The notes under the pieces are model-generated. The model was not told the origin of the DNA, did not search any database, and saw nothing but the letters and a program-made list of their open reading frames with translations. A program made the translations under genes and the position numbers. From positions 1,535,697 through 1,599,696 of the forward strand of contig OY282371.1 of assembly GCA_958295715.1 (NCBI GenBank): DNA of 64,000 bases, in the 5' to 3' direction. The stretch is from an uncultured Dehalococcoidia bacterium. GTDB taxonomy: Bacteria > Chloroflexota > Dehalococcoidia > Lucifugimonadales > GCA-2712585. Shown piece by piece: positions 1 through 64,000 of this stretch; position 1 is the first letter of the stretch; each line of letters opens with the position of its first letter.

Positions 1-767
1 AGAAGCCTCTGGCCACCAGCGCCGGCGAAGCCCAGGAGCTGGTCGATTACGCCCGCGAAAAGGGCCTGGCCCTCATGGCCGGTCACACCTTCCTGTTCAA
101 CTCGGCTGTCAACTACCTGAAGGACATGATAGACTCCGGCAGTCTTGGCGACGTCCGCTACGTCTACAGCCGCCGGCTCAACCTGGGGATAGTGCGGTCC
201 GACGTGAACGTGCTGTGGAACCTGGCGCCCCACGACGTGTCCATCATCCAGTACTGGCTTGAGTCCGAACCCGAGACGGTGAGCGCGGTGGGCGGCATCT
301 ATCTTCAGCCCTCCCTTGAGGATGTGGTATTCTCTACCCTGCGCTTCCGCGAGGGGCAGCTGGCCAACATTCATCTGAGTTGGCTGGACCCCCACAAGGT
401 GAGGACGGTGACGGTGGTGGGCAGCCGGAAAATGGTGGTCCTAGACGACGCCTCGACGGAGGCCAGGGTGGTGATTTACGATATGGGCGTGGACATTTCC
501 ACCGGCACGAAGGACACCGACAACCCGGGCGGGTTCCTGGTGTCCCACCGGTACGGCGACACCATCATTCCGAAGATCCCCTACCCGGAGCCGCTGGCCC
601 GGGAAATGGCCCATTTCCTGGACTGCGTGCGGCTCGGCTCGGAGCCAATCAGCGGCGGGCAGCACGCGGTCTCCGTGGTCAGGACCATCGAGCGGATACA
701 GGCGGAACTCCACAAAGGCTGGCCGGCGCCGGAGCCGGGCGAGCGCGGCCGGAACGCCGCGGAATAG
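1..767 (+). CDS. Gfo/Idh/MocA-family NAD(P)-dependent oxidoreductase, 5' end cut by window
   Basis: The frame is open from base 3, before the first ATG at 75, and begins KPLATSAGEAQ, the usual family continuation after the Rossmann domain (the catalytic EKP lysine). The gene therefore starts upstream of the window and about 254 C-terminal residues are present. NLAPHDVSIIQYW carries the conserved Asp/His region of the substrate domain. Family members oxidise or reduce sugars and nucleotide sugars in the cytoplasm. It lies 9 bp before a glycosyltransferase and upstream of a DegT aminotransferase, a pairing typical of amino-sugar nucleotide synthesis (WbpB/WbpE-like), but the substrate cannot be read from sequence. 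Confidence 0.88.
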   Translation, partial: KPLATSAGEAQELVDYAREKGLALMAGHTFLFNSAVNYLKDMIDSGSLGDVRYVYSRRLNLGIVRSDVNVLWNLAPHDVSIIQYWLESEPETVSAVGGIYLQPSLEDVVFSTLRFREGQLANIHLSWLDPHKVRTVTVVGSRKMVVLDDASTEARVVIYDMGVDISTGTKDTDNPGGFLVSHRYGDTIIPKIPYPEPLAREMAHFLDCVRLGSEPISGGQHAVSVVRTIERIQAELHKGWPAPEPGERGRNAAE

Positions 768-776
768 CGCATCTCT

Positions 777-1994
777 ATGAAAGTCGCTCACGTCACCGTC
801 AGCTACCAGGAGGGCCTGGGGTACGAGGAGAACCGCCTTCCATTCTTTCAAGCGCAGATGGGCGCGGGCGTTTCCATCATCACCTCCCCCCTGCCCATGC
901 CCTTGTGGAACGGGCTGGAAGGCGCCCAGACCGGGATCATGCCCGGCGTTTACGAGGACCGGGGCGTCAGGGTGCGCCGGTTGAAGGCCAGGTTCCGCTT
1001 CAGAAGGGGGACCCAGTTCTTGCTGGAGGGCCTCAGGAGCGCCCTGGCAGAGACCGGGCCGGACATCCTGCACGTCCACAGCCCCATCGGGGCCTTGACG
1101 GTCCAGGCCCTGTCGGCGGCCAAGGGCCTGGGTCTGCCGGCGGTCGTAGACTGCCACCTCTGGCGCTTCCTCACCAATCCCCGCCTACCGCTGAGATGGG
1201 CCTACTACCAGATGTTCCGGCGCCTGCTTCTCCCCCGCTACGGCTCCGTCGTCAAGGGCTACATCCCCTTGGGGCCGGAGCCTGAGGAGGTGCTGCGCGA
1301 CCTGTTCGGGATCCCCCCCTCCCGCATGGCCCACTCCACCCTGGGGGCCGACACCCGCTTCTTCAGGTACGACGAGTCCGCCAGGCTGGCGACCCGGCGG
1401 TCCCTGGGAATCCCCGGCGACGCCAAGGTGATTCTGTTTGTCGGGCGGATTGACCCCGGGAAAGAGGTTGAGACGCTGGTTGAAGCCTGGAATTCCCTCG
1501 CCGGCGAGGGCGGTCCGTATCTCCTGCTGGTGGGGCCGGCCGCGCCCGGCATAGCCGCAAGGCTCACCGAGGCGGCGCGTTCCAACGCAAAGGGCAGGCT
1601 GATTTTGACCGGGTTTGTGCCCAACGCCGAGTTGCCCAACTACATGTCGGCGTCCGACATAGCGGTATGGCCCGGCAACCCCGGCATAACCATGGTCGAG
1701 GCCATGGCCTGCCACAACGTCCTCGTGCACTCGGATGAGGCCGCGGGAAGGCACCTCACGCTGTACGGGAACGGCGCATCCTTCGAGCGGGGCAGCGCCG
1801 GCTCACTGGCAGGAACCCTTGACTCGCTTCTAGCCGACCCGTCCCGGCTGGCCGACATGAGGCTGCGCTCCCGCCGCCTGGCGGAGGAGGTCTTCGACTG
1901 GAAGGTCGTTGCCGCCAGGACCCTTGGGATTTACAATGATGCTCTGAACGGGGACGCTCTGAACGGGGCCACCGCCGCCGGGAAAATTTGGTGA
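777..1994 (+). CDS. Glycosyltransferase family 4 (GT-B fold)
   Basis: This 405-residue protein begins MKVAHVTVSYQEGLGYEEN, the N-terminal GT4 strand and glycine loop. The C-terminal Rossmann domain contains VILFVGRIDPGKEVETLVEAW (about 219-240) and the donor-binding GNPGITMVEAMAC segment near 300, the usual place of the EX7E motif. It is a predicted cytoplasmic retaining glycosyltransferase that adds a sugar to a lipid-linked glycan. The start is ATG at 777, 9 bp after the oxidoreductase stop. The C-terminus has a short duplicated ALNGD/ALNGA segment, probably unimportant. The donor sugar is unknown. Confidence 0.88.
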   Translation: MKVAHVTVSYQEGLGYEENRLPFFQAQMGAGVSIITSPLPMPLWNGLEGAQTGIMPGVYEDRGVRVRRLKARFRFRRGTQFLLEGLRSALAETGPDILHVHSPIGALTVQALSAAKGLGLPAVVDCHLWRFLTNPRLPLRWAYYQMFRRLLLPRYGSVVKGYIPLGPEPEEVLRDLFGIPPSRMAHSTLGADTRFFRYDESARLATRRSLGIPGDAKVILFVGRIDPGKEVETLVEAWNSLAGEGGPYLLLVGPAAPGIAARLTEAARSNAKGRLILTGFVPNAELPNYMSASDIAVWPGNPGITMVEAMACHNVLVHSDEAAGRHLTLYGNGASFERGSAGSLAGTLDSLLADPSRLADMRLRSRRLAEEVFDWKVVAARTLGIYNDALNGDALNGATAAGKIW

Positions 1995-2030
1995 CGCGCC
2001 GCCGCCGGGAAGACGGGGGATAGGGTCTGA

Positions 2031-2828
2031 ATGGGCGAAGCCCGCTCCTCAAAACACAAACTGACGATACAAACTCGCTTCGATAAGATAGCGGCCACCT
2101 ACGAGGACACTATCGGAGCGCGGCGGCAGGCCTTCAACGACTCCGTCGACCGGATAGCCCTGAAGTACGCCCGGGCCGAGGCGCGCCCGCTGTCGGTATT
2201 GGACGCGGCCTGCGGGACCGGCTCGCGCTGGACCCGGATGAAGGAGGCGCTGCCCGGCATTGAACTCTATGGGTTCGACGCCAGCCCCCAAATGGTCGCA
2301 ATCGCCGAGTCGCGGGAGGGCAGCCCATTTAACCTCGTCAAGGTCTGCGACCTGACCGGCATCTCGTTTCCCGACGAGTCCTTCGACCTCGTCACCTGCC
2401 TATTCTTCCCCTTCTCCTGCCTGACCTCCGCCGCCGATAGACGCAAAGCCGCCCATGAGTTGGCCCGGATCCTGCGGCCCAACGGGCTGCTGTTCGTGGA
2501 TGCGATAAACCGCTGGCATCTGGGCGAGGGGGAAGGGTTCCACCGGAGTTGGCCCACCGCGATATGGGAGTATCTCCGGTCGGTTGTAGACCCCAACCTC
2601 GACGCCGGCGACAAGGTATACTCCACCCAAACCGGCGGCGCCCCCTTGAAAGGCTTCATGCACGGGTACTCGAAAAGCTCCTTCAGACGCCTGTTCACCG
2701 GGGCGGGTCTGACCATTGAGGGGGAGTGGGTTATCGGCTATAACACGGGAAGAATCCACGCCAAGACGACCCGTGGGAACCTGCTCTTGGCCTGTCGCCG
2801 CAAGGACTTGAACGGCCGCGGGAAGTGA
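2031..2828 (+). CDS. Class I SAM-dependent methyltransferase
   Basis: The 265-residue protein has motif I VLDAACGTGSR at 57-67, an acidic post-I residue in ELYGFDASPQM, a motif II-like SFDLVTCLFFPFSCL and post-II ILRPNGLLFVDAINRW, which is a Methyltransf_11/25-type fold. Start ATG 2031 lies 36 bp after the GT4 stop. The stop overlaps the next start by 4 nt (GTGA), so the two genes are probably translationally coupled. In a nucleotide-sugar cluster the likely substrate is a sugar or sugar intermediate, but that is inferred from context only. Confidence 0.85.
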   Translation: MGEARSSKHKLTIQTRFDKIAATYEDTIGARRQAFNDSVDRIALKYARAEARPLSVLDAACGTGSRWTRMKEALPGIELYGFDASPQMVAIAESREGSPFNLVKVCDLTGISFPDESFDLVTCLFFPFSCLTSAADRRKAAHELARILRPNGLLFVDAINRWHLGEGEGFHRSWPTAIWEYLRSVVDPNLDAGDKVYSTQTGGAPLKGFMHGYSKSSFRRLFTGAGLTIEGEWVIGYNTGRIHAKTTRGNLLLACRRKDLNGRGK

Positions 2829-3946
2829 GGGATCCCGCCACGCGTCCCATCCCCCTAGTCGACCTGAAGGCCCAGTACGACGCCATCAAGCCGGAAATCC
2901 GGGCGGCCATTGACGGGGTCCTGGATAGGTCCCAGTTCATAAACGGCCCCGAGGTGTCCGATTTCGAGGGGAGGTTCGCCGCCTTCTGCGACGCGGGGTT
3001 CGCCGTTGGCGTCGGCAACGGCACCGACGCCCTGACCCTGGCCCTCAAGGCCCTCAAGGTCGGCCCCGGCGATGAAGTTATCACCACCGCCAACACCTTC
3101 ATCGCCACCGCCGAGGCCATTGTCGCAGTCGGGGCGACGCCGGTCTTCGTCGACGTGGACCCGGCCCACTTCAACATGACCGCCGCGGGCCTCAGCGCGG
3201 CCATCACCCCCAAGACCAGAGCGGCCATCCCCGTCCACCTATACGGCCAGCCGGCGCCTATGGCGGAGATAATGGATGTCGCCAAGCGCCGCTCCATCAA
3301 AGTCATCGAGGACGCGGCCCAGGCCCACGGGGCCGCGCGCGACGGCAAACGGGTCGGAAGCTGGGGCGACGCGGCCACCTTCAGCTTCTATCCATCCAAG
3401 AACCTGGGGGCCTACGGCGACGCCGGGGCGGTGGTTACAAACGACGAAGACCTGGCCGCCGCCATCCGAATGCTGCGGGACCACGGGCGCGCCCACAAGC
3501 ACCTGCACGAATGCGTTGGGGTCAACAGCCGTCTCGACACGCTCCAGGCCGCCGTTCTGGGGGTGAAGCTGGGCCGCGTGGAGGAGTGGAACGAGGCGCG
3601 GAGGGCCGTCGCCGCCAAGTATGACGCGGCCCTGGGCAAGTTCCCGTGGCTGAATCTGCCCGCCCAGGCGCCCGGCGGCAAGCATGTCTATCACCTATAC
3701 GTCATCCAAAGCGACCGGAGGGAAGGGTTGAGGCGGCATCTTTCCGATAGCGGAATCGGCGTCGGCATACACTACCCCGTCCCGCTGCACCTCCAGCCTG
3801 CCTTCCGGACCCTCGGCCACGGTGCCGGCGACTTCCCGGTATCCGAGCGGCTCGCCGGCTCCATCCTGTCACTTCCCATGTACCCGGAAATCAGCGAGAA
3901 GCAACTGCGCCGGGTCGTCCAGACCATCGCGGCCTTCAACCCCTAG
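2825..3946 (+). CDS. DegT/DnrJ/EryC1/StrS-family PLP-dependent aminotransferase
   Basis: The 373-residue protein is a full-length sugar aminotransferase. It has the N-terminal LVDLKAQYDAIKPEI, the cofactor pocket GNGTDALTLAL (65-75), EDAAQAHGA with Asp163 and Gln166, and the PLP Schiff-base lysine Lys192 in SFYPSKNLGAYGDAG. Members transfer an amino group from glutamate to a keto-sugar nucleotide in the cytoplasm. The start is GTG at 2825, overlapping the upstream methyltransferase stop by 4 nt. With the oxidoreductase at the window start it probably makes an amino or diamino sugar for the glycan assembled by the neighbouring genes. Confidence 0.92.
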   Translation: MRDPATRPIPLVDLKAQYDAIKPEIRAAIDGVLDRSQFINGPEVSDFEGRFAAFCDAGFAVGVGNGTDALTLALKALKVGPGDEVITTANTFIATAEAIVAVGATPVFVDVDPAHFNMTAAGLSAAITPKTRAAIPVHLYGQPAPMAEIMDVAKRRSIKVIEDAAQAHGAARDGKRVGSWGDAATFSFYPSKNLGAYGDAGAVVTNDEDLAAAIRMLRDHGRAHKHLHECVGVNSRLDTLQAAVLGVKLGRVEEWNEARRAVAAKYDAALGKFPWLNLPAQAPGGKHVYHLYVIQSDRREGLRRHLSDSGIGVGIHYPVPLHLQPAFRTLGHGAGDFPVSERLAGSILSLPMYPEISEKQLRRVVQTIAAFNP

Positions 3947-3988
3947 CGCCGGCCCCCACCCCCAACAATTCGCGACCCGCACCGCGCG

Positions 3989-4453
3989 TTAGAATCCAAA
4001 CCGCCCCCAAGCCGCCACCGCCGGTCGCCGCCCAATCATCGCCGAGGGGCCCCGCCTGCTTCTCACGTTCGCAAGCTGGCTTAGGCTGCGGTCAATAGTC
4101 TCCCACCTCCACGAGATGCGGTCTTCGATTTTCTTTATGCCCTTGTAGTTGTTGCGTCTAGCGTTCCTGGACAGAATCTGGACGGTTGGCTTCTTCAGGC
4201 TTAGGGCCATGTCCGTCTCAACCACCACACCAGGGGCATTGTGCGTATCCTGTCCGACAAGTACGAAGACAACGTCGCACTCATGAATGGCTTTCCTTGC
4301 CTTGTCTTTCCAGATTTCTTCCCGGTACGGCTCGTTCAGAGAATGGTTCTTGATACGGTACTGACTTAGGTCTTTAGCCTGCGTATAAAAGGCGTTCTTC
4401 AGGTTGTTATCTTTGCCGAACTCGAAGCTAACAAAGATGTTAAAAACGGTCAT
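3989..4453 (-). CDS. ThsB-like TIR domain protein (antiviral signalling type)
   Basis: The 154-residue protein resembles the TIR-like ThsB/DUF1863 family. It shows a first strand FNIFVSFEFGKDNNLKN, a SLNEPYREEIWKDKAR helix region, a central strand DVVFVLVGQDTHNAPGV (60-76) and VVVETDMALSLKKP (77-89), in which Glu79 lies where TIR NADases carry their catalytic Glu. In Thoeris, ThsB proteins make an NAD-derived signal that activates ThsA; no ThsA-like gene is seen here. The C-terminal 45 residues are basic and unlike the family. A good ribosome site (GGAGG, 5 nt before ATG) supports the start at 4453. It lies downstream of the restriction-like operon on the same strand, which suggests a defence role. 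Confidence 0.8.
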   Translation of the reverse strand: MTVFNIFVSFEFGKDNNLKNAFYTQAKDLSQYRIKNHSLNEPYREEIWKDKARKAIHECDVVFVLVGQDTHNAPGVVVETDMALSLKKPTVQILSRNARRNNYKGIKKIEDRISWRWETIDRSLSQLANVRSRRGPSAMIGRRPAVAAWGRFGF

Positions 4454-4574
4454 ACGTCCTCCGTCCTTAGCGCGGTATCGTCTCTCTACATCAATTTTAG
4501 CGCTTACCGGCCCGTTTGAGGCCGTTTCACCACTTAGCCCTGAGCATTAGAAAGGACCCTCCCCGCCGGCCGCC

Positions 4575-4814
4575 CTACTCCGTGTAGGGGAATTCGACCT
4601 CCCAGAGCCGGGCCTCGCCGGGCACGTACTGGCCGGTCCTGACGCGGATGACGTCGTACTCGGGGAGGGCCATCGTTATCATGCACCTCCCGTCGAACAT
4701 CCCGCCGCGCCGGTCGTCGGAATCGAAATCCAGGTTGTCAAAGCCGTACTGCCGGCGACTGTCGGGGAGCTTCACCGCCCCGGAGCCTGGCGATTTCCTT
4801 GCTAAGGCTGTCAA
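4575..4814 (-). pseudogene. Orphan fragment of the GFDNLDF C-terminal domain
   Basis: From LPDSRRQYGFDNLDF to LWEVEFPYTE this 79-codon frame matches the second half of the domain that ends the large membrane proteins between 21 and 56 kb, including the GRC cysteine and the LPEYD...TGQY segment. The first half (FDVYL...CAPADTEA...FFLHLYPVD) and any membrane part are missing. The first ~15 codons are unrelated. It lies between the PLD-helicase stop and the TIR gene, more than 16 kb from the nearest intact copy. It is best read as the 3' remnant of a glycan-cluster gene disrupted when the defence island was gained or rearranged. Confidence 0.8.
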
Positions 4815-4826
4815 TTTGGTGGGTGG

Positions 4827-7800
4827 TCATCCCGGCAACACCACCTGGTAGCAGACGACGCCAAGGTCGTCCTCGGTGATGGGCTGCGGCGCTTGTGCGG
4901 GCTGGACGGGGCGCAGGCCGAATTCCGCAACGACTCCGATAATCCGGCGGGCGCAGTCCGTCACGCTCAGCCCGCCGCCTTCGTACTCCCGGCGCAGGGC
5001 TGACAACGCGCGACGCACGAGGTTGTTCCGACCGGCCGAAAGGGCCTCGTCTCCCTTGTCGTATTCGACTCCGTCTGGGGCGTCGGGAGAGCGCAGCACG
5101 TCCAACGCCCAACGCTGGCTCGCGGGCAGCGCGGCAAACCGGATTTGCGGGTCGAGCCGCGCATTATGGGCCGCGCAGATGTCCGCCGCCGCCATCGTGA
5201 ACAGTCGCTCTAGGTCAAGCTCGTCCGGAATGGGGCGTCCAGGTTGATTCTGAGGGTCTATCAGCCGGAGCATCGGCAGGTCTTCCCTATACAGGACCTC
5301 TCCGGATTGGGACACCATGCGCCAGTAGCGTTCATCCCTGCGGGTCCGGCAGGCGAAGAACACCGCCGGCTCGCTCAGGGATGGCGACTGCTGGACGAAG
5401 GCGGCTCCGATTCCCCAAGGCAAACTCTGAAGACGCCCCACTTCACCCTCCTCCGCGGCGCGCCGGAGATGAGACCGGAAGAGTTCACCCGCGAAGGCCG
5501 AGCCGCCCTCTCCCTCGTCAAGCAGGGTGACGTCTCCGCCGGAGAGACGCCCCACGAAAGCGTTTAAATCAGCGTAAACCTGGGACTCCGTCTCCACGCC
5601 GGCGAGCACCGGCGTTTCCATTCCCACCGAGGCGTTAGCCGCCATTATCTTCGCCTGGAGCTTGGCCTCCAACTCCAGCAGCCTGTCAAGGTCGCCCTGC
5701 TTGGGAAGCAGGGTATAGAGGTAGGCCGTGTCGTGGGGGCTGCGCAGCCGGATGACGCGCCCGTTGCGCTGGACCACGCGCTGAGGATTCCAGGGCATGT
5801 CGAAGGAGAGGACGGCCTGGGCCTGTTGCAGGTTCTGGCCCTCCGAGAGGACGTCGGTGCTCAGCAGCACGTCCACCTCGCCGCCATCCGGACAAAATCC
5901 CGGCTCGTCCTTCACCGACTCCGGGCAGAACCGCTCAAGCTCCCTCGTGCGGGCGTCGGCGCTGGTCTCCGAGCCGACGACAACGGTCCATTTGCGGCCT
6001 CCGAGCATGTCCGGTTGTCCCTCAATGCGCTCCTTCAGATAGGCCGCCGTGTCTTGGAAGGCCGTAAAGACAGCGACCTTTTGCGACGGCGTTGAGGTCA
6101 TCACCTCTTTCAGGGCTTCCAGCTTGGGGTCGCGGCTATCCTTCAAGCCCTCCAAGCGCGCAGCCATGGCCGCTAGGGTATCCCGGTCCTTCCGCAAGTC
6201 GGCCAAGAACTGGTCGTTGAACTTATCGGCGGGAATCCCGCCCTCCGACCCGGCCAGCGCCTCGTCTATCAAGTCGGCGCTGAGGAACGAGTCGTCCTCT
6301 CCCGAATCGCCAACCAGGTCCCTAACGACCTCCGGCGGGGGAACCGCTCCCCGCTCTTCAACGATACGGAGCATCACGCCGGCGCCATCCCTCATCCTGC
6401 TGGCGGTTTGCAGGGCCGAGCTCCACGACGACTCGAAGCGTTTCAGCAGCTGCGACTTCATCAGGCCAGCCAGGGCTTCCTCCGACGCCGACTCCTCCTG
6501 CTTGTCCGTCCTATAGGCCGAGGGGCGATACCGCGCCATCGCAAGCCCGTCAATCCAATCGTAGATGGACTGCACGACGCCGGGATGCGCGCTGTCCAGG
6601 TCATAGCGGAACTCATGCAGTTCCGGCTCCGGGAACTTCACCGGCGCGCCATCGGCGAACCACTCGTTCCCGTACCGCTCCTTGATGAAGGCCCGGTCCC
6701 GCCGCACCGTCAAGGCGTCAATGAGCGGGAAGAGCTTGGCCTCGGACAGGTTCTCAGACTTGGAGGCCCCGGCCTCCGCAAAGAACTTTCGCAGGCTGGG
6801 AATCCTCAGGGGCTCATCTCCGAAGGCGCCGTCGTGCCGGCCGAACAGCAGAAAGAGGTTGTGCAGGTCCCACAGGGAGTTGTTGACCGGCGTGGCGGTC
6901 AGGAGCAGCAACTTCTTCGGCGTCCCGCCCATGAGCCGGTCCAGGGCCGCGTACCAGGTGTTGTCCACGTTGCGGTAAGCATGGGCCTCATCAATGATGA
7001 TGAAGCGGTACACATCCTTGTTCACTTTCAGAACGCGCCGGCCCCCGTTGCGGGAAAGCTGCTTGTCCTGGGCCAACTGCTGGTAGGAGACGACGGTTCC
7101 CGGCAGGTTCTCCTCAACCAGACGCTCCTCCCACAGGCGGTCGCGGAGCTGGGCGGGGGAGATGACCAGCACGTGCTGACCGAGGTCCCGGGTGTGCTCG
7201 CGGATGAACTCTACGCCTATCTCGGTTTTGCCCGTGCCCACGCCGTCGGCATAGAGAACTCCGCCGTAGCGGTCTAGAATCCGCTTGGCCCGCGCAAACC
7301 CGTCTTTCTGGAAGGAGGTGAGCGTTTGCTGCTCGGGCTGAGGCGCGTCATCCCCTAGGTCGCCCCCGTAGAGTTCCAGCAACGCCCGCAGAAAGACGGT
7401 CTCCGGGTCGCTCTCCATGGATGGCGGGCGCAAAAGCTCCAGCAACTCTTCGCGGAAGTCCTGAGCGTCGTCCCACAAACGCTTGTACCAGCCCAAGGCC
7501 ATTCCAACGACGTTGGGTTGATAATGGGCCATGCCCAGCTCGAGATTGGAGACGAGGCCGCCCCGGGTGAGGTTTGCCGAGGAAACCAACGCCGCTCCCG
7601 GTCTTATGGGCGACCCGGAGTCGTTCAGTTGGCCGATGACGTATGCTTTGCCGTGGAGGAAGCGTTGGATGTAACGCCGCACTTCAACGCTGCCAGACTC
7701 CAAGAAGCCGGCCACTCGCTCAAGGACGGCCCTGCGGACGGCGGGAAAGGCTGAGAAGTCCCTCTGGCGGCGCAGGGCCGACACCGACTGCTCAAAACGG

Positions 7801-8051
7801 TCTGATACCGTTTCGCTTACGGGACCCGTCAAGCCCTCGGACGTCGGAGCCGCTCCTATGAGCAGCCGACCGCCATCGCTCCGGCCCGCCGCCACTCCCG
7901 CCAGAACGTCCAGCCCCTCCAGGCCGACGTAACCCGTGGCCACGTTCAGAGGCCCGTCATAGTGGGCCGCCAGCCACTCCAACGCCTGCCGGTGGGTGCC
8001 GTGGTCAACATTGTCCACCAGTTCAAAAGGGCCGCTAGGGTTGGTCATCAT
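4827..8051 (-). CDS. PLD-domain SNF2/DEAH-type helicase of a restriction-like defence operon
   Basis: The 1074-residue protein has an N-terminal phospholipase-D-like domain with HGKAYVIG (133-140) and ALVSSANLTRGGL (154-166), the HxK...N arrangement of PLD nucleases. A superfamily 2 helicase core follows: Walker A ADGVGTGKT (268-276), DEAH box IIIDEAHAYRN near 350, motif III LLLTATPVNNSLWDLHNLF, and C-terminal motifs V/VI DVLSEGQNL and QRNGRVIRL. Such PLD-helicase fusions occur with adenine methylases in DISARM-related and other restriction-like systems. Start ATG-ATG at 8051 is 1 bp after the TcmP stop, so it is the third gene of the operon starting at 9637. Predicted role: ATP-driven translocation and cleavage of unmodified foreign DNA. 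The precise system name is uncertain. Confidence 0.85.
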   Translation of the reverse strand: MMTNPSGPFELVDNVDHGTHRQALEWLAAHYDGPLNVATGYVGLEGLDVLAGVAAGRSDGGRLLIGAAPTSEGLTGPVSETVSDRFEQSVSALRRQRDFSAFPAVRRAVLERVAGFLESGSVEVRRYIQRFLHGKAYVIGQLNDSGSPIRPGAALVSSANLTRGGLVSNLELGMAHYQPNVVGMALGWYKRLWDDAQDFREELLELLRPPSMESDPETVFLRALLELYGGDLGDDAPQPEQQTLTSFQKDGFARAKRILDRYGGVLYADGVGTGKTEIGVEFIREHTRDLGQHVLVISPAQLRDRLWEERLVEENLPGTVVSYQQLAQDKQLSRNGGRRVLKVNKDVYRFIIIDEAHAYRNVDNTWYAALDRLMGGTPKKLLLLTATPVNNSLWDLHNLFLLFGRHDGAFGDEPLRIPSLRKFFAEAGASKSENLSEAKLFPLIDALTVRRDRAFIKERYGNEWFADGAPVKFPEPELHEFRYDLDSAHPGVVQSIYDWIDGLAMARYRPSAYRTDKQEESASEEALAGLMKSQLLKRFESSWSSALQTASRMRDGAGVMLRIVEERGAVPPPEVVRDLVGDSGEDDSFLSADLIDEALAGSEGGIPADKFNDQFLADLRKDRDTLAAMAARLEGLKDSRDPKLEALKEVMTSTPSQKVAVFTAFQDTAAYLKERIEGQPDMLGGRKWTVVVGSETSADARTRELERFCPESVKDEPGFCPDGGEVDVLLSTDVLSEGQNLQQAQAVLSFDMPWNPQRVVQRNGRVIRLRSPHDTAYLYTLLPKQGDLDRLLELEAKLQAKIMAANASVGMETPVLAGVETESQVYADLNAFVGRLSGGDVTLLDEGEGGSAFAGELFRSHLRRAAEEGEVGRLQSLPWGIGAAFVQQSPSLSEPAVFFACRTRRDERYWRMVSQSGEVLYREDLPMLRLIDPQNQPGRPIPDELDLERLFTMAAADICAAHNARLDPQIRFAALPASQRWALDVLRSPDAPDGVEYDKGDEALSAGRNNLVRRALSALRREYEGGGLSVTDCARRIIGVVAEFGLRPVQPAQAPQPITEDDLGVVCYQVVLPG

Positions 8052-8052
8052 G

Positions 8053-8895
8053 TCACCAGTGTTTCAATATGTAGTCTGCGATATCTACGCCTGTTGGGTT
8101 GGTGGCGGCGAAGAAAAGCTCGAATAGAGGCGCGTTCTTCGAGTTCCTCAACGTGCGCCGGGTTCCGGCAACGCTGGAAAACACAGTATTCAAACGATCC
8201 CTGTACCTACTCGCAATTTGTTCGCTTCCGGGAGCGCGCTTTCGTCGCGGCTCGTCCCTCCAAATCGACAACTGATGCGAGTATGTATAACTCTGCCGCC
8301 AATGTTCACGTCCTCCAAAAACGCGGTCAAGTTGATTCGCCAGCGTTTCATCCGGTTCGTTTTCCGTTGGCATCATCCGAGTGACTGCCATGAGCGGAAA
8401 GAGTATCCAACAGTCAATCTTCCCAGCGTCCGCTATCGCCTCTATCGTAGCCCATGAGACTTGAGTTGCGTAGGGGTCCAAGAACACGACTGCGCGGTCA
8501 AGGCCACTCATGTTGTTGCAAAAACTGGGGATTTCCCAGTTAGCGTCACTTTCCACAATACGGATGTCACGCCCAGGATATTCTTTTTTCAACTCCCGGA
8601 GATCCCTCACCCGTCTAACGTCTTTCTCAATAAGCGTCAATTTATCGAAAGGCTTATCGTCAATATCTAGCGCGATACGAGTCGATCCACTTCGTAACTC
8701 GTAAAATTCTTCATACGCATCCACAGCGCTTGTGTACGAACCCGTTCCTGCAAAGGCATCGACATAAGTCAGTTGGAATGGCTGGCACTTTAGGGCAGTG
8801 GTATACGCGTCCAGGTATCGCCGGAGGATTTCCAGCTTTTGCCCGGTCCATGGACCGCCAAAACTTGGAATGTTCACGTCACCCTGATTCTCCAT
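8053..8895 (-). CDS. tcmP: Three-Cys-motif partner protein TcmP
   Basis: The 280-residue protein matches the TcmP family, named for its constant pairing with three-Cys-motif proteins. It has WTGQKLEILRRYLDAYTTAL (16-35), a Rossmann-like YVDAFAGTGSY (44-54) resembling methyltransferase motif I, KLTLIEKD for the ribose-binding acid, and AVVFLDPYATQVSWATIEAI. The biochemical function is not established; the fold suggests a SAM-dependent enzyme. Start ATG 8895 overlaps the three-Cys gene by 17 bp, and the helicase starts 1 bp after the stop, indicating co-expression. Confidence 0.88.
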   Translation of the reverse strand: MENQGDVNIPSFGGPWTGQKLEILRRYLDAYTTALKCQPFQLTYVDAFAGTGSYTSAVDAYEEFYELRSGSTRIALDIDDKPFDKLTLIEKDVRRVRDLRELKKEYPGRDIRIVESDANWEIPSFCNNMSGLDRAVVFLDPYATQVSWATIEAIADAGKIDCWILFPLMAVTRMMPTENEPDETLANQLDRVFGGREHWRQSYTYSHQLSIWRDEPRRKRAPGSEQIASRYRDRLNTVFSSVAGTRRTLRNSKNAPLFELFFAATNPTGVDIADYILKHW

Positions 8896-9637
8896 GGGGC
8901 ATTTGTCTCCACGTTTCCCCGTCTATGACAGCAGCCTCCCCCGACCGCTTGCCGCGCCTTCCCCCAAGCTGTTTGAGGAAGAAGGCAACGCCCGCATCGC
9001 GTGACTGGTCCCGCAGGTCCCGCGCCCATTCTATGCTCATAGGCCTAGCGGACGGGCCGCTTTCACCTCCAGCGATGACCCATTGCACGTCGCCGCCATC
9101 GAGCCAGCGTCTAAGGTCGACCTCCTCAAGCAGCGGTTCCGCGGACACGAAGCGCACCGCCGCCGGCAGCCGCGCCAGCACGGAAATCCTCGGGGCGTAT
9201 TTCTGGCTCTCCACCGACGTTCCTATCCATACCCTGGCCGGCCACGCCCCCCCGTAACGGTCCCGGTTGCGATTCCACCATCCAACGGCTCTCCCCGGCC
9301 GCTTTGTCAGGACTTGGAATATATGCCCTCGCCGCGTTGCCGCCGCGCGCATCACGTCAAAAATCCGGGTGACGAAATCATAGGGCACGCGGGGGTGAAA
9401 GACGTCGGACATGCTGTTGACAAAGACGCTGCGGGGCGTTGCCCAGCGCAATGGGGCATCTAGCCGCTCAGGCAGCAGTTGAACCACCCCCGGGCCTGCC
9501 GAGTACCCGGGGACTGCCATAGCTCTCAGCCGGGGGTACAGGGCGAACATGTAGCAGTGGTCGCAGCCGGGAGACACGCGCGTGCAGCCCGTGACCGGAT
9601 TCCAGGTCTCATCCGTCCACTCAATAGTCGATGACAT
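8879..9637 (-). CDS. Three-Cys-motif protein, DUF5131 / phage Gp37-Gp68 family
   Basis: The 252-residue protein starts MSSTIEWTDETWNPVTGC and carries Cys18, Cys25 and Cys28 in GCTRVSPGCDHCY, the family's three-Cys motif, which resembles an iron-sulfur binding site of radical-SAM type. Further family segments are VFVNSMSDVFHPRVP, FQVLTKRPGRA, RVWIGTSVESQKYAPRI, FVSAEPLLEEVDL and WVIAGGESGPSARPM. Its target is unknown; such genes are common on phages and mobile islands next to tcmP. It is the first gene of a three-gene operon with a recognisable promoter about 40-65 bp upstream, and AAGGGG lies about 12 nt before ATG 9637. Confidence 0.9.
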   Translation of the reverse strand: MSSTIEWTDETWNPVTGCTRVSPGCDHCYMFALYPRLRAMAVPGYSAGPGVVQLLPERLDAPLRWATPRSVFVNSMSDVFHPRVPYDFVTRIFDVMRAAATRRGHIFQVLTKRPGRAVGWWNRNRDRYGGAWPARVWIGTSVESQKYAPRISVLARLPAAVRFVSAEPLLEEVDLRRWLDGGDVQWVIAGGESGPSARPMSIEWARDLRDQSRDAGVAFFLKQLGGRRGKRSGEAAVIDGETWRQMPHGESG

Positions 9638-9668
9638 GGCGACAACGCCCCTTATTGGCTGGAATTTA

Positions 9669-9703
9669 TGTTCTTATAATAAGTCATAAGTCTGCTTTGT
9701 CAA
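9669..9703 (-). promoter_or_regulatory. Sigma70-type promoter of the three-Cys/tcmP/helicase operon
   Basis: On the minus strand a perfect -35 TTGACA (9703-9698) is followed after 16 bp by -10 TATTAT (9681-9676). Transcription would start near 9669, leaving about 32 nt before ATG 9637. The stretch is clearly AT-rich against the GC-rich surroundings. Confidence 0.7.
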
Positions 9704-9742
9704 GCCCACACCGGTTGAATCGCCTCAAGCCCTTCTAATTAC

Positions 9743-12700
9743 CTAAAGGCCCTCAAACTTGTCCAGGGTCCGCTGGCGGTGGGTGGGGCTGACGGCGTTC
9801 TCGGTGAAGTCGGTGAAGATGAAGCGCAGTTCGCCGGCGGTTAGCCCGTAGGCGCGGGCCACCAGCGCGTCAATCTCCGCCCGCATGTCGGAGCGTTCGG
9901 CCTCGGTCAACGGCCCGCACTCCACGCCGGCCTCCGCGGCGAACTCGGCAAACCGCTCGTTCACGCAGGACAACCGGGCGGCCAGCGTCCCGATGCGCTG
10001 CCAGGGGGTGGTTTCCGGCGGGGGGAAGCAGAGCATGTTGAGGATGAAGTAGGTCAGGTTTGTTTCAACATACCTTCTGGCTTGCCAGTCAAGTGAAAGG
10101 CTATTCATTACAGCTAAGACGTAAGCTTGGGCGATTGAAGACCATCCACCGGTGATAACGTACGGGGCTTTGTGAGTTAGGGGGGTTTGTGGCGGTATCA
10201 AGCAGGCAATTACCGTCCGAGAGTTCGTCCGGTTGGTAACGTCTCGGAAGGCTATACGGCAGTGATTCATTGGGTGGGTATTAGGGTCAGCGAGGAAGTT
10301 TGCAGGAAACATACGCTTGAAAACGCGAGAGCGCACACGCTTCCGTTGCACGAATGAAAGAACCTCATTCCACAGAGAGTATCCAGCGGGTTCATTGCCA
10401 TGGGGTTCATACTGATTGAAGGAGCGGCCCTTCCATACGGGAATCCGTCCCTCGCCGGGAGGGTGAGTGAAAAGAGCGCGCTGCTGAGCCTCGTCTAGCT
10501 CTCTATACGGAATTGCACGAGGCTCAGCAGCGCGCTCTTTTGAATTTTTTTGGTTTTTGGGGTTTTGCAACCTATCGAAGCGCACGCCACGCCGCATCTT
10601 TCTCAACACGTCTGCGTGGGTGGGAGTGGGCAGCAGTGGCAACTCCCATGTCGGCTCATTGCTGGAATCGTTCACCGGCGGGGGAGTCCACGAGGCGAGG
10701 TCGGCCAGATCGACCTGCACGCCGGGACCGGCGATATAGTCAGCGAACTCCCGCTCGCAGCGAGCGGGACCCGTCGTGGTCAGGGAATCCGCCACGGAAA
10801 TGCCGACCTTAGCTGTCACCAAGGCTATCGAGTACTGAGGATGAATTTCAAAGGCCCAACGCCGGTTGTTCAATAGGAAGTCAACCCGGCTGGGCCGGGC
10901 CTCTTTGAAGAACCAGCGCCGGAAGCCCCTGCTCCCGTCGTTCAGGAAGGCCACTCTCGGCAGCACCACGCCCAAGAAACCCCGATTCCGCGCGATGGAG
11001 GCGTACCGTTCGCAGAACAGCTTGTATAGGTCGGTGTCCCCGCTCCCCTGGATGGTGTAGCCGTTCTCCGGCCTGAAGAACTTGCGCTGCTCCTCAACCG
11101 TCCGTTTGCCGTCCTCTATCTCCCGTTGGAGTTCGGGCCTCTGGCGGAAGAGCCGCCCCGCCCGCTCATCCCGCTCCAGCCCCGAACGCAGGCCGCGAAT
11201 CCCGGGGTCGTGGAGGGCCAGGAAACCGGGCATCTCGAACTTGACCTTGTTCCACGGGGGGTTGCCCACCACCACGTCGAAGCCGGGGCGCTCCCGGTGG
11301 AAGACGTTGGGAAATTCCAAGGGCCAGTGGAAGAAGCGGTATCGCGAGGCCACGCCCTCAGCCTTGCCAATAGGGCCGGCTATATTGGCGGTCTTGGCTT
11401 CGTCGCCTTCCACGATGGCCTTCGCGTTGATCTCCAGGATATACCTGGCGTCGTCCAGTCCAAGGGGCTCAGCGGCCCACAGGTCGAAGGCGGTTCTCAG
11501 CCCGGCGGTGGCCTCGCGCAGGCCGGCGCCCAACTCCTCCGAGCGTTTCACCTCGTCGGGGGTGCGGTCCGGGTTCTCGGCTAACATGCGCTGCAACCCG
11601 GCGGCGCGCTCCATCGCGTTGCTCACGAAGAGTCCCGTAATAAGGGGGCTGTCGCTTTTGCCGACGACGGACGGGTCGGCCACGCCGATGAGGGCGTCGC
11701 CGTACTTGAGGTTGCTGCCCAGGTAGGACAGGGCCAGGCCGGGGACGAAGGAGGCCAGCCACAGGGTGACGTTGGCGACCTCCACTGCCATGGGGGAGAG
11801 GTCCACACCATAGATGCAGCGTTTGAGGATGAGCCTGTGCAGCAGGTCTACGGCGTCGGGCGGGCGGCTTGTCGAGTCCCCCTCCTGGGCCAACTCGCTG
11901 AACTGTTGGGCGATGGCGGGCAGGCCGCCCACCTCAGCCAGGAACAGGTCAATGCGGTCGGCCATCTTGGACAGGGCCGCCGTGAGGAAGTGAGCGCTGC
12001 CCATGGCCGGGTCTACCACCGAGAAGTCGAACAGCCGTTGGGCCGCTTCGTTGGAGTCCCTAGCGGCCAACTCTCTAATCCCTTCGAGGTGCTCTTCAAG
12101 GGCCGGCAGCAGCGAATGGTTGAGCAGGTGGTCCACGAACTCGCGCCGCGTGTAGAACACGCCCCCGGCCTTGCGCCCGCCGGCCTCCGCCTGGTAGTAA
12201 AGCTGCGCCTTGGTCACCTCGGGCCGCTCGCCGGCGCGGACGGGACGGAACACGTCCTGCCTGGAATCGTAGGCCAGGTCTTCCGGGGCGCGGGTCAGCC
12301 GAAAGGTGAGCAAGGCTTCGTAGATGGCCCCCAGGTGGCCGATTTGCAGGCCGGCGTAGTCCAACCCGGGGGCGTCGGGCTTGTCGGTCTCGTAGGCGAT
12401 GGACGACAGCGCGGGGGCGAGATAAACGTCGGCGACCTCAGCCTCTTCCAGCAAGGCGCTGCCAGGGAAGCCGGAGGCGGCGAAGAGGCTGCCGTTGTAG
12501 GCGGGAACCCCGGCGGAACGGGCGCCCGTTCGCACCATTCTTACCAGCGTGCGGAGCCGGTCCCATAGCTGGGTGGCCCCCCGGCTGAACCGGCCGCCCT
12601 GGTCCCTCTGCGAGTCCTCGGCAAGCTGGCGCGCGCTGTAGGGCCGGTAGGCCGCGGAACCGATGGGCAGGTAGCCGCGGGCCTCGGTGTGAAGCAGGAA

Positions 12701-13831
12701 CATGAACCGGAACACCAGGGTCAGCGCGGCCTCCTCGATGCGCCGGAGCCGCTCCCTGTCGCTCAAGTCGGCGCCCTGGGATTCAAGCCACTCGCCAAGA
12801 CCTCGCGCGATGTTGGGCAGGGCGTCCTTGATGAGCCGCTCCTCCAGGCCCTTCCGCAGCTCCTCGCCGAAGTCCTTCGCCTCGGTGACCCACTCGCTGA
12901 GCCAACCGTTTTCCTTGAGCGACCCCGGGGCGAGAAGGCCGAGGTAGAGACGGTCCTTCCGCTCCAACTCGCCGGTGTCCATCTCCAAATGCTGGCCCGT
13001 CGCCGGCCCTACGGGAGGCCGCCGGTGGAATAACCGGTAGCGGCCACCGGCGGCCAGGACGCCCCATTCCGCCCCATGCTGCCCACAGTCCGCCAAGACC
13101 ATCCCTTCGGGCAGCTCCCCCCTGTCCGTGAGGCGGCTGAACATGGAGGCGTCCCGGTGGGGATGCACCACGGCAACCGGGGCGTTGTCGTGTCGCAGCA
13201 GGTAGCCGCGCCGGGGCAGCTTCTCGACCTGGTAGCCCATGCCCTGGAACAACGCCCGCCACGCCACGCCGCCGGTGGACGTCATGCCCTCGACGGCGCC
13301 GGCCAACCGCCCTTCGTTGACAGGCCGGCGCAGCCGCTCGCGCACGAAGTGGGGCGTGAGCAGGTCCTTGACTCGCAGACCGGGGACCACCGCCTCCTCA
13401 AGCCGGCTGAACTCCCGGGCCAAGAACGCCGCCGCCTCTCGGGTCGCCATATCCCGGCCCGCCACCAACAGATCGATGACCCGCCCGGCGGGCAACTCCC
13501 GGAGGGGCCGGGCGTCCTGGGGGCCGGCGACCCGAACTTTGGACTCATCGTCTGACGGGGCTAGCAGGACCACGGGATAGGCCATGTGGCCCTTTCTGGC
13601 CTCCCACAACTTGCCCAGCGCGGTCTCGCTTGAAGCGCCGGCGGCCCACAGGAGGTGATACGCCGGCGTCTCCCAGACCGTCGCAGAGGAACGGGCCGGC
13701 GAAGTCCAGGTTCGCCCGGCGCCAAAGGCGGCCTCCAGCCGCACGGCTGTCTGATTGGTGGGAAGCAATGTCATGAGCGCGCTTTCACTAGTGTACGCTA
13801 AGGGACCCACGGCAATCCTTGACATTACCAA
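9743..13831 (-). CDS. Large Eco57I/PglX-type N6-adenine DNA methylase
   Basis: The protein has up to 1362 residues. SAM motif I is VVDPAMGSAHFL (about 605-616) and catalytic motif IV is VVVGNPPWNKVKF (about 850-862), typical of gamma-class adenine methylases. VFYTRREFVDHLL precedes them, as in PglX and type IIG enzymes. The ~500-residue N-terminal region shows no nuclease motif I recognise, and the C-terminal part resembles a target-recognition region. The first start is TTG 13831 with ATG 13825 two codons later; MTLLPTNQTAVRLEA at about 13774 is another plausible start. It lies 105 bp upstream of the three-Cys operon. Predicted role: self-marking methylation for the PLD-helicase, from context. 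Confidence 0.85.
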   Translation of the reverse strand: MVMSRIAVGPLAYTSESALMTLLPTNQTAVRLEAAFGAGRTWTSPARSSATVWETPAYHLLWAAGASSETALGKLWEARKGHMAYPVVLLAPSDDESKVRVAGPQDARPLRELPAGRVIDLLVAGRDMATREAAAFLAREFSRLEEAVVPGLRVKDLLTPHFVRERLRRPVNEGRLAGAVEGMTSTGGVAWRALFQGMGYQVEKLPRRGYLLRHDNAPVAVVHPHRDASMFSRLTDRGELPEGMVLADCGQHGAEWGVLAAGGRYRLFHRRPPVGPATGQHLEMDTGELERKDRLYLGLLAPGSLKENGWLSEWVTEAKDFGEELRKGLEERLIKDALPNIARGLGEWLESQGADLSDRERLRRIEEAALTLVFRFMFLLHTEARGYLPIGSAAYRPYSARQLAEDSQRDQGGRFSRGATQLWDRLRTLVRMVRTGARSAGVPAYNGSLFAASGFPGSALLEEAEVADVYLAPALSSIAYETDKPDAPGLDYAGLQIGHLGAIYEALLTFRLTRAPEDLAYDSRQDVFRPVRAGERPEVTKAQLYYQAEAGGRKAGGVFYTRREFVDHLLNHSLLPALEEHLEGIRELAARDSNEAAQRLFDFSVVDPAMGSAHFLTAALSKMADRIDLFLAEVGGLPAIAQQFSELAQEGDSTSRPPDAVDLLHRLILKRCIYGVDLSPMAVEVANVTLWLASFVPGLALSYLGSNLKYGDALIGVADPSVVGKSDSPLITGLFVSNAMERAAGLQRMLAENPDRTPDEVKRSEELGAGLREATAGLRTAFDLWAAEPLGLDDARYILEINAKAIVEGDEAKTANIAGPIGKAEGVASRYRFFHWPLEFPNVFHRERPGFDVVVGNPPWNKVKFEMPGFLALHDPGIRGLRSGLERDERAGRLFRQRPELQREIEDGKRTVEEQRKFFRPENGYTIQGSGDTDLYKLFCERYASIARNRGFLGVVLPRVAFLNDGSRGFRRWFFKEARPSRVDFLLNNRRWAFEIHPQYSIALVTAKVGISVADSLTTTGPARCEREFADYIAGPGVQVDLADLASWTPPPVNDSSNEPTWELPLLPTPTHADVLRKMRRGVRFDRLQNPKNQKNSKERAAEPRAIPYRELDEAQQRALFTHPPGEGRIPVWKGRSFNQYEPHGNEPAGYSLWNEVLSFVQRKRVRSRVFKRMFPANFLADPNTHPMNHCRIAFRDVTNRTNSRTVIACLIPPQTPLTHKAPYVITGGWSSIAQAYVLAVMNSLSLDWQARRYVETNLTYFILNMLCFPPPETTPWQRIGTLAARLSCVNERFAEFAAEAGVECGPLTEAERSDMRAEIDALVARAYGLTAGELRFIFTDFTENAVSPTHRQRTLDKFEGL

Positions 13832-13892
13832 CTATCACCGTGCGGTTGCAAGCGGTCGGCTTGTTTGCGCGGGCTGGAAGGCGTTGGAGGCC

Positions 13893-13945
13893 GCCTCAAT
13901 GGCCACACCAGAGGCATTGTGCATATCCTGTCCAACAAGGACGAA
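13893..13945 (-). pseudogene. 53-bp relic of a ThsB-like TIR gene
   Basis: On the minus strand the segment reads FVLVGQDMHNASGVAIE. The intact TIR gene reads FVLVGQDTHNAPGVVVE at 4215-4267. I count 45 of 53 matching bases with no gaps. An in-frame TAG lies two codons upstream, and the frame runs into unrelated codons downstream, so no functional protein remains. It is in the same orientation as the intact gene, about 9.7 kb away, with the methylase/three-Cys/tcmP/helicase genes between them. Confidence 0.75.
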
Positions 13946-14069
13946 TTGGCGCTAATATAACATCGCCGGCTGTGTTACACTGCATTATCCGACGCGCGGC
14001 GTGAGTCAGCGCTAAGGGCGATGCGCGCGAGGTGGCCCGTGCTGTTGGGACGGGCCGGCAAGGAAGATG

Positions 14070-14089
14070 GATTCCCGCCTGCGCGGGAA
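14070..14089. repeat. REP-like palindrome
   Basis: ATTCCCGC and GCGGGAAT form a perfect 8-bp stem around CTGC. This is the dispersed palindrome type often found between genes in GC-rich bacteria. It could also act as a weak hairpin, but no T-run follows. A shorter relative occurs at 18725-18738. Confidence 0.6.
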
Positions 14090-14282
14090 TGACGGAAAGG
14101 GGGATGGCCCCGCCGGCCCCCGGTCTAGCGAGAAGGCCATCCGGCAGGGACGATAAGTTATGACAACCACCACTTCAGCCCAGAACGCCGCCGGCCCCCC
14201 GCGCCGCAGGGATAGGCGCGTGTGATGGCCCTGTCGCTCCTCGCCAGCCCTCAGCCCGGGAGACGCGCTTAAGAAGCTGCTG

Positions 14283-15188
14283 ATGACCACTCTAAAGAAA
14301 GCCAACCGTAACCCGGCGCCGCCCCGCGTGGACACGCGGGTATTGAAACGGCTGGTCCGCAACATCCTCCCGGCGCGGGTTCACGGCGCGCTGCGCCGAG
14401 CCGTCCACGGCTGGCGGCTCAACCGGGCCCCTGTGATGGCGGTGGACGTGACCCCCCTCCCCAAGGCGGCGGAGGTCTCATTCCCCGATATCCTCTGCGG
14501 CGACGGCGCGGCCGCAGGCTGGGAAAAGGCGAAGACCCTTATAGGTGAAGTCTACGAATACGCGCTGAGGACTCACGCCACCGACCCCGGAAGCTGCCGG
14601 GCAATCTACCACCTAGTCCGCCATTTCCAACCGCGCGCGCTTCTGGAAATCGGCGCCAACCGCGGCGCGTCCACCCTGCACGTCGCCATGGCCATGCGGG
14701 AGTACCGGGACGCAGACCCCCCGCCGCGCCTGGTCACCCTGGACATCTTCGACGTCAACAACCCCGCATCCGCCGGGGCGAAGCGGTACCGCATCGCCAC
14801 CCCGCCCCGGGAGCTGCTGGCCCAGCTGGACTGCGACGGCATGGTGGAATTTTCCATCGCCCGGTCCACCGACTATCTAAGCGGGCGCGTAGGGGAGTTC
14901 GACTTCATCCTCATAGACCACGCCCCCATCGCGGAGGTCGCCTACCGGGATATCGCCCTGGCAATCAACGCCCTGCGCCCGGGCGGGCAGATCCTGATTC
15001 ACTCCTACTTCCCCGGCGGAAAACCCCTGGGCGATGAGGAGCGCGTTAACTCCGACTCCCACCTGGCCGTGGGCCGTCTGAGCCGGGAGGGCGCCCGCCT
15101 GGTCGCCTTGCCCCTGGGCGAACTGCCCTGGCCGGCGAAGCGTGGCGGGTCGAACCTCTCCAGCCTGGCCCTTTTGGCGAGGGAATGA
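14283..15188 (+). CDS. Class I SAM-dependent methyltransferase (Methyltransf_24-like)
   Basis: The 301-residue protein has motif I ALLEIGANRGASTLH (about 116-130), LVTLDIFDVNNPA for post-I, FSIARSTDYLSGRVGEFDFILIDH covering motif II, and ALRPGGQILIHSYFP for motif III. The layout resembles methyltransferases and cephalosporin-hydroxylase-like proteins seen in glycan clusters. The N-terminal ~60 residues are basic and of unknown role. It is the first + strand gene beyond the defence island. The acceptor is unknown; a sugar hydroxyl is a reasonable guess from context. Confidence 0.82.
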   Translation: MTTLKKANRNPAPPRVDTRVLKRLVRNILPARVHGALRRAVHGWRLNRAPVMAVDVTPLPKAAEVSFPDILCGDGAAAGWEKAKTLIGEVYEYALRTHATDPGSCRAIYHLVRHFQPRALLEIGANRGASTLHVAMAMREYRDADPPPRLVTLDIFDVNNPASAGAKRYRIATPPRELLAQLDCDGMVEFSIARSTDYLSGRVGEFDFILIDHAPIAEVAYRDIALAINALRPGGQILIHSYFPGGKPLGDEERVNSDSHLAVGRLSREGARLVALPLGELPWPAKRGGSNLSSLALLARE

Positions 15189-15248
15189 CTAAGGGCGAAT
15201 TGCTCTGTTAGTGTATAGTGTGAAGCACACAACATAGGAGATTGTAGA

Positions 15249-16814
15249 ATGCAGCCATCCGAAGCGTCCACCGCCCCTTCCCGCCGCAAGCGGATCATGC
15301 TAATCGAGCCGCCCTTCAAGCGCCTCTACCACGACAACGCCTCGCTGGTGAAATTCCCCCTGGCCCTCGGCTACCTCTCGGGCGCGGTCTTGAAGTGGAC
15401 GGACTGGGAGGCGCAGGCCTACAACGCCGACTTCAACACGAAGAAGAAGGCTATCTCGGTCGACAACGCAACCCGCATTAAGGAAGGGATGGACCGTTAC
15501 CTGTGGACGCTGGCAGACCCGGCGGCGCCTATCTGGGAAGAGGTGCGGGCGGCAATCGCGGAGTTCGACCCGGACGTCGTTGGCATAAGCTCCAAAACCC
15601 AGAACTTCCCCTCCGCCATGAGGGTCGCGCGCATCGCCAAGGAGCACAACCCCGGTACGCTGGTCGTCCTGGGCGGCCCCCACGCCACCCTGTCCACCAT
15701 GACCGCGTTGGACTGCCCGGACATCGACGTGGCGGTCCTGGGCGAAGGGGAGATGACGCTAGTCGACCTGCTCAAGGCCTGGGAAAAGGACGCCCCCCTT
15801 GGCGAGGTGGCGGGGATAGTCTACCGGAAGGACGGCCGCAAGATGTTCGCGCCGCCCCGCGCTAACATGCCCAACCTCGACGAACTGCCCTTCCCGGCGG
15901 AGGCCGCGCCGCGAGTTCTCCGGGACTACGAGAGCTATCCGGCCGAGGCCTTCGGGTTCGTCTTCTCGGCCCGCGGTTGCCCTTACAGCTGCACCTTCTG
16001 CGAGTCCAAGGCCATCTGGACGCAAACGACCCGGTGGCGTTCGCCGGAAAACGTGGTGAGGGAGCTAAAGCTGCTCATGGAGCGGGGCGTCCGGTACGTC
16101 TACTTCGACGATGACACCTTCGGAATCAGGCAGAGCTACATCAAGGAACTGTGCGGCCTGATAGAAACCGAGCTCCCCAAACTCAAGTGGGGCTGCGAGA
16201 TAACCGTCGGCGTGGTGAAGGAGCAGTCGGTCGAGCAGATGCGACGCTCAGGCTGCGTGCTGGTAAATATCGGCGTCGAGTCCGGAAACAACGGGATACT
16301 TCGCAGCGTGAAGAAGGGGCACCTCATCGAGAAGGCGTATCCGGCGGTGGACATCTGCCGGCGGGCGGGCATCGAGGTCGGGGCCTTCTTCATGGTTGGC
16401 TTCCCGGAGGAAACGGAGGAGACGCTGCAAGACACCCTGACGGCCATCAAAAAGATTAACGCCGACACCATCCTGCTGAGCATCTTCACGCCCTACCCCG
16501 GCTCCGAGCTATTCCAGGTGTGCAAGGATCTCGGGGTGGTGGACGACGACTTTGACATCACGATTTACAACCACCAGAGCCCGGAGAACTGCTTCACCGC
16601 CTACATCCCGCCGGAGCGGTTTAAGGAACTCGTCCGCGAGACAGCCTCAATCGTCGAACGCAAGAACCGCCGCGGCCGGTGGAGCCGGATGGCCCGGATG
16701 CTGCTCCACCGTGACTTCTATCGAATACACTACACGCTGCTGCGTTTCCTCCGCTCCCGCGCGGCGTGGTATTTCGACCGCCTCTTCCGGCGCCGCCTCA
16801 GGACGGCCCCTTGA
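15249..16814 (+). CDS. B12-binding-domain radical SAM protein
   Basis: The 521-residue protein begins with a cobalamin-binding fold (about 1-170: IMLIEPPFKRLY, VVGISSKTQNF, VLGGPHATLSTM, VAVLGEGEMTLVDLL). A radical SAM core follows with Cys244, Cys248 and Cys251 in ARGCPYSCTFCES, then YVYFDDDTFGIRQSYI, VNIGVESGNNGILRSVKKGH and GAFFMVGFPEET. These enzymes cleave SAM to perform methylations or rearrangements on unactivated carbon. The start is supported by AGGAG 8 nt before ATG 15249, and a TATAGT hexamer at 15214-15219 may be a -10 box without a clear -35. The stop forms a TGATG overlap with a possible start of the sulfotransferase. Confidence 0.92.
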   Translation: MQPSEASTAPSRRKRIMLIEPPFKRLYHDNASLVKFPLALGYLSGAVLKWTDWEAQAYNADFNTKKKAISVDNATRIKEGMDRYLWTLADPAAPIWEEVRAAIAEFDPDVVGISSKTQNFPSAMRVARIAKEHNPGTLVVLGGPHATLSTMTALDCPDIDVAVLGEGEMTLVDLLKAWEKDAPLGEVAGIVYRKDGRKMFAPPRANMPNLDELPFPAEAAPRVLRDYESYPAEAFGFVFSARGCPYSCTFCESKAIWTQTTRWRSPENVVRELKLLMERGVRYVYFDDDTFGIRQSYIKELCGLIETELPKLKWGCEITVGVVKEQSVEQMRRSGCVLVNIGVESGNNGILRSVKKGHLIEKAYPAVDICRRAGIEVGAFFMVGFPEETEETLQDTLTAIKKINADTILLSIFTPYPGSELFQVCKDLGVVDDDFDITIYNHQSPENCFTAYIPPERFKELVRETASIVERKNRRGRWSRMARMLLHRDFYRIHYTLLRFLRSRAAWYFDRLFRRRLRTAP

Positions 16815-16859
16815 TGCCGGCAGGGAGGGCGATTGCCTCCGAAATGACGCCAACAATTC

Positions 16860-16878
16860 GGGGGGGGGGGGGGGGGGG
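16860..16878 (+). repeat. Poly-G tract of 19 bases at the sulfotransferase start
   Basis: Nineteen consecutive G lie between ATG 16814 (overlapping the radical SAM stop as TGATG) and the sulfotransferase body. With 19 G the ATG 16814 frame ends 10 codons after the tract. With 18 or 21 G it would run directly into IVSVHVPKTGG. This is the architecture of a slipped-strand contingency tract. Confidence 0.85.
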
Positions 16879-17561
16879 TGATTGTGTCTGTCCATGTGCC
16901 TAAGACAGGGGGCAAGAGTTTCGGCCTCGCCCTTGAGCACTGCTTCGGAAGGCGGTTGCTGCGCGACTACAGGGACGACCGGCCTGAAGGCCCGCCTGTC
17001 TTCACCTGGTTGAGACGTTGGCGGAGCCGCGCTTGGGCGCGTTCTCACGCCGACGAGTTGGCTGGAAGCTACGACGCCATCCACGGCCACTTCACCGCAT
17101 CCAAATACCTCCCCCTCTTGGGGAGCGAGCGGGGGGTGGACTTCTGCGTCTTCTTGCGGGAACCGTGCGAGCGCACGATTGCAAACTATGTCAAAGATTC
17201 GAGCCCTAGAGCCCTCTCAAGGTATGACAGCTACAAAGCCAAACTGCTCCCGCTCAGCCTGTACGCGTCGCTGACCAAACAGCGCCGCATCTACAAGATT
17301 TACACTAGCAGCCTGCCAATAGAACAGTTCGCCTTCGTAGGAATCACTGAGGAGTACAAAGCCAGCCTGGCCCTCTTCAAGGCCATCTTCGGCGTCGACT
17401 TTCCGGAGATCCACGCCAGCGCCAACGAGGATGTTATGGTTCCGGAAGATTTCAGTCTCCGCGAGAGAAAAGCTATCAGGGCCAGTCAACGGGCGAATTA
17501 CGCGATTTATGACGACGCCCGGCGAAGATTCGAAGCCCTGTACGCCAAGCACGTCCGGTGA
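16878..17561 (+). CDS. Sulfotransferase-family protein, possibly phase-variable
   Basis: The 227-residue frame contains the PAPS 5'-phosphosulfate loop HVPKTGGKSF (6-15) and a 3'-phosphate segment FCVFLREPCERTIANY, as in sulfotransferase family 2 (heparan 2-O type). FAFVGITEEYKASLALF is also typical. It would transfer sulfate from PAPS to a glycan in the cytoplasm or at the membrane. The only start in the present frame is GTG 16878, formed by the last G of a 19-G run. The natural start is probably ATG 16814, which is one base out of frame as read. The gene is thus either OFF in this assembly or initiates weakly at GTG. Confidence 0.8.
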   Translation: MIVSVHVPKTGGKSFGLALEHCFGRRLLRDYRDDRPEGPPVFTWLRRWRSRAWARSHADELAGSYDAIHGHFTASKYLPLLGSERGVDFCVFLREPCERTIANYVKDSSPRALSRYDSYKAKLLPLSLYASLTKQRRIYKIYTSSLPIEQFAFVGITEEYKASLALFKAIFGVDFPEIHASANEDVMVPEDFSLRERKAIRASQRANYAIYDDARRRFEALYAKHVR

Positions 17562-17627
17562 GCGGAAGTTCAATATGACCGTTCTCAACTTGGCGCGGCC
17601 TGCGCAAATTTAGGCCCTGTCCCTAAC

Positions 17628-18542
17628 ATGAACGTTCCGCGCCTTCTGGCCCGCCGCGCGCCCCTCTGGGCCAAGAGGTGGCGCCGGCGCCTTTTCGGCG
17701 ACGAGCAGTGGTTCCTGGCTGTGAACGCCGGCCGGCCCCTGGCCGGTTCCGCCATCAACGGGCGGCCCCCCGCGCCGCGGCTGAAGGTCCATCACGCCCC
17801 GCCCGGCCGCTTCTGGGCCGACCCGTTCCCCATAGTCGCCGGCGGGCAGACTTGGGTGTTCTTCGAAGACTACGCGTTCCAATCAAAGAAGGCCGTCATA
17901 TCCTGCGCCCCGGTGTCCGCCGGCGGCGACCTGGGCGAAGTCGCTACGGCGTTGGAAAGCGCCCAACACCTTTCCTACCCCTTTCTTTTCGAGGACCAGG
18001 GCCGGCTTTACATGATTCCCGACACGTGGGACGAGAAGCGGGTTGACCTGTGGCGCTGCCGCCGGTTCCCCGGGGATTGGAGCCTGGAAGGGACGCTGTT
18101 GGACGGCGTGGGCATGAGCGACCCGACCCTTCACCGGCAGGACGGGAAGCTGTGGCTGTTCGGGGCCGTGAGCGAGGAGCGGGCGCGGGCCAACGACGAA
18201 CTCCACGTCTATATGGCCGACGCCCTGGAAGGCCCGTGGCGGCCCCACCCCGCCAATCCGGTGGTGGCCGACCGCCGCCGGGCCAGGCCGGCGGGACGGC
18301 TGTTCTTCCAAGACGGCATCCTGATTCGCCCGGGGCAGGACTGCGACGGGGGCTACGGGCGCGCGGTGGTCCTCAACCGGGTGGATACGCTGAATGAGGC
18401 CGCCTACGCCGAGACCCCCATCGGCCGCGTTGACGGCTCCGAGCTGCCCGGCAACCGAGGCTCCCACACCCTCAACCACGCCGGCGGCCTTGAGTTCCTG
18501 GATGGGCGGGTCCGGCGCCGGCGAACGCGGGCGGCGGGGTGA
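17628..18542 (+). CDS. Beta-propeller glycan protein, GIPC-transferase N-terminal-like
   Basis: The 304-residue protein shows the repeated blade motifs of the five-bladed propeller family related to GH43 and the N-terminal domain of glucosamine inositolphosphorylceramide transferase: RFWADPFPIVAGGQTWVFFED, SYPFLFEDQGRLYMIPDT, GMSDPTLHRQDGKLWLFGA and LFFQDGILIRPGQDC. Bacterial members lie in polysaccharide loci, sometimes fused to formyl- or glycosyltransferases; here the protein stands alone. No signal peptide is evident. Activity is unproven; glycan binding or transfer is likely. Confidence 0.75.
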   Translation: MNVPRLLARRAPLWAKRWRRRLFGDEQWFLAVNAGRPLAGSAINGRPPAPRLKVHHAPPGRFWADPFPIVAGGQTWVFFEDYAFQSKKAVISCAPVSAGGDLGEVATALESAQHLSYPFLFEDQGRLYMIPDTWDEKRVDLWRCRRFPGDWSLEGTLLDGVGMSDPTLHRQDGKLWLFGAVSEERARANDELHVYMADALEGPWRPHPANPVVADRRRARPAGRLFFQDGILIRPGQDCDGGYGRAVVLNRVDTLNEAAYAETPIGRVDGSELPGNRGSHTLNHAGGLEFLDGRVRRRRTRAAG

Positions 18543-18724
18543 GGGGAAGGGCAGCCCTTTAAGCCGGCTGCCGCGTCATAGCGAGGGCCGTTCTAGCAGG
18601 TAGTTGACCCAAGCCGGTTGTGGAACTTGGTGAAAATGAACGCCGGCGTCGTTTACTGTATAGTCTTGCCCTATGGTCTCGCCCTCTAGTCCTATTCAAC
18701 CGGCCAGCTACGAATCCGCGGGTT

Positions 18725-18738
18725 CCCGCGAAAGCGGG
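18725..18738. repeat. Short CCCGC-GAAA-GCGGG hairpin
   Basis: A 5-bp stem with a GAAA tetraloop lies 9 bp before the GT4 ATG at 18747. The GNRA-type loop would make a stable RNA hairpin close to the ribosome site. It resembles half of the REP-like palindrome at 14070. Confidence 0.4.
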
Positions 18739-18746
18739 TTAGGCCC

Positions 18747-19835
18747 ATGGCGCCGCCTCCCCCCACGATGAAGGTCCTGCTCATAGGCCCGCTGCCCGGC
18801 AAGCCGGCGTCCCTTGAGGAACCCATCGGCGGGGCCAGGGTGACATTCGCGGAGGCCGTCCGGGAGTTGCCCCGGCGGGGCTTCGACCTTGACGTCGTCA
18901 ACACGGCCAGGCCGAGGCCCAACCTGCCCCTGTGGAAAATCCTGGGCTACGAGCTTCTCACCTTCGCGCGGGTGGTCTGGGCAGTCCTGCGGAGGGCGCG
19001 GCCCTCGGACCTGGTGTTCCTCCACATGTCGGCCTACTCCGCGCTCTCGGCGGCCTTCGCCATCTGGGCCCTGTGCCTGGCCCTGCGCCGCCCCCTGGCC
19101 CTGCGCTTCTTCGGCGACAGCCTCCACTTCACCTACCACCGGTATGGACGGTTCCGGCGGTGGCTCATGGACCGGACCTTCCTACGGGCCTCGCTGGTCT
19201 TTGAGGAGCGACAGACCAGCCGGGAGTTCAGCCGCCGGGACAACTTCCGGTGGCTGGCCAACACCCGGGACCTTCCCCCCAACGAGACCGGGCGCGAGCG
19301 GGCCGGCGTCCGCAGGCTGGCGTTCATGGGCCAACTCAGGAAGGAGAAGGGGTTGGCCGAGGCCCTGGAAGCCTGCCGCTCCCTGCCCGAGGGATGCCAT
19401 CTCAACGTGTTCGGCCCCCCCATGCCCAACACCGACTTCTCCCTGTTCGACGGCCACCCCAGGGCCACCTACGGCGGGACCCTGGAGCCGGAGGAGGCCC
19501 AACGCGTCCTCGCCGAGCACGACCTGCTCCTGTTCCTCAGCTACATGAAAAGCGAGGGCAACCCCGGGGTCATCATAGAGGCCTTCCAGAGCGGCGTTCC
19601 CATCGTGGCGACGGCCATAGGCGGGGTCCCCGAGCAGGTGGAACACGAAAAGAGCGGGCTGCTGGTGGAGCCGCGCTCAGCCCCGGAGTTGAAGGCGGCC
19701 ATCCGGCGATTGATCGACGACCCGGCCCTGTACCGGCGGCTCTGCGCCGGGGCCAAGAGGCGCGGCGAGTTCTTCCGGAGCGGGCGTCACTTCGACAGGT
19801 TGGCCGAGGAGCTGCGGGCCATCGCCCGCAAGTAG
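18747..19835 (+). CDS. Glycosyltransferase family 4, paralogue of the 55838-56944 gene
   Basis: The 362-residue GT-B protein has MKVLLIGPLPGKPASLEEPIGG at the N-terminus (a second possible start, 18768), LAFMGQLRKEKGLAEALEAC at about 190, and the donor motif GNPGVIIEAFQSGVPIVAT (EX7E region). From EGCHLNVFGP to the C-terminus it is strikingly similar to the minus-strand GT4 at 55838-56944 (shared TDFSLFD.HPRATYGG, SGLLVEPRSA, LYRRLC.GAKRR). It is followed after 6 bp by a flippase, and the minus-strand paralogue is also adjacent to a flippase. The sugar donor is unknown. Confidence 0.88.
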   Translation: MAPPPPTMKVLLIGPLPGKPASLEEPIGGARVTFAEAVRELPRRGFDLDVVNTARPRPNLPLWKILGYELLTFARVVWAVLRRARPSDLVFLHMSAYSALSAAFAIWALCLALRRPLALRFFGDSLHFTYHRYGRFRRWLMDRTFLRASLVFEERQTSREFSRRDNFRWLANTRDLPPNETGRERAGVRRLAFMGQLRKEKGLAEALEACRSLPEGCHLNVFGPPMPNTDFSLFDGHPRATYGGTLEPEEAQRVLAEHDLLLFLSYMKSEGNPGVIIEAFQSGVPIVATAIGGVPEQVEHEKSGLLVEPRSAPELKAAIRRLIDDPALYRRLCAGAKRRGEFFRSGRHFDRLAEELRAIARK

Positions 19836-19841
19836 GCGTAG

Positions 19842-21161
19842 ATGCTTGCCCGGCTGCTTTCGGCATCGGACCGGCGCGTGGCGCGGCAGACCTTCTGGAT
19901 GGGGGCCATAACCGGCGTCCAACTCCTCGGCGGGCTGGCCCAGTTAGCCATATCCGTGCGGATACTTGGGCCGGAAGGCTTCGGCGTCCTGGCCGTCATC
20001 ATCGCCGTGGCGTCCCTCATCCACCGCCTCCTGTCCATGCCTGGCGGCGATGCCGTCACAACCTTCGTGACGCGGGCCGCGGCGGAGGAACGGCCCCAAG
20101 AGGCGGCCCGCGTGCTGCGGTTCACCATGGCCGCGTCCCTGGGCATGTCCCTCATCGCCTACGCCATTATCGCCGTCGTCGTCCTCGCGGCAAGCAGGCT
20201 GTTGGGAATAGATGACGCCCACCGGAACGTCGCCCTCATGTACGGCGTCGTGGGCGTCTTCCTGGCCACCCGCACCGAAAGCCTGGCCGTCCTGCGGCTG
20301 TCCGACCGGGTGTCCCTGGGGCTGGCCATCACCTTGGCGGGCGTATTGACGCGGGTCGCCCTGCTCGTAATAGTATGGTTAAATGGTGGCGGGCTGTTCG
20401 AGGTGGTCTTGGCCCACATCGCCGGCGTCGTGGTGGGCGGGGCCGGGATGCTGGCCGCCGCGACGTTATCGGCGCCGCGGGCGGGGATACCCGGCCTGCT
20501 GAGGTCGGCTTCCCTCAAAGTCCCCCCCGACGTGGCCCGTTTCCAGACCGGAGTATTCGGGAGGCACGCCATCGCGGCCTTGGCCTATAACATGGACACC
20601 CTGCTGGTGGCCCAGTTCACCGGGGCCGCAGACGTGGGACTGTACCGGGCGGCGCGGCAGGTCACCGACACCAGTCACTACCCCTTCCACTCGCTAAAGG
20701 ACGGCGTGCAGCTGCAATACAGCAAGCAGTGGTACGCGGGCCGGGGAGCGGCCCTGCGCCGCACCACGCTGCTGTTCAGCCTGGCGTCCTTCGCGGCGGC
20801 GGTGGCCGTGTTCGGGCTGCTCGCCATCTTCCACCAACCCATAGCCCGGCTCTTTCTGGGGGAGGAGTTCTCAGGCGTCGCCCCCCTGCTGCTGATTATG
20901 CTCGCCGGGGCCTTCGCCCTTAACAGCATCTCCGCCCTCACCCCGCTGCCGGCGGCCGTTGGGCGCGCCTGGCCCCTGTTGGCGGCGGAAATGGGCGGCC
21001 TGGCCGTCTTCGCCGCCGGCATCCTGTGGCTGGTCCCGGTGAGCGGCGCCGAGGGCGCGGCCTGGGCCAACACCGCCTACTACGGCGCAATCGCCCTAAT
21101 TCTTGTGCCCTTCATAATCTCAACCCTGCGACAGAGCCGCCGTTTACGGCAGAATCCTTAG
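19842..21161 (+). CDS. Oligosaccharide flippase (Wzx/MATE-like)
   Basis: The 439-residue protein has about 12 hydrophobic segments and a typical N-terminus QTFWMGAITGVQLLGGLAQL followed by ISVRILGPEGFGVLAVII. YNMDTLLVAQFTGAADVGLY is the conserved family segment in the second half. It would export lipid-linked oligosaccharides across the cytoplasmic membrane. Start ATG 19842 is 6 bp after the GT4 stop. It is the last recognisable assembly gene before the type C tandem array. Confidence 0.88.
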   Translation: MLARLLSASDRRVARQTFWMGAITGVQLLGGLAQLAISVRILGPEGFGVLAVIIAVASLIHRLLSMPGGDAVTTFVTRAAAEERPQEAARVLRFTMAASLGMSLIAYAIIAVVVLAASRLLGIDDAHRNVALMYGVVGVFLATRTESLAVLRLSDRVSLGLAITLAGVLTRVALLVIVWLNGGGLFEVVLAHIAGVVVGGAGMLAAATLSAPRAGIPGLLRSASLKVPPDVARFQTGVFGRHAIAALAYNMDTLLVAQFTGAADVGLYRAARQVTDTSHYPFHSLKDGVQLQYSKQWYAGRGAALRRTTLLFSLASFAAAVAVFGLLAIFHQPIARLFLGEEFSGVAPLLLIMLAGAFALNSISALTPLPAAVGRAWPLLAAEMGGLAVFAAGILWLVPVSGAEGAAWANTAYYGAIALILVPFIISTLRQSRRLRQNP

Positions 21162-21169
21162 AGGGCCGC

Positions 21170-22690
21170 ATGACTACCCCCCCACCCCCTCAATCCGGCG
21201 CCGGTCTTCACAACAAGGTCTCCCTATTCGCCTACCTGTTTCTGTGCCTAAACGTACTCATCTTCAGCTTCCTCATCGCCGCCAACCCGGAGGCGGCCCG
21301 CGGGCTGGCCTGGGAAGACTCCTGGGTGGAGAGCCTCACCGCGCTGTGGTTCCTCCTGGCGGGCGTCCTGCTTTTCGCCGCGGCTTGGAAGGAGCCGGGC
21401 CTCTTCCGGCGCTGTGTCTATATCCTTGGCGGCCTGGCGATGGTCTTCGTGGTCGGCGAGGAGGTCAGTTGGGGACAGCGCGTCTTCGGGTTTGAGACGC
21501 CCGGCTTCTTGGCGTCCTTGAACGAGCAGAACGAATTCACAGTCCACAACACCGCCAACGGACTGTTAACCCTTGTCTACCTGAACGGCGGGCTGCTCCT
21601 GTGCATGGCGACCTGCGCGGCCTTCTTTTGCCGGAAAGACCGGCTTTTCGGGATTCCCCTCCCCTCAGTCCTGCTGATGCTGGGCCTTCTGATAATCCTT
21701 TCCTATGAGTCGGGGGCGTGGCTCAGCGACGCCTTGGGGACGAGCTTCAGAGAATACTTGAGGGACATTAGAAGGTCCTTCGGATTCATCGTGATTGAGG
21801 AAAAGGCCCTGCTGCTGCTCTTTTTCATCTTCACCCTGTTTGCGGGGCGGGTGAAACTGGTCGTCGCTTCCGTCGCGACCCTCGCCCTCGTCTTCGCCCT
21901 CTCATACGTCAACTATGAGAACGTGAACTACGTCAACAGGATTGATCGCGGAAGCATGTTTGAGATACGCGAGTATCTGTTCGCCATCGCCTGCTTCTTC
22001 TACTCTTTGGAACTGGCCCTGGCTCAGGGACCGTTGGCGGCCATCTTGCGGAAGCCCTTTAGCCGCCTGAAACTGCCGGAGGGACGGGTCCCCCTCTGGC
22101 TGATGGCCTGCTCTCTGGTAATCGCAGGCAGCGCCGCGTTAATGCTCTTCCAGTTTTTCAACGCCGGGTCCCAAGCCGACGCCCCCCAAGCCGACGCCCC
22201 CCAAGCTGACGTCATCAATGAAGCGCCCCGGCCAGTCACAGACGCCGAGCCCCAAGCCGGCGCCCCCCAAGCTGACGCCCCCCAAGCTGACGTCATCAAT
22301 GAGGCGAACCGGTCAATCTCGGCCGCCGAGCCCCTCATCCGCTCCACCTTTAACGTCTATCTCATCGAGGACGAGTTGATCTACGCCAAGGAGCCCTGCG
22401 CCCCCGCCGACACGGAGGCGGCCTTCTTCCTGCACCTGTACCCGGTTGACGCGAACGACCTCCCCGGCCCCCGCCGGCAATACGGCTACGACAACCTGGA
22501 CTTTCGCTTTGCAGACCTCACCGGCGGCGCGGCTTCAGGCGGGAAGTGTCTGGCGATTAAACCACTCCCGGGGTATGCTATCTCCGAAATCCTGACAGGC
22601 CAGTTCGTGGAAACCGAAGGCGGCTCCACCCACCGCCTCTGGGAGGAGAAGTTCCTACTTGATTCGGCAAAATCAGGGGCGGCAGAATGA
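21170..22690 (+). CDS. Type C membrane protein 1 (GEExSWGQR family) with GFDNLDF domain
   Basis: Start ATG 21170 (GAGGG 4 nt upstream) begins MTTPPPPQSGAGLHNKVSLF; the open frame further upstream overlaps the flippase and is not needed. About 506 residues: 8-9 membrane segments over residues 15-330; the motif GEEVSWGQRVFGFETP with downstream NEQNEFTVHN near 96-128; a low-complexity linker rich in QADAP repeats (about 335-380); and a C-terminal GFDNLDF domain (about 390-500) with FNVYLIEDELIYAKEPCAPADTE, YGYDNLDF, SGGKC and LTGQF. No enzyme is assigned. The membrane family recurs in the next three genes and at 39241-41037. Confidence 0.85.
   Translation: MTTPPPPQSGAGLHNKVSLFAYLFLCLNVLIFSFLIAANPEAARGLAWEDSWVESLTALWFLLAGVLLFAAAWKEPGLFRRCVYILGGLAMVFVVGEEVSWGQRVFGFETPGFLASLNEQNEFTVHNTANGLLTLVYLNGGLLLCMATCAAFFCRKDRLFGIPLPSVLLMLGLLIILSYESGAWLSDALGTSFREYLRDIRRSFGFIVIEEKALLLLFFIFTLFAGRVKLVVASVATLALVFALSYVNYENVNYVNRIDRGSMFEIREYLFAIACFFYSLELALAQGPLAAILRKPFSRLKLPEGRVPLWLMACSLVIAGSAALMLFQFFNAGSQADAPQADAPQADVINEAPRPVTDAEPQAGAPQADAPQADVINEANRSISAAEPLIRSTFNVYLIEDELIYAKEPCAPADTEAAFFLHLYPVDANDLPGPRRQYGYDNLDFRFADLTGGAASGGKCLAIKPLPGYAISEILTGQFVETEGGSTHRLWEEKFLLDSAKSGAAE
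22171..22311 (+). repeat. QADAP-coding tandem repeat in type C linker
   Basis: A 15-bp unit coding for QADAP occurs twice and then runs into QADVINEA. After a 20-residue spacer the block appears again with QAGAP, QADAP and QADVINEA. The second block looks like a duplication of the first. The repeat lengthens the hinge between membrane part and C-terminal domain; the following paralogues have much shorter hinges. Confidence 0.8.
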
Positions 22691-24110
22691 GGAAGCCAAG
22701 CCCGTCATAACCGGTTCCCCGCCCCCCACCCGACCCGCGACCGGTCTTCACAACAAGGTCTCCCTATTCGCCTACCTCTTTGTCTGTCTAAACGTACTCA
22801 TCTTTAGCTTCCTCCTCGCCGCCAACCCGGGGCTAGTCAGCAGACTGATCCGGGAAGACTACTGGGTGGAGTATCTCACCCCGGCATGGTTCCTCCTGGC
22901 GGGCCTCCTGCTCTTTGTCATCGCCTGGAAGGAGGGGAGCCTATTCCGGCGCTGCGTATACATTCTCGGCGGCCTAGCGATGGTGTTCGCAGCCGGCGAG
23001 GAGATCAGTTGGGGGCAGCGCGTCTTCGGGTTTGCCACGCCCGATTTCTTGGCGTCCTTGAACATACAGAACGAATTCACAGTCCACAATATCATCTATG
23101 GCTTGTTCGCCTCGGTCTACCTGAACGGCGCGCTGCTCCTGTGCATGGCGACCTGCGCGGCCTTCTTTTGCCGGAAAGACCGGCTTTTCGGGATTCCCCT
23201 CCCGTCGGTCTTGCTGATGCTGGGCCTTCTGATAATGCTTTCCTATGAGTCGGGGCCGTGGCTCACAAACACCCTGGGAACGAGCTTCAGCGAATACTTG
23301 ACGGACGTCAGAAGGTCCTTCGGATTCATCGTGATTGAGGAAAAAGCCCTGCTGCTGCTCTTTTTCATCTTCGCCCTGTTCGCGGGGCGGGTGAAACTGG
23401 TCGTCGCTTCCGCCGCGGCCCTCGCCATCGTCTTCGCCCTCTCATACGTCAACTATGAGAACGTGCACCACCTCGACAGGTTTGGTCGTGTACGCCTGTT
23501 TGAGATACGCGAGTATCTGTTCGCCGCCGGCTGCTTCTTCTACTCTTTGGAACTGGCCCTGGCTCAGGGACCGTTGACGGCCATCTTGCGGAAGCCCTTC
23601 AGCCGCCTGAGGCTGCCGGAGAGACGGGTCCCCCTCTGGCCGGCGGCCTGCTCACTGGTAATCGCAGGCAGCGCGGCGTTAATGCTCTTCCAGTTCTTCA
23701 TCTCCAGGTCCCAGACCACCGCCATTGAGGCGACATACCGGTCAATCTCAGCCGCCGAGCCCCTAATCCGCTCCACCTTTGACGTCTATCTCATCGAGAA
23801 CGAGTTGATCTACACCAAGGATCCCTGCGCCCCCGCCGACACGGAGGCGGCCTTCTTTCTGCACCTGTACCTGGTTGACGCGAACGACCTCCCCGGCCCC
23901 CGCAAACAGCACGGTTTCGACAACCGTGACTTTCAATTTGACCACTACGCCGCGGCCTCAGGCGAGAAGTGTCTGGCGATTAGACCGCTCCTGGAGTATG
24001 CTATCTCCGAAATCAGGACGGGCCAGTACGTGACTGTGGACGGTGACTACGACCACCTCTGGGAGGGGAAGATCCTTCTTGATTCGGCAAAATCAGGGGC
24101 GGCAGAATGA
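22659..24110 (+). CDS. Type C membrane protein 2 with GFDNLDF domain
   Basis: The 483-codon frame repeats the type C plan: GLHNKVSLF, GEEISWGQRVFGFATP, NIQNEFTVHN, about eight membrane segments, then a GFDNLDF-type domain (FDVYLIENELIYTKDPCAPADTE, HGFDNRDF, SGEKC, RTGQY). The start is problematic. The ATG overlapping the upstream stop (22687) runs only seven codons (MRKPSPS) to TAA. In the productive frame the only nearby start is TTG 22659, inside the upstream gene's end, with GGGAGGAG 8 nt upstream. DNA identity with the neighbours is very high. Function unknown. Confidence 0.82.
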   Translation: MIRQNQGRQNEEAKPVITGSPPPTRPATGLHNKVSLFAYLFVCLNVLIFSFLLAANPGLVSRLIREDYWVEYLTPAWFLLAGLLLFVIAWKEGSLFRRCVYILGGLAMVFAAGEEISWGQRVFGFATPDFLASLNIQNEFTVHNIIYGLFASVYLNGALLLCMATCAAFFCRKDRLFGIPLPSVLLMLGLLIMLSYESGPWLTNTLGTSFSEYLTDVRRSFGFIVIEEKALLLLFFIFALFAGRVKLVVASAAALAIVFALSYVNYENVHHLDRFGRVRLFEIREYLFAAGCFFYSLELALAQGPLTAILRKPFSRLRLPERRVPLWPAACSLVIAGSAALMLFQFFISRSQTTAIEATYRSISAAEPLIRSTFDVYLIENELIYTKDPCAPADTEAAFFLHLYLVDANDLPGPRKQHGFDNRDFQFDHYAAASGEKCLAIRPLLEYAISEIRTGQYVTVDGDYDHLWEGKILLDSAKSGAAE

Positions 24111-25533
24111 GGAGGCCAAGCCCGTCATAACCGGTTCCCCGCCCCCCACCCAACCCGCGACCGGTCTTCACAACAAGGTCTCCCTATTCGCCTACCTCTT
24201 TGTCTGTCTAAACGTACTCCTCTTTAGCTTCTTCATCGCCGCCAACCCGGAGCTAGTCAGCAGAGCGCTCCGAGAAGACTACTCGGTGGAGTTTTTCACC
24301 CCGGCATGGTTCCTCCTGGCGGGCCTCCTGTTCTTTGGCGCCGCCTGGAAGGAGGGGAGCCTCTTCCGGCGCTCCGTCTATATCCTTGTCGGCCTGGCGA
24401 TGGTGTTCGCAGCCGGCGAGGAGGTCAGTTGGGGGCAGCGCGTCTTCGGGTTTGCCACGCCCGACCTCTTGGCGTCCGTGAACGAGCAGAACCAATTCAA
24501 CGTCCACAATATCGCCAATAGCTCGTTCGACTTTATCTACATGAACGGCGCGCTGCTCCTGTGCATGGCGACCTGCGCGGCCTTCTTCTTGCGGAAAGAC
24601 CGGCTTTTCGGGATTCCCCTCCCCTCAGTCCTGCTGATGCTGGGCCTTCTGATAATTCTTTCCTATGAGTCGGGGCCGTGGCTCACAGTCGCCCTGGGAA
24701 CGAGCTTCAGCGAATACTTGACGGACGTCAGAAGGTCCTCAGGATTCATCGTGATTGAGGAAAAAGCCCTGCTGCTGCTCTTTTTCATCTTCGCCCTGTT
24801 CGCGGGGCGGGTGAAACTGGTCGTCGCTTCCATCGCGGCCCTCGCCATCGTCGTCGCCCTCTCATACGTCAACTATGAGAACGTGTACTACCTCAACAGG
24901 ATTGATGATCGTAGAAGACTGTTTGAGATCCGCGAGTATCTGTTCGCCGCCGGCTGCTTCTTCTACGCTTTGGAACTGGCCCTGGCTCAGGGACCGTTGC
25001 CGGCCATCTTGCGGAAGCCCTTTAGCCGCCTGAAACTGCCGGAGGGGCGGATTCCCCTCTGGCTGGCGGCCTGCTCTCTGGTAATCGCAGGCAGCGCCGC
25101 GTTAATGCTCTTCGAGTATTTCAACGCCAAGCCCCAAGCCGACGCCTTTGAGGAGGCATACCGGTCAGTCACAGCCGGCGAGCCGGTCCTCCGTTCCACC
25201 TTTGACTTCTATCTCATCAAAGACGAGTTGATCTACGTCAAGGAGCCGTGCGCCCCCGCCGACACGGAGGCGGCCTTCTTCCTGCACCTGTACCCGGTTG
25301 ACGCGAACGACCTCCCCGGCCACCGCAAACAGCACGGTTTCGACAACCATGACTTTCACTTTGACCGCTACGGCGTGGCCTTTGGCGCGAAGTGTATGGC
25401 TATTAGACCACTCCCGGGGTATGCTATCTCCGAAATCAGGACGGGCCAGTACGTGACTGTGGACGGTGACTACAACCACCTCTGGGAGGGGGAGATCCTT
25501 CTTGATTCAGCAAAATCAGGGGCGTCCGAATGA
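24043..25533 (+). CDS. Type C membrane protein 3 with GFDNLDF domain
   Basis: The third tandem paralogue has GEEVSWGQRVFGFATP, NEQNQFNVHN, the same membrane core and the C-terminal domain with FDFYLIKDELIYVKEPCAPADTE, HGFDNHDF, GAKC and RTGQY. The longest frame starts at GTG 24043, 68 bp inside the preceding gene; TTG 24079, matching the start of paralogue 2, is at least as likely. The ATG overlapping the upstream stop again gives only seven codons (MRRPSPS) before TAA. It is probably co-transcribed with its neighbours. Confidence 0.82.
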   Translation: MTTTTSGRGRSFLIRQNQGRQNEEAKPVITGSPPPTQPATGLHNKVSLFAYLFVCLNVLLFSFFIAANPELVSRALREDYSVEFFTPAWFLLAGLLFFGAAWKEGSLFRRSVYILVGLAMVFAAGEEVSWGQRVFGFATPDLLASVNEQNQFNVHNIANSSFDFIYMNGALLLCMATCAAFFLRKDRLFGIPLPSVLLMLGLLIILSYESGPWLTVALGTSFSEYLTDVRRSSGFIVIEEKALLLLFFIFALFAGRVKLVVASIAALAIVVALSYVNYENVYYLNRIDDRRRLFEIREYLFAAGCFFYALELALAQGPLPAILRKPFSRLKLPEGRIPLWLAACSLVIAGSAALMLFEYFNAKPQADAFEEAYRSVTAGEPVLRSTFDFYLIKDELIYVKEPCAPADTEAAFFLHLYPVDANDLPGHRKQHGFDNHDFHFDRYGVAFGAKCMAIRPLPGYAISEIRTGQYVTVDGDYNHLWEGEILLDSAKSGASE

Positions 25534-26440
25534 GGAGGCCACGCCCATCATAACCGGTTCCCGCCCCCAAAGGGACGGCCCGGGCGGGGTCTCGCTCTAC
25601 ACCAAGGCGTCCATCCTTGGGGCCGTCCTTCTTTTCCTCAACCTTGCCGTGTTAAACGCCCTGACCGTCTTCGACCCGGCCGTTTACCGCGTTCTGACGT
25701 GGGAAAACTATCCCATTGAGAGCAGCACGGCCTTCCTGTTTTTCCTAACCGCCCTAACGCTGCTGGCAATCGCGGCCCTGGGGCGGGGCCTGCCCGGCCG
25801 GTGGCTCTACCCCCTTGGCGCGCTGGTCTTTCTGTTCGCCGCCGGTGAGGAGCTCAGTTGGGGACAGCATATATTCGGGTTTGAATCGCCCGGCTTTTTT
25901 CGCGACCAAAATTATCAAGGCGAGTTCAACTTTCACAACCTAGAAGGGGTTAGGCTTTACTACGTCTACAGCGCGGTAAAGCTGCTCCTCTGCGCCGTGA
26001 CCACCGCGGCCTATTTCGCCCGCAAACCCGGCTTCTTGGGAGTTCCATTTCCGTCAATCCTGCTCATCTTCTGCTTCTTTCTGGTGTACGCCTATCCCCA
26101 CGCCTATGGCTTCTCAACGCTGGGCTTCACCCTAGACCACCTGCTGCTGCTGATTTTCGCCGCCTACGCGTGGTTTTCCAAGAAGTGGTGGCTGCTTGCC
26201 CTGTCCGCCCTGTTCCTCGCCACCCTGTTTCTCCAGAGATACTTCTTTGACACCTACGTGGAAGGTCGCGTGCCTCCGAACATTTGGGAGGGAAGCGAAT
26301 ACCTGTTCAGCATCGCCTGCCTCGTCTACGCCGGCGAACTTCTGCTCACCCACCGGGCCGTGGTGGAGAGAAACGGCCGCGCCGCTCTCCGGAGAATCCT
26401 TTGGGGAAGGCGACTGCCGGGCCGGGCCCGCCGGGGTTGA
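25466..26440 (+). CDS. Type C membrane protein 4, lacking the GFDNLDF domain
   Basis: The 324-codon frame keeps the membrane core: GEELSWGQHIFGFESP, NYQGEFNFHN and eight hydrophobic segments. It diverges strongly from copies 1-3 outside the motif and ends in basic residues without the C-terminal domain. This separates the two modules: the GEExSWGQ core is the constant part and the domain an optional addition. Starts at GTG 25466 or TTG 25502 both overlap the preceding gene; the overlapping ATG reads seven codons (MRRPRPS) to TAA. It ends 44 bp before the converging type A gene. Confidence 0.78.
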   Translation: MTTTTSGRGRSFLIQQNQGRPNEEATPIITGSRPQRDGPGGVSLYTKASILGAVLLFLNLAVLNALTVFDPAVYRVLTWENYPIESSTAFLFFLTALTLLAIAALGRGLPGRWLYPLGALVFLFAAGEELSWGQHIFGFESPGFFRDQNYQGEFNFHNLEGVRLYYVYSAVKLLLCAVTTAAYFARKPGFLGVPFPSILLIFCFFLVYAYPHAYGFSTLGFTLDHLLLLIFAAYAWFSKKWWLLALSALFLATLFLQRYFFDTYVEGRVPPNIWEGSEYLFSIACLVYAGELLLTHRAVVERNGRAALRRILWGRRLPGRARRG

Positions 26441-26467
26441 TCCGCCGGGGTTGCCCCGCCGAGGTTA
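26428..26467. repeat. Three 12-bp units at the convergent gene ends
   Basis: CCGCCGGGGTTG occurs at 26428 and 26442, with the variant CCGCCGAGGTTA at 26456 (period 14 bp). It covers the stop of type C4 and the gap before the converging type A1 stop. No stem with a T-run is seen, so a terminator function is not supported. Confidence 0.5.
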
Positions 26468-26484
26468 ATGAGATTCCGGCCTCC

Positions 26485-28842
26485 TCATTCGCCTTCCTGC
26501 CAGGGGAACTCCACCTCCCAAAAGCGGTGGAAAACGCCGTCCACCAGGGCGAACTGGCCGGTCTTCAAGCGGGCGATGTCGTAGTCGGGAAGGTCGCGCG
26601 CGACTACGGGCCCCTCGGTTAGCGGAAGCCCGCCGGCGCCGGCGCTGAAGTCCAGGTTGTCGAAGCCGTGCTCCCTCCGATTGTCGGGGAGGTCGTTCAC
26701 GTCAACCGGGTACACGTGCAGGAAGAAGCCCATGTAGACGCCGCTGGGCTGCACGGGGAGGGAGGGCGCGGTCATCGCCTCGACCCGTTCGCCCCGGCTG
26801 TTGATGTAGCTCGCAGAGGCCCGCAGTTGATGGCCCTCGTCGGCGGCGGCGGGCCTGTAGACGCCATCAACGGAGCCGGAGACGCGGGTCCAGCCCCCGG
26901 CGTGGCTGCCCCGCTCCCACTGCCACCGGCTCCGGTCTGTGAAGCCGGCGCGGTGAATGGCAGGAGACAACGAGACGTAGAGCCGCTCGCCCACCACCGG
27001 AACTTCCTGTACGGCGAATTGGGCGTCTCTGCCCTCATCCTGGTTGCCGGCGTAAATCAGCCTGTTCCCACTGCGATACAGGTCATAATGGCCTTCGCTG
27101 CGGGCCACGCGCTCAGAGTTCGTCATCATATCGTCTACCTGGCCGTCCACCCGCGCAAAATAGTCCCTTGGACGGTAGAGAAAAATCCGGCTGTTTTCCG
27201 GCGTCAGCAGGGCGGGGCCGTCGACCCGCTGGACTGAGATGAGATAGTCGTATGCGAAGACACTACTCCCCGCAGACCAGTAAAGTCCAATCACTCTTCC
27301 CGCAAGATAATAGTTCACCGTCCGAGTTTCCCCAGGATGCAGGCTGTAGGACGTTAGGAGGAAAACGCTCTCTCCCGGCTCTACAACTGTCCTGATGCGC
27401 TGAAAATCAGCGAGGACAGTTTCCTGATATTCAGCCACCTGCCGGTCTTGACCAACGCGCGCCACCTGGAAGCCGGAGAGAACGAAGACCAGCAGCGCGG
27501 CGGCAGAGAGACCAAGAATCAGCCGGCCGCCGGCTAATTCCCGCAGACGCGACAGCCCCACTGCGAAGATGACCAGGGGAACGCCGATGTAGAAAACGGC
27601 CTCAAACTCATGGAATGCGGTGTTATGGCGCATGAGCAGCGCCCAGAAGAAGCCGGCGCTCACCAGGGTCGCCAACAGCATCCTATGGCGGAAAAACAGC
27701 AGCCCGACGACGGCGCCGCCCACGGCCGCCACTCCGAAAATCACACCCAGATAGTCCATGCCCCAACCAATTGAGGGGTCCATATAGGGGTCAAGGGGGT
27801 CAAAGGGGTTGATGAGGAAGGGCAGCGCGACTACGGCGACGCGGTGGAACTGGTGCTGTAGGAAGTTCCTCCATTCCAGAAGCTCGGCGTAGCCCACAAC
27901 CTCGCCGTAGCGCTCATTGAACCCGGTATACACTCCAAGGCGGTACGTCATAGCCCTCACCGAAGGCAGTTCAGCCACAGAGACCTCGCCATCTAAGGCC
28001 CGGTACTCGTTGCCCACGTTTAAGGACAGTACCGCCACGCCGAAAAGCAGTGTGACCACGCCCAGGGCGAGGTAGCGGCTGGGCGCCAGCGCGGCGGCCC
28101 AGCCCTTGATTCGAATCGCCAAACTAACGGCGCCGGGGCCCATGGCCGGTATGGATGGCCGGCGCGCCCGGTAAAGCTCCCGCGCCAGGCCGAACAGGAT
28201 GAAGGGCAGCAGCAACGCGTACACCTGCCAGCCCAACAGCAGGGCCAGGCACGCCTTGATGAGCAGCTGCCGGAAGCGTCCCTCCTGGACGAAGACAACC
28301 ATGCCGTGTAAGGTGAGCAGAACGCCGAAAAGGGAGAGACCGCTTTCGGTGGCTATCATGTCGCTGTAATACAGCAGGTAGTAGGACGAGAAGGCCAGCA
28401 GTGTGGCGGTCAGGGCTATCCACCGGTTGCCGGTGAGCCGGCAGAGGGACAGCCAGGCCAGGGCCGCGCTTCCAACGAAAAAGAGCATAAGCAGAATGCG
28501 GGCGGCGTGGATCTTCCCCGCGAGGTCATCCCCGAAAGGCAGCATGACCAGTTTTATCAGCCCATAGCCGGCGATGGGAAAGCGGCCGTAAGGCGTGTAT
28601 CCGGGGGGGCCGTCGGCGTCTAGGGTCTGGTTGTAGAACAGCAGGAAGTTGTGTTCGGGGGATAGGTTCTCGGCTACCGACAAGTGGTTCGCCGACACCG
28701 CATTGTTATAGCCCGGCCGGTAGAACGAGTCCCTCCCGTCGTTGCCGAACAGGAATACCGTTGACAACGCCAGCAGAAGCAACGCCAACGGCAGCCACGG
28801 GCGGAACCGGGACTTGGCCTTAGATAGCGAGGGGAGCCTCAT
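26485..28842 (-). CDS. Type A membrane protein 1: GT-C-like core, Ig-like domain, GFDNLDF domain
   Basis: 785 residues. N-terminal MRLPSLSKAKSRFRPWLPLA leads into about ten membrane segments up to residue ~457. Conserved stretches such as GDDLAGKIHAARILL and LTGNRWIALTATLLAFSSYY suggest a GT-C-type glycosyltransferase, though I see no clear catalytic acid pair. Then follow an extracytoplasmic segment (458-610), an Ig-like module (611-697: WQWERGSHAGGWT, DEGHQLRASASY) and a shortened GFDNLDF domain (698-785) lacking both usual cysteines. ATG 28842 overlaps the upstream stop by 4 nt. It is the last gene of the minus-strand cluster. Sugar and acceptor are unknown. Confidence 0.82.
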   Translation of the reverse strand: MRLPSLSKAKSRFRPWLPLALLLLALSTVFLFGNDGRDSFYRPGYNNAVSANHLSVAENLSPEHNFLLFYNQTLDADGPPGYTPYGRFPIAGYGLIKLVMLPFGDDLAGKIHAARILLMLFFVGSAALAWLSLCRLTGNRWIALTATLLAFSSYYLLYYSDMIATESGLSLFGVLLTLHGMVVFVQEGRFRQLLIKACLALLLGWQVYALLLPFILFGLARELYRARRPSIPAMGPGAVSLAIRIKGWAAALAPSRYLALGVVTLLFGVAVLSLNVGNEYRALDGEVSVAELPSVRAMTYRLGVYTGFNERYGEVVGYAELLEWRNFLQHQFHRVAVVALPFLINPFDPLDPYMDPSIGWGMDYLGVIFGVAAVGGAVVGLLFFRHRMLLATLVSAGFFWALLMRHNTAFHEFEAVFYIGVPLVIFAVGLSRLRELAGGRLILGLSAAALLVFVLSGFQVARVGQDRQVAEYQETVLADFQRIRTVVEPGESVFLLTSYSLHPGETRTVNYYLAGRVIGLYWSAGSSVFAYDYLISVQRVDGPALLTPENSRIFLYRPRDYFARVDGQVDDMMTNSERVARSEGHYDLYRSGNRLIYAGNQDEGRDAQFAVQEVPVVGERLYVSLSPAIHRAGFTDRSRWQWERGSHAGGWTRVSGSVDGVYRPAAADEGHQLRASASYINSRGERVEAMTAPSLPVQPSGVYMGFFLHVYPVDVNDLPDNRREHGFDNLDFSAGAGGLPLTEGPVVARDLPDYDIARLKTGQFALVDGVFHRFWEVEFPWQEGE

Positions 28843-30788
28843 TCGCCTTCCTGCCAGGGGAACTCCGCCTCCCAGAGGTGGCGGTAACCGTCGTCCACTC
28901 GCACGTACTGGCCTGTCTTGACGCGGGCGATGTCATAGTCGGGGAGGGGCGCCGTCGTCGTCACACATCGCCCGGCGAATATCACGCCGCGCCTGTCAAA
29001 CCTGAAGTCCCGGTTGTCGAAGCCGTTCGCCCGGCGATGGCCGGGGAGGTCATCCACGTCAACCGGGTATACGGCGAGGAAGAACTTCGCCTCCGTGTCG
29101 GCGGGGGCGCACGGCTCCTTGACGTAGGTCAGCGTCCTTTCCCGGAGATACACGTCGAAGTCTGAGCGGAGGGCCGGCTCGCCGGACGCCACCGCATCGT
29201 AGGCGGAGTGGGCCGCCTCTTGCGCCGTTTCAACGAACGCCTTGGCGTTCACTATCAGAGATATCCTGAACTCTCCGTCAGCGATGACGCGGTCGACTGG
29301 AATTCCCCCTCCCAGCGACTCGAAGGCCTCGGGCATCGACCCGCGCACGTGAGCCGACTCCCCCTCGTGAACCACGAAGATTCTGTTGGGGGCATTGGGC
29401 AGCGAGAGGGCTAAACGCTCCATGTCACGGAGACAGTCTTCCAAGGCGTCCCAGCAGGCCAGGTCTCCATAGTGGTAGGCGGCCGGTTTTTCATCCTGAT
29501 GGAAATTCATAGAAGGGGTCGCGGGTTCGGCTATGTAAACCAGGTCGCCTTCCTCCACGTTCTCCTCCAGATAGGCAAGAACCTCCTTGGCGTTATAGCT
29601 TTTCTCATACGGGCTGTCTCCCCGCAGGTCGCCCACCCCGGCAAGGGCTATGGCGGCGGCGACGACGACCAGGGCCGGCGCCACCCACCCCCGGCCCGTG
29701 AACGAGGCCATCCAACCAATCATCCAATAGACGGCGACGCCGGCGGCCAGAAAGATGACCGGCCCCAGATAGAGGTTTTGGCGAATGCCGCCAAGGGGAT
29801 AGAGGGTAACCGTGGCGGCGTAAATGGCGACGCCAAGGGCCAGCAGGGCCAGGGTTGCGATGGCATTGAGCCGCCGCCTCTTGAGGGACGCCGCCAGCAT
29901 AAGGGCCAACGCCCCAACCGCCAATATCGCGACTGCCGCAGGCAGATGATAGTTCAGGACGGACCGGACGCCGGAAGCCGCGAATTCAAGAAGGCTGGCG
30001 GCGTCATACGCCCCTTGATAGTAGTATTCGTAATAGCCGCGCCAGCCCCAACCCCCTTCCCTCGTCTGGTAGCGGAAAGTGACGAAGAAGCTTATGGCGC
30101 ACGCCGCCAGAAAACACCCCGCCGGCCAGACCAGGCCGGCCCGCGCCTTGAGCCACTCGCGGACACGGCTTAGGAGGGAACCCCGCTCCGGCTCACCCTC
30201 GACCGGGGCCGGTAGAATCACGGCGGTCCCGATGACGGCCACGCCGAACAGGACCAGTCCGTACTGGAGCAGGGGCGCGAGGAACAGCGTAAGGCACAGC
30301 AGGGCCTTGCGCCCGTCCCGCAGATACCACAGCAGCCCGGCAATCATCAGCAGGGCCAGCAGCGCGTCGATAGAGTACTCCCGCGCGTCCTGGGCGTGAT
30401 ATATCGCTGCAACGGAAAGGGCGGCCGGCAAAGCCGCTAAGAAGGCGGCCCCTCGCGGGATCCCGAGGCGCGGCAGCAGAAAGAGCATGGCCGCCACGGT
30501 CAGGACGCTGGCCATCGCCGGCAGAAGCCGGACGCTGAAGGCGGATACGTTCACTTTCTGGACCACCCACAGGGCCATCGGGTACAGTATTGGCGAGGAG
30601 TTTCTGTTGCGGGTATCTTCGACCATCTCCGTGAAGGAGCGGCTCGCGTTATCGGAGGCCACCGCTTCGTCATACCATATGGAACCCCCCGTCAGGTCGT
30701 AGAAGCGCAGGACCGCCGCCGCTATCAGCAGGCCCACGAAGGCCGCCAGGACCAGCCGTTCCTTGGAAAGGGACGCGGGGAGCCTCAT
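28839..30788 (-). CDS. Type B membrane protein 1: GT39/ArnT-like glycosyltransferase with GFDNLDF domain
   Basis: About 649 residues from ATG 30788, which overlaps the TGA of an upstream domain scar; a TTG 15 nt earlier gives a longer frame. The first loop carries GGSIWYDEAVASDN, the acidic motif of PMT/ArnT-type (GT39) enzymes that use polyprenyl-phosphate sugars. About ten membrane segments reach residue ~383. An extracytoplasmic domain typical of the family (VLAYLEENVEEGDLVYIAEP) fills 385-539. The C-terminal GFDNLDF domain (540-649) has both cysteines (KEPCAPADTE, AGRC). Predicted role: sugar transfer outside the cytoplasmic membrane. Confidence 0.87.
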   Translation of the reverse strand: MRLPASLSKERLVLAAFVGLLIAAAVLRFYDLTGGSIWYDEAVASDNASRSFTEMVEDTRNRNSSPILYPMALWVVQKVNVSAFSVRLLPAMASVLTVAAMLFLLPRLGIPRGAAFLAALPAALSVAAIYHAQDAREYSIDALLALLMIAGLLWYLRDGRKALLCLTLFLAPLLQYGLVLFGVAVIGTAVILPAPVEGEPERGSLLSRVREWLKARAGLVWPAGCFLAACAISFFVTFRYQTREGGWGWRGYYEYYYQGAYDAASLLEFAASGVRSVLNYHLPAAVAILAVGALALMLAASLKRRRLNAIATLALLALGVAIYAATVTLYPLGGIRQNLYLGPVIFLAAGVAVYWMIGWMASFTGRGWVAPALVVVAAAIALAGVGDLRGDSPYEKSYNAKEVLAYLEENVEEGDLVYIAEPATPSMNFHQDEKPAAYHYGDLACWDALEDCLRDMERLALSLPNAPNRIFVVHEGESAHVRGSMPEAFESLGGGIPVDRVIADGEFRISLIVNAKAFVETAQEAAHSAYDAVASGEPALRSDFDVYLRERTLTYVKEPCAPADTEAKFFLAVYPVDVDDLPGHRRANGFDNRDFRFDRRGVIFAGRCVTTTAPLPDYDIARVKTGQYVRVDDGYRHLWEAEFPWQEGE

Positions 30789-30838
30789 TCGCCTTCCTGC
30801 CAAGAGAACTCCCCCTCCCAGAGGCGGCGGGGAACGCC
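30785..30838 (-). pseudogene. 3' scar of a deleted GFDNLDF-domain gene
   Basis: Between the methyltransferase stop and type B1, 18 codons read GVPRRLWEGEFSWQEGE followed by TGA. This is the exact C-terminal end of the type A/B proteins, and the TGA overlaps the next ATG as in intact copies. Nothing else of that gene remains. The methyltransferase next to it probably replaced most of it by recombination. Confidence 0.78.
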
Positions 30839-30854
30839 GTACGCCGGGGCGCGC

Positions 30855-31697
30855 CTACGGCCGCCGGTAAATCGCATACACGGAAACCGCGAAGTAGTCG
30901 CGCGCCAAGGGCAAGCGCGTCAACAGGTTGGAAAGCCGCCAGAGGCCGGGCCAGCGCTTCAACTGCGGGTTCACAACCAACCGCTCCGTTATCCAGCCCA
31001 ACTCTTTGACGTAACGAAGAAACTCCGAGTACTTCATCCTGTTCAGCCCTTCCCGCATGTCTTCGAAGGACTCAGCGTCATCGAATGTCGGCCTGAACTC
31101 TTGCCTGAGACGCATAAGCGCGGCCTCCGAAAACAGGACTGCTATCCACGGTATGCGGATTTTGAAGAACCCGGACACGTGGCCCCCGAAGGGTGAATGA
31201 AAGAGGGGGCCGAACCCTAGAACTATCCTAGCCCCCCGGCCCTGCTTGAGGGCTCCGTCAATGAGGCGCAGGCAGTCGCGGGGGCGTTCCACGTGCTCAA
31301 GGGTCTCGTGGGATATTACGATGTCATACTCCCAGTCCTCCGGCACGTCATGAACGTTCATGGCCTCGAACGCGACCTTGCCCTCCAACTGCATCTTCCT
31401 GGCGCACCGCTTCGCCATTTCGATGTAATCCGGGTCTTTATCGATAGCCGTCACGCGCTTGCAGCCGCGCAGGGCCAGGGCCAAGGACATGTCCCCCATG
31501 CAGCAGCCGACCTCCAGGTAGCGCGCATCCGGCTCAATGGGAATTTCGTTGTCCAGGCGGCGATTCCATTTTTCGAAGCGCGCCTCCACGAACTCGGCGC
31601 TCATGGCGCTCTCAAGCCGGCGAAGCTCCTCCGCTTCGGATATCCTGCCGTGGGCGAATAGCCGCAGCAGCCGGTAATCAATGGTCTTACCAAACAT
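30855..31697 (-). CDS. Class I SAM-dependent methyltransferase (Methyltransf_11/23-like)
   Basis: The 280-residue protein has motif I YLEVGCCMGDMSLALAL (60-76), TAIDKDPDYIEMA for post-I, YDIVISHETLEHVERPRDCL for motif II/post-II and a UbiE/COQ5-like arrangement. It lacks the GFDNLDF domain and membrane segments and interrupts the run of membrane proteins. On the minus strand TATTAT lies about 40 bp before ATG 31697 without a convincing -35, so an internal promoter is possible. Its substrate is unknown; a glycan sugar or lipid carrier is likely from context. Confidence 0.83.
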   Translation of the reverse strand: MFGKTIDYRLLRLFAHGRISEAEELRRLESAMSAEFVEARFEKWNRRLDNEIPIEPDARYLEVGCCMGDMSLALALRGCKRVTAIDKDPDYIEMAKRCARKMQLEGKVAFEAMNVHDVPEDWEYDIVISHETLEHVERPRDCLRLIDGALKQGRGARIVLGFGPLFHSPFGGHVSGFFKIRIPWIAVLFSEAALMRLRQEFRPTFDDAESFEDMREGLNRMKYSEFLRYVKELGWITERLVVNPQLKRWPGLWRLSNLLTRLPLARDYFAVSVYAIYRRP

Positions 31698-31769
31698 TCG
31701 GCCCCATCCCGCGAGGTAGTCCCGTTCCCTGTGTATAATAGCGCTTCCCGAAGGGCGCGGCGGGAATCA

Positions 31770-34082
31770 TCACTCGCCTTCCTGCCAAAGGAACTCCCCC
31801 TCCCAGAGGCGGTGGATATCGCCATCCACAGACACGTACTGGCCGGTCACGACGCGGGCGATGTCATAGCCGGGGAGTTCGCGCGCGGCTGTGGGCCCCT
31901 CGGTTATCGGAGACCGGAGGAGGTCGAAGCTAAAGTCCAGGTTGTCGAAGCCGTGCTCCTTGCGGTGGTCGGGGAGGTCATCGGGGTCAACCGGGTACAC
32001 GTGCAGGAAGAAGACCGCCCCGGTGGCGGCGCTGGGCTGCACTGGCAGGGAGGACACGGTCATCGCCTCCACCCGGTAGCCGCGGCTGTCGGTGTAGCGC
32101 GTGGAGGCGCGCAGTCGATGGCCCTCATCCGAAGGGGTGGGCGTGTACTCGTAGGTGGGACTCGTGGAGGAGACTCTGGTCCAGCCTCCGGCGTCGCTGC
32201 CGCGCTCCCACTGCCAGCCCCTCCGGTCTGTGAAGCCGGCGCGGCGCACGGCAGGGGACAACCCGACGGCGAAGGGCTTACCCACTACCGGAATGTTCTG
32301 TCTCTCGAGTAGGGCGGCCCTATTGTCGCCTTGGTTTGGAACATAAACCAGCCAGTTCCCGCTGCGATACACGTCACAATAGCCATCGCGACGGACTAAA
32401 AGTTCAGATGGTATTATCATCTCGTCTACCTGCGCCGGATAGTCGCTCGTGCGGTAGAGAAAAATCCGGCTGTTTTCCGGCGTCAGCAGGGTGGGGCCGT
32501 CGACTCGCTGGCGCGAGACAAGAAAATCATATGCCAAGCCATCATGCCGGTAAAGTCCCAGCGCTCTTCCCGCAAGATAGTAGCTCACCCCCCCGGCTCC
32601 CCCGGTAAACTCGCGGCGGGATATGGGGACATAAACGCTCTGTCCCGGCTCTACTATCGTCCTGATACGCTCAAAATCGGCAACCACCGCTTCTTGGGAT
32701 TCAATCGCCTGACTGTCGTGGCCAATGCGCCCCACCTGGAAGGCGGAGAGAACGAAGACCAGCATCGCGGCGGCGGAGAGGCCAAGGATAAGACGGCCGC
32801 CGGCTAACTCCCTCAGACGCCACAGCCCAACTGTGAAGAGGGCCAGGGGAACGCCGATGTAGAAGACGCTCTCAAAATCATGGAAGGCGGTGTTATGGCG
32901 CATGGGCAGCGCCCAGAAGAAGCCGGCGCTCAACAGGGTCGCCAGCAGCATTCTATGGCGGAAAAACAGCAGCCCAACGACAGCGAGGCCCGACGCCAAC
33001 GCTCCGGCAATCACGCCGAGGTAGTCCATGCCCCAACCGATAGAGAGGTCGTAAAAGGGGTCAAGGGCGGCGTCAAAGGGACTGATGAGGGAGGGCAGCG
33101 CGACTACGGCGACGCGGTGGAACTGATGCTGTAGGAAGTTCTCCCATTCCAGAATCTCGCCGTGGCGCGCACCGAACCCGGTATCCACTCCAAGGCGGTA
33201 CGTCATAGACTTCACCGTAGGAAGTTCAGCCAGCGAGACCTCGCCATCTAAGGCCCGGTACTCGTTGCCCAGGTTGAAGGACAGGACCGCCACGCCGAAA
33301 AGCAGGGCGACCACGCCCAGCCTCATGTAGCGGCTGGACGCCAGCACGGCGGCCCAGCCCTTGACTCGCCTCGCCAAACTCAGCCCACTGGGGGCGGATT
33401 CCCGGCGCGCCCGGTAAAGCTCCCTCAGCAGTCCGAACAGGATGAAGGGAACCAGCAATGCGTATACGTGCCAGCCCAACAGCAGGGCCAGACACGCCTT
33501 GATGAGCAGCTGCCGGAAGCGTCCCTCCTGGATGAAGACAACCATGCCGTGGAAGGTGAGCAGAACGCCGAAAAGCGACATCCCGGTTTCGGTGGCTATC
33601 ATGTCGTTGTAATACAGCAGATAGTATGACGAGAAGGCCAACAGGGTGGCGGTCAAGGCGACCCACCGGTTGCCGGTGAGCCGGCAGAGGGACAGCCACA
33701 CCAGCGCCGCGCTCCCAACGAAAAAGAGCAGAAACAGAATGCGGGCGGCGTATATTTTCGCCGCTAAGTCATCCCCAAAGGGCAGTATGGCCAGTTTTAC
33801 CAGCCCATAGCCGCCAATGGGAAAGCGGCTGTAAGGCTCGTATCCGGGGAGGCCGTCTTCATCCAATATCTGATGATAGAACAGTAGGAAGTTGTGTTCG
33901 GGGGACAGGTTCTCGGCTACCGCCAAGTGGTTCGCCGACACCCCATTGTGGACTCCCGACCGGTTGAAGCCCCCACGGTCGGCGCCGAACAGGAACACCG
34001 TTGACAACGCCAGCAGGAGCAGGGCCAGCGGCAGCCACGGGCGGAACCGGGACTTGGCCTTAGATAGCGCGGGGAGCCTCAT
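31770..34082 (-). CDS. Type A membrane protein 2: GT-C-like core, Ig-like domain, GFDNLDF domain
   Basis: The 770-residue paralogue of the 26485-28842 protein has the same N-terminus (MRLPALSKAKSRFRPWLPLA) and membrane core. Its Ig-like part reads WQWERGSDAGGWT and SDEGHRLRASTRY. The end is a cysteine-free domain (FFLHVYPVDPDDLP, HGFDNLDF, TGQYVSVDG). Its surface-exposed middle segment (about 450-590) is more variable than the membrane core, as expected under diversifying selection. ATG 34082 overlaps the type B2 stop by 4 nt; the stop is followed after 72 bp by the methyltransferase. Confidence 0.82.
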   Translation of the reverse strand: MRLPALSKAKSRFRPWLPLALLLLALSTVFLFGADRGGFNRSGVHNGVSANHLAVAENLSPEHNFLLFYHQILDEDGLPGYEPYSRFPIGGYGLVKLAILPFGDDLAAKIYAARILFLLFFVGSAALVWLSLCRLTGNRWVALTATLLAFSSYYLLYYNDMIATETGMSLFGVLLTFHGMVVFIQEGRFRQLLIKACLALLLGWHVYALLVPFILFGLLRELYRARRESAPSGLSLARRVKGWAAVLASSRYMRLGVVALLFGVAVLSFNLGNEYRALDGEVSLAELPTVKSMTYRLGVDTGFGARHGEILEWENFLQHQFHRVAVVALPSLISPFDAALDPFYDLSIGWGMDYLGVIAGALASGLAVVGLLFFRHRMLLATLLSAGFFWALPMRHNTAFHDFESVFYIGVPLALFTVGLWRLRELAGGRLILGLSAAAMLVFVLSAFQVGRIGHDSQAIESQEAVVADFERIRTIVEPGQSVYVPISRREFTGGAGGVSYYLAGRALGLYRHDGLAYDFLVSRQRVDGPTLLTPENSRIFLYRTSDYPAQVDEMIIPSELLVRRDGYCDVYRSGNWLVYVPNQGDNRAALLERQNIPVVGKPFAVGLSPAVRRAGFTDRRGWQWERGSDAGGWTRVSSTSPTYEYTPTPSDEGHRLRASTRYTDSRGYRVEAMTVSSLPVQPSAATGAVFFLHVYPVDPDDLPDHRKEHGFDNLDFSFDLLRSPITEGPTAARELPGYDIARVVTGQYVSVDGDIHRLWEGEFLWQEGE

Positions 34083-36055
34083 TCGCCTCCCTGCCAGGGG
34101 AACTCCACCTCCCAGAGATGGCGGAGACCACGGAATCCCCGCGTGTACTGGCCGGTCTTGATTTCAGAGATAGCGTATTCAGGGAGGTCCACCGTCGCCA
34201 TACATCGCCCATCGAATATCATGCCGCGCCGGTCGAAGCTGAAGTCCAGGTTGTCGAAACCGTGCTCCCGGCGATGGCCGGGGAGGTCATCGACGTTAAC
34301 CGGGTACAGGGCGAGGAAGAACGTCGCCTCCGTGTCCGCCGGGGCGCACGGCTCCTTGGCGTAGACCAGAGCGCTTTCGCGGAGATACATGTCGAAATCT
34401 GAGCGGATTACCGGTTCGCCGGACACAACCGCTTCGTAGTAGGATGCGGCCTCCTCGCGCGCCGGTTCTATGAACGCTTCGGGGTTCCCTATAAGAGAGA
34501 CCTTGAACTCTCCCTCAGCGATGACGCGCTCGACGGATGTTTCCTCTCCCAGCGACTCGAAGGCCCCCTGTATCGATCTGCCTCCGTGAGTCCCTTCTCT
34601 CCAATGGACCACGAAGATTCTATTTGGGACGTTGGGGAGCGCAACGGCTAAGACGACCATCTCACGGATACACCCTTCCAAGGCGTCCCAGCATCCTTCA
34701 TCTCCATAGTGGTAGTTGCCCGGTTTTTCATCCTGTAGATAGAACCTCAAAGAATAGGTTGCGCCTTCGGTCGCGAAAACCATGTCTCCTTCTTCCACGC
34801 GCTCTTCCAGATAGGCGAGAACGGCCTTGATGTTATTGGGCCGGTGTGACTCATATGGATTATCCCGCCCCATGTCTACCACTCCGGCAAGGACTATCGC
34901 GCCGGCGGCGGCGGCGACCAGGGCCGGCGCCGCCCACCCGCGGCCCGTGAGCGAGGCCATCCAACCAATCATACAATGGACGGCTACGCCGGCGGCCAGA
35001 AAGATGACCGGGCCCAGATAGATGCCGTGGCGAATGCCGCCGAGGGGATATATCCCCAGAAGCGCGGCGGCGATTGAAATCGCAATGCAAAAGGAAAATA
35101 GAACTGCGATGGCCCTGCCCGGAGGCTCGCCGTGAAACCTCCTGAGAGCCGCCGCGACTATAAGCAGCCCGCCGGCGGCAAGGGCCGCTATGGCCACGGC
35201 CACCGGCAAATGATAGGTCAGTAAACCCCAAGTCCCGCCAACCGAAAACTCAAAGAGCGAGAGGACATCGAATCCTCCCTGATAGAAGCGCTCCGACAGA
35301 TAGCCATCCGGTCCGAAGTGCCCTAGCCGCAAGTGATAGCGCAAAGTGAGGGCGTAGGTTATAGCGCACCCCGCCAGGAAGCAGGCCGCCGGCCAGACCA
35401 GGTCGGCCCGCCCCTTGAGCCACTCTCGGACACGGCTTAGGAAGGAACCCCGCTCCGGCTCAGCCTCAATCAGGGCCGGTAGAATCATGGCGGCCCCGAT
35501 GACGGCGACGCCGAACAGGACCAGTCCGTACTGGAGCAGAGGCGCGAGGAATAGCGAAAGGCACAGCAGGGCCTTGCGCCCGTCCCGCAGATACCACAGC
35601 AGCCCCGCCGTCATTAACAGGGCCAACAGCGCGTCGATGGAGTATTCCCGCGCGTCCTGAGCGTGCCTTATGGCCTCAGCCGAAAGGGTGGCCATCAGGG
35701 CGGCCAGAAAGACGGCCCCTCGAGGAACCCCCAGACGCGGCAGCAGAAAGAGCATGGCCGCCACGGTCAAGACGCCGGCCGTGGCCGGCAGAAGACGGAC
35801 GCTGAAGATGGATACATTCACTTTCTGGACCGCCCACAGGGCCAGGGGATACAGTATAGGCGAGGAGTTGCGGGCGCGGGTGTTGGGGACTACCTCCCGG
35901 AGGGAGCCGCTCACATTATCGGTGGCGACCGCTTCGTCATACCATATGGAACCCCCCGGCAGGTCGTAGAAGCGCAGGGCCGCCGCCGCCACCAGCAGGC
36001 CCACGCAGGCGGCCAGGACCAGCCGTTCCCGCGAGAGGACGGGTGGAAGCCTCAT
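34079..36055 (-). CDS. Type B membrane protein 2: GT39/ArnT-like glycosyltransferase with GFDNLDF domain
   Basis: About 658 residues from ATG 36055, which overlaps the upstream stop by 4 nt (TTG 36070 is an alternative). GGSIWYDEAVATDN is the GT39 acidic loop, followed by about ten membrane segments and an extracytoplasmic segment (VLAYLEERVEEGDMVFATEG). The full domain has both cysteines (KEPCAPADTE, DGRC) and TGQYTRGFRG. It is closer to type B3 than to B1: residues 1-380 and the C-terminus are nearly alternate copies of B3, pointing to recent duplication or gene conversion. Confidence 0.87.
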   Translation of the reverse strand: MRLPPVLSRERLVLAACVGLLVAAAALRFYDLPGGSIWYDEAVATDNVSGSLREVVPNTRARNSSPILYPLALWAVQKVNVSIFSVRLLPATAGVLTVAAMLFLLPRLGVPRGAVFLAALMATLSAEAIRHAQDAREYSIDALLALLMTAGLLWYLRDGRKALLCLSLFLAPLLQYGLVLFGVAVIGAAMILPALIEAEPERGSFLSRVREWLKGRADLVWPAACFLAGCAITYALTLRYHLRLGHFGPDGYLSERFYQGGFDVLSLFEFSVGGTWGLLTYHLPVAVAIAALAAGGLLIVAAALRRFHGEPPGRAIAVLFSFCIAISIAAALLGIYPLGGIRHGIYLGPVIFLAAGVAVHCMIGWMASLTGRGWAAPALVAAAAGAIVLAGVVDMGRDNPYESHRPNNIKAVLAYLEERVEEGDMVFATEGATYSLRFYLQDEKPGNYHYGDEGCWDALEGCIREMVVLAVALPNVPNRIFVVHWREGTHGGRSIQGAFESLGEETSVERVIAEGEFKVSLIGNPEAFIEPAREEAASYYEAVVSGEPVIRSDFDMYLRESALVYAKEPCAPADTEATFFLALYPVNVDDLPGHRREHGFDNLDFSFDRRGMIFDGRCMATVDLPEYAISEIKTGQYTRGFRGLRHLWEVEFPWQGGE

Positions 36056-38079
36056 TCGCCTTCCCGCCAAGGGAACTCCGCCTCCCAGAGATGGCGGAGA
36101 CCACGGAACCCCCGCGTGTACTGGCCGGTCTTGATTTCGGATATAGCGTATTCAGGGAGGTCCACCGTCGCCATACATCGCCCATCGAATATCATGCCGC
36201 GCCGGGCGAAGGGGAAGTCAAGGTTGTCGAAACCGTGCTCCCTTCTATCGTCGGGGAGGTCCTTCACGTCAACCGGGTACAGGGCGAGGAAGAACGTCGC
36301 CTCCGTGTCCGCCCGGGCGCACGGCTCCTTGGCGTAGACCAGCCGGTTCTCCCGGAGATACACGTTGAAGTCGGAGCGGATTGCCGGTTCGCCGGACACA
36401 GTCGCGTCGTAGGCGGACACAACCGCATCGTAGTAGGATGCGGCCTCCTTGTGGGCCGGTCCTATGAACGCTTTGGCGTTCCCTATCAGAGATATCCTGA
36501 AATCTCCCTCAGCTATGACGCCCTCGACTTGAGTTTCCTCTCCCAGCAGCTTGAGCGCCTCCAGTATCGGTGCGCCCCCGTGAGTCGCTCCTCTCCAATG
36601 GACCACGAAGATTCTATTTGGGACGTTGGGGAGCGCAACGACCAAATTGACCATCTCAAGGAGACACCCTTCCAAGGCGTTCCAGCATCTTACATCTTCT
36701 CCATAGTGGTAGTTGCCCGGTTTTTTATCCTGATAGTACCTTACAAAATTAGCTGCAAACCCATTTACGTAAACCATGTCCCCCTCTTCCACGCGCTCTT
36801 CCAGAACGGCGAGAACGGCCTCGATGTTATTGGGCTGGTGTGCTTCATACGGATTATCCCGCCAAATGTCTACCACCCCGGCAAGGACTATCGCGCCGGC
36901 GGCGGCGACGACCAGGGCCGGCGCCGCCCACCCGCGGCCCGTGAGCGAGGCCAGAAACCCGGCTGTCCAATGGAACACGACGGCGGCGGCCAGAAAGATG
37001 ACCGGGCCCAGATAGATGTTTTGGCGAATGTCCCCAAGGGGATACATCCCCAGCAGCGCCGCGGCAACGGAAATAACAATGCAAAAGGAAAATAGAACTG
37101 CGATGGCCCTGCCCGGAGGCTCGCCTCGAAACCTCTTGAGCTCCGCCGCGATTAGAAGCAGCCCGCCGGCGGCAAGGGCCGCTATCGCCACGGCCACCGG
37201 CAAATGATGGGTCAATAAACTCCAAGTCCCACCAACCGAAAACTCAAAGAGCGAGAGGACATAGAATTCTCCCTGATAGTAGCTCTCCGACAGATAGCCA
37301 TCCGGTCCGAAGCTCCCTTGCTGCAAGTGATATCGCAAAGTGACCGCGTAGGTTATGGCGCACCCCGCCAGAAACGCCCCCGCCGGCCAGACCAGGCCGG
37401 CCCGCGCCTTGAGCCACTCGCGGACACGGCTTAGGAAGGAACCACGCTCCGGCTCAGCCTCGACCGGGGCCGGCAGAACCACGGCGGCCCCGATGACGGC
37501 GACGCCGAACAGGGCCAGTCCGTACTGGAGCAGCGGCGCGAGGAATAGTGAAAGGCACAGCAGTGACTTGCGCCCGTCCCGCAGATACCACAGCAGCCCC
37601 GCCGTCATCAGCAGGACCAGCAGCGCGTCGATGGAGTATTCCCGCGCGTCCTGAGCGTGATATATCGCTTCAACGGAAAGGGCTGTCATCAGGGCGGCTA
37701 GAAAGGCGGCTCCTCGAGGAACCCCCAGACGCGGCAGCAGAAAGAGCATGGCCGCCACGGTCAAGACGCTGGCCGTCGCCGGCAGAAGGCGAATGCTGAG
37801 GGGAGACACATCCACTTTCTGGACCACCCACAGGGCCAGAGGGTACAGCGCCGGCGAGGAGTTGCGGACGCGGGTGTTGGCGACTACCTCCCGGAGGGAG
37901 CCGCTCGAATTATCGGCGACGACCGCTTCGTCAAACCATATAGAATTCCCAGGCAGGTCGTAGAAGCGCAGGGCCGCCGCCGCCACCAGCAGGCACACGC
38001 AGGCGGCCAGCGGCAGCCACGGGCGGTGGAGCAGAGACTCGGCCTTAAACCGGGCGAGGAAGGACACCCTCCGCGTCAC
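36052..38079 (-). CDS. Type B membrane protein 3: GT39/ArnT-like glycosyltransferase with GFDNLDF domain
   Basis: 675 residues. The N-terminus MTRRVSFLARFKAESLLHRP differs from B1/B2 and partly resembles the type A leader, suggesting a recombinant 5' end. From LAACVCLLVAAAALRFYDLP onward it follows B2: GNSIWFDEAVVADN, about ten membrane segments and a loop VLAVLEERVEEGDMVYVNGF. A small duplication (YYDAVVSAYDATVSGEPAIRS) precedes the domain. Both cysteines are present (KEPCARADTE, DGRC). ATG 38079 overlaps the stop of the lipoprotein deacetylase by 4 nt, coupling the two genes. Confidence 0.87.
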   Translation of the reverse strand: MTRRVSFLARFKAESLLHRPWLPLAACVCLLVAAAALRFYDLPGNSIWFDEAVVADNSSGSLREVVANTRVRNSSPALYPLALWVVQKVDVSPLSIRLLPATASVLTVAAMLFLLPRLGVPRGAAFLAALMTALSVEAIYHAQDAREYSIDALLVLLMTAGLLWYLRDGRKSLLCLSLFLAPLLQYGLALFGVAVIGAAVVLPAPVEAEPERGSFLSRVREWLKARAGLVWPAGAFLAGCAITYAVTLRYHLQQGSFGPDGYLSESYYQGEFYVLSLFEFSVGGTWSLLTHHLPVAVAIAALAAGGLLLIAAELKRFRGEPPGRAIAVLFSFCIVISVAAALLGMYPLGDIRQNIYLGPVIFLAAAVVFHWTAGFLASLTGRGWAAPALVVAAAGAIVLAGVVDIWRDNPYEAHQPNNIEAVLAVLEERVEEGDMVYVNGFAANFVRYYQDKKPGNYHYGEDVRCWNALEGCLLEMVNLVVALPNVPNRIFVVHWRGATHGGAPILEALKLLGEETQVEGVIAEGDFRISLIGNAKAFIGPAHKEAASYYDAVVSAYDATVSGEPAIRSDFNVYLRENRLVYAKEPCARADTEATFFLALYPVDVKDLPDDRREHGFDNLDFPFARRGMIFDGRCMATVDLPEYAISEIKTGQYTRGFRGLRHLWEAEFPWREGE

Positions 38080-39233
38080 CGTGGGCGCAGGGCGTAGGGC
38101 CGCTCGTTGGGCATCAGCGAAAGCATGGCCGCCTCCGTATCGAAGACAAGCTCATCCAGCAGTTCGCCATCCTGAGAGAGGGTGAAGGGCCTGCCAACCC
38201 AGTCCGGTGGCAGGTCGAACAGAACCGTGAGGGGCTGATTGAACCTAACGTTGTCCAGGCCGTCGGACAGCGTAATCGCGACGCTTTCCGTCCCGGCGGC
38301 CCCCGCCACCGGCTCCACGGTCAGCGCGGCCTTCTCCCGTTCCCTGACGTAAAGGGTTATGTCATTCATCGAAGCCGTCCAGAAGTCCCGCGCCGCGATT
38401 GAGTCAACGTCTTTGCGGAACTCGTCCCAATGGTACCATCCCCAATGCTCCGGCTGCCCGATGGCGTGGTAGGTCAAGATGACCCACGCCGTCTGCGCCA
38501 ACGCCTCTTCCAGGATGGGCCTCAACTCGTCATTGCCGTTGACGCAGGGGCCACAGTCCTGGAACTCGAAGCTCTGCATCTCCAACGCCTTCAGGGCGAA
38601 CCAGTCGTCCGGCGCCAACTGGCGCCCCGGCACGTTGTAGAACTCCTTTGGGTCTAGGGTCTGGAGCCGGCCGCTCAGGAACCCGGCGTCCTCCAAGGCC
38701 CGTTGAGTCTCCTCCTCCCACCCGGCGCTTCTTGGGTAGGCGTAGGCCACGGGCGTCATTCCCCACTCTATCATGGTCTCGTAGTTGGCCCGGAAGGACT
38801 CAAGGGCCTCTTCGTAAGATAACTCGTCGTGGTCTATATGGTTGTGGCCGTGGCCGAAGTAGCTGAAGCCCTTGGGGACAAGCTCCGACATCAGATAGGC
38901 TATCCTGTAATCGTCAGGCCCGCTGAATATGGGGTTGCCGGAAAAGGAGTTGCCCGTCGTCACCTCATAGCCCATCACCAGGCCCTGGGCCAGAACGTAG
39001 CCGTCGGTGTCCGGCTCCCTGCCGGGGATGGGCCAGTCGTCGTTGGTGATGGATATCGCGGCGGCGTGGTTGTCAAACCACTTTGCGACCCTCGCGTTCA
39101 GGGGGGCTGGGGGGGTCGCCGGCGGAGCGGTTGGAGGGGGCGTGGCTTGGGGCTGGCATCCCACGGCCAGGGCCAAAAGGCCGGCCAGCAGGGCTGAGGG
39201 CAGTAGGCGCAGGGAATTGGTCACGGTGGGCAT
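38076..39233 (-). CDS. Lipoprotein with polysaccharide deacetylase (CE4-like) domain
   Basis: The 385-residue protein has a lipoprotein signal (lipobox LALAVGC, Cys26) and a proline/threonine-rich linker (27-45). A deacetylase-like domain follows: SITNDDWP for the catalytic Asp region, FSYFGHGHNHIDHDELSYEEA for the metal-binding histidines (about 125-145), VAYAYPRSAGW as motif 3, and WVILTYHAIG late in the domain. The last ~70 residues form a separate beta-rich part. It would act outside the cytoplasmic membrane, removing acetyl groups from a surface glycan. It is the only secreted tailoring enzyme in the array, 7 bp after type C5 and coupled to type B3. Confidence 0.82.
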   Translation of the reverse strand: MPTVTNSLRLLPSALLAGLLALAVGCQPQATPPPTAPPATPPAPLNARVAKWFDNHAAAISITNDDWPIPGREPDTDGYVLAQGLVMGYEVTTGNSFSGNPIFSGPDDYRIAYLMSELVPKGFSYFGHGHNHIDHDELSYEEALESFRANYETMIEWGMTPVAYAYPRSAGWEEETQRALEDAGFLSGRLQTLDPKEFYNVPGRQLAPDDWFALKALEMQSFEFQDCGPCVNGNDELRPILEEALAQTAWVILTYHAIGQPEHWGWYHWDEFRKDVDSIAARDFWTASMNDITLYVREREKAALTVEPVAGAAGTESVAITLSDGLDNVRFNQPLTVLFDLPPDWVGRPFTLSQDGELLDELVFDTEAAMLSLMPNERPYALRPR

Positions 39234-39240
39234 CGCCTCC

Positions 39241-41037
39241 TCATTCTACCCCCCCTGATTTTCCCGTATCAAGAAGGAACTCCCCCTCCCAGAGGTGGTT
39301 GTAGCCGCCGTCCACGGACAGGAACTGGCCTGTCGAGATTTCAGAGATATCATACTCAGGAAGGGCCACCGTCGCCACGCATCTCTCGCCGGATATCGCG
39401 CCGCGCCTGTCGAAAGGGAAGTCCAGGTTGTCGAAGCCATGCCCCCGGCGATGGCCGGGGAGGTCCTTCACGTTAACCGGGTACAGGTGCAGAAAGAACT
39501 TCGCCTCCGTGTCGGCGGGAGCGCACGGCTCCTTGACGTAGACCAGCGTGTCCTCGCTCAGATACACGTCAAAGGTGGAGCGGATGACCGGCTCGCCGGC
39601 CGCGATTAACCGGCGCGCCTCCTTAATGGCGTCAGCTTGGCGGGCGGCGCTGAAATCCCCCGCCGCGTCAAAGAGTATCTCCCCCTCCCAGAGGTGGTTG
39701 TAGCGGCCGTCCACGGACGTGAACTGGCCTGTCTTGATTCTGGAGATATCATATCCCGGGAGCGGCCTAGTCACCAGACACTTCCCGTCAAAGGCCACGC
39801 CGCTGGCCGTGTCGATAACGTGAAAGTCCAGGTTGTCGAAGCCCTGACGCTGGGCGGGACCGGGGAGGTCCTTCTCGTCAACCGGGTACAGGTGCAGGAA
39901 GAAGATCGTCTCCATGTCGGCGTAGGCGCACGGCTCCTTGAAGTAGATCAATTCGTCCTCAATGAGATAGACGTCAAAGGTGGAGCGGATTAGGGGCTCG
40001 TGGGCCGAGATTGACCGGTATGTCTGCCGGATGTCGTCAGCTTGGGCCCCGGCGTTGAGATTCCCCCAAAATATCAACCCGGCGCTGCCTGTGATTACCA
40101 GAGAGCAGGCCGCCAGCCAGAGGGGGACCCGTCTCCCCGGCAGTTTCAGGCGGCTGAAGGGCCCTCGCAAGACAGGCCCTAACCGTCCCTGGGCCAGGGC
40201 CAGCTCCAAAGAGTAGAGAAGGCAGCCTATGCCGAACAGATATTCGCGCGTCTCGATTATCGCTCCAAGGGCATCAAGGGTCTCGTAACCAGCGAAGTAC
40301 ACGTGGTGATAGTTCACGTATGCGTGAGCGAAGACGAGGCCGAAGGCGGCGGCGGAAGCGACGGCCAGTTTGACTTGCCTGGAACACAAGGCGAAGATGA
40401 GAAAGAGCAGTATCAGCCCCATCTCCTTGAATATGATAAAGCCTAAGAAGTGTCCGAAGCCCTCTCTGGCCCCAAAGGAAAGCAGGGTTAGAAAGCCCAG
40501 GGTCAGCAGGGCCGACGGCAGCGGGACCCCGAAAAGCCGGTCCTTCCGGCTAAAGAAGGCCGCGCTGGCCGCTATGCACAGGAACAGGCCGACGTTCCTA
40601 TAGCTGGGGGGGAAGTTCCCATAGTAGACATTGTGGGCGTTGAATTCGTTCTGCGAATTCAAGGTCATCAAGAATTCGGGCGTCGCAAACCCGAATATGC
40701 GCTGTCCCCAACTGATCTCCTCACCGGCCCCGAAGAGCATGGCCATGCCGCCGAGGATGTACAGGGACCGCCGGAGGAGGCTCCCCTCCCTCCAGGCCGT
40801 GACGAAGAACAGGCTGCCCCCCAGGAAGAGCCATACCGCGGTGAGGCTCTCCAGCCACGAGTCTTCCCGGGTGATCCCAAAAGATACCCCCGGGGCGCCG
40901 GCGATGAGAGCGCTAAAGAGAATTATGTTTAGACAGAGAAAGAGCCAGCCAAAGAGGGAGACCTTGTTGTCAAGACCGGCGCCGGGCGGGTCGGGGGGGG
41001 GGGGGGGGTAGAGGTATGATGGGCTTGACTTCATCAT
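39241..41037 (-). CDS. Type C membrane protein 5 with two GFDNLDF domains
   Basis: 598 residues. Start ATG 41037 or 41034 (MMKSSPSYLY), then a poly-C-encoded PPPPP run, GLDNKVSLF, about eight membrane segments with GEEISWGQRIFGFATP and NSQNEFNAHN, and two C-terminal domains (about 345-465 and 485-598). Both domains keep both cysteines: KEPCAYADME with DGKC, and KEPCAPADTE with GERC. This copy shows the intact form of the leader that ends at TAA in copies 2-4: TAC replaces TAA at codon 8-9. With 16 C the frame is continuous. It lies on the opposite strand from the other four type C genes. Confidence 0.85.
   Translation of the reverse strand: MMKSSPSYLYPPPPPDPPGAGLDNKVSLFGWLFLCLNIILFSALIAGAPGVSFGITREDSWLESLTAVWLFLGGSLFFVTAWREGSLLRRSLYILGGMAMLFGAGEEISWGQRIFGFATPEFLMTLNSQNEFNAHNVYYGNFPPSYRNVGLFLCIAASAAFFSRKDRLFGVPLPSALLTLGFLTLLSFGAREGFGHFLGFIIFKEMGLILLFLIFALCSRQVKLAVASAAAFGLVFAHAYVNYHHVYFAGYETLDALGAIIETREYLFGIGCLLYSLELALAQGRLGPVLRGPFSRLKLPGRRVPLWLAACSLVITGSAGLIFWGNLNAGAQADDIRQTYRSISAHEPLIRSTFDVYLIEDELIYFKEPCAYADMETIFFLHLYPVDEKDLPGPAQRQGFDNLDFHVIDTASGVAFDGKCLVTRPLPGYDISRIKTGQFTSVDGRYNHLWEGEILFDAAGDFSAARQADAIKEARRLIAAGEPVIRSTFDVYLSEDTLVYVKEPCAPADTEAKFFLHLYPVNVKDLPGHRRGHGFDNLDFPFDRRGAISGERCVATVALPEYDISEISTGQFLSVDGGYNHLWEGEFLLDTGKSGGVE
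40993..41008 (-). repeat. Poly-G/poly-C tract of 16 bases in type C5 leader
   Basis: Sixteen consecutive G on the + strand are read as C in the first 16 codons of the type C5 gene. The present length keeps the frame open. A change by one or two bases would end translation before the first membrane segment. Confidence 0.85.
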
Positions 41038-41063
41038 TTTTGCCGCTCATCATTTTGCCACCC

Positions 41064-42497
41064 TTATTTTCCCGCATCAAGGAGGAACTCCTCCTCCCAG
41101 AGCCGGTGGGTGGAGCCGCCTTCGGTTTCCACGTATTGGCCTGTCTTGATTTCAGAGATATCATACTCAGGGAGGTCCACCGTCGCCACGCATCTCTCAC
41201 CGGATGTCAGACCAAGGTTGGCGAACCTGAAGTCCAGGTTGTCGAAGCCGTACTGCTTCCGATTGTCGGGAAGGTCGTTCACGTCAACCGGGTACAGGTG
41301 CAGGAAGAACGTCGCCTCCGTGTCGGCCGGGGCGCACGGCTCCTTGACGTAGACTAGCGTGTCCTCGCTCAGATACACGTCAAAGCCGGAGCGTATCACC
41401 GGCTCGCCGGCCGCGATTAACCGGCGCGCCTCGTTGATGGCGTCGGCTTGGCCTAGCGCGTCAAAGAGTATCTCCACCTCCCAGAGCCGGTGGGTGGAGC
41501 CGCCTTCGGTTTCCACGTATTGGCCTGTCTTGATTTCAGAGATATCATACTCAGGGAGGTCCACCGTCGCCACGCATCTCTCACCGGATGTCAGACCGAG
41601 GTTGGCGAACCTGAAGTCCAGGTTGTCGAAGCCGTACTGCTTCCGATTGTCGGGAAGGTCATCCACGTCAACCGGGTACAGGTGCAGGAAGAAGACCGCC
41701 TCCGTGTCCGCCGGGGCGCACGGCTCCTTGGCGTAGACCAGCGCGTCCTCGCTCAGATACACGTCGAAGTCGGACACAAGGGCATCGAAGGCCGACAGCC
41801 GTGCGGCGGCGCTGTCAAAGGCTGCATTCACCCTGAATATGGCCCCGTCGGACAGTTCCGCCACCGGCTCCAAGGGGAGGGGCGTCTCCATCTGAAGGAT
41901 GGTGCAAACCATTTCGCGGTCTTCGACGTGGCCGACCCATACGACGAGCTTTTCGGGTTCGTCATACTTCCGGGATTTCTCGACGGCCCGCTCGAACCAG
42001 GCCGGGCAATCGTAGACGTTATGTAGGTCCCGCCGCGTCACGGGAACCCAGGACACCCGCCTTGCCGGAACTCCCGCGTTCCACCGGAGCACGTTGGGGA
42101 TGTTGCTGTAGTACCGGCCCGGAGAGGGGTTATTTCGCACGTATTCCACCACCTCAGAGTCCGCCCAGTAGGCCGTGTTTAGACTCCCGTCTACGTACCC
42201 CGAATCCAGGGCCCCGGCGGTCGCCCGCAGATTCTGCCACGCCGACGCGCCAATGTGCCAGGAGACGCCTATAAGCGTGAGGACAACCAGTGTCCGCCAG
42301 ACGGCGGGCGCCCTCACCATCGCCTTGACGCGCAGCAGACCGGCCAGCCGGGAGCCGCCGGGACGCGAGCATACATCCCGGCGCCTGCCGCGCAACAGTC
42401 CATCCAGCCAGAAGGCCGCGACCACTAGCAGCGGCGCGTAGACCGGCGTCAGGTACCGGCTGTCTACGGCCTGCCAGGCCATGAAGGGCGTCGCCAC
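41064..42497 (-). CDS. Type D membrane protein 3, C-terminal part: last membrane segments and two GFDNLDF domains
   Basis: This 477-codon frame starts inside a larger gene. Its true upstream continuation (YVFWVFSLAYLGIIA before ATPFMAWQAVDSRYL) joins the N-terminal part at the 19-base tract 42560-42578. It contains two or three membrane segments, an extracytoplasmic part (to ~220) and two adjacent domains that are nearly identical (FDVYLSEDALVYAKEPCAP and FDVYLSEDTLVYVKEPCAP, each with YGFDNLDF and SGERC). The ATG at 42497 is probably not a natural start. With one base fewer in the tract the gene 43491-41064 would be a single protein of about 808 residues. Confidence 0.82.
   Translation of the reverse strand: MATPFMAWQAVDSRYLTPVYAPLLVVAAFWLDGLLRGRRRDVCSRPGGSRLAGLLRVKAMVRAPAVWRTLVVLTLIGVSWHIGASAWQNLRATAGALDSGYVDGSLNTAYWADSEVVEYVRNNPSPGRYYSNIPNVLRWNAGVPARRVSWVPVTRRDLHNVYDCPAWFERAVEKSRKYDEPEKLVVWVGHVEDREMVCTILQMETPLPLEPVAELSDGAIFRVNAAFDSAAARLSAFDALVSDFDVYLSEDALVYAKEPCAPADTEAVFFLHLYPVDVDDLPDNRKQYGFDNLDFRFANLGLTSGERCVATVDLPEYDISEIKTGQYVETEGGSTHRLWEVEILFDALGQADAINEARRLIAAGEPVIRSGFDVYLSEDTLVYVKEPCAPADTEATFFLHLYPVDVNDLPDNRKQYGFDNLDFRFANLGLTSGERCVATVDLPEYDISEIKTGQYVETEGGSTHRLWEEEFLLDAGK
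41093..41741 (-). repeat. 384-bp tandem duplication of the GFDNLDF domain
   Basis: 41097-41357 and 41481-41741 are direct repeats offset by 384 bp (128 codons) with only a handful of substitutions. They encode the adjacent domains of the type D3 protein. The similarity is far above that between domains of different genes, so the duplication is recent or kept uniform by gene conversion. Confidence 0.88.
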
Positions 42498-43491
42498 GGC
42501 GATAATTCCAAGGTACGCCAGCGAGAAGACCCAGAAGACGTAAGAGGCCCTTCCCGGTCGGGGGGGGGGGGGGGGGGGTGATGAGGAAAACCGCCGCCAG
42601 AACCAGCGCCAGGCCGGCTATCAGCCACGGCGAGCGGTGCAAGTACCACTGGGGCTGGGACAGCAGCGGGTCGGCCCACCCCTCGAAGACCACGACTATC
42701 TGGTACAGCGAATCGGACAGGGGCTGCCCCGCGGCTTGCGATCTGTCCCCGGTGAGGGTTCCGGACACCAGTTGGTTGCGCGCCAGGGCCGCCGCCAGCG
42801 GGAGGGACGAGATGGCCCCGAAGACCAGGGTCTCCTTCAACCGCTCGCGTATCGGGACGCGCCGGCGCAAGAGGAGCATGAGGAGTAGGGAGAAGATGAG
42901 GGCGACTCCCATGTACCGCGTCAGCGCGGCTAGGGCCGTGAATACGGCGGAAAGGGCCAGGGCCGGCTTGCCGCTTCTCCCGGCCAGGAAAGACTCCATC
43001 GGCATCAGGGCGAGAAGGATGAACAGGCTGAAGAGGGGTTCGCTCAAGAGGGTCGAAGCGAAGTGGGCCAGGGGGAGGCCGGCCATGACCGCCACCGCCG
43101 CTCCCAAGGCCACCAGCCGCGACTTGAGACGCCGGCTCAGCCAGAGGCCCGTCGCCAGGATGATTAGGCCGAAGGCGGCGGCGTTCAGGAGCCGGCCTCC
43201 GTCCACCGGCTCGATGCCCAACAGGCTCAGGAAGGCCATCGCCATGGAGAAGAAGGGCGCGAAGAGGACCATTTGCTCGCCGCCGGGGGACAGCAGACCC
43301 TCCCCGGCGGTCAGGCTCTCGGCCGCCGCTAGGTAGTTGAAGGCGTCGCCCAGGGCCGCCGCGCCGTAGGTGGACGTGCGGACCAGGATATGGGCCGCGC
43401 CCAGGATGGCGACGAGGGCTATGAGGGCGGGAAATGCGTAGGTCCTACCCATCGCCGCGCGCCCACTTAACAGCGCCGTCCAAATCTTCAT
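42154..43491 (-). CDS. Type D membrane protein 3, N-terminal GT39-like part, frameshifted at poly-C
   Basis: Start ATG 43491 (MKIWTALLSGRA) overlaps the type A3 stop by 4 nt; a TTG two codons earlier is also open. GDAFNYLAAAESLTAGEGLL, LLSEPLFSLFILLALMP and LTRYMGVALIFSLLLML are characteristic of PMT_2/GT39 membrane glycosyltransferases. Nine or so membrane segments run to FLIT at residue ~310. The 19-C tract then reads PPPPPP and shifts the frame; everything beyond is unrelated sequence. Removing one C restores PGRASYVFWVFSLAYLGII and the downstream half. The gene is therefore OFF as assembled, or the tract length is miscalled. Confidence 0.82.
   Translation of the reverse strand: MKIWTALLSGRAAMGRTYAFPALIALVAILGAAHILVRTSTYGAAALGDAFNYLAAAESLTAGEGLLSPGGEQMVLFAPFFSMAMAFLSLLGIEPVDGGRLLNAAAFGLIILATGLWLSRRLKSRLVALGAAVAVMAGLPLAHFASTLLSEPLFSLFILLALMPMESFLAGRSGKPALALSAVFTALAALTRYMGVALIFSLLLMLLLRRRVPIRERLKETLVFGAISSLPLAAALARNQLVSGTLTGDRSQAAGQPLSDSLYQIVVVFEGWADPLLSQPQWYLHRSPWLIAGLALVLAAVFLITPPPPPPTGKGLLRLLGLLAGVPWNYRRGDALHGLAGRRQPVPDAGLRAAASGRGLLAGWTVARQAPGCMLASRRLPAGRSAARQGDGEGARRLADTGCPHAYRRLLAHWRVGVAESAGDRRGPGFGVRRRESKHGLLGGL
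42560..42578 (-). repeat. Poly-G/poly-C tract of 19 bases inside type D3
   Basis: Nineteen consecutive G on the + strand (C in the coding strand) lie between two membrane segments of the type D3 gene. Nineteen breaks the frame; 18 or 21 restores it. The length and the one-base excess are the same as at 16860-16878. Confidence 0.88.
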
Positions 43492-45833
43492 CGCCAAGGG
43501 AACTCCGCCTCCCAGAGGTGGTGGTAAACGCCGTCCACTCGCACGTACTGGCCGGTCTTCACGCGGGCGATGTCATAGTCGGGAAGGTCGCGCACGACTA
43601 CGGGCCCCTCGATTAGCTGAAGCTCGGCGTCGGCGCGGAAGTCCAGGTTGTCGAAGCCGTGCTCCCGGCGATCGCCGGGGAGGTCGTTCACGTCAACCGG
43701 GTACAGGTGCAGGAAGAAGCGCGTGTGGGCGTCTCTGGGCTGCACGGGCAGGGAGGGCGCGGTCATCGCCTCGACCCGTTCGCCGCGGCCGTTGGTGTAG
43801 CTCGCAGAGACCCGCAGTTGGTGGCCCTCGTCGTCGGCGGTGGGCGTGTAGATTCCATCGGCGTTGGGGTCGGGGGAACCGGATATGCTGGTCCAGCCCC
43901 CGGCGTGGCTGCCCCACTCCCACTGCCACGGGCTCCGGTCCGTGAAGCCGGCCCGGTGAATGGCAGGGGACAACGAGACGTAGAGCCGCTCGCCCGCCAC
44001 CGGGATATACTGCCCGACGAATTGGGCGTCTCTGCCCTCATCCCGGTTCCTGGCGTAAATCAGCCTGTTCCCACTGCGATACAGGTCATAATGGCCTTGG
44101 CCGCCGGCCACGCGCTTAGAGTTCATTATCATATCGTCTACCTGGCCGTTTACCAGCGCTGAATAGTCCTCCGGACGGTAGAGAAATATCTCCCTGTTTT
44201 CCGGCGTCAGCAGGGCGGGGCCGTCGACCCGCTGGCTCGAGATGAGATAGTCGTATGCGAAGGCGCTACTCCCCGCAGACCAATACAGTCCCAGCGCTCT
44301 CCCCGAAAGATAGTAGCTCTCCCCCCCGACTCTCCCAGGAAGCAGGTGGTAGGACGTTAGAAAGAAAACGCTCTCTCCCGGCTCTACTACTGTCCTGATG
44401 CGCTCAAAATCCGCAGCCACCGCTTCATGGAATTCAGCCGCCTGCCGGTCATAACCGGCCCGCCCCACCTGGAAGCCGGAGAGAACGAAGACCAGCAGCG
44501 CGGCGGCGGAGAGACCAAGAATGAGACGGCTGCCGGCTAATTCCCGCAGACGCGACAACCCCACTGCGAAGACGACCAGGGGGACACCGATGTAGAAAAC
44601 GCTCTCAAAATCGTGGATGGCGGTGTTGTGGCGCACCGGCAGCGCCCAGAAGAAGCCGGCGCTCACCAGGGTGGCCAGCAGCATTCTATGGCGGGAGACC
44701 AGCAACGCGACGACGGCGCCGCCCACGGCCAGCGCTCCGAAAATCACGCCGAGGTAGTCCATGCCCCAACCGCCCCAACCAATTGAGGGGTCGTCAAAGG
44801 GGTCAAGGGGGTCAAAGGGGCTGATGAGGACGGGCAGCGTGACTAAGGCGATGCGGTGGAACTGATGCTGTAGGAAGTTCCCCCATTCCAGAACCTCGGC
44901 GTAGGACTCCTTGAACCCGGTATCCACTCCAAGGCGGTACGTCATCGACTTCACCGTAGAAAGCTCAGCCAGCGGGACTTCACCGTCAAAGGCCCGGTAT
45001 TCGTTGGCCAAGTTGAAGGACAGGATAGCCGCGCCGAAAAGCAGGGCGCCAACGCCCAGCTTAAGGTAGCGGCTGGACGCCAGCGCGGCGGCCCAGCCCT
45101 TGACTCGCCTCGCCAAGGTCAGCCCGCCGGGGGCGGATTCCCGGCGCGCCCGGTAAAGCTCCCGCGCCAGGCCGAATACGACGAAGGGCAGCAGCAGCGC
45201 GTATACGTGCCAGCCCAATAGCAGGGCAATGCAGGCCTTGATGAGCAGCTGCCGGAAGCGGCCCTCTTGGACGAAGACAACCATGCCGTGGAAGGTCAGC
45301 AGCGTTCCGAAAAGGGAGATCCCGTTTTCGGGGGTTATCATGTCGTTGTAATACAGCAGATAGTAGGACGAGAAGGCCAGCAGTGTGGCGGTCAAGGCTG
45401 TCCACCGGTCGCCGGTGAGCCGGCAGAGAGACAGCCATACCACCACCGCGCTCCCAACGAAAAAGAGCAGAAACAGAATGCGGGCGGCGTATATCTTCCC
45501 CGCGAAGTCATCCCCGAAAGGCATGGTTGCCAGCTTTATTAGCCCATATCCGCCAATGGGAAAGCGGTTGTAAGGCGCGTATCCAGGAAGGCCGTCTCCC
45601 TCCAAGGTCTGATGATAGAACATCAGGAAGTTGTGTTCGGGGGATAGGTTCCCGGCTACCGACAAGTGGTTCGCCGACACCGCATTGTGGAGTCCCGGCC
45701 GGGAGAAAGAGTCCCTCCCGTCGTTGCCGAACAGGAATACCGTTGACAGGGCCAGCAGGAGAAGGGCCAGCGGCAGCCACGGGCGGAACCGTGCCCTCCG
45801 CGTCACCGCCGAAAGGCCCGCGGGAAGCCTCAT
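43488..45833 (-). CDS. Type A membrane protein 3: GT-C-like core, Ig-like domain, GFDNLDF domain
   Basis: About 781 residues from ATG 45833 (MRLPAGLSAVTRRARFRPWLPLA), which overlaps the type A4 stop by 4 nt. The membrane core matches A1, A2 and A4. The Ig-like module reads WQWEWGSHAGGWTSISGSP, slightly longer than in A1, and DEGHQLRVSASY. The end is the cysteine-free domain (DAHTRFFLHLYPVDVNDLP, HGFDNLDFRAD, TGQYVRVDG). It ends FPWR, shorter than the usual WQEGE, because its stop overlaps the type D3 start instead of an MRLP start. This suggests the D3 gene was spliced in behind it. Confidence 0.82.
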   Translation of the reverse strand: MRLPAGLSAVTRRARFRPWLPLALLLLALSTVFLFGNDGRDSFSRPGLHNAVSANHLSVAGNLSPEHNFLMFYHQTLEGDGLPGYAPYNRFPIGGYGLIKLATMPFGDDFAGKIYAARILFLLFFVGSAVVVWLSLCRLTGDRWTALTATLLAFSSYYLLYYNDMITPENGISLFGTLLTFHGMVVFVQEGRFRQLLIKACIALLLGWHVYALLLPFVVFGLARELYRARRESAPGGLTLARRVKGWAAALASSRYLKLGVGALLFGAAILSFNLANEYRAFDGEVPLAELSTVKSMTYRLGVDTGFKESYAEVLEWGNFLQHQFHRIALVTLPVLISPFDPLDPFDDPSIGWGGWGMDYLGVIFGALAVGGAVVALLVSRHRMLLATLVSAGFFWALPVRHNTAIHDFESVFYIGVPLVVFAVGLSRLRELAGSRLILGLSAAALLVFVLSGFQVGRAGYDRQAAEFHEAVAADFERIRTVVEPGESVFFLTSYHLLPGRVGGESYYLSGRALGLYWSAGSSAFAYDYLISSQRVDGPALLTPENREIFLYRPEDYSALVNGQVDDMIMNSKRVAGGQGHYDLYRSGNRLIYARNRDEGRDAQFVGQYIPVAGERLYVSLSPAIHRAGFTDRSPWQWEWGSHAGGWTSISGSPDPNADGIYTPTADDEGHQLRVSASYTNGRGERVEAMTAPSLPVQPRDAHTRFFLHLYPVDVNDLPGDRREHGFDNLDFRADAELQLIEGPVVVRDLPDYDIARVKTGQYVRVDGVYHHLWEAEFPWR

Positions 45834-48166
45834 TGGCCTTCCTGCCAAGGGAACTCCGCCTCCCAAAAGCGGTGGAAAACGCCGTCCACCAGGGCGAACT
45901 GGCCGGTCTTTACGCGGGCGACGTCGTAGTCGGGAAGGTCGCGCACGACTACGGGCCGCTCGATTAGCTGAAGCCCGTCGGCGGCGCTGAAGTCCAGGTT
46001 GTCGAAGCCGTGCTCCCTTCTATCGTCGGGGAGGTCGTTCACGTCAACCGGGTACAGGTGCAGGAAGAAGGCCATGTATACGTCGCTGGGCTGCACGGGG
46101 AGGGAGGGCGCGGTCATCGCCTCGACCCGTTCGCCACGGCTGTTGGTGTAGCTCGCAGAGGCCCGCAGTTGGTGGCCCTCGTCGGCGGCTCTGGGCATGT
46201 AGACGCCATCGACGGAGCCGGAGACGCGGGTCCAGCCCCCGGCGTGGCTGCCCCGCTCCCACTGCCACCGGCTCCGGTCCGTGAAGCCGGCGCGGTGAAT
46301 GGCAGGGGACAACGAGACGTAGAGCCGCTCGCCCACCACCGGAACGTCCTGTCCTATGAACTGCGCGTCTCTACCCTCGTCCCGGTTGCCGGCGTAAATC
46401 AGCCTGTTCCCACTGCGATACAGGTCATAATGGCCTTGGCCGCTGGCCACGCGCTTAGAGTTCATTATCATATCGTCTACCTGGCCGTTTACCAGCGCGA
46501 AATACTCCTCCGGACGGTAGAGAAAAATCCGGCTGTTTTCCGGCGTCAGCAGGGCGGGGCCGTCGACCCGCTGGACCGAGATGAGATAATCGTATGCCGA
46601 GGCGCTACTCACCGCAGACCAATAGCGTCCCAGCGCTCTTCCCGCGAGATAATAGTTCACCGCCCGCTCTTGCCCGGTAAACCCGCCGCGGGATATGGGG
46701 ACAAAAACGCTCTGTCCCGGCTCTACAACTGTCCTGATACGCTCAAAATCCGCAACCACCGCTTCTTGGGATTCAGCCGCCTGCCGGTCGTGACCGGCGT
46801 GCGCCATCTGGAAGGCGGAGAGAACGAAGACCAGCAGCGCGGCGGCGGAGAGACCAAGAATGAGACGGCCGCCGGCTAATTCCCGCAGACGCGACAACCC
46901 CACTGAGAAGAGGACCAGGGGAACGCCGATGTAGAAGACTGTCTCAAAATTGTTAAAGGCGGTGTTGTGGCGCACCGGCAACGCCCAGAAGAAGCCGGCG
47001 CTTACCAGGACCGCCAGCAGCATTCTATGGCGGGAGACCAGCAACGCGACAACGGCGCCGCCCACGGCCACCACTCCGAAAATCACGCCCAGATAGTCCA
47101 TGCCCCAACCAATAATAGAGGGGTCGTCAAAGGGGTTAATGGGGTCAAAGGGACTGATAAGGAAGGGCAGCGCGATTATGGCGATGCGGTAGAACTGATG
47201 CTGTAGGAAGTTCCCCCATTCCAGAATCTCGGCGTTGTGCTCATTGAACCCGGCATCCGCTCCAAGGCGGTACGTCATAGACATCACCGTTGGAAGTTCA
47301 GCCAGCGGGACTTCACCATCTAAGGCCCGGTATTCGTTGGCCAGGTTGAAGGACAGGATAGCCGCGCCGAAAAGCAGTGTGACCACGCCCAGCGTAAGGT
47401 AGCGGCTGGGCGCCAGCCCGGCGGCCCAGCCCTTGATTCGACTCGCCAAGGTCGGGGGAGGGGGGGAGGTAGATGGGCGGCGCGCCCGGTAAAGCTCCCG
47501 CGCCAGGCCGAACACGACGAAGGGAACCAGCAGCGCGTACACGTGCCAGCCCAACAGCAGGGCCAGGCACGCCTTGATGAGCAGCTGCCGGAAGCGGCCC
47601 TCCTGGACGAAGACAACCATGCCGTGGAAGGTGAGCAGCGTTCCGAAAAGGGATATCCCGTTTTCGGGGGTTATCAGGTCGCTGTAATACAGCAGATAGT
47701 AGGACGAGAAGGCCAGCAGTGTGGCGGTCAAGGCGACCCACCGGTTGCCGGTGAGCCGGCAGAGAGACAGCCAGACCACCACCGCGCTTCCAACGAAAAA
47801 GAGCAGAAACAGAATGCGGGCGGCGTATATCTTCGCCGCGAAGTCATCCCCGAAAGGCAGGGTTGCCAGCTTTATCAGCCCATAGCCGCCAATGGGAAAG
47901 CGGTTGTAAGGCGCGTATCCGGGAAGGCCGTCTCCCTCCAAGGTCTGATGATAGAACAATAGGAAGTTGTGTTCGGGGGACAGGTTCTCGGCTACCGACA
48001 AGTGGTTCGCCGACACCCTATTGTGGAGTCCCGACCGGTTGAAGCCCCCACGGTCGGCGCCGAACAGGAATACCGTTGACAACGCCAGCAGAAGCAACGC
48101 CAGCGGCAGCCACGGCAGCCACGGGCGGAACCGGGACTTGGCCTTGCCTAGCGAGGGGAGCCTCAT
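45830..48166 (-). CDS. Type A membrane protein 4: GT-C-like core, Ig-like domain, GFDNLDF domain
   Basis: About 778 residues from ATG 48166 (MRLPSLGKAKSRFRPWLPW), 4 bp after the sulfotransferase stop; the longer GTG/TTG frame to 48199 is unlikely. WLPWLPLALL is a small duplication. The cytoplasmic loop after membrane segment 6 contains PSTSPPPPTLASRIKG, encoded by an interrupted G5-A-G7 tract (47454-47466) absent from A1-A3. The Ig-like and cysteine-free C-terminal domains closely match A1, so A1 and A4 share their 3' halves although they lie at opposite ends of the array. Confidence 0.82.
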   Translation of the reverse strand: MRLPSLGKAKSRFRPWLPWLPLALLLLALSTVFLFGADRGGFNRSGLHNRVSANHLSVAENLSPEHNFLLFYHQTLEGDGLPGYAPYNRFPIGGYGLIKLATLPFGDDFAAKIYAARILFLLFFVGSAVVVWLSLCRLTGNRWVALTATLLAFSSYYLLYYSDLITPENGISLFGTLLTFHGMVVFVQEGRFRQLLIKACLALLLGWHVYALLVPFVVFGLARELYRARRPSTSPPPPTLASRIKGWAAGLAPSRYLTLGVVTLLFGAAILSFNLANEYRALDGEVPLAELPTVMSMTYRLGADAGFNEHNAEILEWGNFLQHQFYRIAIIALPFLISPFDPINPFDDPSIIGWGMDYLGVIFGVVAVGGAVVALLVSRHRMLLAVLVSAGFFWALPVRHNTAFNNFETVFYIGVPLVLFSVGLSRLRELAGGRLILGLSAAALLVFVLSAFQMAHAGHDRQAAESQEAVVADFERIRTVVEPGQSVFVPISRGGFTGQERAVNYYLAGRALGRYWSAVSSASAYDYLISVQRVDGPALLTPENSRIFLYRPEEYFALVNGQVDDMIMNSKRVASGQGHYDLYRSGNRLIYAGNRDEGRDAQFIGQDVPVVGERLYVSLSPAIHRAGFTDRSRWQWERGSHAGGWTRVSGSVDGVYMPRAADEGHQLRASASYTNSRGERVEAMTAPSLPVQPSDVYMAFFLHLYPVDVNDLPDDRREHGFDNLDFSAADGLQLIERPVVVRDLPDYDVARVKTGQFALVDGVFHRFWEAEFPWQEGQ

Positions 48167-48170
48167 TCCG

Positions 48171-49052
48171 TCACGGGTTGGGCTTGGGCGGCCCGCCATA
48201 ATCGGGATTGGCGGCGTCCGGCTGCTCCGTCTTCCGCAAGTATATCCCCTCGCCCACCCGCTTGGATGAGTCGTTGACCATCCAGCGGCAGGCGATGGCC
48301 GAAGCGTCTAACAGCCTCATGGACTCCACAGAGAGGCTGGGCCTTTCCGCGTCGCCGGCCAGGGGGACGAAGAAGACCCTGTTGACCGCCTCGTTCTCCT
48401 TGATTCGCTGCAACAGGCGCCTGAAGCCAAGACGGCGCAGGGCAAGGGCGCACCAACTCCCAAAGGCCGAGAGCCACAGATGCCTGGCGCCAACCGCCTG
48501 GTTCACGGCTTGCAGCGGGACGCGGTCGAACCCCGGCGTCCCGCAGAGGGAGGCCAACACGTCCAGCACGGCGCCTGTGTCCCTGGTGAGAGCAGAAAAG
48601 GAGAGGGTCAGGACGTCGGCATCGGTCCGGTAGATGTCCGCCAGGCGTTCGGAGGTCAGCCTATCGCGCACAACGGCCGCCTCCAGCCGCCGCGGGCCAA
48701 GGAGGGCGGAAAGCTCCCCCCGGCTTTTGCGGAACTGCATCATCGAAAGGGCGCGGTCCCGGTGGTCCCGGAGCAGGGCCACCAGCAGTATCCTGAAACC
48801 CTCCTCCCTCAGGGCTTCAACGCCGCGGGGCAGCCCGGCGTCGGCGTAGGCCAGGTTAGCCACGTCGCACAGGACTTGACCCGGCCCCTGAGCGTCCAAC
48901 CGTTTGCGGGCGCGCCGGAAGGCCCCCGGCGACCGGTAGTAGCGCCGCTCCTTGATTTCGGGGAAGGCGAAGCTGGGATGGCCCCTCAAGAGCCGGTGCA
49001 GGAATTCGCTCCCCGACCGCCCAGGCCCCACTACAAGCAGATAATCGTACAC
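48171..49052 (-). CDS. Sulfotransferase-family protein
   Basis: The 293-residue protein begins MYDYLLVVGPGRSGSEFLHRLL, a P-loop-like PAPS-binding motif (GPGRSGS at 9-15). ILLVALLRDHRDRALSMMQF (about 90-109) gives the Arg/Ser 3'-phosphate site. It is probably cytoplasmic and sulfates a glycan or lipid. It is not closely similar to the 16878-17561 sulfotransferase, so the locus has two distinct enzymes of this class. It precedes type A4 by 4 bp. Confidence 0.83.
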   Translation of the reverse strand: MYDYLLVVGPGRSGSEFLHRLLRGHPSFAFPEIKERRYYRSPGAFRRARKRLDAQGPGQVLCDVANLAYADAGLPRGVEALREEGFRILLVALLRDHRDRALSMMQFRKSRGELSALLGPRRLEAAVVRDRLTSERLADIYRTDADVLTLSFSALTRDTGAVLDVLASLCGTPGFDRVPLQAVNQAVGARHLWLSAFGSWCALALRRLGFRRLLQRIKENEAVNRVFFVPLAGDAERPSLSVESMRLLDASAIACRWMVNDSSKRVGEGIYLRKTEQPDAANPDYGGPPKPNP

Positions 49053-49171
49053 GCTAGACCGCCTTCATAAGGCGTTGGCCTTCATCCGGCCCCACCCTCA
49101 TCCGGCCCCATATGACTTCAGGGCCGGGGCCGGCCCGTCGTCTGGCGGCAACCGCGGTGTCGCCGGCCTCG

Positions 49172-50818
49172 TCATTCCACCCTTGGGCCTCTCTGGCCCT
49201 GCCCTTGGCCCCTCTGCCCCTGAAGGAGGAAGGCGGCAATCGCGCAGGCCAGGCCGATGACGAAATTGTAGGCCCCCATGGTGAGCAGATGGTGAAACAT
49301 GACGCCGAACACGGCCATCACGACAACCCATCCGAGGGTTGAATCTCTGGCCAGGGACTTGGGCGCGGTCCAAAGCAACCGGACCAAGAATAACAAAGAC
49401 AGCAGGTACAACGCCAACGGCAAAACGCCGGCCTCGCCAAAGAGCATCAGGTACTGGTTGTGGACTCCCGCCGGTCTCCCCTGGTTTCCGATAGGGGCGC
49501 CCTCCATATAGTGGAACCGGTGCAGGCCGTGGCCGACGATGGGCGATTCCATAACCTTATTGAAGCCCGTCTCCCACAACTGCAATCGCAGCGACAGAGT
49601 CCTACCACTGCCGGAGCTAGCATCGTCTTTGCCGCGGGCCGTCTCCACAATATCGCCCGCTCCCCTCAGTGGATTGCCCGCCTCGGTTCCGACGGAGGCC
49701 GGCATTATCGGGCCTAAGGCCTGGGTCTGAGCCCGGCGCGTCAGGCCGTTCTTCTCGTAGGACACGTAGGCGCGCAAAAACTTGCCCTCGTCTTCGTCCA
49801 CCGGGGTGTAGCTGGGTGAGAGGGCGCCTGTTATGTTGTTCCAAGTGGCGTCGTCGGGAACGCTGATATCGCCGGGATGGGCGTCGGCGCGCTGCCATCG
49901 CCAGGGCTGTACCGGGTCGTCGTCAGCGCGGTGGGACTTGTCGTTAACCAGGAAAACGGTGACAACCTCTCCCACCTGCTTATCGTCATACGCGTCAACA
50001 ATCCATGCCTCGCTGGTAAACACTACCCGCGTCCCCGGAATGAGCCAGACCAGGACGACGCCCAGGCACAGAACGGTTAGGCCCGTGTGCAGGAGGTCTC
50101 GTCTCAGGCGGCGGACGTTCAGCAGCAGGAAAAAGACCAGTATCACGACCAGAACCGCCGCCGCCGTATAGGAAAATGTCGCGAGCCCGGCGGCGCATCC
50201 CAAGACCAGGGCCGGAAACCCAAGGAAGCGCTGCCGCCCGTTGAACTGGAAGGCCAAGGCCAGGGCCACCGTCGCGCAGGCGATGAAGCCCGCGTCGTTG
50301 GGGTCGGAAAAGACGCCGGTCAGTCGGTAGGGAAGCCGGTACTCCGGCAGTACGCCGATATCGCGCAGCAACGGCGAGGCCAGGACTATGGCGCAGCTTG
50401 CCGTCATAAGCGCCAGGGTCCACTTCAGCGTCGCCTCGACCCCGATCCGATCCAGGAGCCACCGGCCGCCAAGGATGGCGGCCAGGGTGACGACTAGGAA
50501 GAAGCCCAAACGCGTCAGGTCTCGGGCCAGCAGTTCGGAGCCGTTGGCAAGGGAAACCATGGAGGAGATGAATAGGTAGGAGGCTATGGAGGCGAGGAGC
50601 AGCAGGCCGGGCGTTCCCATAGACCTCCAGCGGCGCAGGCTCACGAAACCCAGCAGGAGCAGGCAGCACAGGAGCATGGCCCCCAGGACGACGGCCTCTA
50701 ACACGCCGCCTTGCAGCTTTACGTGGACCAGGACGGCCAAGGCCCAGAAGGAAAGGGAGACGCAGGCGACCGACGCGAACTCGAGTCTCCTCCAAAGCAA
50801 GGGAATAAGCGTCAGCAT
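49172..50818 (-). CDS. O-antigen ligase/polymerase-like membrane protein with inserted Ig-like domain
   Basis: The 548-residue protein has about ten membrane segments. The Wzy_C/WaaL-type signature VGHGLHRFHYMEG with HNQYLMLFGEAGVLPLALY lies around 430-475, where the catalytic His of ligases is expected. Between the membrane segment CLGVVLVWLIPGTRVVF and this signature a soluble insert (about 296-375) reads WRWQRADAHPGDI, SPSYTPVDEDEGKFLRAYVSY. This is the same Ig-like module seen in type A and type D proteins. It should be outside the cytoplasmic membrane. Predicted role: joining glycan chains to a lipid anchor or polymerising repeat units. Confidence 0.83.
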   Translation of the reverse strand: MLTLIPLLWRRLEFASVACVSLSFWALAVLVHVKLQGGVLEAVVLGAMLLCCLLLLGFVSLRRWRSMGTPGLLLLASIASYLFISSMVSLANGSELLARDLTRLGFFLVVTLAAILGGRWLLDRIGVEATLKWTLALMTASCAIVLASPLLRDIGVLPEYRLPYRLTGVFSDPNDAGFIACATVALALAFQFNGRQRFLGFPALVLGCAAGLATFSYTAAAVLVVILVFFLLLNVRRLRRDLLHTGLTVLCLGVVLVWLIPGTRVVFTSEAWIVDAYDDKQVGEVVTVFLVNDKSHRADDDPVQPWRWQRADAHPGDISVPDDATWNNITGALSPSYTPVDEDEGKFLRAYVSYEKNGLTRRAQTQALGPIMPASVGTEAGNPLRGAGDIVETARGKDDASSGSGRTLSLRLQLWETGFNKVMESPIVGHGLHRFHYMEGAPIGNQGRPAGVHNQYLMLFGEAGVLPLALYLLSLLFLVRLLWTAPKSLARDSTLGWVVVMAVFGVMFHHLLTMGAYNFVIGLACAIAAFLLQGQRGQGQGQRGPRVE

Positions 50819-51026
50819 GGGTTTATCTTTTAGTCATGGGGCGGGGGCTGTCTCGACGCAGGCGGCAGGCGCAACTCGGACAAGGCCGCCCGCCCCGGTA
50901 CGGATATACTAACTGCAATACGTCTCTCATGGCAACGGCCACGGGGGGATGTTCCGCGCTAGTTCGCCCCATCCCGCCTCCCGGCGGCGCGGCTCGCCGG
51001 GCCTCCTCTACACGGAGGGCGGGTGG

Positions 51027-53756
51027 TCACGGGAGGGGGAACTCCTTCGACCAGAGGACGGCGCCTCCTTCGCGTTGGCCGGCGCGGACACTGACGATGT
51101 CGTATTCCGGCAGGGCACGGACTGCCACGCATCTACCGCCCTCCCTCAGGCCATGCCATCGGAAGGCGAAGTCGAGGTTATCGAATCCGTCGGGCCGCCG
51201 GTTGTGGGGGAGGTCGTCAACGTTGGCGGGGAAGACGCGCAGAAAGAACTCGGATTCCGTGTCCTCCGCGGCGCACGGAGCCTTGACGAATACCAGACTC
51301 CCCTCGCCTAGATGGATGTCGAAGACGCCGCGGGCCGCCGGCTCGCCGGAAGTCGCCGACGATAGGGACGATAGATAGGCGTCAAACCGCCACCGGCTCC
51401 TCTCCAACCAGCCCTCCGCTTCCCAAAGGAGGTTCCCATCGCGGTCGACCTGTCCGGTTTGGATGGCGAACACGTCGTTACTCGGAAGCTGGCGCTCAGC
51501 CATGCAGGTCCCGTCATCCTTCCAGAAATTCACGTGCCATTCGAAATCCAGCGTGTCGCGTTCCGGCGTCCCACCTTCATAGGCCAACGAATAGACTATC
51601 AACGGGAACCGCGTAAGCCGCTCGTCCCCCCACGTGCAACTCCGGTTCTCATAGACCAGCCTGTTCCCTTGAAGATGCACGTCGTACTTGGAAGCGATGA
51701 TGCGGTCAGCTTCAGAAGGGCCGGTCTGCGCTGGTTCGGACGGCCTGGGAATCGCCGTCACCCGCTTGGCGGGGCTGCCAGAAGAGTAGGCCGAGGCGCG
51801 CGCCTGCGCCTGCACGGGTTCGGACGGCTTGGTGATGGCTGTCAGCCGGCTGCCGAGATGGTCCGTGTAGGGAACCGAAGCGCGCAGACGATGCCCCACG
51901 TCGGCAGCCGTGGGGACGTGCGCGTAGGTGGGACTCTGACCCGGCAGGCTCGTCCAGCCCAAGGCGTCGCTGCCCCTCTCCCACCGCCACCGTTCCCCGG
52001 CCACCCGCCGGCCGTAGGACTGGTTGAGGTAGGCGACGAAGGGTTTGCCCACCGCCGGGGCGCTGGAACTGAGGAACATGGCGGGCCGGGGCTCCCGGGA
52101 TTCGTGTTCCCGCAGGCGATACAGCTTGCCGTCCGCCAGCTCCGCCACCAATTCCAGCGAGGGCTCCTGAGACAAGGCCCTTTGGATATCTTCGTGCTCC
52201 TGGCGAGAGCATAGGCTCCAGTAGCCCCAATCGCTGAAATAGAGGACGTGCACGTCTCCGTCGTCATGGGCCCTCGCCAATGCGGACCGCAGACTATCCG
52301 GTTCACAGGGCAGCGCGGAGTGGCGCGCCGGGCCGCCGGCGTGCAGGGCCGTGGCGGGGTGGGCATTGCTCAGGGCCGATCCTGTGAGAGCCGCCTCCCG
52401 GAAGCGCCGCACGCTCTCCGAATCACTCCACCTCGGTTCGCCGTAGCCTTGCCGAAGGCCGGCGTTCCAGAGCGGTATCTCGCGTCCATGCTGCACAACC
52501 AGCCCGAGGGACTGGAGGGACAGGCCCAACATCAGCACGGCGGCAAGAATCCTCACCCCCCGTATCCCTGAAACTCCACCCAGGCGTGGAAGGATTTCTC
52601 CCGGCGCCTGTTTCCGCGCGTACCGGAGGGCGCCGTCCATGAGCAGCAGGGCCGCGAACAGGAGGGGGATATACACGGGAGCGAGGAATCTCTGAGACAA
52701 TCCGTAATGGACGCCTCCCGACATCATTGAGGCGACGAGCAGCGCCAGGTACACGAGGGCAAAACCGGCGCATACGCGCAAGGGGACCCAGGCGAAGTGC
52801 GGAGGGCCGGGGGCGTCCCTTTTCCGGCTCCATAGACGGTGGAACCCATAGCCGGCCGCCATCACGAGGGCCAACAGGACCGGGGCCGTCAACCCGATGA
52901 GCCACCTGCCACTGGCGACGATTCGCAAGGCCTCCTCCACGATGAAGCCAAATGAGAAGATGCCCCAGCCCCTTTCGCCGGTGGCTGATCCGGCAACCAG
53001 ATAGTTCCGCAGTATCCACAGACCCAGAGGCGCCGCGGCGATGAGCGTATAAACGGCGACGCGCTTCATCCTTTCCCCCAGAGCGGCCCGCGCGGCAAGC
53101 AGCATCGGGACCGCCGCCAGGACCAGGGACGCGCCCAGGTAGCGGGTCATGCAGGCCAACGCGCTGAAGACCGCCGCCCAGATAAGGGACGCGCGCCCGC
53201 GTCCATCCAAATAGGCGTCTATCTGCGTCAGCGAAAGCGTTACGAATAGGATGAAAACCGAATCGCTCAGGGCCAAGGACGCCACGTCGGCGAGGGGGAA
53301 GGCGAGGGCGATGGAGAGGCAGCCCCACAGCCACAGGAACCGGGACCGCAGATGGCGCCGCATCCACCAACCCGCGACGAGAACGGTCAGCCCGAAGATG
53401 ACGGCGTTGAGGGGCCCGGCGACGGCGTAAGGGTCGAGCCCGGACAGCCCACCGGCGGCGAGCATCGCCGGATACAGCGGCGGCTGGTACACCAACGGGC
53501 CGCCGCCCAAGGTGACAAGACCATCGCCCGCCAGAAGACTGCGGGCCATGGCGACGTAGGAAACGGCGTCCACCCACATCACCGGCCCGTAGCTGGCCTG
53601 CCGCAGGAACACGAGGCCCGCGCCCAGGGCGGCAACGGCGGCGAGGAGTATCCTGTCCGGAGGCTCCTTACAGCCCGTGGTGAGCAGGAAGGTCACGGCC
53701 CGCCGGCCAGCTTCCCCCATATTTGTCGTCACGGCAGGGAAAACTCTTCTAACCAT
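51027..53756 (-). CDS. Type D membrane protein 1: GT39-like core, Ig-like domain, two GFDNLDF domains
   Basis: 909 residues. The core has ASYGPVMWVDAVSYVAMARSL, ALSDSVFILFVTLSLTQI and CMTRYLGASLVLAAVPML, as in PMT_2/GT39 enzymes. Membrane segments run to about residue 420. An Ig-like module follows (about 590-680: WRWERGSDALGWT, ADVGHRLRASVPY). Then a divergent domain copy (DVHLQGNRLVYENRSCTWGDE, FEWHVNFWKDDGTC, TGQVDRDGNLLWEAEG) and a standard one (VKAPCAAEDTE, DGFDNLDF, EGGRC) end the protein. Both copies keep a cysteine pair. ATG 53756 lies inside the restored end of the upstream type D2 gene. Confidence 0.85.
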   Translation of the reverse strand: MVRRVFPAVTTNMGEAGRRAVTFLLTTGCKEPPDRILLAAVAALGAGLVFLRQASYGPVMWVDAVSYVAMARSLLAGDGLVTLGGGPLVYQPPLYPAMLAAGGLSGLDPYAVAGPLNAVIFGLTVLVAGWWMRRHLRSRFLWLWGCLSIALAFPLADVASLALSDSVFILFVTLSLTQIDAYLDGRGRASLIWAAVFSALACMTRYLGASLVLAAVPMLLAARAALGERMKRVAVYTLIAAAPLGLWILRNYLVAGSATGERGWGIFSFGFIVEEALRIVASGRWLIGLTAPVLLALVMAAGYGFHRLWSRKRDAPGPPHFAWVPLRVCAGFALVYLALLVASMMSGGVHYGLSQRFLAPVYIPLLFAALLLMDGALRYARKQAPGEILPRLGGVSGIRGVRILAAVLMLGLSLQSLGLVVQHGREIPLWNAGLRQGYGEPRWSDSESVRRFREAALTGSALSNAHPATALHAGGPARHSALPCEPDSLRSALARAHDDGDVHVLYFSDWGYWSLCSRQEHEDIQRALSQEPSLELVAELADGKLYRLREHESREPRPAMFLSSSAPAVGKPFVAYLNQSYGRRVAGERWRWERGSDALGWTSLPGQSPTYAHVPTAADVGHRLRASVPYTDHLGSRLTAITKPSEPVQAQARASAYSSGSPAKRVTAIPRPSEPAQTGPSEADRIIASKYDVHLQGNRLVYENRSCTWGDERLTRFPLIVYSLAYEGGTPERDTLDFEWHVNFWKDDGTCMAERQLPSNDVFAIQTGQVDRDGNLLWEAEGWLERSRWRFDAYLSSLSSATSGEPAARGVFDIHLGEGSLVFVKAPCAAEDTESEFFLRVFPANVDDLPHNRRPDGFDNLDFAFRWHGLREGGRCVAVRALPEYDIVSVRAGQREGGAVLWSKEFPLP

Positions 53757-53834
53757 ACCACGCTGCGTCCCGAGCGCTGGCCGGCGCGTATCTCAACGAC
53801 GTCGTATTCCGGCAAGGCGCGGACTGCCACGCAT

Positions 53835-55865
53835 CTACCCCCCTCCCCCGCGCAGGCCATGCCATTGAAAGGCGAAGTCGAGGTTGTCGAACCCGTTGGG
53901 CCGACGGTTGTGGGGGAGGTCGTCCACGTTGGCGGGGAAGATGAGGCCCGCTTCGGAAAGGCCCGCCTGCACGGGTTTCGACGGCTTGGTGGTCGCCTTC
54001 ACCCGGTCGCCGAGGTGGTCTGTGTAGTAGACCGAAGCGCGCAGGCGATGCCCGACGTCGGCGGCCGTTGGGCTGTACGCGTAGGTGGGAGATGGGATGG
54101 GGAGGCTCGTCCAGCCGCCGGCGTCGTCGCCGCGCTCCCACCGCCACGGTTCCCCGGCCACCCGCCGGCCGTAGGACTTTTTGAAACGGGCCACGAAGGG
54201 CTCCCCCTCCACCGGAGGGCCAGAACTGAGGAACATGGCGGGCCGGGACTCCAGGGACTCGCGTTGGATAAGGCGATACAGCTTGCCATCCGCCAGTTCC
54301 GCGACCGGTTCCAGGAAGGGGTCCTGGGGCAGGTGGCTCCCAAGGGCCTCGTCCTCCCACTGGGAGCATTCTCCCCACGGGTCATTGAAATGGAGGACAT
54401 ACGCCTCTTCGCCGTCAACGGCATCCGACCATGCGAACAGCAGATGGTCGGGTTCGCATGGCAGCGCGTAATGGCGTCGCAGACTGCCGGCGTGCAAAGC
54501 CGTAACGGGCCGGGCGTTGCTCCAGATAGAGCCTGTCAGGGCCGCCTCCCGGATATGCCCGATGCTCTCCGAATCCCTCCACCGCGGCTCGGCGTACGCC
54601 TGTTTTGCGCCACCGGTCCAGCGCGGCATCTCGCGTCCATGGAGCGCGACCAGCCAGACCCCTTGCAGGGACAAGGCCAACAGCAGGATGGCCGCAAGGC
54701 TCAACCGCCGCCCGCCCAGCGCGATTCCACGAACTCCCCACGGCGCCTGTTTCCGCGCATACCGGAGGGCGGCGTCCATGAGAAGCAGGGCCGCGAACAG
54801 GAGGGGGATATACACGGGAACGAGGAATCTCCAAGCCAACCCACTCCAAGTGCCCCCCGACATCATCGAGACGACGAGGAGCCCCAGGTAGGCGAGGGCA
54901 AAACCGGCGCATACGCGCAGGGGGACCCAGACGACGTCAGGGGCGTCCCTTTTCCGGCTCCGCAGGCGGTGGAATCCGTGGCCGGCGGCCATCACGAGGG
55001 CCAACAGGACGGGGGCCGTCAGCCCGACGAGCCACCAGTCATTGACGGCGATTCGCAAGGCCTCGCCCACAATGAAGCCGAATGAGTAAAAGACCTTGCC
55101 TCTGTCGCCGGTGGTTGAGCCGACAGCCAGATAGTTCCTCAGCATCCACAAAGCCAGCGGCGACGCGGCGATGAGCGTATAGACGGCGACGCGCTTCACC
55201 CTCTCTCCCGGCGCAATCCTGGCCGCAAGCAGCGCCGGGACCACCGCCAGTATCACGGAAACGCCCATGTAGCGGGTCAGGCAGGCCAGGGCGCTGAAGG
55301 CCGCCGCCCAGAACAGGGACGCGCGCCCGCGGCCATCCAGATGGGCGTCTATCTGCGTCAGCGCGAGGGTTACGAACAGGATGAAGGCCGGCTCGGACAT
55401 GGCCTCGGAGGCGATTTCGGCGAGGGGGAGGGCAAGGGCTACCGAGAGACATCCCCACAACCACAGGAACCGGGTCTGCACGTGGCGCCGCATCCACCAG
55501 CCCGCGACCAGAACGGTCAGCCCGGAGATGACGGCGTTGAGGGGCCCGGCTATGGCCCAGGGGTCAAGCCCGGACAGTCCCCCGCCGGCCAGCATCATCG
55601 GATACAGCGGCGGCCAGGTAACGAAAGGGCCAAGCATGTCTAGAAAGCCCTCACCCGCCAGGAGATTGCGGGCCGTCGCGACGTAGTTTACGGAGTCCCA
55701 GCCCATGGCCGGCCCATAGCTGGCCTGCCGCAGGAAAACGAGGCCGGCGCCCAGGATGGCGGCCACGGCGAGGAGGACCCTGTCTAGGGTCTCGTTCCGG
55801 TCCGTGGAGAACAGGAAGGTCATGGCCCGGTGGCCGGCTAGCCGCACGGGGTCCGTCTCCGGCAC
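53835..55865 (-). CDS. Type D membrane protein 2: GT39-like core, Ig-like domain, frameshifted GFDNLDF domain
   Basis: The frame starts at GTG 55865 (ATG 55823, MTFLFSTDRNE, is an alternative) and gives 676 residues like type D1: ASYGPAMGWDSVNYVATARNL, CLTRYMGVSVILAVVPAL, membrane segments to ~420 and an Ig-like module (WRWERGDDAGGWT). It then enters a 5'-shortened domain (ANVDDLPHNRRPNGFDNLDF) and stops at TAG directly after a GGGGGAGGGGGG tract. Dropping one G gives GRCVAVRALPEYDVVEIRAGQ and ends FSLP with TGA at 53731-53729. Sequencing error, decay or a slippage switch are all possible. Confidence 0.83.
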   Translation of the reverse strand: MPETDPVRLAGHRAMTFLFSTDRNETLDRVLLAVAAILGAGLVFLRQASYGPAMGWDSVNYVATARNLLAGEGFLDMLGPFVTWPPLYPMMLAGGGLSGLDPWAIAGPLNAVISGLTVLVAGWWMRRHVQTRFLWLWGCLSVALALPLAEIASEAMSEPAFILFVTLALTQIDAHLDGRGRASLFWAAAFSALACLTRYMGVSVILAVVPALLAARIAPGERVKRVAVYTLIAASPLALWMLRNYLAVGSTTGDRGKVFYSFGFIVGEALRIAVNDWWLVGLTAPVLLALVMAAGHGFHRLRSRKRDAPDVVWVPLRVCAGFALAYLGLLVVSMMSGGTWSGLAWRFLVPVYIPLLFAALLLMDAALRYARKQAPWGVRGIALGGRRLSLAAILLLALSLQGVWLVALHGREMPRWTGGAKQAYAEPRWRDSESIGHIREAALTGSIWSNARPVTALHAGSLRRHYALPCEPDHLLFAWSDAVDGEEAYVLHFNDPWGECSQWEDEALGSHLPQDPFLEPVAELADGKLYRLIQRESLESRPAMFLSSGPPVEGEPFVARFKKSYGRRVAGEPWRWERGDDAGGWTSLPIPSPTYAYSPTAADVGHRLRASVYYTDHLGDRVKATTKPSKPVQAGLSEAGLIFPANVDDLPHNRRPNGFDNLDFAFQWHGLRGGGG
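53838..53849 (-). repeat. Interrupted C6-T-C5 (G5-A-G6) tract causing the type D2 frameshift
   Basis: The coding strand reads G5-A-G6 directly before TAG. Loss of one G from the six-G run reopens the frame for the last ~35 residues. The type D1 copy has a more mixed sequence at the same place and is in frame. Confidence 0.7.
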
Positions 55866-56944
55866 AGGCCGCGCAGGTCGGCGGCCACGCGGTCGTGCCA
55901 GTCCGCGCTCCGGAACTGGTCCCCGCGCCGTTTTGCCCCATGGCAGAGCCGCCGGTACAACCCGGGATCGTGCATCAATCGCCTAATCGCGGCCTCGACA
56001 TCCGCCGCGGAACGGGGTTCCACCAGCAGCCCGCTCACTTCGTGCTCGACCAGTTCGGAAACGCCGCCCCACCTGGCGGCGACGACGGGCAGGCCGCACT
56101 GGAAGGCCTCGAGGATGGCGCCGGGGTAGCCCTCGCTCCTGTAGTAGCTGGGATACACCAGCAGGTCATGCTCGCCAATGACCCTAAGCGTCTCCGCCGG
56201 GTCCAAGACGCCGCCGTAGGTGGCCCTGGGATGGTCGTCGAACAGGGAGAAGTCGGTGCCCGACATGCCGGGGCCGAAGACGTTGAGATGGCAGCCCTCG
56301 GGCAGGCGGCGGCACGCGTCGAGGGCCTCGGCCAACCCCTTATCCATGTCCAAGCGGGCGACGAAAATCAGCTTTTCCACCCTGCCGCGCCGTGGCCGGG
56401 CGGGAGGCTCCACGTCTCTCGTGTTCGGGAACCATCTGAAGTTGTCCCGGCCGTCGAAGCCGCGTTGCAGGCGCCGGGTCTCCACGTACACCCGCGCAGA
56501 GCGCATATAGGCGCGGTCGGCCAGCCGGCGCGCCAAGGCGCCGTATCCCAAGTAGTCCATCATCATGTCGCCGCCGGTGACGCGCAAGACCAGGGGCCGG
56601 CGGGCCATCTTGCAGACGGCCCATAGGAAGGAACCCAGGCTCAGGGCCGAGTAGGACGCGATGATGAGGAAAACCACGTCGGCGCGCCATACCTTCCTTG
56701 CGGCTCCCCAGGCCACTCTCAGGAACCTCGCCAGGCGGTGGGCCTTGACTCTCCAGGCGGGCAGATTGGTGACGCCCCCGGAGGTGTCGATGACGTCCAC
56801 CACGAAGCCGCGGGCCGTCAATTCCCGCGCCTGCTCGTCGGCCATCACCTTGTTGCCGCCGACCACGTTGGCGCGGGACGCCCCGGCCTTCTGCACCGGG
56901 GCGATGAGCAGGACGCGGGGTTCCCGGCCCCGTTTGCCGGTCAA
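55838..56944 (-). CDS. Glycosyltransferase family 4, paralogue of the 18747-19835 gene
   Basis: The 368-residue GT-B protein has VLLIAPVQKAGASRANVVGG at the N-terminus, LIFVARLDMDKGLAEALDAC near 190 and the donor site YPGAILEAFQCGLPVVAARWGG. ATG 56944 overlaps the flippase stop by 4 nt. The C-terminal half is closely similar to the + strand GT4 at 18747-19835. Its end overlaps the start of type D2 when GTG 55865 is used. Cytoplasmic; donor sugar unknown. Confidence 0.88.
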   Translation of the reverse strand: MTGKRGREPRVLLIAPVQKAGASRANVVGGNKVMADEQARELTARGFVVDVIDTSGGVTNLPAWRVKAHRLARFLRVAWGAARKVWRADVVFLIIASYSALSLGSFLWAVCKMARRPLVLRVTGGDMMMDYLGYGALARRLADRAYMRSARVYVETRRLQRGFDGRDNFRWFPNTRDVEPPARPRRGRVEKLIFVARLDMDKGLAEALDACRRLPEGCHLNVFGPGMSGTDFSLFDDHPRATYGGVLDPAETLRVIGEHDLLVYPSYYRSEGYPGAILEAFQCGLPVVAARWGGVSELVEHEVSGLLVEPRSAADVEAAIRRLMHDPGLYRRLCHGAKRRGDQFRSADWHDRVAADLRGLCRRRTPCG

Positions 56945-58335
56945 GGCGATTTCCGCTCTTCCTTGGGCTGAGCAGGGGCGGATGACTTCCCCCTAATCCC
57001 GCCGGACAGGGCCGACCGGCCTGCGGCCCACAGGAAGCTGGCGTCGCTGCGCCGCGGCAGCCAGACCGCGAGCAGACCCGTTCCAGTCGTCCTGTGGAAG
57101 ACTAGGGCGAGGAACAGACATCCGCACGCCATGCCGACGGTCATGCCCCACGCCGCCGCCGCGACGCCAAGGGCCGGGTAGAGCAGGAGAAGGGCGGCGA
57201 GGTTGGCGCACAGTCCCAGGAAGACCGCCCAGGAGCAGATATGCGGGCGGTTGGCGCCTTTGAAGTGGGTCATTAGGATTGCCGATACAGAGTAAGCGAC
57301 CACCCCCGGGGCGATAATCCACAGAAGCGGGACCGCCGGCAGGAAGGCCTCGGAAAGCAGGAGTCGCACCAGCGGCGCGCTGAGGGCCAGCATGACGAGC
57401 ATGGGGAGGGCGGCGGCCACGAAGACGAGGCGCAGGCAGAGGGCGACCATGTCGACCCGTTCCGTGCCCGCGACCCGGGGGAACAGCGCGAAGCCCACCG
57501 AGTTGGAGACCAGCATGAAGCCAAGCATGAGCGCGCTGGCGGCTGCGAACAGCCCAATTTCGCCCTGGGTGGAGAACAGCCCAAGGATGAGGACGCCGAA
57601 ATGGGGTTCGATGGCGCTGCCGAGCCCCGCGGCATGGTATTTCAAGCCGTAGCCGAGAACGCGGCTGATGTTCGAGCGGCCCGGCGTCTCGAAGGGCATC
57701 CCGTAACGCCGCCACAGGTACAGCAGGCTGGCGGCTATCATAAAGCCATGGCTGGCGGCGAAGGCGATGATGGCCCCATCCACCCCAAGCCCCAGGCCCC
57801 GGACGAGTACCAGAAGCATGAGGGCGTTCGCCGCGACGCGGAGTATTGAAAAGACCCCATAAGGCCTGAACCGCCGGAGGGCGATAATGTGGTGGCCGAG
57901 GGCGATGGAGATGGCCGTGAGGGGGGCCAGCGTTAGGGACAGCAGGAACGCGCGGGGGTCGGCCTGTTGAAAGAAGGCAAGGCCGCTGTATATCAGCGGG
58001 ACCGCCAGGGCGGCGGCCAGCCCTCCGCCGGCGATGCAGATAATCAGGGCTGAGGACACGCCTTGCGAGACGCTCATCTGTCGCGCCGCTACAAAGTAAT
58101 GCGCCCCCTGCTGCGCGCCGGGCGTGAGGAGCAGGCCAAGCATAGACCCGAAGGTGACGCAAACAGCGTAGGCGCCCCTTCCTTCGGGAAGCAGCAGGTA
58201 GGCGAGCAGCCCCTGTATCAGCAGGGCGAGACCGGCCATGCCGGCCAGGGTCGCAAAGGTTACGGCCACGTCCTGCCCGCCGGTTGTGGCCGGGGACTCC
58301 AGCGCTTCTGTCGTTGCCGGCTTAGATTGGAGCAT
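56941..58335 (-). CDS. Oligosaccharide flippase / lipopolysaccharide biosynthesis membrane protein
   Basis: The 464-residue protein has about 12-14 membrane segments: ATLAGMAGLALLIQGLLAYLLLPEGRGAY at the N-terminus, GHHIIALRRFRPYGVFSILR, and the second-half segment FGVLILGLFSTQGEIGLFAAA typical of Wzx-like flippases. It exports undecaprenyl-linked glycan units. It is only distantly similar to the + strand flippase at 19842-21161. The downstream GT4 start overlaps its stop by 4 nt. Confidence 0.87.
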   Translation of the reverse strand: MLQSKPATTEALESPATTGGQDVAVTFATLAGMAGLALLIQGLLAYLLLPEGRGAYAVCVTFGSMLGLLLTPGAQQGAHYFVAARQMSVSQGVSSALIICIAGGGLAAALAVPLIYSGLAFFQQADPRAFLLSLTLAPLTAISIALGHHIIALRRFRPYGVFSILRVAANALMLLVLVRGLGLGVDGAIIAFAASHGFMIAASLLYLWRRYGMPFETPGRSNISRVLGYGLKYHAAGLGSAIEPHFGVLILGLFSTQGEIGLFAAASALMLGFMLVSNSVGFALFPRVAGTERVDMVALCLRLVFVAAALPMLVMLALSAPLVRLLLSEAFLPAVPLLWIIAPGVVAYSVSAILMTHFKGANRPHICSWAVFLGLCANLAALLLLYPALGVAAAAWGMTVGMACGCLFLALVFHRTTGTGLLAVWLPRRSDASFLWAAGRSALSGGIRGKSSAPAQPKEERKSP

Positions 58336-58653
58336 GACGCGGGTTGATGAACCGGACGCTGGACTTCAAGCCATGCGGCGCTTGCCAATGGGTTCAGAGT
58401 TCATGCGCCTTACCACGGATGCTACCACATGCGGCAGGTCATTGAAACGATTAGCGTCACATAAGCCGGCCACAATCGGCCGGACTGCCTTGTGGAACCG
58501 GGAAACCCTTCAGACCGCCAACGCCCGCCGGAACGACCCTACCGCTCTAACCGGGGCGGAACCCGGCACAGCTTGCGCCCGCGGGAACGGCCCTACCGCG
58601 GCGGCGACCGCTCTAACCGGGCCGCAATTCAGGCTAAACCCGGAGGTCGCCCG
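58336..58653. other. 318-bp intergenic region with imperfect direct repeats
   Basis: No gene is seen. Two related units lie at 58523-58555 and 58577-58621, sharing GCCCGC(C/G)GGAACG, CCCTACCGC and ACCGCTCTAACCGGG, the second with an 11-12 bp insertion. They sit between the GT2 stop and the flippase start and may influence transcription, but no promoter hexamers are convincing. Confidence 0.5.
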
Positions 58654-59835
58654 TCACGCCCCGGCTTGAGAACGTCGCGCGTGCCCCAGTGAGCGGAGGG
58701 GCGGGATGAAGAAGCCTACCCCCCAACTCAGGTGCATGGTCGCCAACGCCAGCGGGAGGAGGATGGCCGCCGCGTCCCGCCGCCGGAAGCCCACCACCGC
58801 CGCCCCGATCGCCAGGGTCGGAAGGTAAGCCAGCAGCAGCGCCGCCAACAGCCAGGGGAATCCGGCCAGGGCCAGGGCCGCCCCGGCCACCAGGCTCAGG
58901 GCCAGCCCGGGAGCGGCGAGTTGGCGGGGGAGAACGGAGCCGGGATGCTTAATGGCGGTCGCCGACTTCCCCCTGCCGTAGTTGAAATACTGCCGCGCCA
59001 ACGCCCAGAGGGTGCCGCGCGGCCGGTAATCCACCACCAGTTCGGGGTCGAACCACACCATCTTTCCCCGCTTGCGCAACTGGTAGTTGAACTCATAGTC
59101 CTCGTTCCAAGCCCGGTTGTCGTATCCCCCGCCCATCTCATCCAGCGTCTCGCGAGAGAACACGCCCAGAAAGGCCGTCTCGTAGACGCCCTCCTTCCCG
59201 CCCAGCCGGTGGCGGGCGTCGCCCACGCCCAACGGTGTGGTCATGGCCATCGCCACCGTGCGCTCGAACAGGGTGGTTCCCACCGCCAGTTGCCGCCCGC
59301 CGACGTTCGCCGCCCCCGTCCGCTCCAGGGTTTCCACGGCGCGGCTCACGTAGTTGGGTGGAAGGGTCGTGTGGGCGTCGCACCGCACCATGATGTCGCC
59401 GGTGGCCGCGCGGATGGCCGCGTTGGCCCCGGGCGCGCGGGTCCTTTCCGGGTTGGGAATCAACTTCACGTCCGGGTGAGACCGCCGGACAAGTTCCGAC
59501 GTGGCCGGGGTCTCGGAGCCGTCGGCGATGATGACCTCTATAGGCCCCTCGTAGTCCTGAGCGAATATCGAGTCAAGGGTGGGAACTATGGTCGCTTCAG
59601 CGTTGCGCGCCGGGATTATCACCGATACGCGCGGCGGTTGGCCTACCCGTCGGGATGCGAGGTCTGCCGGGTTTGGCCCCGCATGGGGAACCGTGCCGTT
59701 GTGGTTCCTCGCGTTGTTCGCGCCTGGAACGCTAATCGCCGGCGCCCTCTCGAGGCCGTCTTCCGACGTGACGGCTGGGGGATGGGCCGCTGCCCCTTCC
59801 CTTGAAGATGAAGAACTCGCTGGTGGTCCTATCAT
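58654..59835 (-). CDS. Glycosyltransferase family 2 (ExoA-like) with C-terminal membrane segments
   Basis: From ATG 59835 (AGGA 8 nt upstream) the protein has about 393 residues; an open frame to TTG 59928 adds 31 low-complexity residues. Residues ~75-250 form the GT-A domain: VSVIIPARNAEATIVPTLDS, IEVIIADGSE, DIMVRCDAHTTLPP (DxD-like DAH) and NEDYEFNYQLRKRGKMVWFD (catalytic ED region). Two or three membrane segments end the protein, as in ExoA-type succinoglycan glucosyltransferases. The N-terminal ~70 residues are a disordered extension. It is the first gene of the minus-strand cluster. Confidence 0.88.
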   Translation of the reverse strand: MIGPPASSSSSREGAAAHPPAVTSEDGLERAPAISVPGANNARNHNGTVPHAGPNPADLASRRVGQPPRVSVIIPARNAEATIVPTLDSIFAQDYEGPIEVIIADGSETPATSELVRRSHPDVKLIPNPERTRAPGANAAIRAATGDIMVRCDAHTTLPPNYVSRAVETLERTGAANVGGRQLAVGTTLFERTVAMAMTTPLGVGDARHRLGGKEGVYETAFLGVFSRETLDEMGGGYDNRAWNEDYEFNYQLRKRGKMVWFDPELVVDYRPRGTLWALARQYFNYGRGKSATAIKHPGSVLPRQLAAPGLALSLVAGAALALAGFPWLLAALLLAYLPTLAIGAAVVGFRRRDAAAILLPLALATMHLSWGVGFFIPPLRSLGHARRSQAGA

Positions 59836-59985
59836 GGATGTTCCTGAACCGGCCCGCGCGGTAGTCGAAGCCACCGGCCAAGGCGACCTGAGGCGGCCTC
59901 GCTTGCGGCAAAAAGGCCGGTTCCCCAAGAGGGCCGGGTTGCCCTATCGTAGTTGACGGGGGCCTTGCTCTGCATGTCAGCCTAC

Positions 59986-60014
59986 ATTATGCCTTCAGAA
60001 TCCCGAAAGTCCAA
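59986..60014 (-). promoter_or_regulatory. Predicted sigma70 promoter of the minus-strand glycan cluster
   Basis: On the minus strand TTGGAC (60014-60009) and CATAAT (59991-59986) are separated by 17 bp. The -10 matches consensus at five of six bases, the -35 at three. Transcription would start near 59979, upstream of the GT2 start at 59835. Confidence 0.45.
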
Positions 60015-60157
60015 TAGGAAGGCGAATGTTTTTTATGTAAATTGGCGGAATGGCGGTGGGGGGGCAGCCCAGCCCCTCGTTGGTGAGGACGTGGAGTTGG
60101 CGCCTAAACGCAACCAAATCGCGCGGTCTGGAACCGGGCTTACACTTCACGCGTCCA

Positions 60158-60186
60158 TTGACTAGGCACGTCTAGCGGCATATCTT
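60158..60186 (+). promoter_or_regulatory. Predicted sigma70 promoter of hsdM
   Basis: TTGACT (60158-60163) and TATCTT (60181-60186) are spaced by 17 bp. The start near 60193 would give a leader of about 185 nt before ATG 60379, unusually long for a restriction-modification gene. Confidence 0.5.
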
Positions 60187-60284
60187 TGAACGACGCCCAA
60201 GACCCTTTGCGGCGCCGATCCGAGGAGGCCGTGAGCATGGCTTGCAACCGAACGCCAGGCCGCCAACCGGCGCGGGTGGCGCGC

Positions 60285-60303
60285 GGAGCCGGCAGCCGGC
60301 TCC
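60285..60303. repeat. 19-bp perfect palindrome in the hsdM leader
   Basis: GGAGCCGGC and GCCGGCTCC flank a single A. It lies 75 bp before the hsdM start and about 90 nt into the predicted transcript. It may be an operator or an RNA hairpin (with little loop, so a DNA site is more likely). Confidence 0.5.
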
Positions 60304-60378
60304 GGGCCGAGGGAGCAAGAACTCCGCCCGCGAGGTGGGCATCCGGCGTTCTGAGGACAACCGAGGGAGCGAATAACA

Positions 60379-61992
60379 ATGACGACTGCACAACAGAAAC
60401 AAACGACCTCCGGCGCGGACGCCGGCTCCATCAGCGGCGCCTTGACAGGCTACGAGGCCGAGCTTTGGCGAATGGCCGACGCCCTGCGGGGCAGCATGGA
60501 CGCCGCCGAGTACAAGCACGTGGCCCTCGGCCTCATCTTCCTCAAGTACATCTCCGACGCCTTTGAGGAGGTCCACGTCCGACTTCAGAACGAGGTGAGC
60601 GATGGCGCCGACCCGGAGGACCCGGACGAGTACCGGGGCCAGGGCGTCTTCTGGGTCCCGCGGGAGGCCCGGTGGCCCCAACTCAAGGCCAAGGCGCGGC
60701 AGCCGGACATCGGCCGGATGGTGGACGACGCCATGGCCGCCATTGAGCGGGACAACCCGACCCTCAAGGACGTGCTGCCCAAGATCTACGCCAGTCCCGC
60801 CCTGGACAAGACCCGCCTCGGCCAACTCATCGACATGATTTCCAACATCCGGGTGGGAGACGCCGAGGCCCGCTCCAAAGACGTGCTGGGCCGGGTGTAC
60901 GAGTACTTCCTCTCCCAGTTCGCCAGCGCCGAGGGCAAAAAGGGCGGCGAGTTCTACACCCCCCGCTGCGTGGTCAAACTCCTCGTGGAGATGCTGGAAC
61001 CCTACCGTGGCCGCGTCTACGACCCTTGCTGCGGCTCCTCCGGCATGTTCGTCCAGTCAATGGAATTCATCCATGCCCACGCCACCGGCAACGGCAACGG
61101 AGGCAAGGCGCGGGGCGACATCTCCATATACGGCCAGGAGTCCAACCCCACCACCTGGCGGCTGGCCAAGATGAACCTGGCCATTCGCGGCATTGAGGGG
61201 CAGATAGCCCACGGCGACAGCTTCCGCGACGACCGCCACCCCGACCTGAAGGCCGACTACATCCTGGCCAATCCCCCCTTCAACGTCTCCGACTGGGGCG
61301 GCGAGGGTCTGACCGACGACAAGCGATGGCAGTACGGAACGCCGCCCAAGGGCAACGCCAACTTCGCCTGGGTGCAGCACATGGTCCACCACCTGGCGCC
61401 CCGGGGCGCGGCCGGCTTCGTCCTCGCCAACGGCTCCATGTCGTCGAACCAGGCCGGCGAGGGCCAGATACGGAGGAACCTCATTGAGAAGGACTTGGTG
61501 GACTGCATGGTGGCCCTTCCCGGCCAGCTCTTCTACTCCACCCAGATACCCGCCTGCCTCTGGTTCCTGGCGAGGAACCGCAGGGGCGGCAAACACCGGA
61601 GCCGGCGGGGCGAGACGCTGTTCATCGATGCCCGCAAGCTGGGCCGCATGGTGGACAAGACCCACCGGGAACTGTCCGACGAGGATATTGCCCGCGTCAC
61701 CGGCGCCTATCACGCGTGGCGCGGGGAGGATGGCGCGGGTGAATACGCAGACGTGCCTGGCTTCTGCAAGAGCGCGACGCTGGAAGAGGTCCGCAAGCAC
61801 GGCCACGTCCTCACCCCGGGCCGCTACGTCGGCGCGGAGCCGCGGGCGGACGACGCCGAACCCTTCGCCGATACGATGACCCGTCTCGCCATCCAGTGGC
61901 GGGAGCGGCAAGCGGAGGCCCAGCGGCTGGACGCGCAGATATCCGCCAACCTGGAACGGCTGGGGTTCGGGACGGACCAGAAGCGCAGGTAG
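60379..61992 (+). CDS. hsdM: Type I restriction-modification methylase subunit HsdM
   Basis: 537 residues. The N-terminal HsdM helical domain ([35 protein letters not shown]) is followed by the N6-adenine methylase: [14 protein letters not shown] motif I from 213, and catalytic NPPF at 298-301 in [30 protein letters not shown] and [14 protein letters not shown] are conserved in the family. With HsdS it methylates adenine at a bipartite site; with HsdR it forms the restriction enzyme. Neither hsdS nor hsdR is in the window. The next genes are a toxin-antitoxin pair and a HEPN gene, often found between hsdM and hsdS, so hsdS is expected beyond 64000. Confidence 0.95.
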
Positions 61993-62005
61993 CCGGCCAT
62001 ACTAC

Positions 62006-62040
62006 TTGCGCTGATTTAGGGAACAATGTATAATGTTCCC
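62006..62040 (+). promoter_or_regulatory. Promoter with overlapping operator of the HigB/HigA-like operon
   Basis: A perfect -10 TATAAT (62029-62034) follows TTGCGC (62006-62011) at 17 bp. The arms GGGAACA (62019-62025) and TGTTCCC (62034-62040) form an inverted repeat with 8-bp spacing that brackets the -10 box. A bound dimer would block RNA polymerase. This is the expected layout for autorepression by the helix-turn-helix antitoxin encoded downstream. Confidence 0.75.
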
Positions 62041-62064
62041 CGTCTGGAACCCTGAAGACCCGTT

Positions 62065-62358
62065 ATGAGGATAATCGCCAAACGAACGCTCCGGGAGTTC
62101 TGGGAGCGACATCCTGATTCAAAGGAGCAGCTTCAAGCCTGGTACAAGACAGTTAGCGACGAGAGATGGGACTCGCCGGCAAGAGTAAGGGACATATACC
62201 CCCGCGCCAGTATAATCGGGAACAATCGCGTGGTCTTCAGGATTAGGGGAAACCGCTACAGGCTGGTGGCTGAGGTCTTTTATCCCGGACAGCTGGTCTA
62301 CATCCGGTTCGTAGGGACTCACGAACAGTACAACAAGATAAACGCCAAGGAGGTGTAG
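62065..62358 (+). CDS. higB: HigB-family mRNA interferase toxin
   Basis: The 97-residue basic protein fits HigB_toxin: MRIIAKRTLREFWERHPDSKE, LQAWYKTVSDERWDSPA, NNRVVFRIRGNRYRLVAEV and VYIRFVGTHEQYNKI, with the usual length. Relatives cleave mRNA on the ribosome. The start lies 31 bp after the -10 box. The stop is 2 bp before the antitoxin-like gene, the toxin-first order typical of hig loci. Confidence 0.92.
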   Translation: MRIIAKRTLREFWERHPDSKEQLQAWYKTVSDERWDSPARVRDIYPRASIIGNNRVVFRIRGNRYRLVAEVFYPGQLVYIRFVGTHEQYNKINAKEV

Positions 62359-62360
62359 GC

Positions 62361-63605
62361 ATGTCGAATGTCCGAGCCATACGCAATGAGGAGGACTACC
62401 AGGCGGCAATGGCGCGGCTCGGCGAGATTTTCCAGGCGGGCAATGGCGCCCCGGAGGCGACGGAGCGCGATATCCTGTTCGGTCTGGTTGAGGACTACGA
62501 AAACAGGCGCCATCCCATAGAGTACCCCAGCGTCGCCGGCGCCATCGAGTTCTACATAGAGCAGGGCAGGTTCACCCGGCGCGACCTGATACCCATCATC
62601 GGGGGCCGCGCCAAGGTCTCCGAACTCCTTTCCGGTAAGCGTGACATCACCATGTCCATGGCCCGCGCCCTTCACAAGCACCTGGGAATACCCGCCCATA
62701 TCCTTCTGCGGGAACCCGGCGCCAGTTTCCCGGACGCGCCGCCGGACCTTGAATTCACCAGGTTTCCACTCAAATCCATGGCCAAGAGGGGCTGGATTCC
62801 CGACGTCCAGGACCTTAAGGACAGCGCCGAAGAGTTGATAGTCGGCCTGATGGAACGGGCCGGCGGGCGAGAATTCGCGGCTGCCCCTCTGTATCGCAAG
62901 AACGATAGCCGCAGGGTTAACGCCAAGACCGACGATTACGCCCTGCGGGCCTGGTGCTGGCAGGTATTGGCCCAAGCCAGAGACAGGCGGCCGCCCGCTA
63001 AGGGCCAGGCCGGCGGGCTCGACTCCCAACTCCTTAGGCAGGTCGCAAAATTTAGCGTGTTGGAAAATGGCCCGGCGCAGGCCGGGGAGTTCCTAGCCCA
63101 GCGCGGCGTCGGCCTTGAATACGTTAGCCACCTCCCCAAGACTCACCTCGACGGCGCCGCCTTGAGACTCCCCGACGGCCGGCCGGTGATTGGCTTAACC
63201 CTGCGCTACGACCGGATAGACAACTTCTGGTTCACCCTGCTGCACGAGTTGGCTCACGTCGTCCTCCACCTGGGCGACTCCAGCGACGAGGTGGGCTTCG
63301 TGGATGACCTCAGCCTGCGCGGCGTTGAGTCCAGCGGAAGCGACGCGAAGGAACAGGAGGCTGACCGGTTGGCTCAGGACTCCCTGATACCGCCCGAGAT
63401 ATGGGACGACGGCGCGATACTGGAGAACCCCGGTCCCATGCCAGTTCTGGAAATGGCTTGGGAAGCCCAGGTCCACCCGGCAATCATCGCCGGACGCGTC
63501 CGCCACGAGTCGGGAAACTACCGCCTCCTCTCCCAATTCGTCGGCACGGGAGCAGTCCGGCGCCAGGCCGAGGCCCACCGGCTGGGGTTCGGGAAGGGGG
63601 GATAG
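62361..63605 (+). CDS. HigA-like antitoxin fused to an ImmA/IrrE metallopeptidase domain
   Basis: 414 residues. Residues 1-120 form a HigA-type helix-turn-helix antitoxin (YQAAMARLGEIF, GAIEFYIEQGRFTRRDLIPI, SELLSGKRDITMSMARALHKHLGIP). Residues ~220-400 form an ImmA/IrrE peptidase with zinc motif HELAH (295-299) and a downstream EQEADRLAQDSLIP carrying the third ligand. Usual HigA proteins are near 100-140 residues, so this is a fused form. It probably neutralises HigB and represses the operon through the inverted repeat at 62019-62040; the peptidase may release repression on a stress signal. That last step is inference. Confidence 0.88.
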   Translation: MSNVRAIRNEEDYQAAMARLGEIFQAGNGAPEATERDILFGLVEDYENRRHPIEYPSVAGAIEFYIEQGRFTRRDLIPIIGGRAKVSELLSGKRDITMSMARALHKHLGIPAHILLREPGASFPDAPPDLEFTRFPLKSMAKRGWIPDVQDLKDSAEELIVGLMERAGGREFAAAPLYRKNDSRRVNAKTDDYALRAWCWQVLAQARDRRPPAKGQAGGLDSQLLRQVAKFSVLENGPAQAGEFLAQRGVGLEYVSHLPKTHLDGAALRLPDGRPVIGLTLRYDRIDNFWFTLLHELAHVVLHLGDSSDEVGFVDDLSLRGVESSGSDAKEQEADRLAQDSLIPPEIWDDGAILENPGPMPVLEMAWEAQVHPAIIAGRVRHESGNYRLLSQFVGTGAVRRQAEAHRLGFGKGG

Positions 63606-63608
63606 GCC

Positions 63609-64000
63609 ATGCCAATCAACACGGACTTCCTAATCCGTTGCATCAACACGTTGGAGTCGGCCTTTGAGGAACTGCAACAGCGCGAACCCGGGGATTCCTT
63701 CTACAACATCTTACGCGCGGCTTCCGTCAAAGAGTTCGAAATCGTGCTGGAACAGTCCGGCAGCCTGCTTAAGAAACGGCTGCGGCCCTACTTCGCCAGC
63801 AATCGACAGGCAGATCGGCTGACCTTCAAGGACATTTTCAGGCACGCCGCCAAGCATTCCCTCATACCGGTGGAGGCCTGCGAGCGTTGGTTAGCCTACA
63901 GGGACAACAGAAACGACACCGCCCACGACCACGGGGAGGGGTTCGCGGAGACGACCCTCAAGCTGCTGCCGAGCTTCATCACCGACGCCAAGGACATGAC
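63609..64000 (+). CDS. HEPN-family nucleotidyltransferase substrate-binding protein, 3' end cut by window
   Basis: 130 codons are visible from ATG 63609, 3 bp after the previous stop. FEELQQREPGDSFYNILRAA, VKEFEIVLEQSGSLLKKRL, FRHAAKHSLIP and WLAYRDNRNDTAHDHG match the HI0074-like/HEPN family. RNDTAH is the R-x4-H RNase motif of HEPN toxins. Such proteins pair with a small MNT nucleotidyltransferase antitoxin, expected just downstream, and often lie in type I restriction loci. Confidence 0.87.
   Translation, partial: MPINTDFLIRCINTLESAFEELQQREPGDSFYNILRAASVKEFEIVLEQSGSLLKKRLRPYFASNRQADRLTFKDIFRHAAKHSLIPVEACERWLAYRDNRNDTAHDHGEGFAETTLKLLPSFITDAKDM

Follow-up and report, generated by a model that had tools for sequence, protein, structure and literature searches.

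A recurrent C-terminal domain, modelled as a β-sandwich, on predicted extracytoplasmic enzymes of a Dehalococcoidia genome and its exchange between bacterial phyla

Introduction

What does one small domain contribute when it ends membrane proteins that otherwise have little in common? The question is raised by a stretch of 64,000 nucleotides from an uncultured Dehalococcoidia bacterium (contig OY282371.1, hereafter the window), in which a domain of about 105 amino acids with a GFDNLDF motif recurs on four types of protein (A, B, C and D). Here we describe the domain family, its partner enzymes, its distribution and the homopolymer tracts that accompany its genes. Our preferred reading, held tentatively and at somewhat less than an even chance, is that of a C-terminal glycan-targeting module, comparable to a carbohydrate-binding module (CBM), on phase-variable enzymes that would decorate a surface glycan.

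Results

Copies, fold and conservation of the domain

A degenerate DNA pattern for GFDNLDF (at most three mismatches) matches the window 17 times, against a mean of 0.17 and a maximum of 2 in shuffled sequences. Searching the genome with an 11-copy profile yields 32 segments, 19 of them in the window; because a frame break divides the D3 domain into two segments, these 19 represent 18 copies, and the genome holds about 31 in total. Seventeen window copies are spread across 14 proteins (A five, B three, C four, D five; Table 1) and one is an orphan, precisely the tally of 18 copies, 14 proteins and one orphan made in the first-pass annotation, whose span of 21170–55865 leaves the orphan outside. 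Orphan remnants are among the forms in which the domain occurs.

Table 1 Features of the window (positions in nucleotides from its first letter)
Feature	Position	Strand	Domain copies	Basis and remarks
Orphan remnant, C-terminal two thirds of domain, no scaffold	4584–4772	-		Profile E 1.7e-18; 83-aa open frame
Poly-G tract of 19, 5′ end of sulfotransferase-like gene 16878–17561; putative phase-variable switch	16860–16878	+		Tract search; gene so called by the look of its sequence; Pfam and NCBIfam give no match
A1, type A membrane protein	21026–22690	+	22340–22663 (C-terminal)	Sequence and profile match
A2, type A	22659–24110	+	23769–24083	Sequence and profile match
A3, type A	24043–25533	+	25192–25506	Sequence and profile match
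Apparent type A scaffold without domain	25466–26440	+		Sequence (EEISWGQ-like motif, read by eye); no profile match
C1, type C	26485–28842	-	26497–26742 (second two thirds), preceded by Ig-like insert	Profile match
B1, type B (GT-C/Agl23-like)	28839–30803	-	28851–29168	Profile and family searches
Methyltransferase	30855–31697	-		Pfam
C2, type C	31770–34082	-	31782–32030	Profile match
B2, type B	34079–36070	-	34091–34405	Profile match
B3, type B	36052–38079	-	36067–36378	Profile match
Deacetylase-like gene	38076–39233	-		Weak HfsH match, E 0.0011
A4, type A	39241–41037	-	39667–39987, 39268–39582 (tandem)	Profile match
Homopolymer of 16 (coding strand poly-C), codon 10 of A4	40993–41008	-		Tract search
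D1, type D; frames 43497–42154 and 42497–41064	41064–43497	-	41460–41774, 41076–41393 (tandem)	Sequence and profile
Homopolymer of 19 at D1 frame break	42560–42578	-		Tract search
C3, type C	43488–45866	-	43494–43748	Profile match
C4, type C	45830–48199	-	45842–46099	Profile match
O-antigen-ligase-like protein with Ig-like segment	49172–50818	-		PF04932, 7.5e-10
D2, type D (PMT-like)	51027–53756	-	51414–51692 (first, divergent), 51033–51332 (canonical)	Family and profile matches
D3, type D	53735–55865	-	53841–53942 and 53735–53851 (broken by frame change)	Profile match

Profile searches against Pfam, NCBIfam and PDB sequences gave no credible match, so the early impression that the domain belongs to no named family holds; at E ≤ 1, none of 121 members matches Pfam FN3 and no Pfam CBM family is hit, and matches in PHROGs are at chance level. 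Lacking a family model, annotation pipelines overlook the domain despite dozens of copies in some genomes. AlphaFold2 models it as a fibronectin type III (FN3)/Ig-like β-sandwich (pLDDT 92.7, pTM 0.83). The best structural neighbours of the model are FN3/Ig-like folds as well (Z 7.6, TM about 0.4–0.5, none at E ≤ 0.001), and since such a Z lies within the range of common arrangements we claim no homology from structure; these folds are in any case all-purpose, a point against the glycan-targeting reading. A pair of cysteines, retained by 232 of 234 distinct full copies, probably forms a disulfide. Between FFLH and GFDNLDF the sequence varies unusually little. In the type C copies both cysteines are missing and the profile match is limited to the second two thirds; here strand 2 of the domain seems to be followed by an inserted Ig-like segment, and the model of this tail with the insert inside the domain, built from four sequences only, reaches a pLDDT of 49.7.

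Position and partner enzymes

In 169 of 173 proteins no more than 16 residues follow the domain, which stands in one to three tandem copies, and none of the 173 has a transmembrane segment after it. The first-pass annotation had it always after the membrane part of four membrane scaffolds. This order has exceptions: in L128, from the window's own genome, the domain sits between hydrophobic segments, and in L151 it lies mid-protein. Nor is the domain confined to four scaffolds: elsewhere the partners also include sugar dehydrogenases of the GSDH type (match 2e-47), some with cytochrome c and some lacking it, ASST arylsulfotransferases (1.3e-24) and SGNH/AlgX-like hydrolases, and 13 of 18 GSDH-type proteins carry a lipobox-like motif. 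Distant relatives of the domain, each single-copy, lie at the ends of three GT-C-like proteins from Acidobacteriota (AftA_N match 3.5e-5).

Lipobox-bearing dehydrogenases, secreted enzyme partners and the cysteine pair together place the domain, as predicted from sequence, outside the cytoplasm, with partners acting beyond the cytoplasmic membrane, as had been proposed. A positive-inside test of hydropathy and charge gave the expected topology for some scaffolds and the contrary for type B, so the location is not argued from it.

The copies also look shuffled among scaffolds, a suspicion that the wider sample bears out. For 74 of 155 C-terminal copies the nearest relative sits on another scaffold, and median identity is 0.69 within a genome across scaffolds, compared with 0.62–0.66 on the same scaffold in other genomes.

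Glycan genes in the neighbourhood

The proposed link to a glycan assembly system survives in part. A targeted search shows that the window's methyltransferase, deacetylase-like, GT4, flippase and O-antigen-ligase genes have counterparts next to domain genes of other genomes, several of them in other phyla. The methyltransferase does so in four phyla (13 of 68 domain loci; ten best at 71–73% identity), the deacetylase-like gene in Latescibacteria and Dehalococcoidia (15 of 68 loci, up to 82% identity), and a homologue of the O-antigen-ligase-like protein adjoins domain genes in Latescibacteria (71% identity over 97% of its length). However, an untargeted Pfam survey of neighbours found no general excess of glycan genes over random regions, and many copies are dispersed. 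Glycan genes travel with domain genes in part.

Distribution and transfer between phyla

Twenty genomes from six phyla hold 17–66 copies each. Among evenly drawn relatives the domain is found in 1 of 195 Pseudomonadales, 1 of 321 Gammaproteobacteria and 1 of 198 Binatota (in each case the starting genome only), in 2 of 64 Latescibacterota (both from the starting set), in 5 of 247 Acidobacteriota and in 7 of 301 genomes of the window's own phylum, Chloroflexota; two members of the window genome's genus are devoid of it. Domain genes of Pseudomonadales and Latescibacteria share 88.9% DNA identity over 3832 bp, those of Latescibacteria and Bryobacterales 91.2% over 1988 bp, and phyla are mixed in the domain tree at forks with 96–100% SH-aLRT support. 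With DNA identity so high over kilobases, the genes have moved recently between phyla. Neither phages nor plasmids emerged as carriers: none of 30 pattern matches in viral contigs was a relative, and plasmids gave no match. The mix of taxa suggests that the carriers co-occur, probably in sponges; a literature search found no text naming the domain or these genome accessions.

Homopolymer tracts and a shared leader

Poly-G/C tracts of at least nine bases occur at 5.0 per 100 kb in domain regions and 0.68 in random regions, a conservative comparison because the controls are not fully domain-free (L172 overlaps one copy). Domain-bearing frames hold 37 of the 52 tracts but 33% of the DNA (p 1.5e-8), and tract lengths, 9–24 bases, differ between copies. 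A leader of 75 bases, which includes a poly-G tract and is conserved between tandem genes, is present in 14 of 21 domain-rich genomes and in none of 22 others. In the window, D1 is divided between two reading frames at its 19-base poly-G tract. Long homopolymers within coding regions or at 5′ ends, enriched over background, are the mark of contingency genes, and the domain genes are by this token putatively phase-variable, with tracts that would switch the enzymes; the ON or OFF state of any single gene is uncertain, because tract lengths in the assembly may reflect sequencing errors.

Discussion

Taken together, these observations are consistent with an extracytoplasmic β-sandwich, probably held by a disulfide, at the C-terminus of enzymes acting outside the cytoplasmic membrane. 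A GT-C glycosyltransferase probably carried it first, at its C-terminal end. In bacteria from at least six phyla that occur together, probably in sponges, the domain would then have multiplied and moved onto the sugar dehydrogenase, arylsulfotransferase, SGNH/AlgX-like hydrolase and type A membrane protein; it has crossed between phyla, partly along with genes of glycan assembly. Most likely it would bind a shared glycan, extracytoplasmic or lipid-linked, and gather different decorating enzymes there in the manner of a CBM; poly-G/C tracts would toggle individual enzymes and generate combinatorial variation of the surface glycan.

A docking role, in which the domain would bring proteins onto a common protein scaffold such as a multi-enzyme envelope complex, is the strongest competitor, unlikely as we consider it. 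FN3/Ig-like folds typically mediate protein–protein contacts, the carriers are very different enzymes and the FFLH-to-GFDNLDF stretch is unusually well conserved. Yet the analysis turned up no single partner gene inherited together with the domain, the partner enzymes plausibly have one glycan substrate in common, and passage across phyla with different envelopes favours a self-contained function. Contact with host or other cells, in adhesion or evasion, would suit the seemingly habitat-tied distribution and the account of sponge symbionts in which FN3 and eukaryotic-like genes are enriched and laterally transferred among them (PMC8163846). We regard it as improbable: most carriers are polytopic membrane enzymes, diderm phyla would keep the domain in the periplasm beyond the host's reach, and a large adhesin architecture is seen in L151 only. 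Quite improbable, too, is that the domain is mainly a product of recombination with a minor structural role, repeated 3′ ends and the shared 5′ leader allowing genes to form arrays. That even distant copies so strongly retain the cysteine pair and the core motif points to selection on the protein, and single-copy relatives exist without arrays, even if homogenisation across scaffolds within genomes, the leader between tandem genes and the orphan remnants are what such a process would leave behind. A C-terminal sorting or secretion signal, like type IX secretion tails or LPXTG/PEP-CTERM, would explain the nearly constant position on many kinds of extracytoplasmic protein but is very improbable, given the lack of a transmembrane or charged tail after the domain in 173 proteins and of any Pfam or NCBIfam match to a sorting domain, the occurrence of the domain on polytopic proteins, as tandem copies and inside a loop, and the differing envelopes of the carrier phyla.

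The glycan-targeting reading extends to a community-wide one, which is possible but rather doubtful: unrelated symbionts of one habitat, from at least six phyla, would trade and reshuffle switchable cassettes of leader, enzyme and tail that decorate a common surface glycan. If so, a single stock of switchable enzymes for the surface glycan would serve all of these phyla. Within a mixed community, probably that of a sponge, the outer glycan would seem to be under strong selection, to judge by the all-or-none distribution, the recent transfer between phyla and the poly-G/C tracts. Gene exchange in such communities could be followed with the domain as a marker, and it offers a way to learn how symbionts of very different kinds arrive at similar surfaces and vary them.

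Comparison with known systems

GT-C enzymes with C-terminal extracytoplasmic β-sandwich or CBM domains include the mycobacterial Emb/Aft family, ArnT and oligosaccharyltransferases. The proteins described here share with them the order of a polytopic GT-C-like enzyme followed by an external β-rich domain, and distant members weakly match AftA_N; in contrast, the domain has no sequence match to their C-terminal domains, also ends dehydrogenases, sulfotransferases and hydrolases, and reaches 66 copies per genome. Like CAZy-type CBMs it is fused to glycan-active enzymes (GT-C/PMT-like, sugar dehydrogenase, SGNH/AlgX-like and arylsulfotransferase, some of these assignments being weak). Its modelled fold comes closest to FN3/Ig-like domains (no neighbour at E ≤ 0.001), but it differs from Pfam FN3 in sequence and in its conserved cysteine pair and GFDNLDF loop. 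Phase-variable glycan loci with poly-G/C contingency genes are known from Neisseria, Haemophilus and Campylobacter (PMC8355987, PMC2831843), where long tracts likewise lie within or 5′ of surface-glycan genes, whereas here they are tied to one C-terminal module, a shared leader and genes exchanged across phyla. A parallel is offered by the transferred genes of sponge symbionts (PMC8163846), which also crossed distant lineages recently, are thought important for sponge life and include FN3 proteins; Pfam-based annotation would not have shown a domain that matches no Pfam family, and the high copy number and phase-variation tracts described here are additional to the part of that account considered.

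Domain family and predicted fold

The roughly 105-residue tail domain is marked by its GFDNLDF motif, which has 17 matches in the window against 0.17 expected by chance. A profile search of the 2.40-Mb genome returned 32 segments, 19 of which lie in the window and represent 18 copies, confirming, small corrections aside, the copy count and coordinates of the first-pass annotation. That it recognised no named family is likewise borne out: Pfam gave no better-than-chance match to 11 copies or to 121 diverse copies, and NCBIfam, PHROGs and PDB sequences yielded no credible match. AlphaFold2, given 121 sequences, yields a confident, mostly beta model (pLDDT 92.7, pTM 0.83). The folds nearest to it, at middling scores (best Z 7.6), are Ig-like beta-sandwiches such as FN3, cytokine-receptor and beta-galactosidase domains. 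One orphan domain remnant adjoins a probable DNA defence/modification island, predicted to comprise a helicase with a PLD-like start, a large methylase and two small genes.

Two cysteines are invariant in the alignment of 11 full copies and both are kept in 232 of 234 distinct full copies; we infer that they form a disulfide and that the domain lies in an oxidising compartment. The type C copies of the window have lost both, and an Ig-like segment replaces the loop of the first. The segment seems to be an insertion inside the domain, for which the fold prediction is too weak to serve as proof. Similar segments occur elsewhere (Table), apparently in a large loop of the O-antigen-ligase-like proteins. 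Some other proteins have the Ig-like segment at their end in place of the domain, as if the two were mutually replaceable modules.

Table. Coordinates of features in the window and in other genomic regions (L handles)
Feature	Region	Coordinates	Remark
DNA defence/modification island (probable)	window	4827-13831	
Poly-G/C tract	window	16860-16878	at sulfotransferase-like gene
Poly-G/C tract	window	40993-41008	in A4 (type A, 39241..41037, -)
Poly-G/C tract	window	42560-42578	in D1 (type D, 41064..43497, -)
GINT1-related protein	window	17628-18542	PF24793, 1e-37
Type C protein	window	26485-28842	Ig-like segment apparently inside domain, after YRSGNRLIYA
Type C protein	window	31770-34082	same
Type C protein	window	43488-45866	same
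Type C protein	window	45830-48199	same
O-antigen-ligase-like protein	window	49172-50818	Ig-like segment apparently in large loop
O-antigen-ligase-like protein	L064	1515-3167	same
Protein ending in Ig-like segment	L082	8221-10314	in place of domain
Protein ending in Ig-like segment	L047	1204-3219	in place of domain
Polytopic protein	L128 (window organism's own genome, C1:812000-826000)	5751-8153	domain not terminal
Leader	L042	8385	
Leader	L094	8505	
Leader	L142	1888	
Leader	L088	8377	

Partner proteins and cellular location

A scan of genome contigs gave 293 candidate stretches, the best 80 of which form 68 loci. The 173 proteins carry one to three tandem copies; in 169 of them no more than 16 residues separate the end of the domain from the C-terminus, and none has a TM segment C-terminal of it. 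Eleven scaffold groups bear the domain, including GT-C/PMT-like proteins, type A, glucose/sorbosone dehydrogenases with or without cytochrome c, arylsulfotransferase and SGNH/AlgX-like proteins; 13 of 18 dehydrogenase-type proteins have a lipobox-like motif. From these partners and motifs it follows that the module is extracytoplasmic, as first proposed, and that it is not limited to membrane proteins. One polytopic protein of the window organism has the domain between hydrophobic segments.

Distribution, transfer and shuffling

The named carriers in the best 80 of 293 stretches all come from one MAG record style (OY282xxx, CATQH). Carriers are Dehalococcoidia, Caldilineaceae, Entotheonella, Bryobacterales, Latescibacteria, Binatia, Pseudomonadales and one further gammaproteobacterium, spanning Chloroflexota, Tectimicrobiota, Acidobacteriota, Latescibacterota, Binatota and Pseudomonadota, a mix typical of microbe-rich marine sponges. 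Each of 20 genomes of this style holds 17-66 copies. Relatives drawn evenly are almost without the domain: Pseudomonadales 1/195, Gammaproteobacteria 1/321, Binatota 1/198, Acidobacteriota 5/247, Latescibacterota 2/64, Tectimicrobiota 1/5 and the window's own phylum 7/301, where the copies of some carriers are few and divergent. Eight of 117 relatives carry it, each in at least 18 copies, and two genus mates have none. In three Acidobacteriota genomes a single distant copy ends a GT-C-like protein, which suggests that the domain originated as the tail of such a protein.

At the DNA level, a domain-bearing region of a Pseudomonadales chromosome is 88.9% identical to one of a Latescibacteria chromosome over 3.8 kb; for Latescibacteria and Bryobacterales the figure is 91.2% over 2.0 kb. 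Identities of scaffold proteins from different phyla go up to 70-86%, and the type B (GT-C-like) tree mixes phyla at forks with 96-100% support. Domains on different scaffolds of the same genome are more alike (median identity 0.69, up to 0.96) than those on the same scaffold in other genomes (0.62-0.66), and for 74 of 155 copies the closest relative sits on a different scaffold. Scaffolds of one genome have therefore traded the domain with each other, a shuffling that the first-pass annotation had supposed.

Poly-G/C tracts and a conserved leader

The window has three poly-G/C tracts of 16-19 bases, at a sulfotransferase-like gene, in A4 and in D1, which have the look of switches for phase variation of these genes. 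In D1 the reading frame changes at the tract, where the two parts of the gene meet. Because assembled homopolymer lengths are error-prone, one cannot be sure of the state of an individual gene. Tracts of at least 9 bases are about seven times denser in domain loci than in 18 regions drawn at random from the same genomes, and 37 of 52 fall in frames that encode the domain (p 1.5e-8). They occur repeatedly in two settings: at one fixed position within type B genes, and in a leader that separates tandem genes. This leader of about 75 bases, conserved across phyla and scaffold types and with a poly-G tract at its end, follows closely on the stop codon of one domain and precedes the next gene (examples in the Table, among others). 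It is present in 14 of 21 domain-rich genomes versus 0 of 22 others.

Link to glycan genes

The window's domain genes lie amid GTs, a flippase, an O-antigen-ligase-like protein and other glycan genes. Homologues of the window's methyltransferase adjoin domain genes in 13 of 68 loci (four phyla), those of its deacetylase-like gene in 15 of 68 (up to 82%), of its flippase in Pseudomonadales (78%) and of its O-antigen ligase in Latescibacteria (71%); the 18 random regions have no such homologue. Clustering in glycan loci is seen in this targeted search but not in an untargeted Pfam survey of domain-gene neighbours, which found no overall glycan excess; only some of the copies therefore show the link. 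A further window protein is related to the N-terminal region of plant GINT1, the glucosamine inositolphosphorylceramide transferase, and to our knowledge such a protein is unusual in bacteria.

Proposed role and comparison with known systems

We tentatively suggest, at slightly less than an even chance, that the module would bring extracytoplasmic enzymes to a common glycan, while phase variation would choose which of them act. The main rival to targeting to a glycan is docking of the domain on a protein scaffold. In the literature searched, with most subscription journals outside its scope, we found no description of the domain family, its partners or the leader. Sponge-enriched genes, among them those for fibronectin-III proteins, are reported to have passed between distant symbionts (PMC8163846), and phase variation of surface genes by poly-G/C tracts is well known; what appears to be new is the domain family, its partner repertoire, the leader and their combination.
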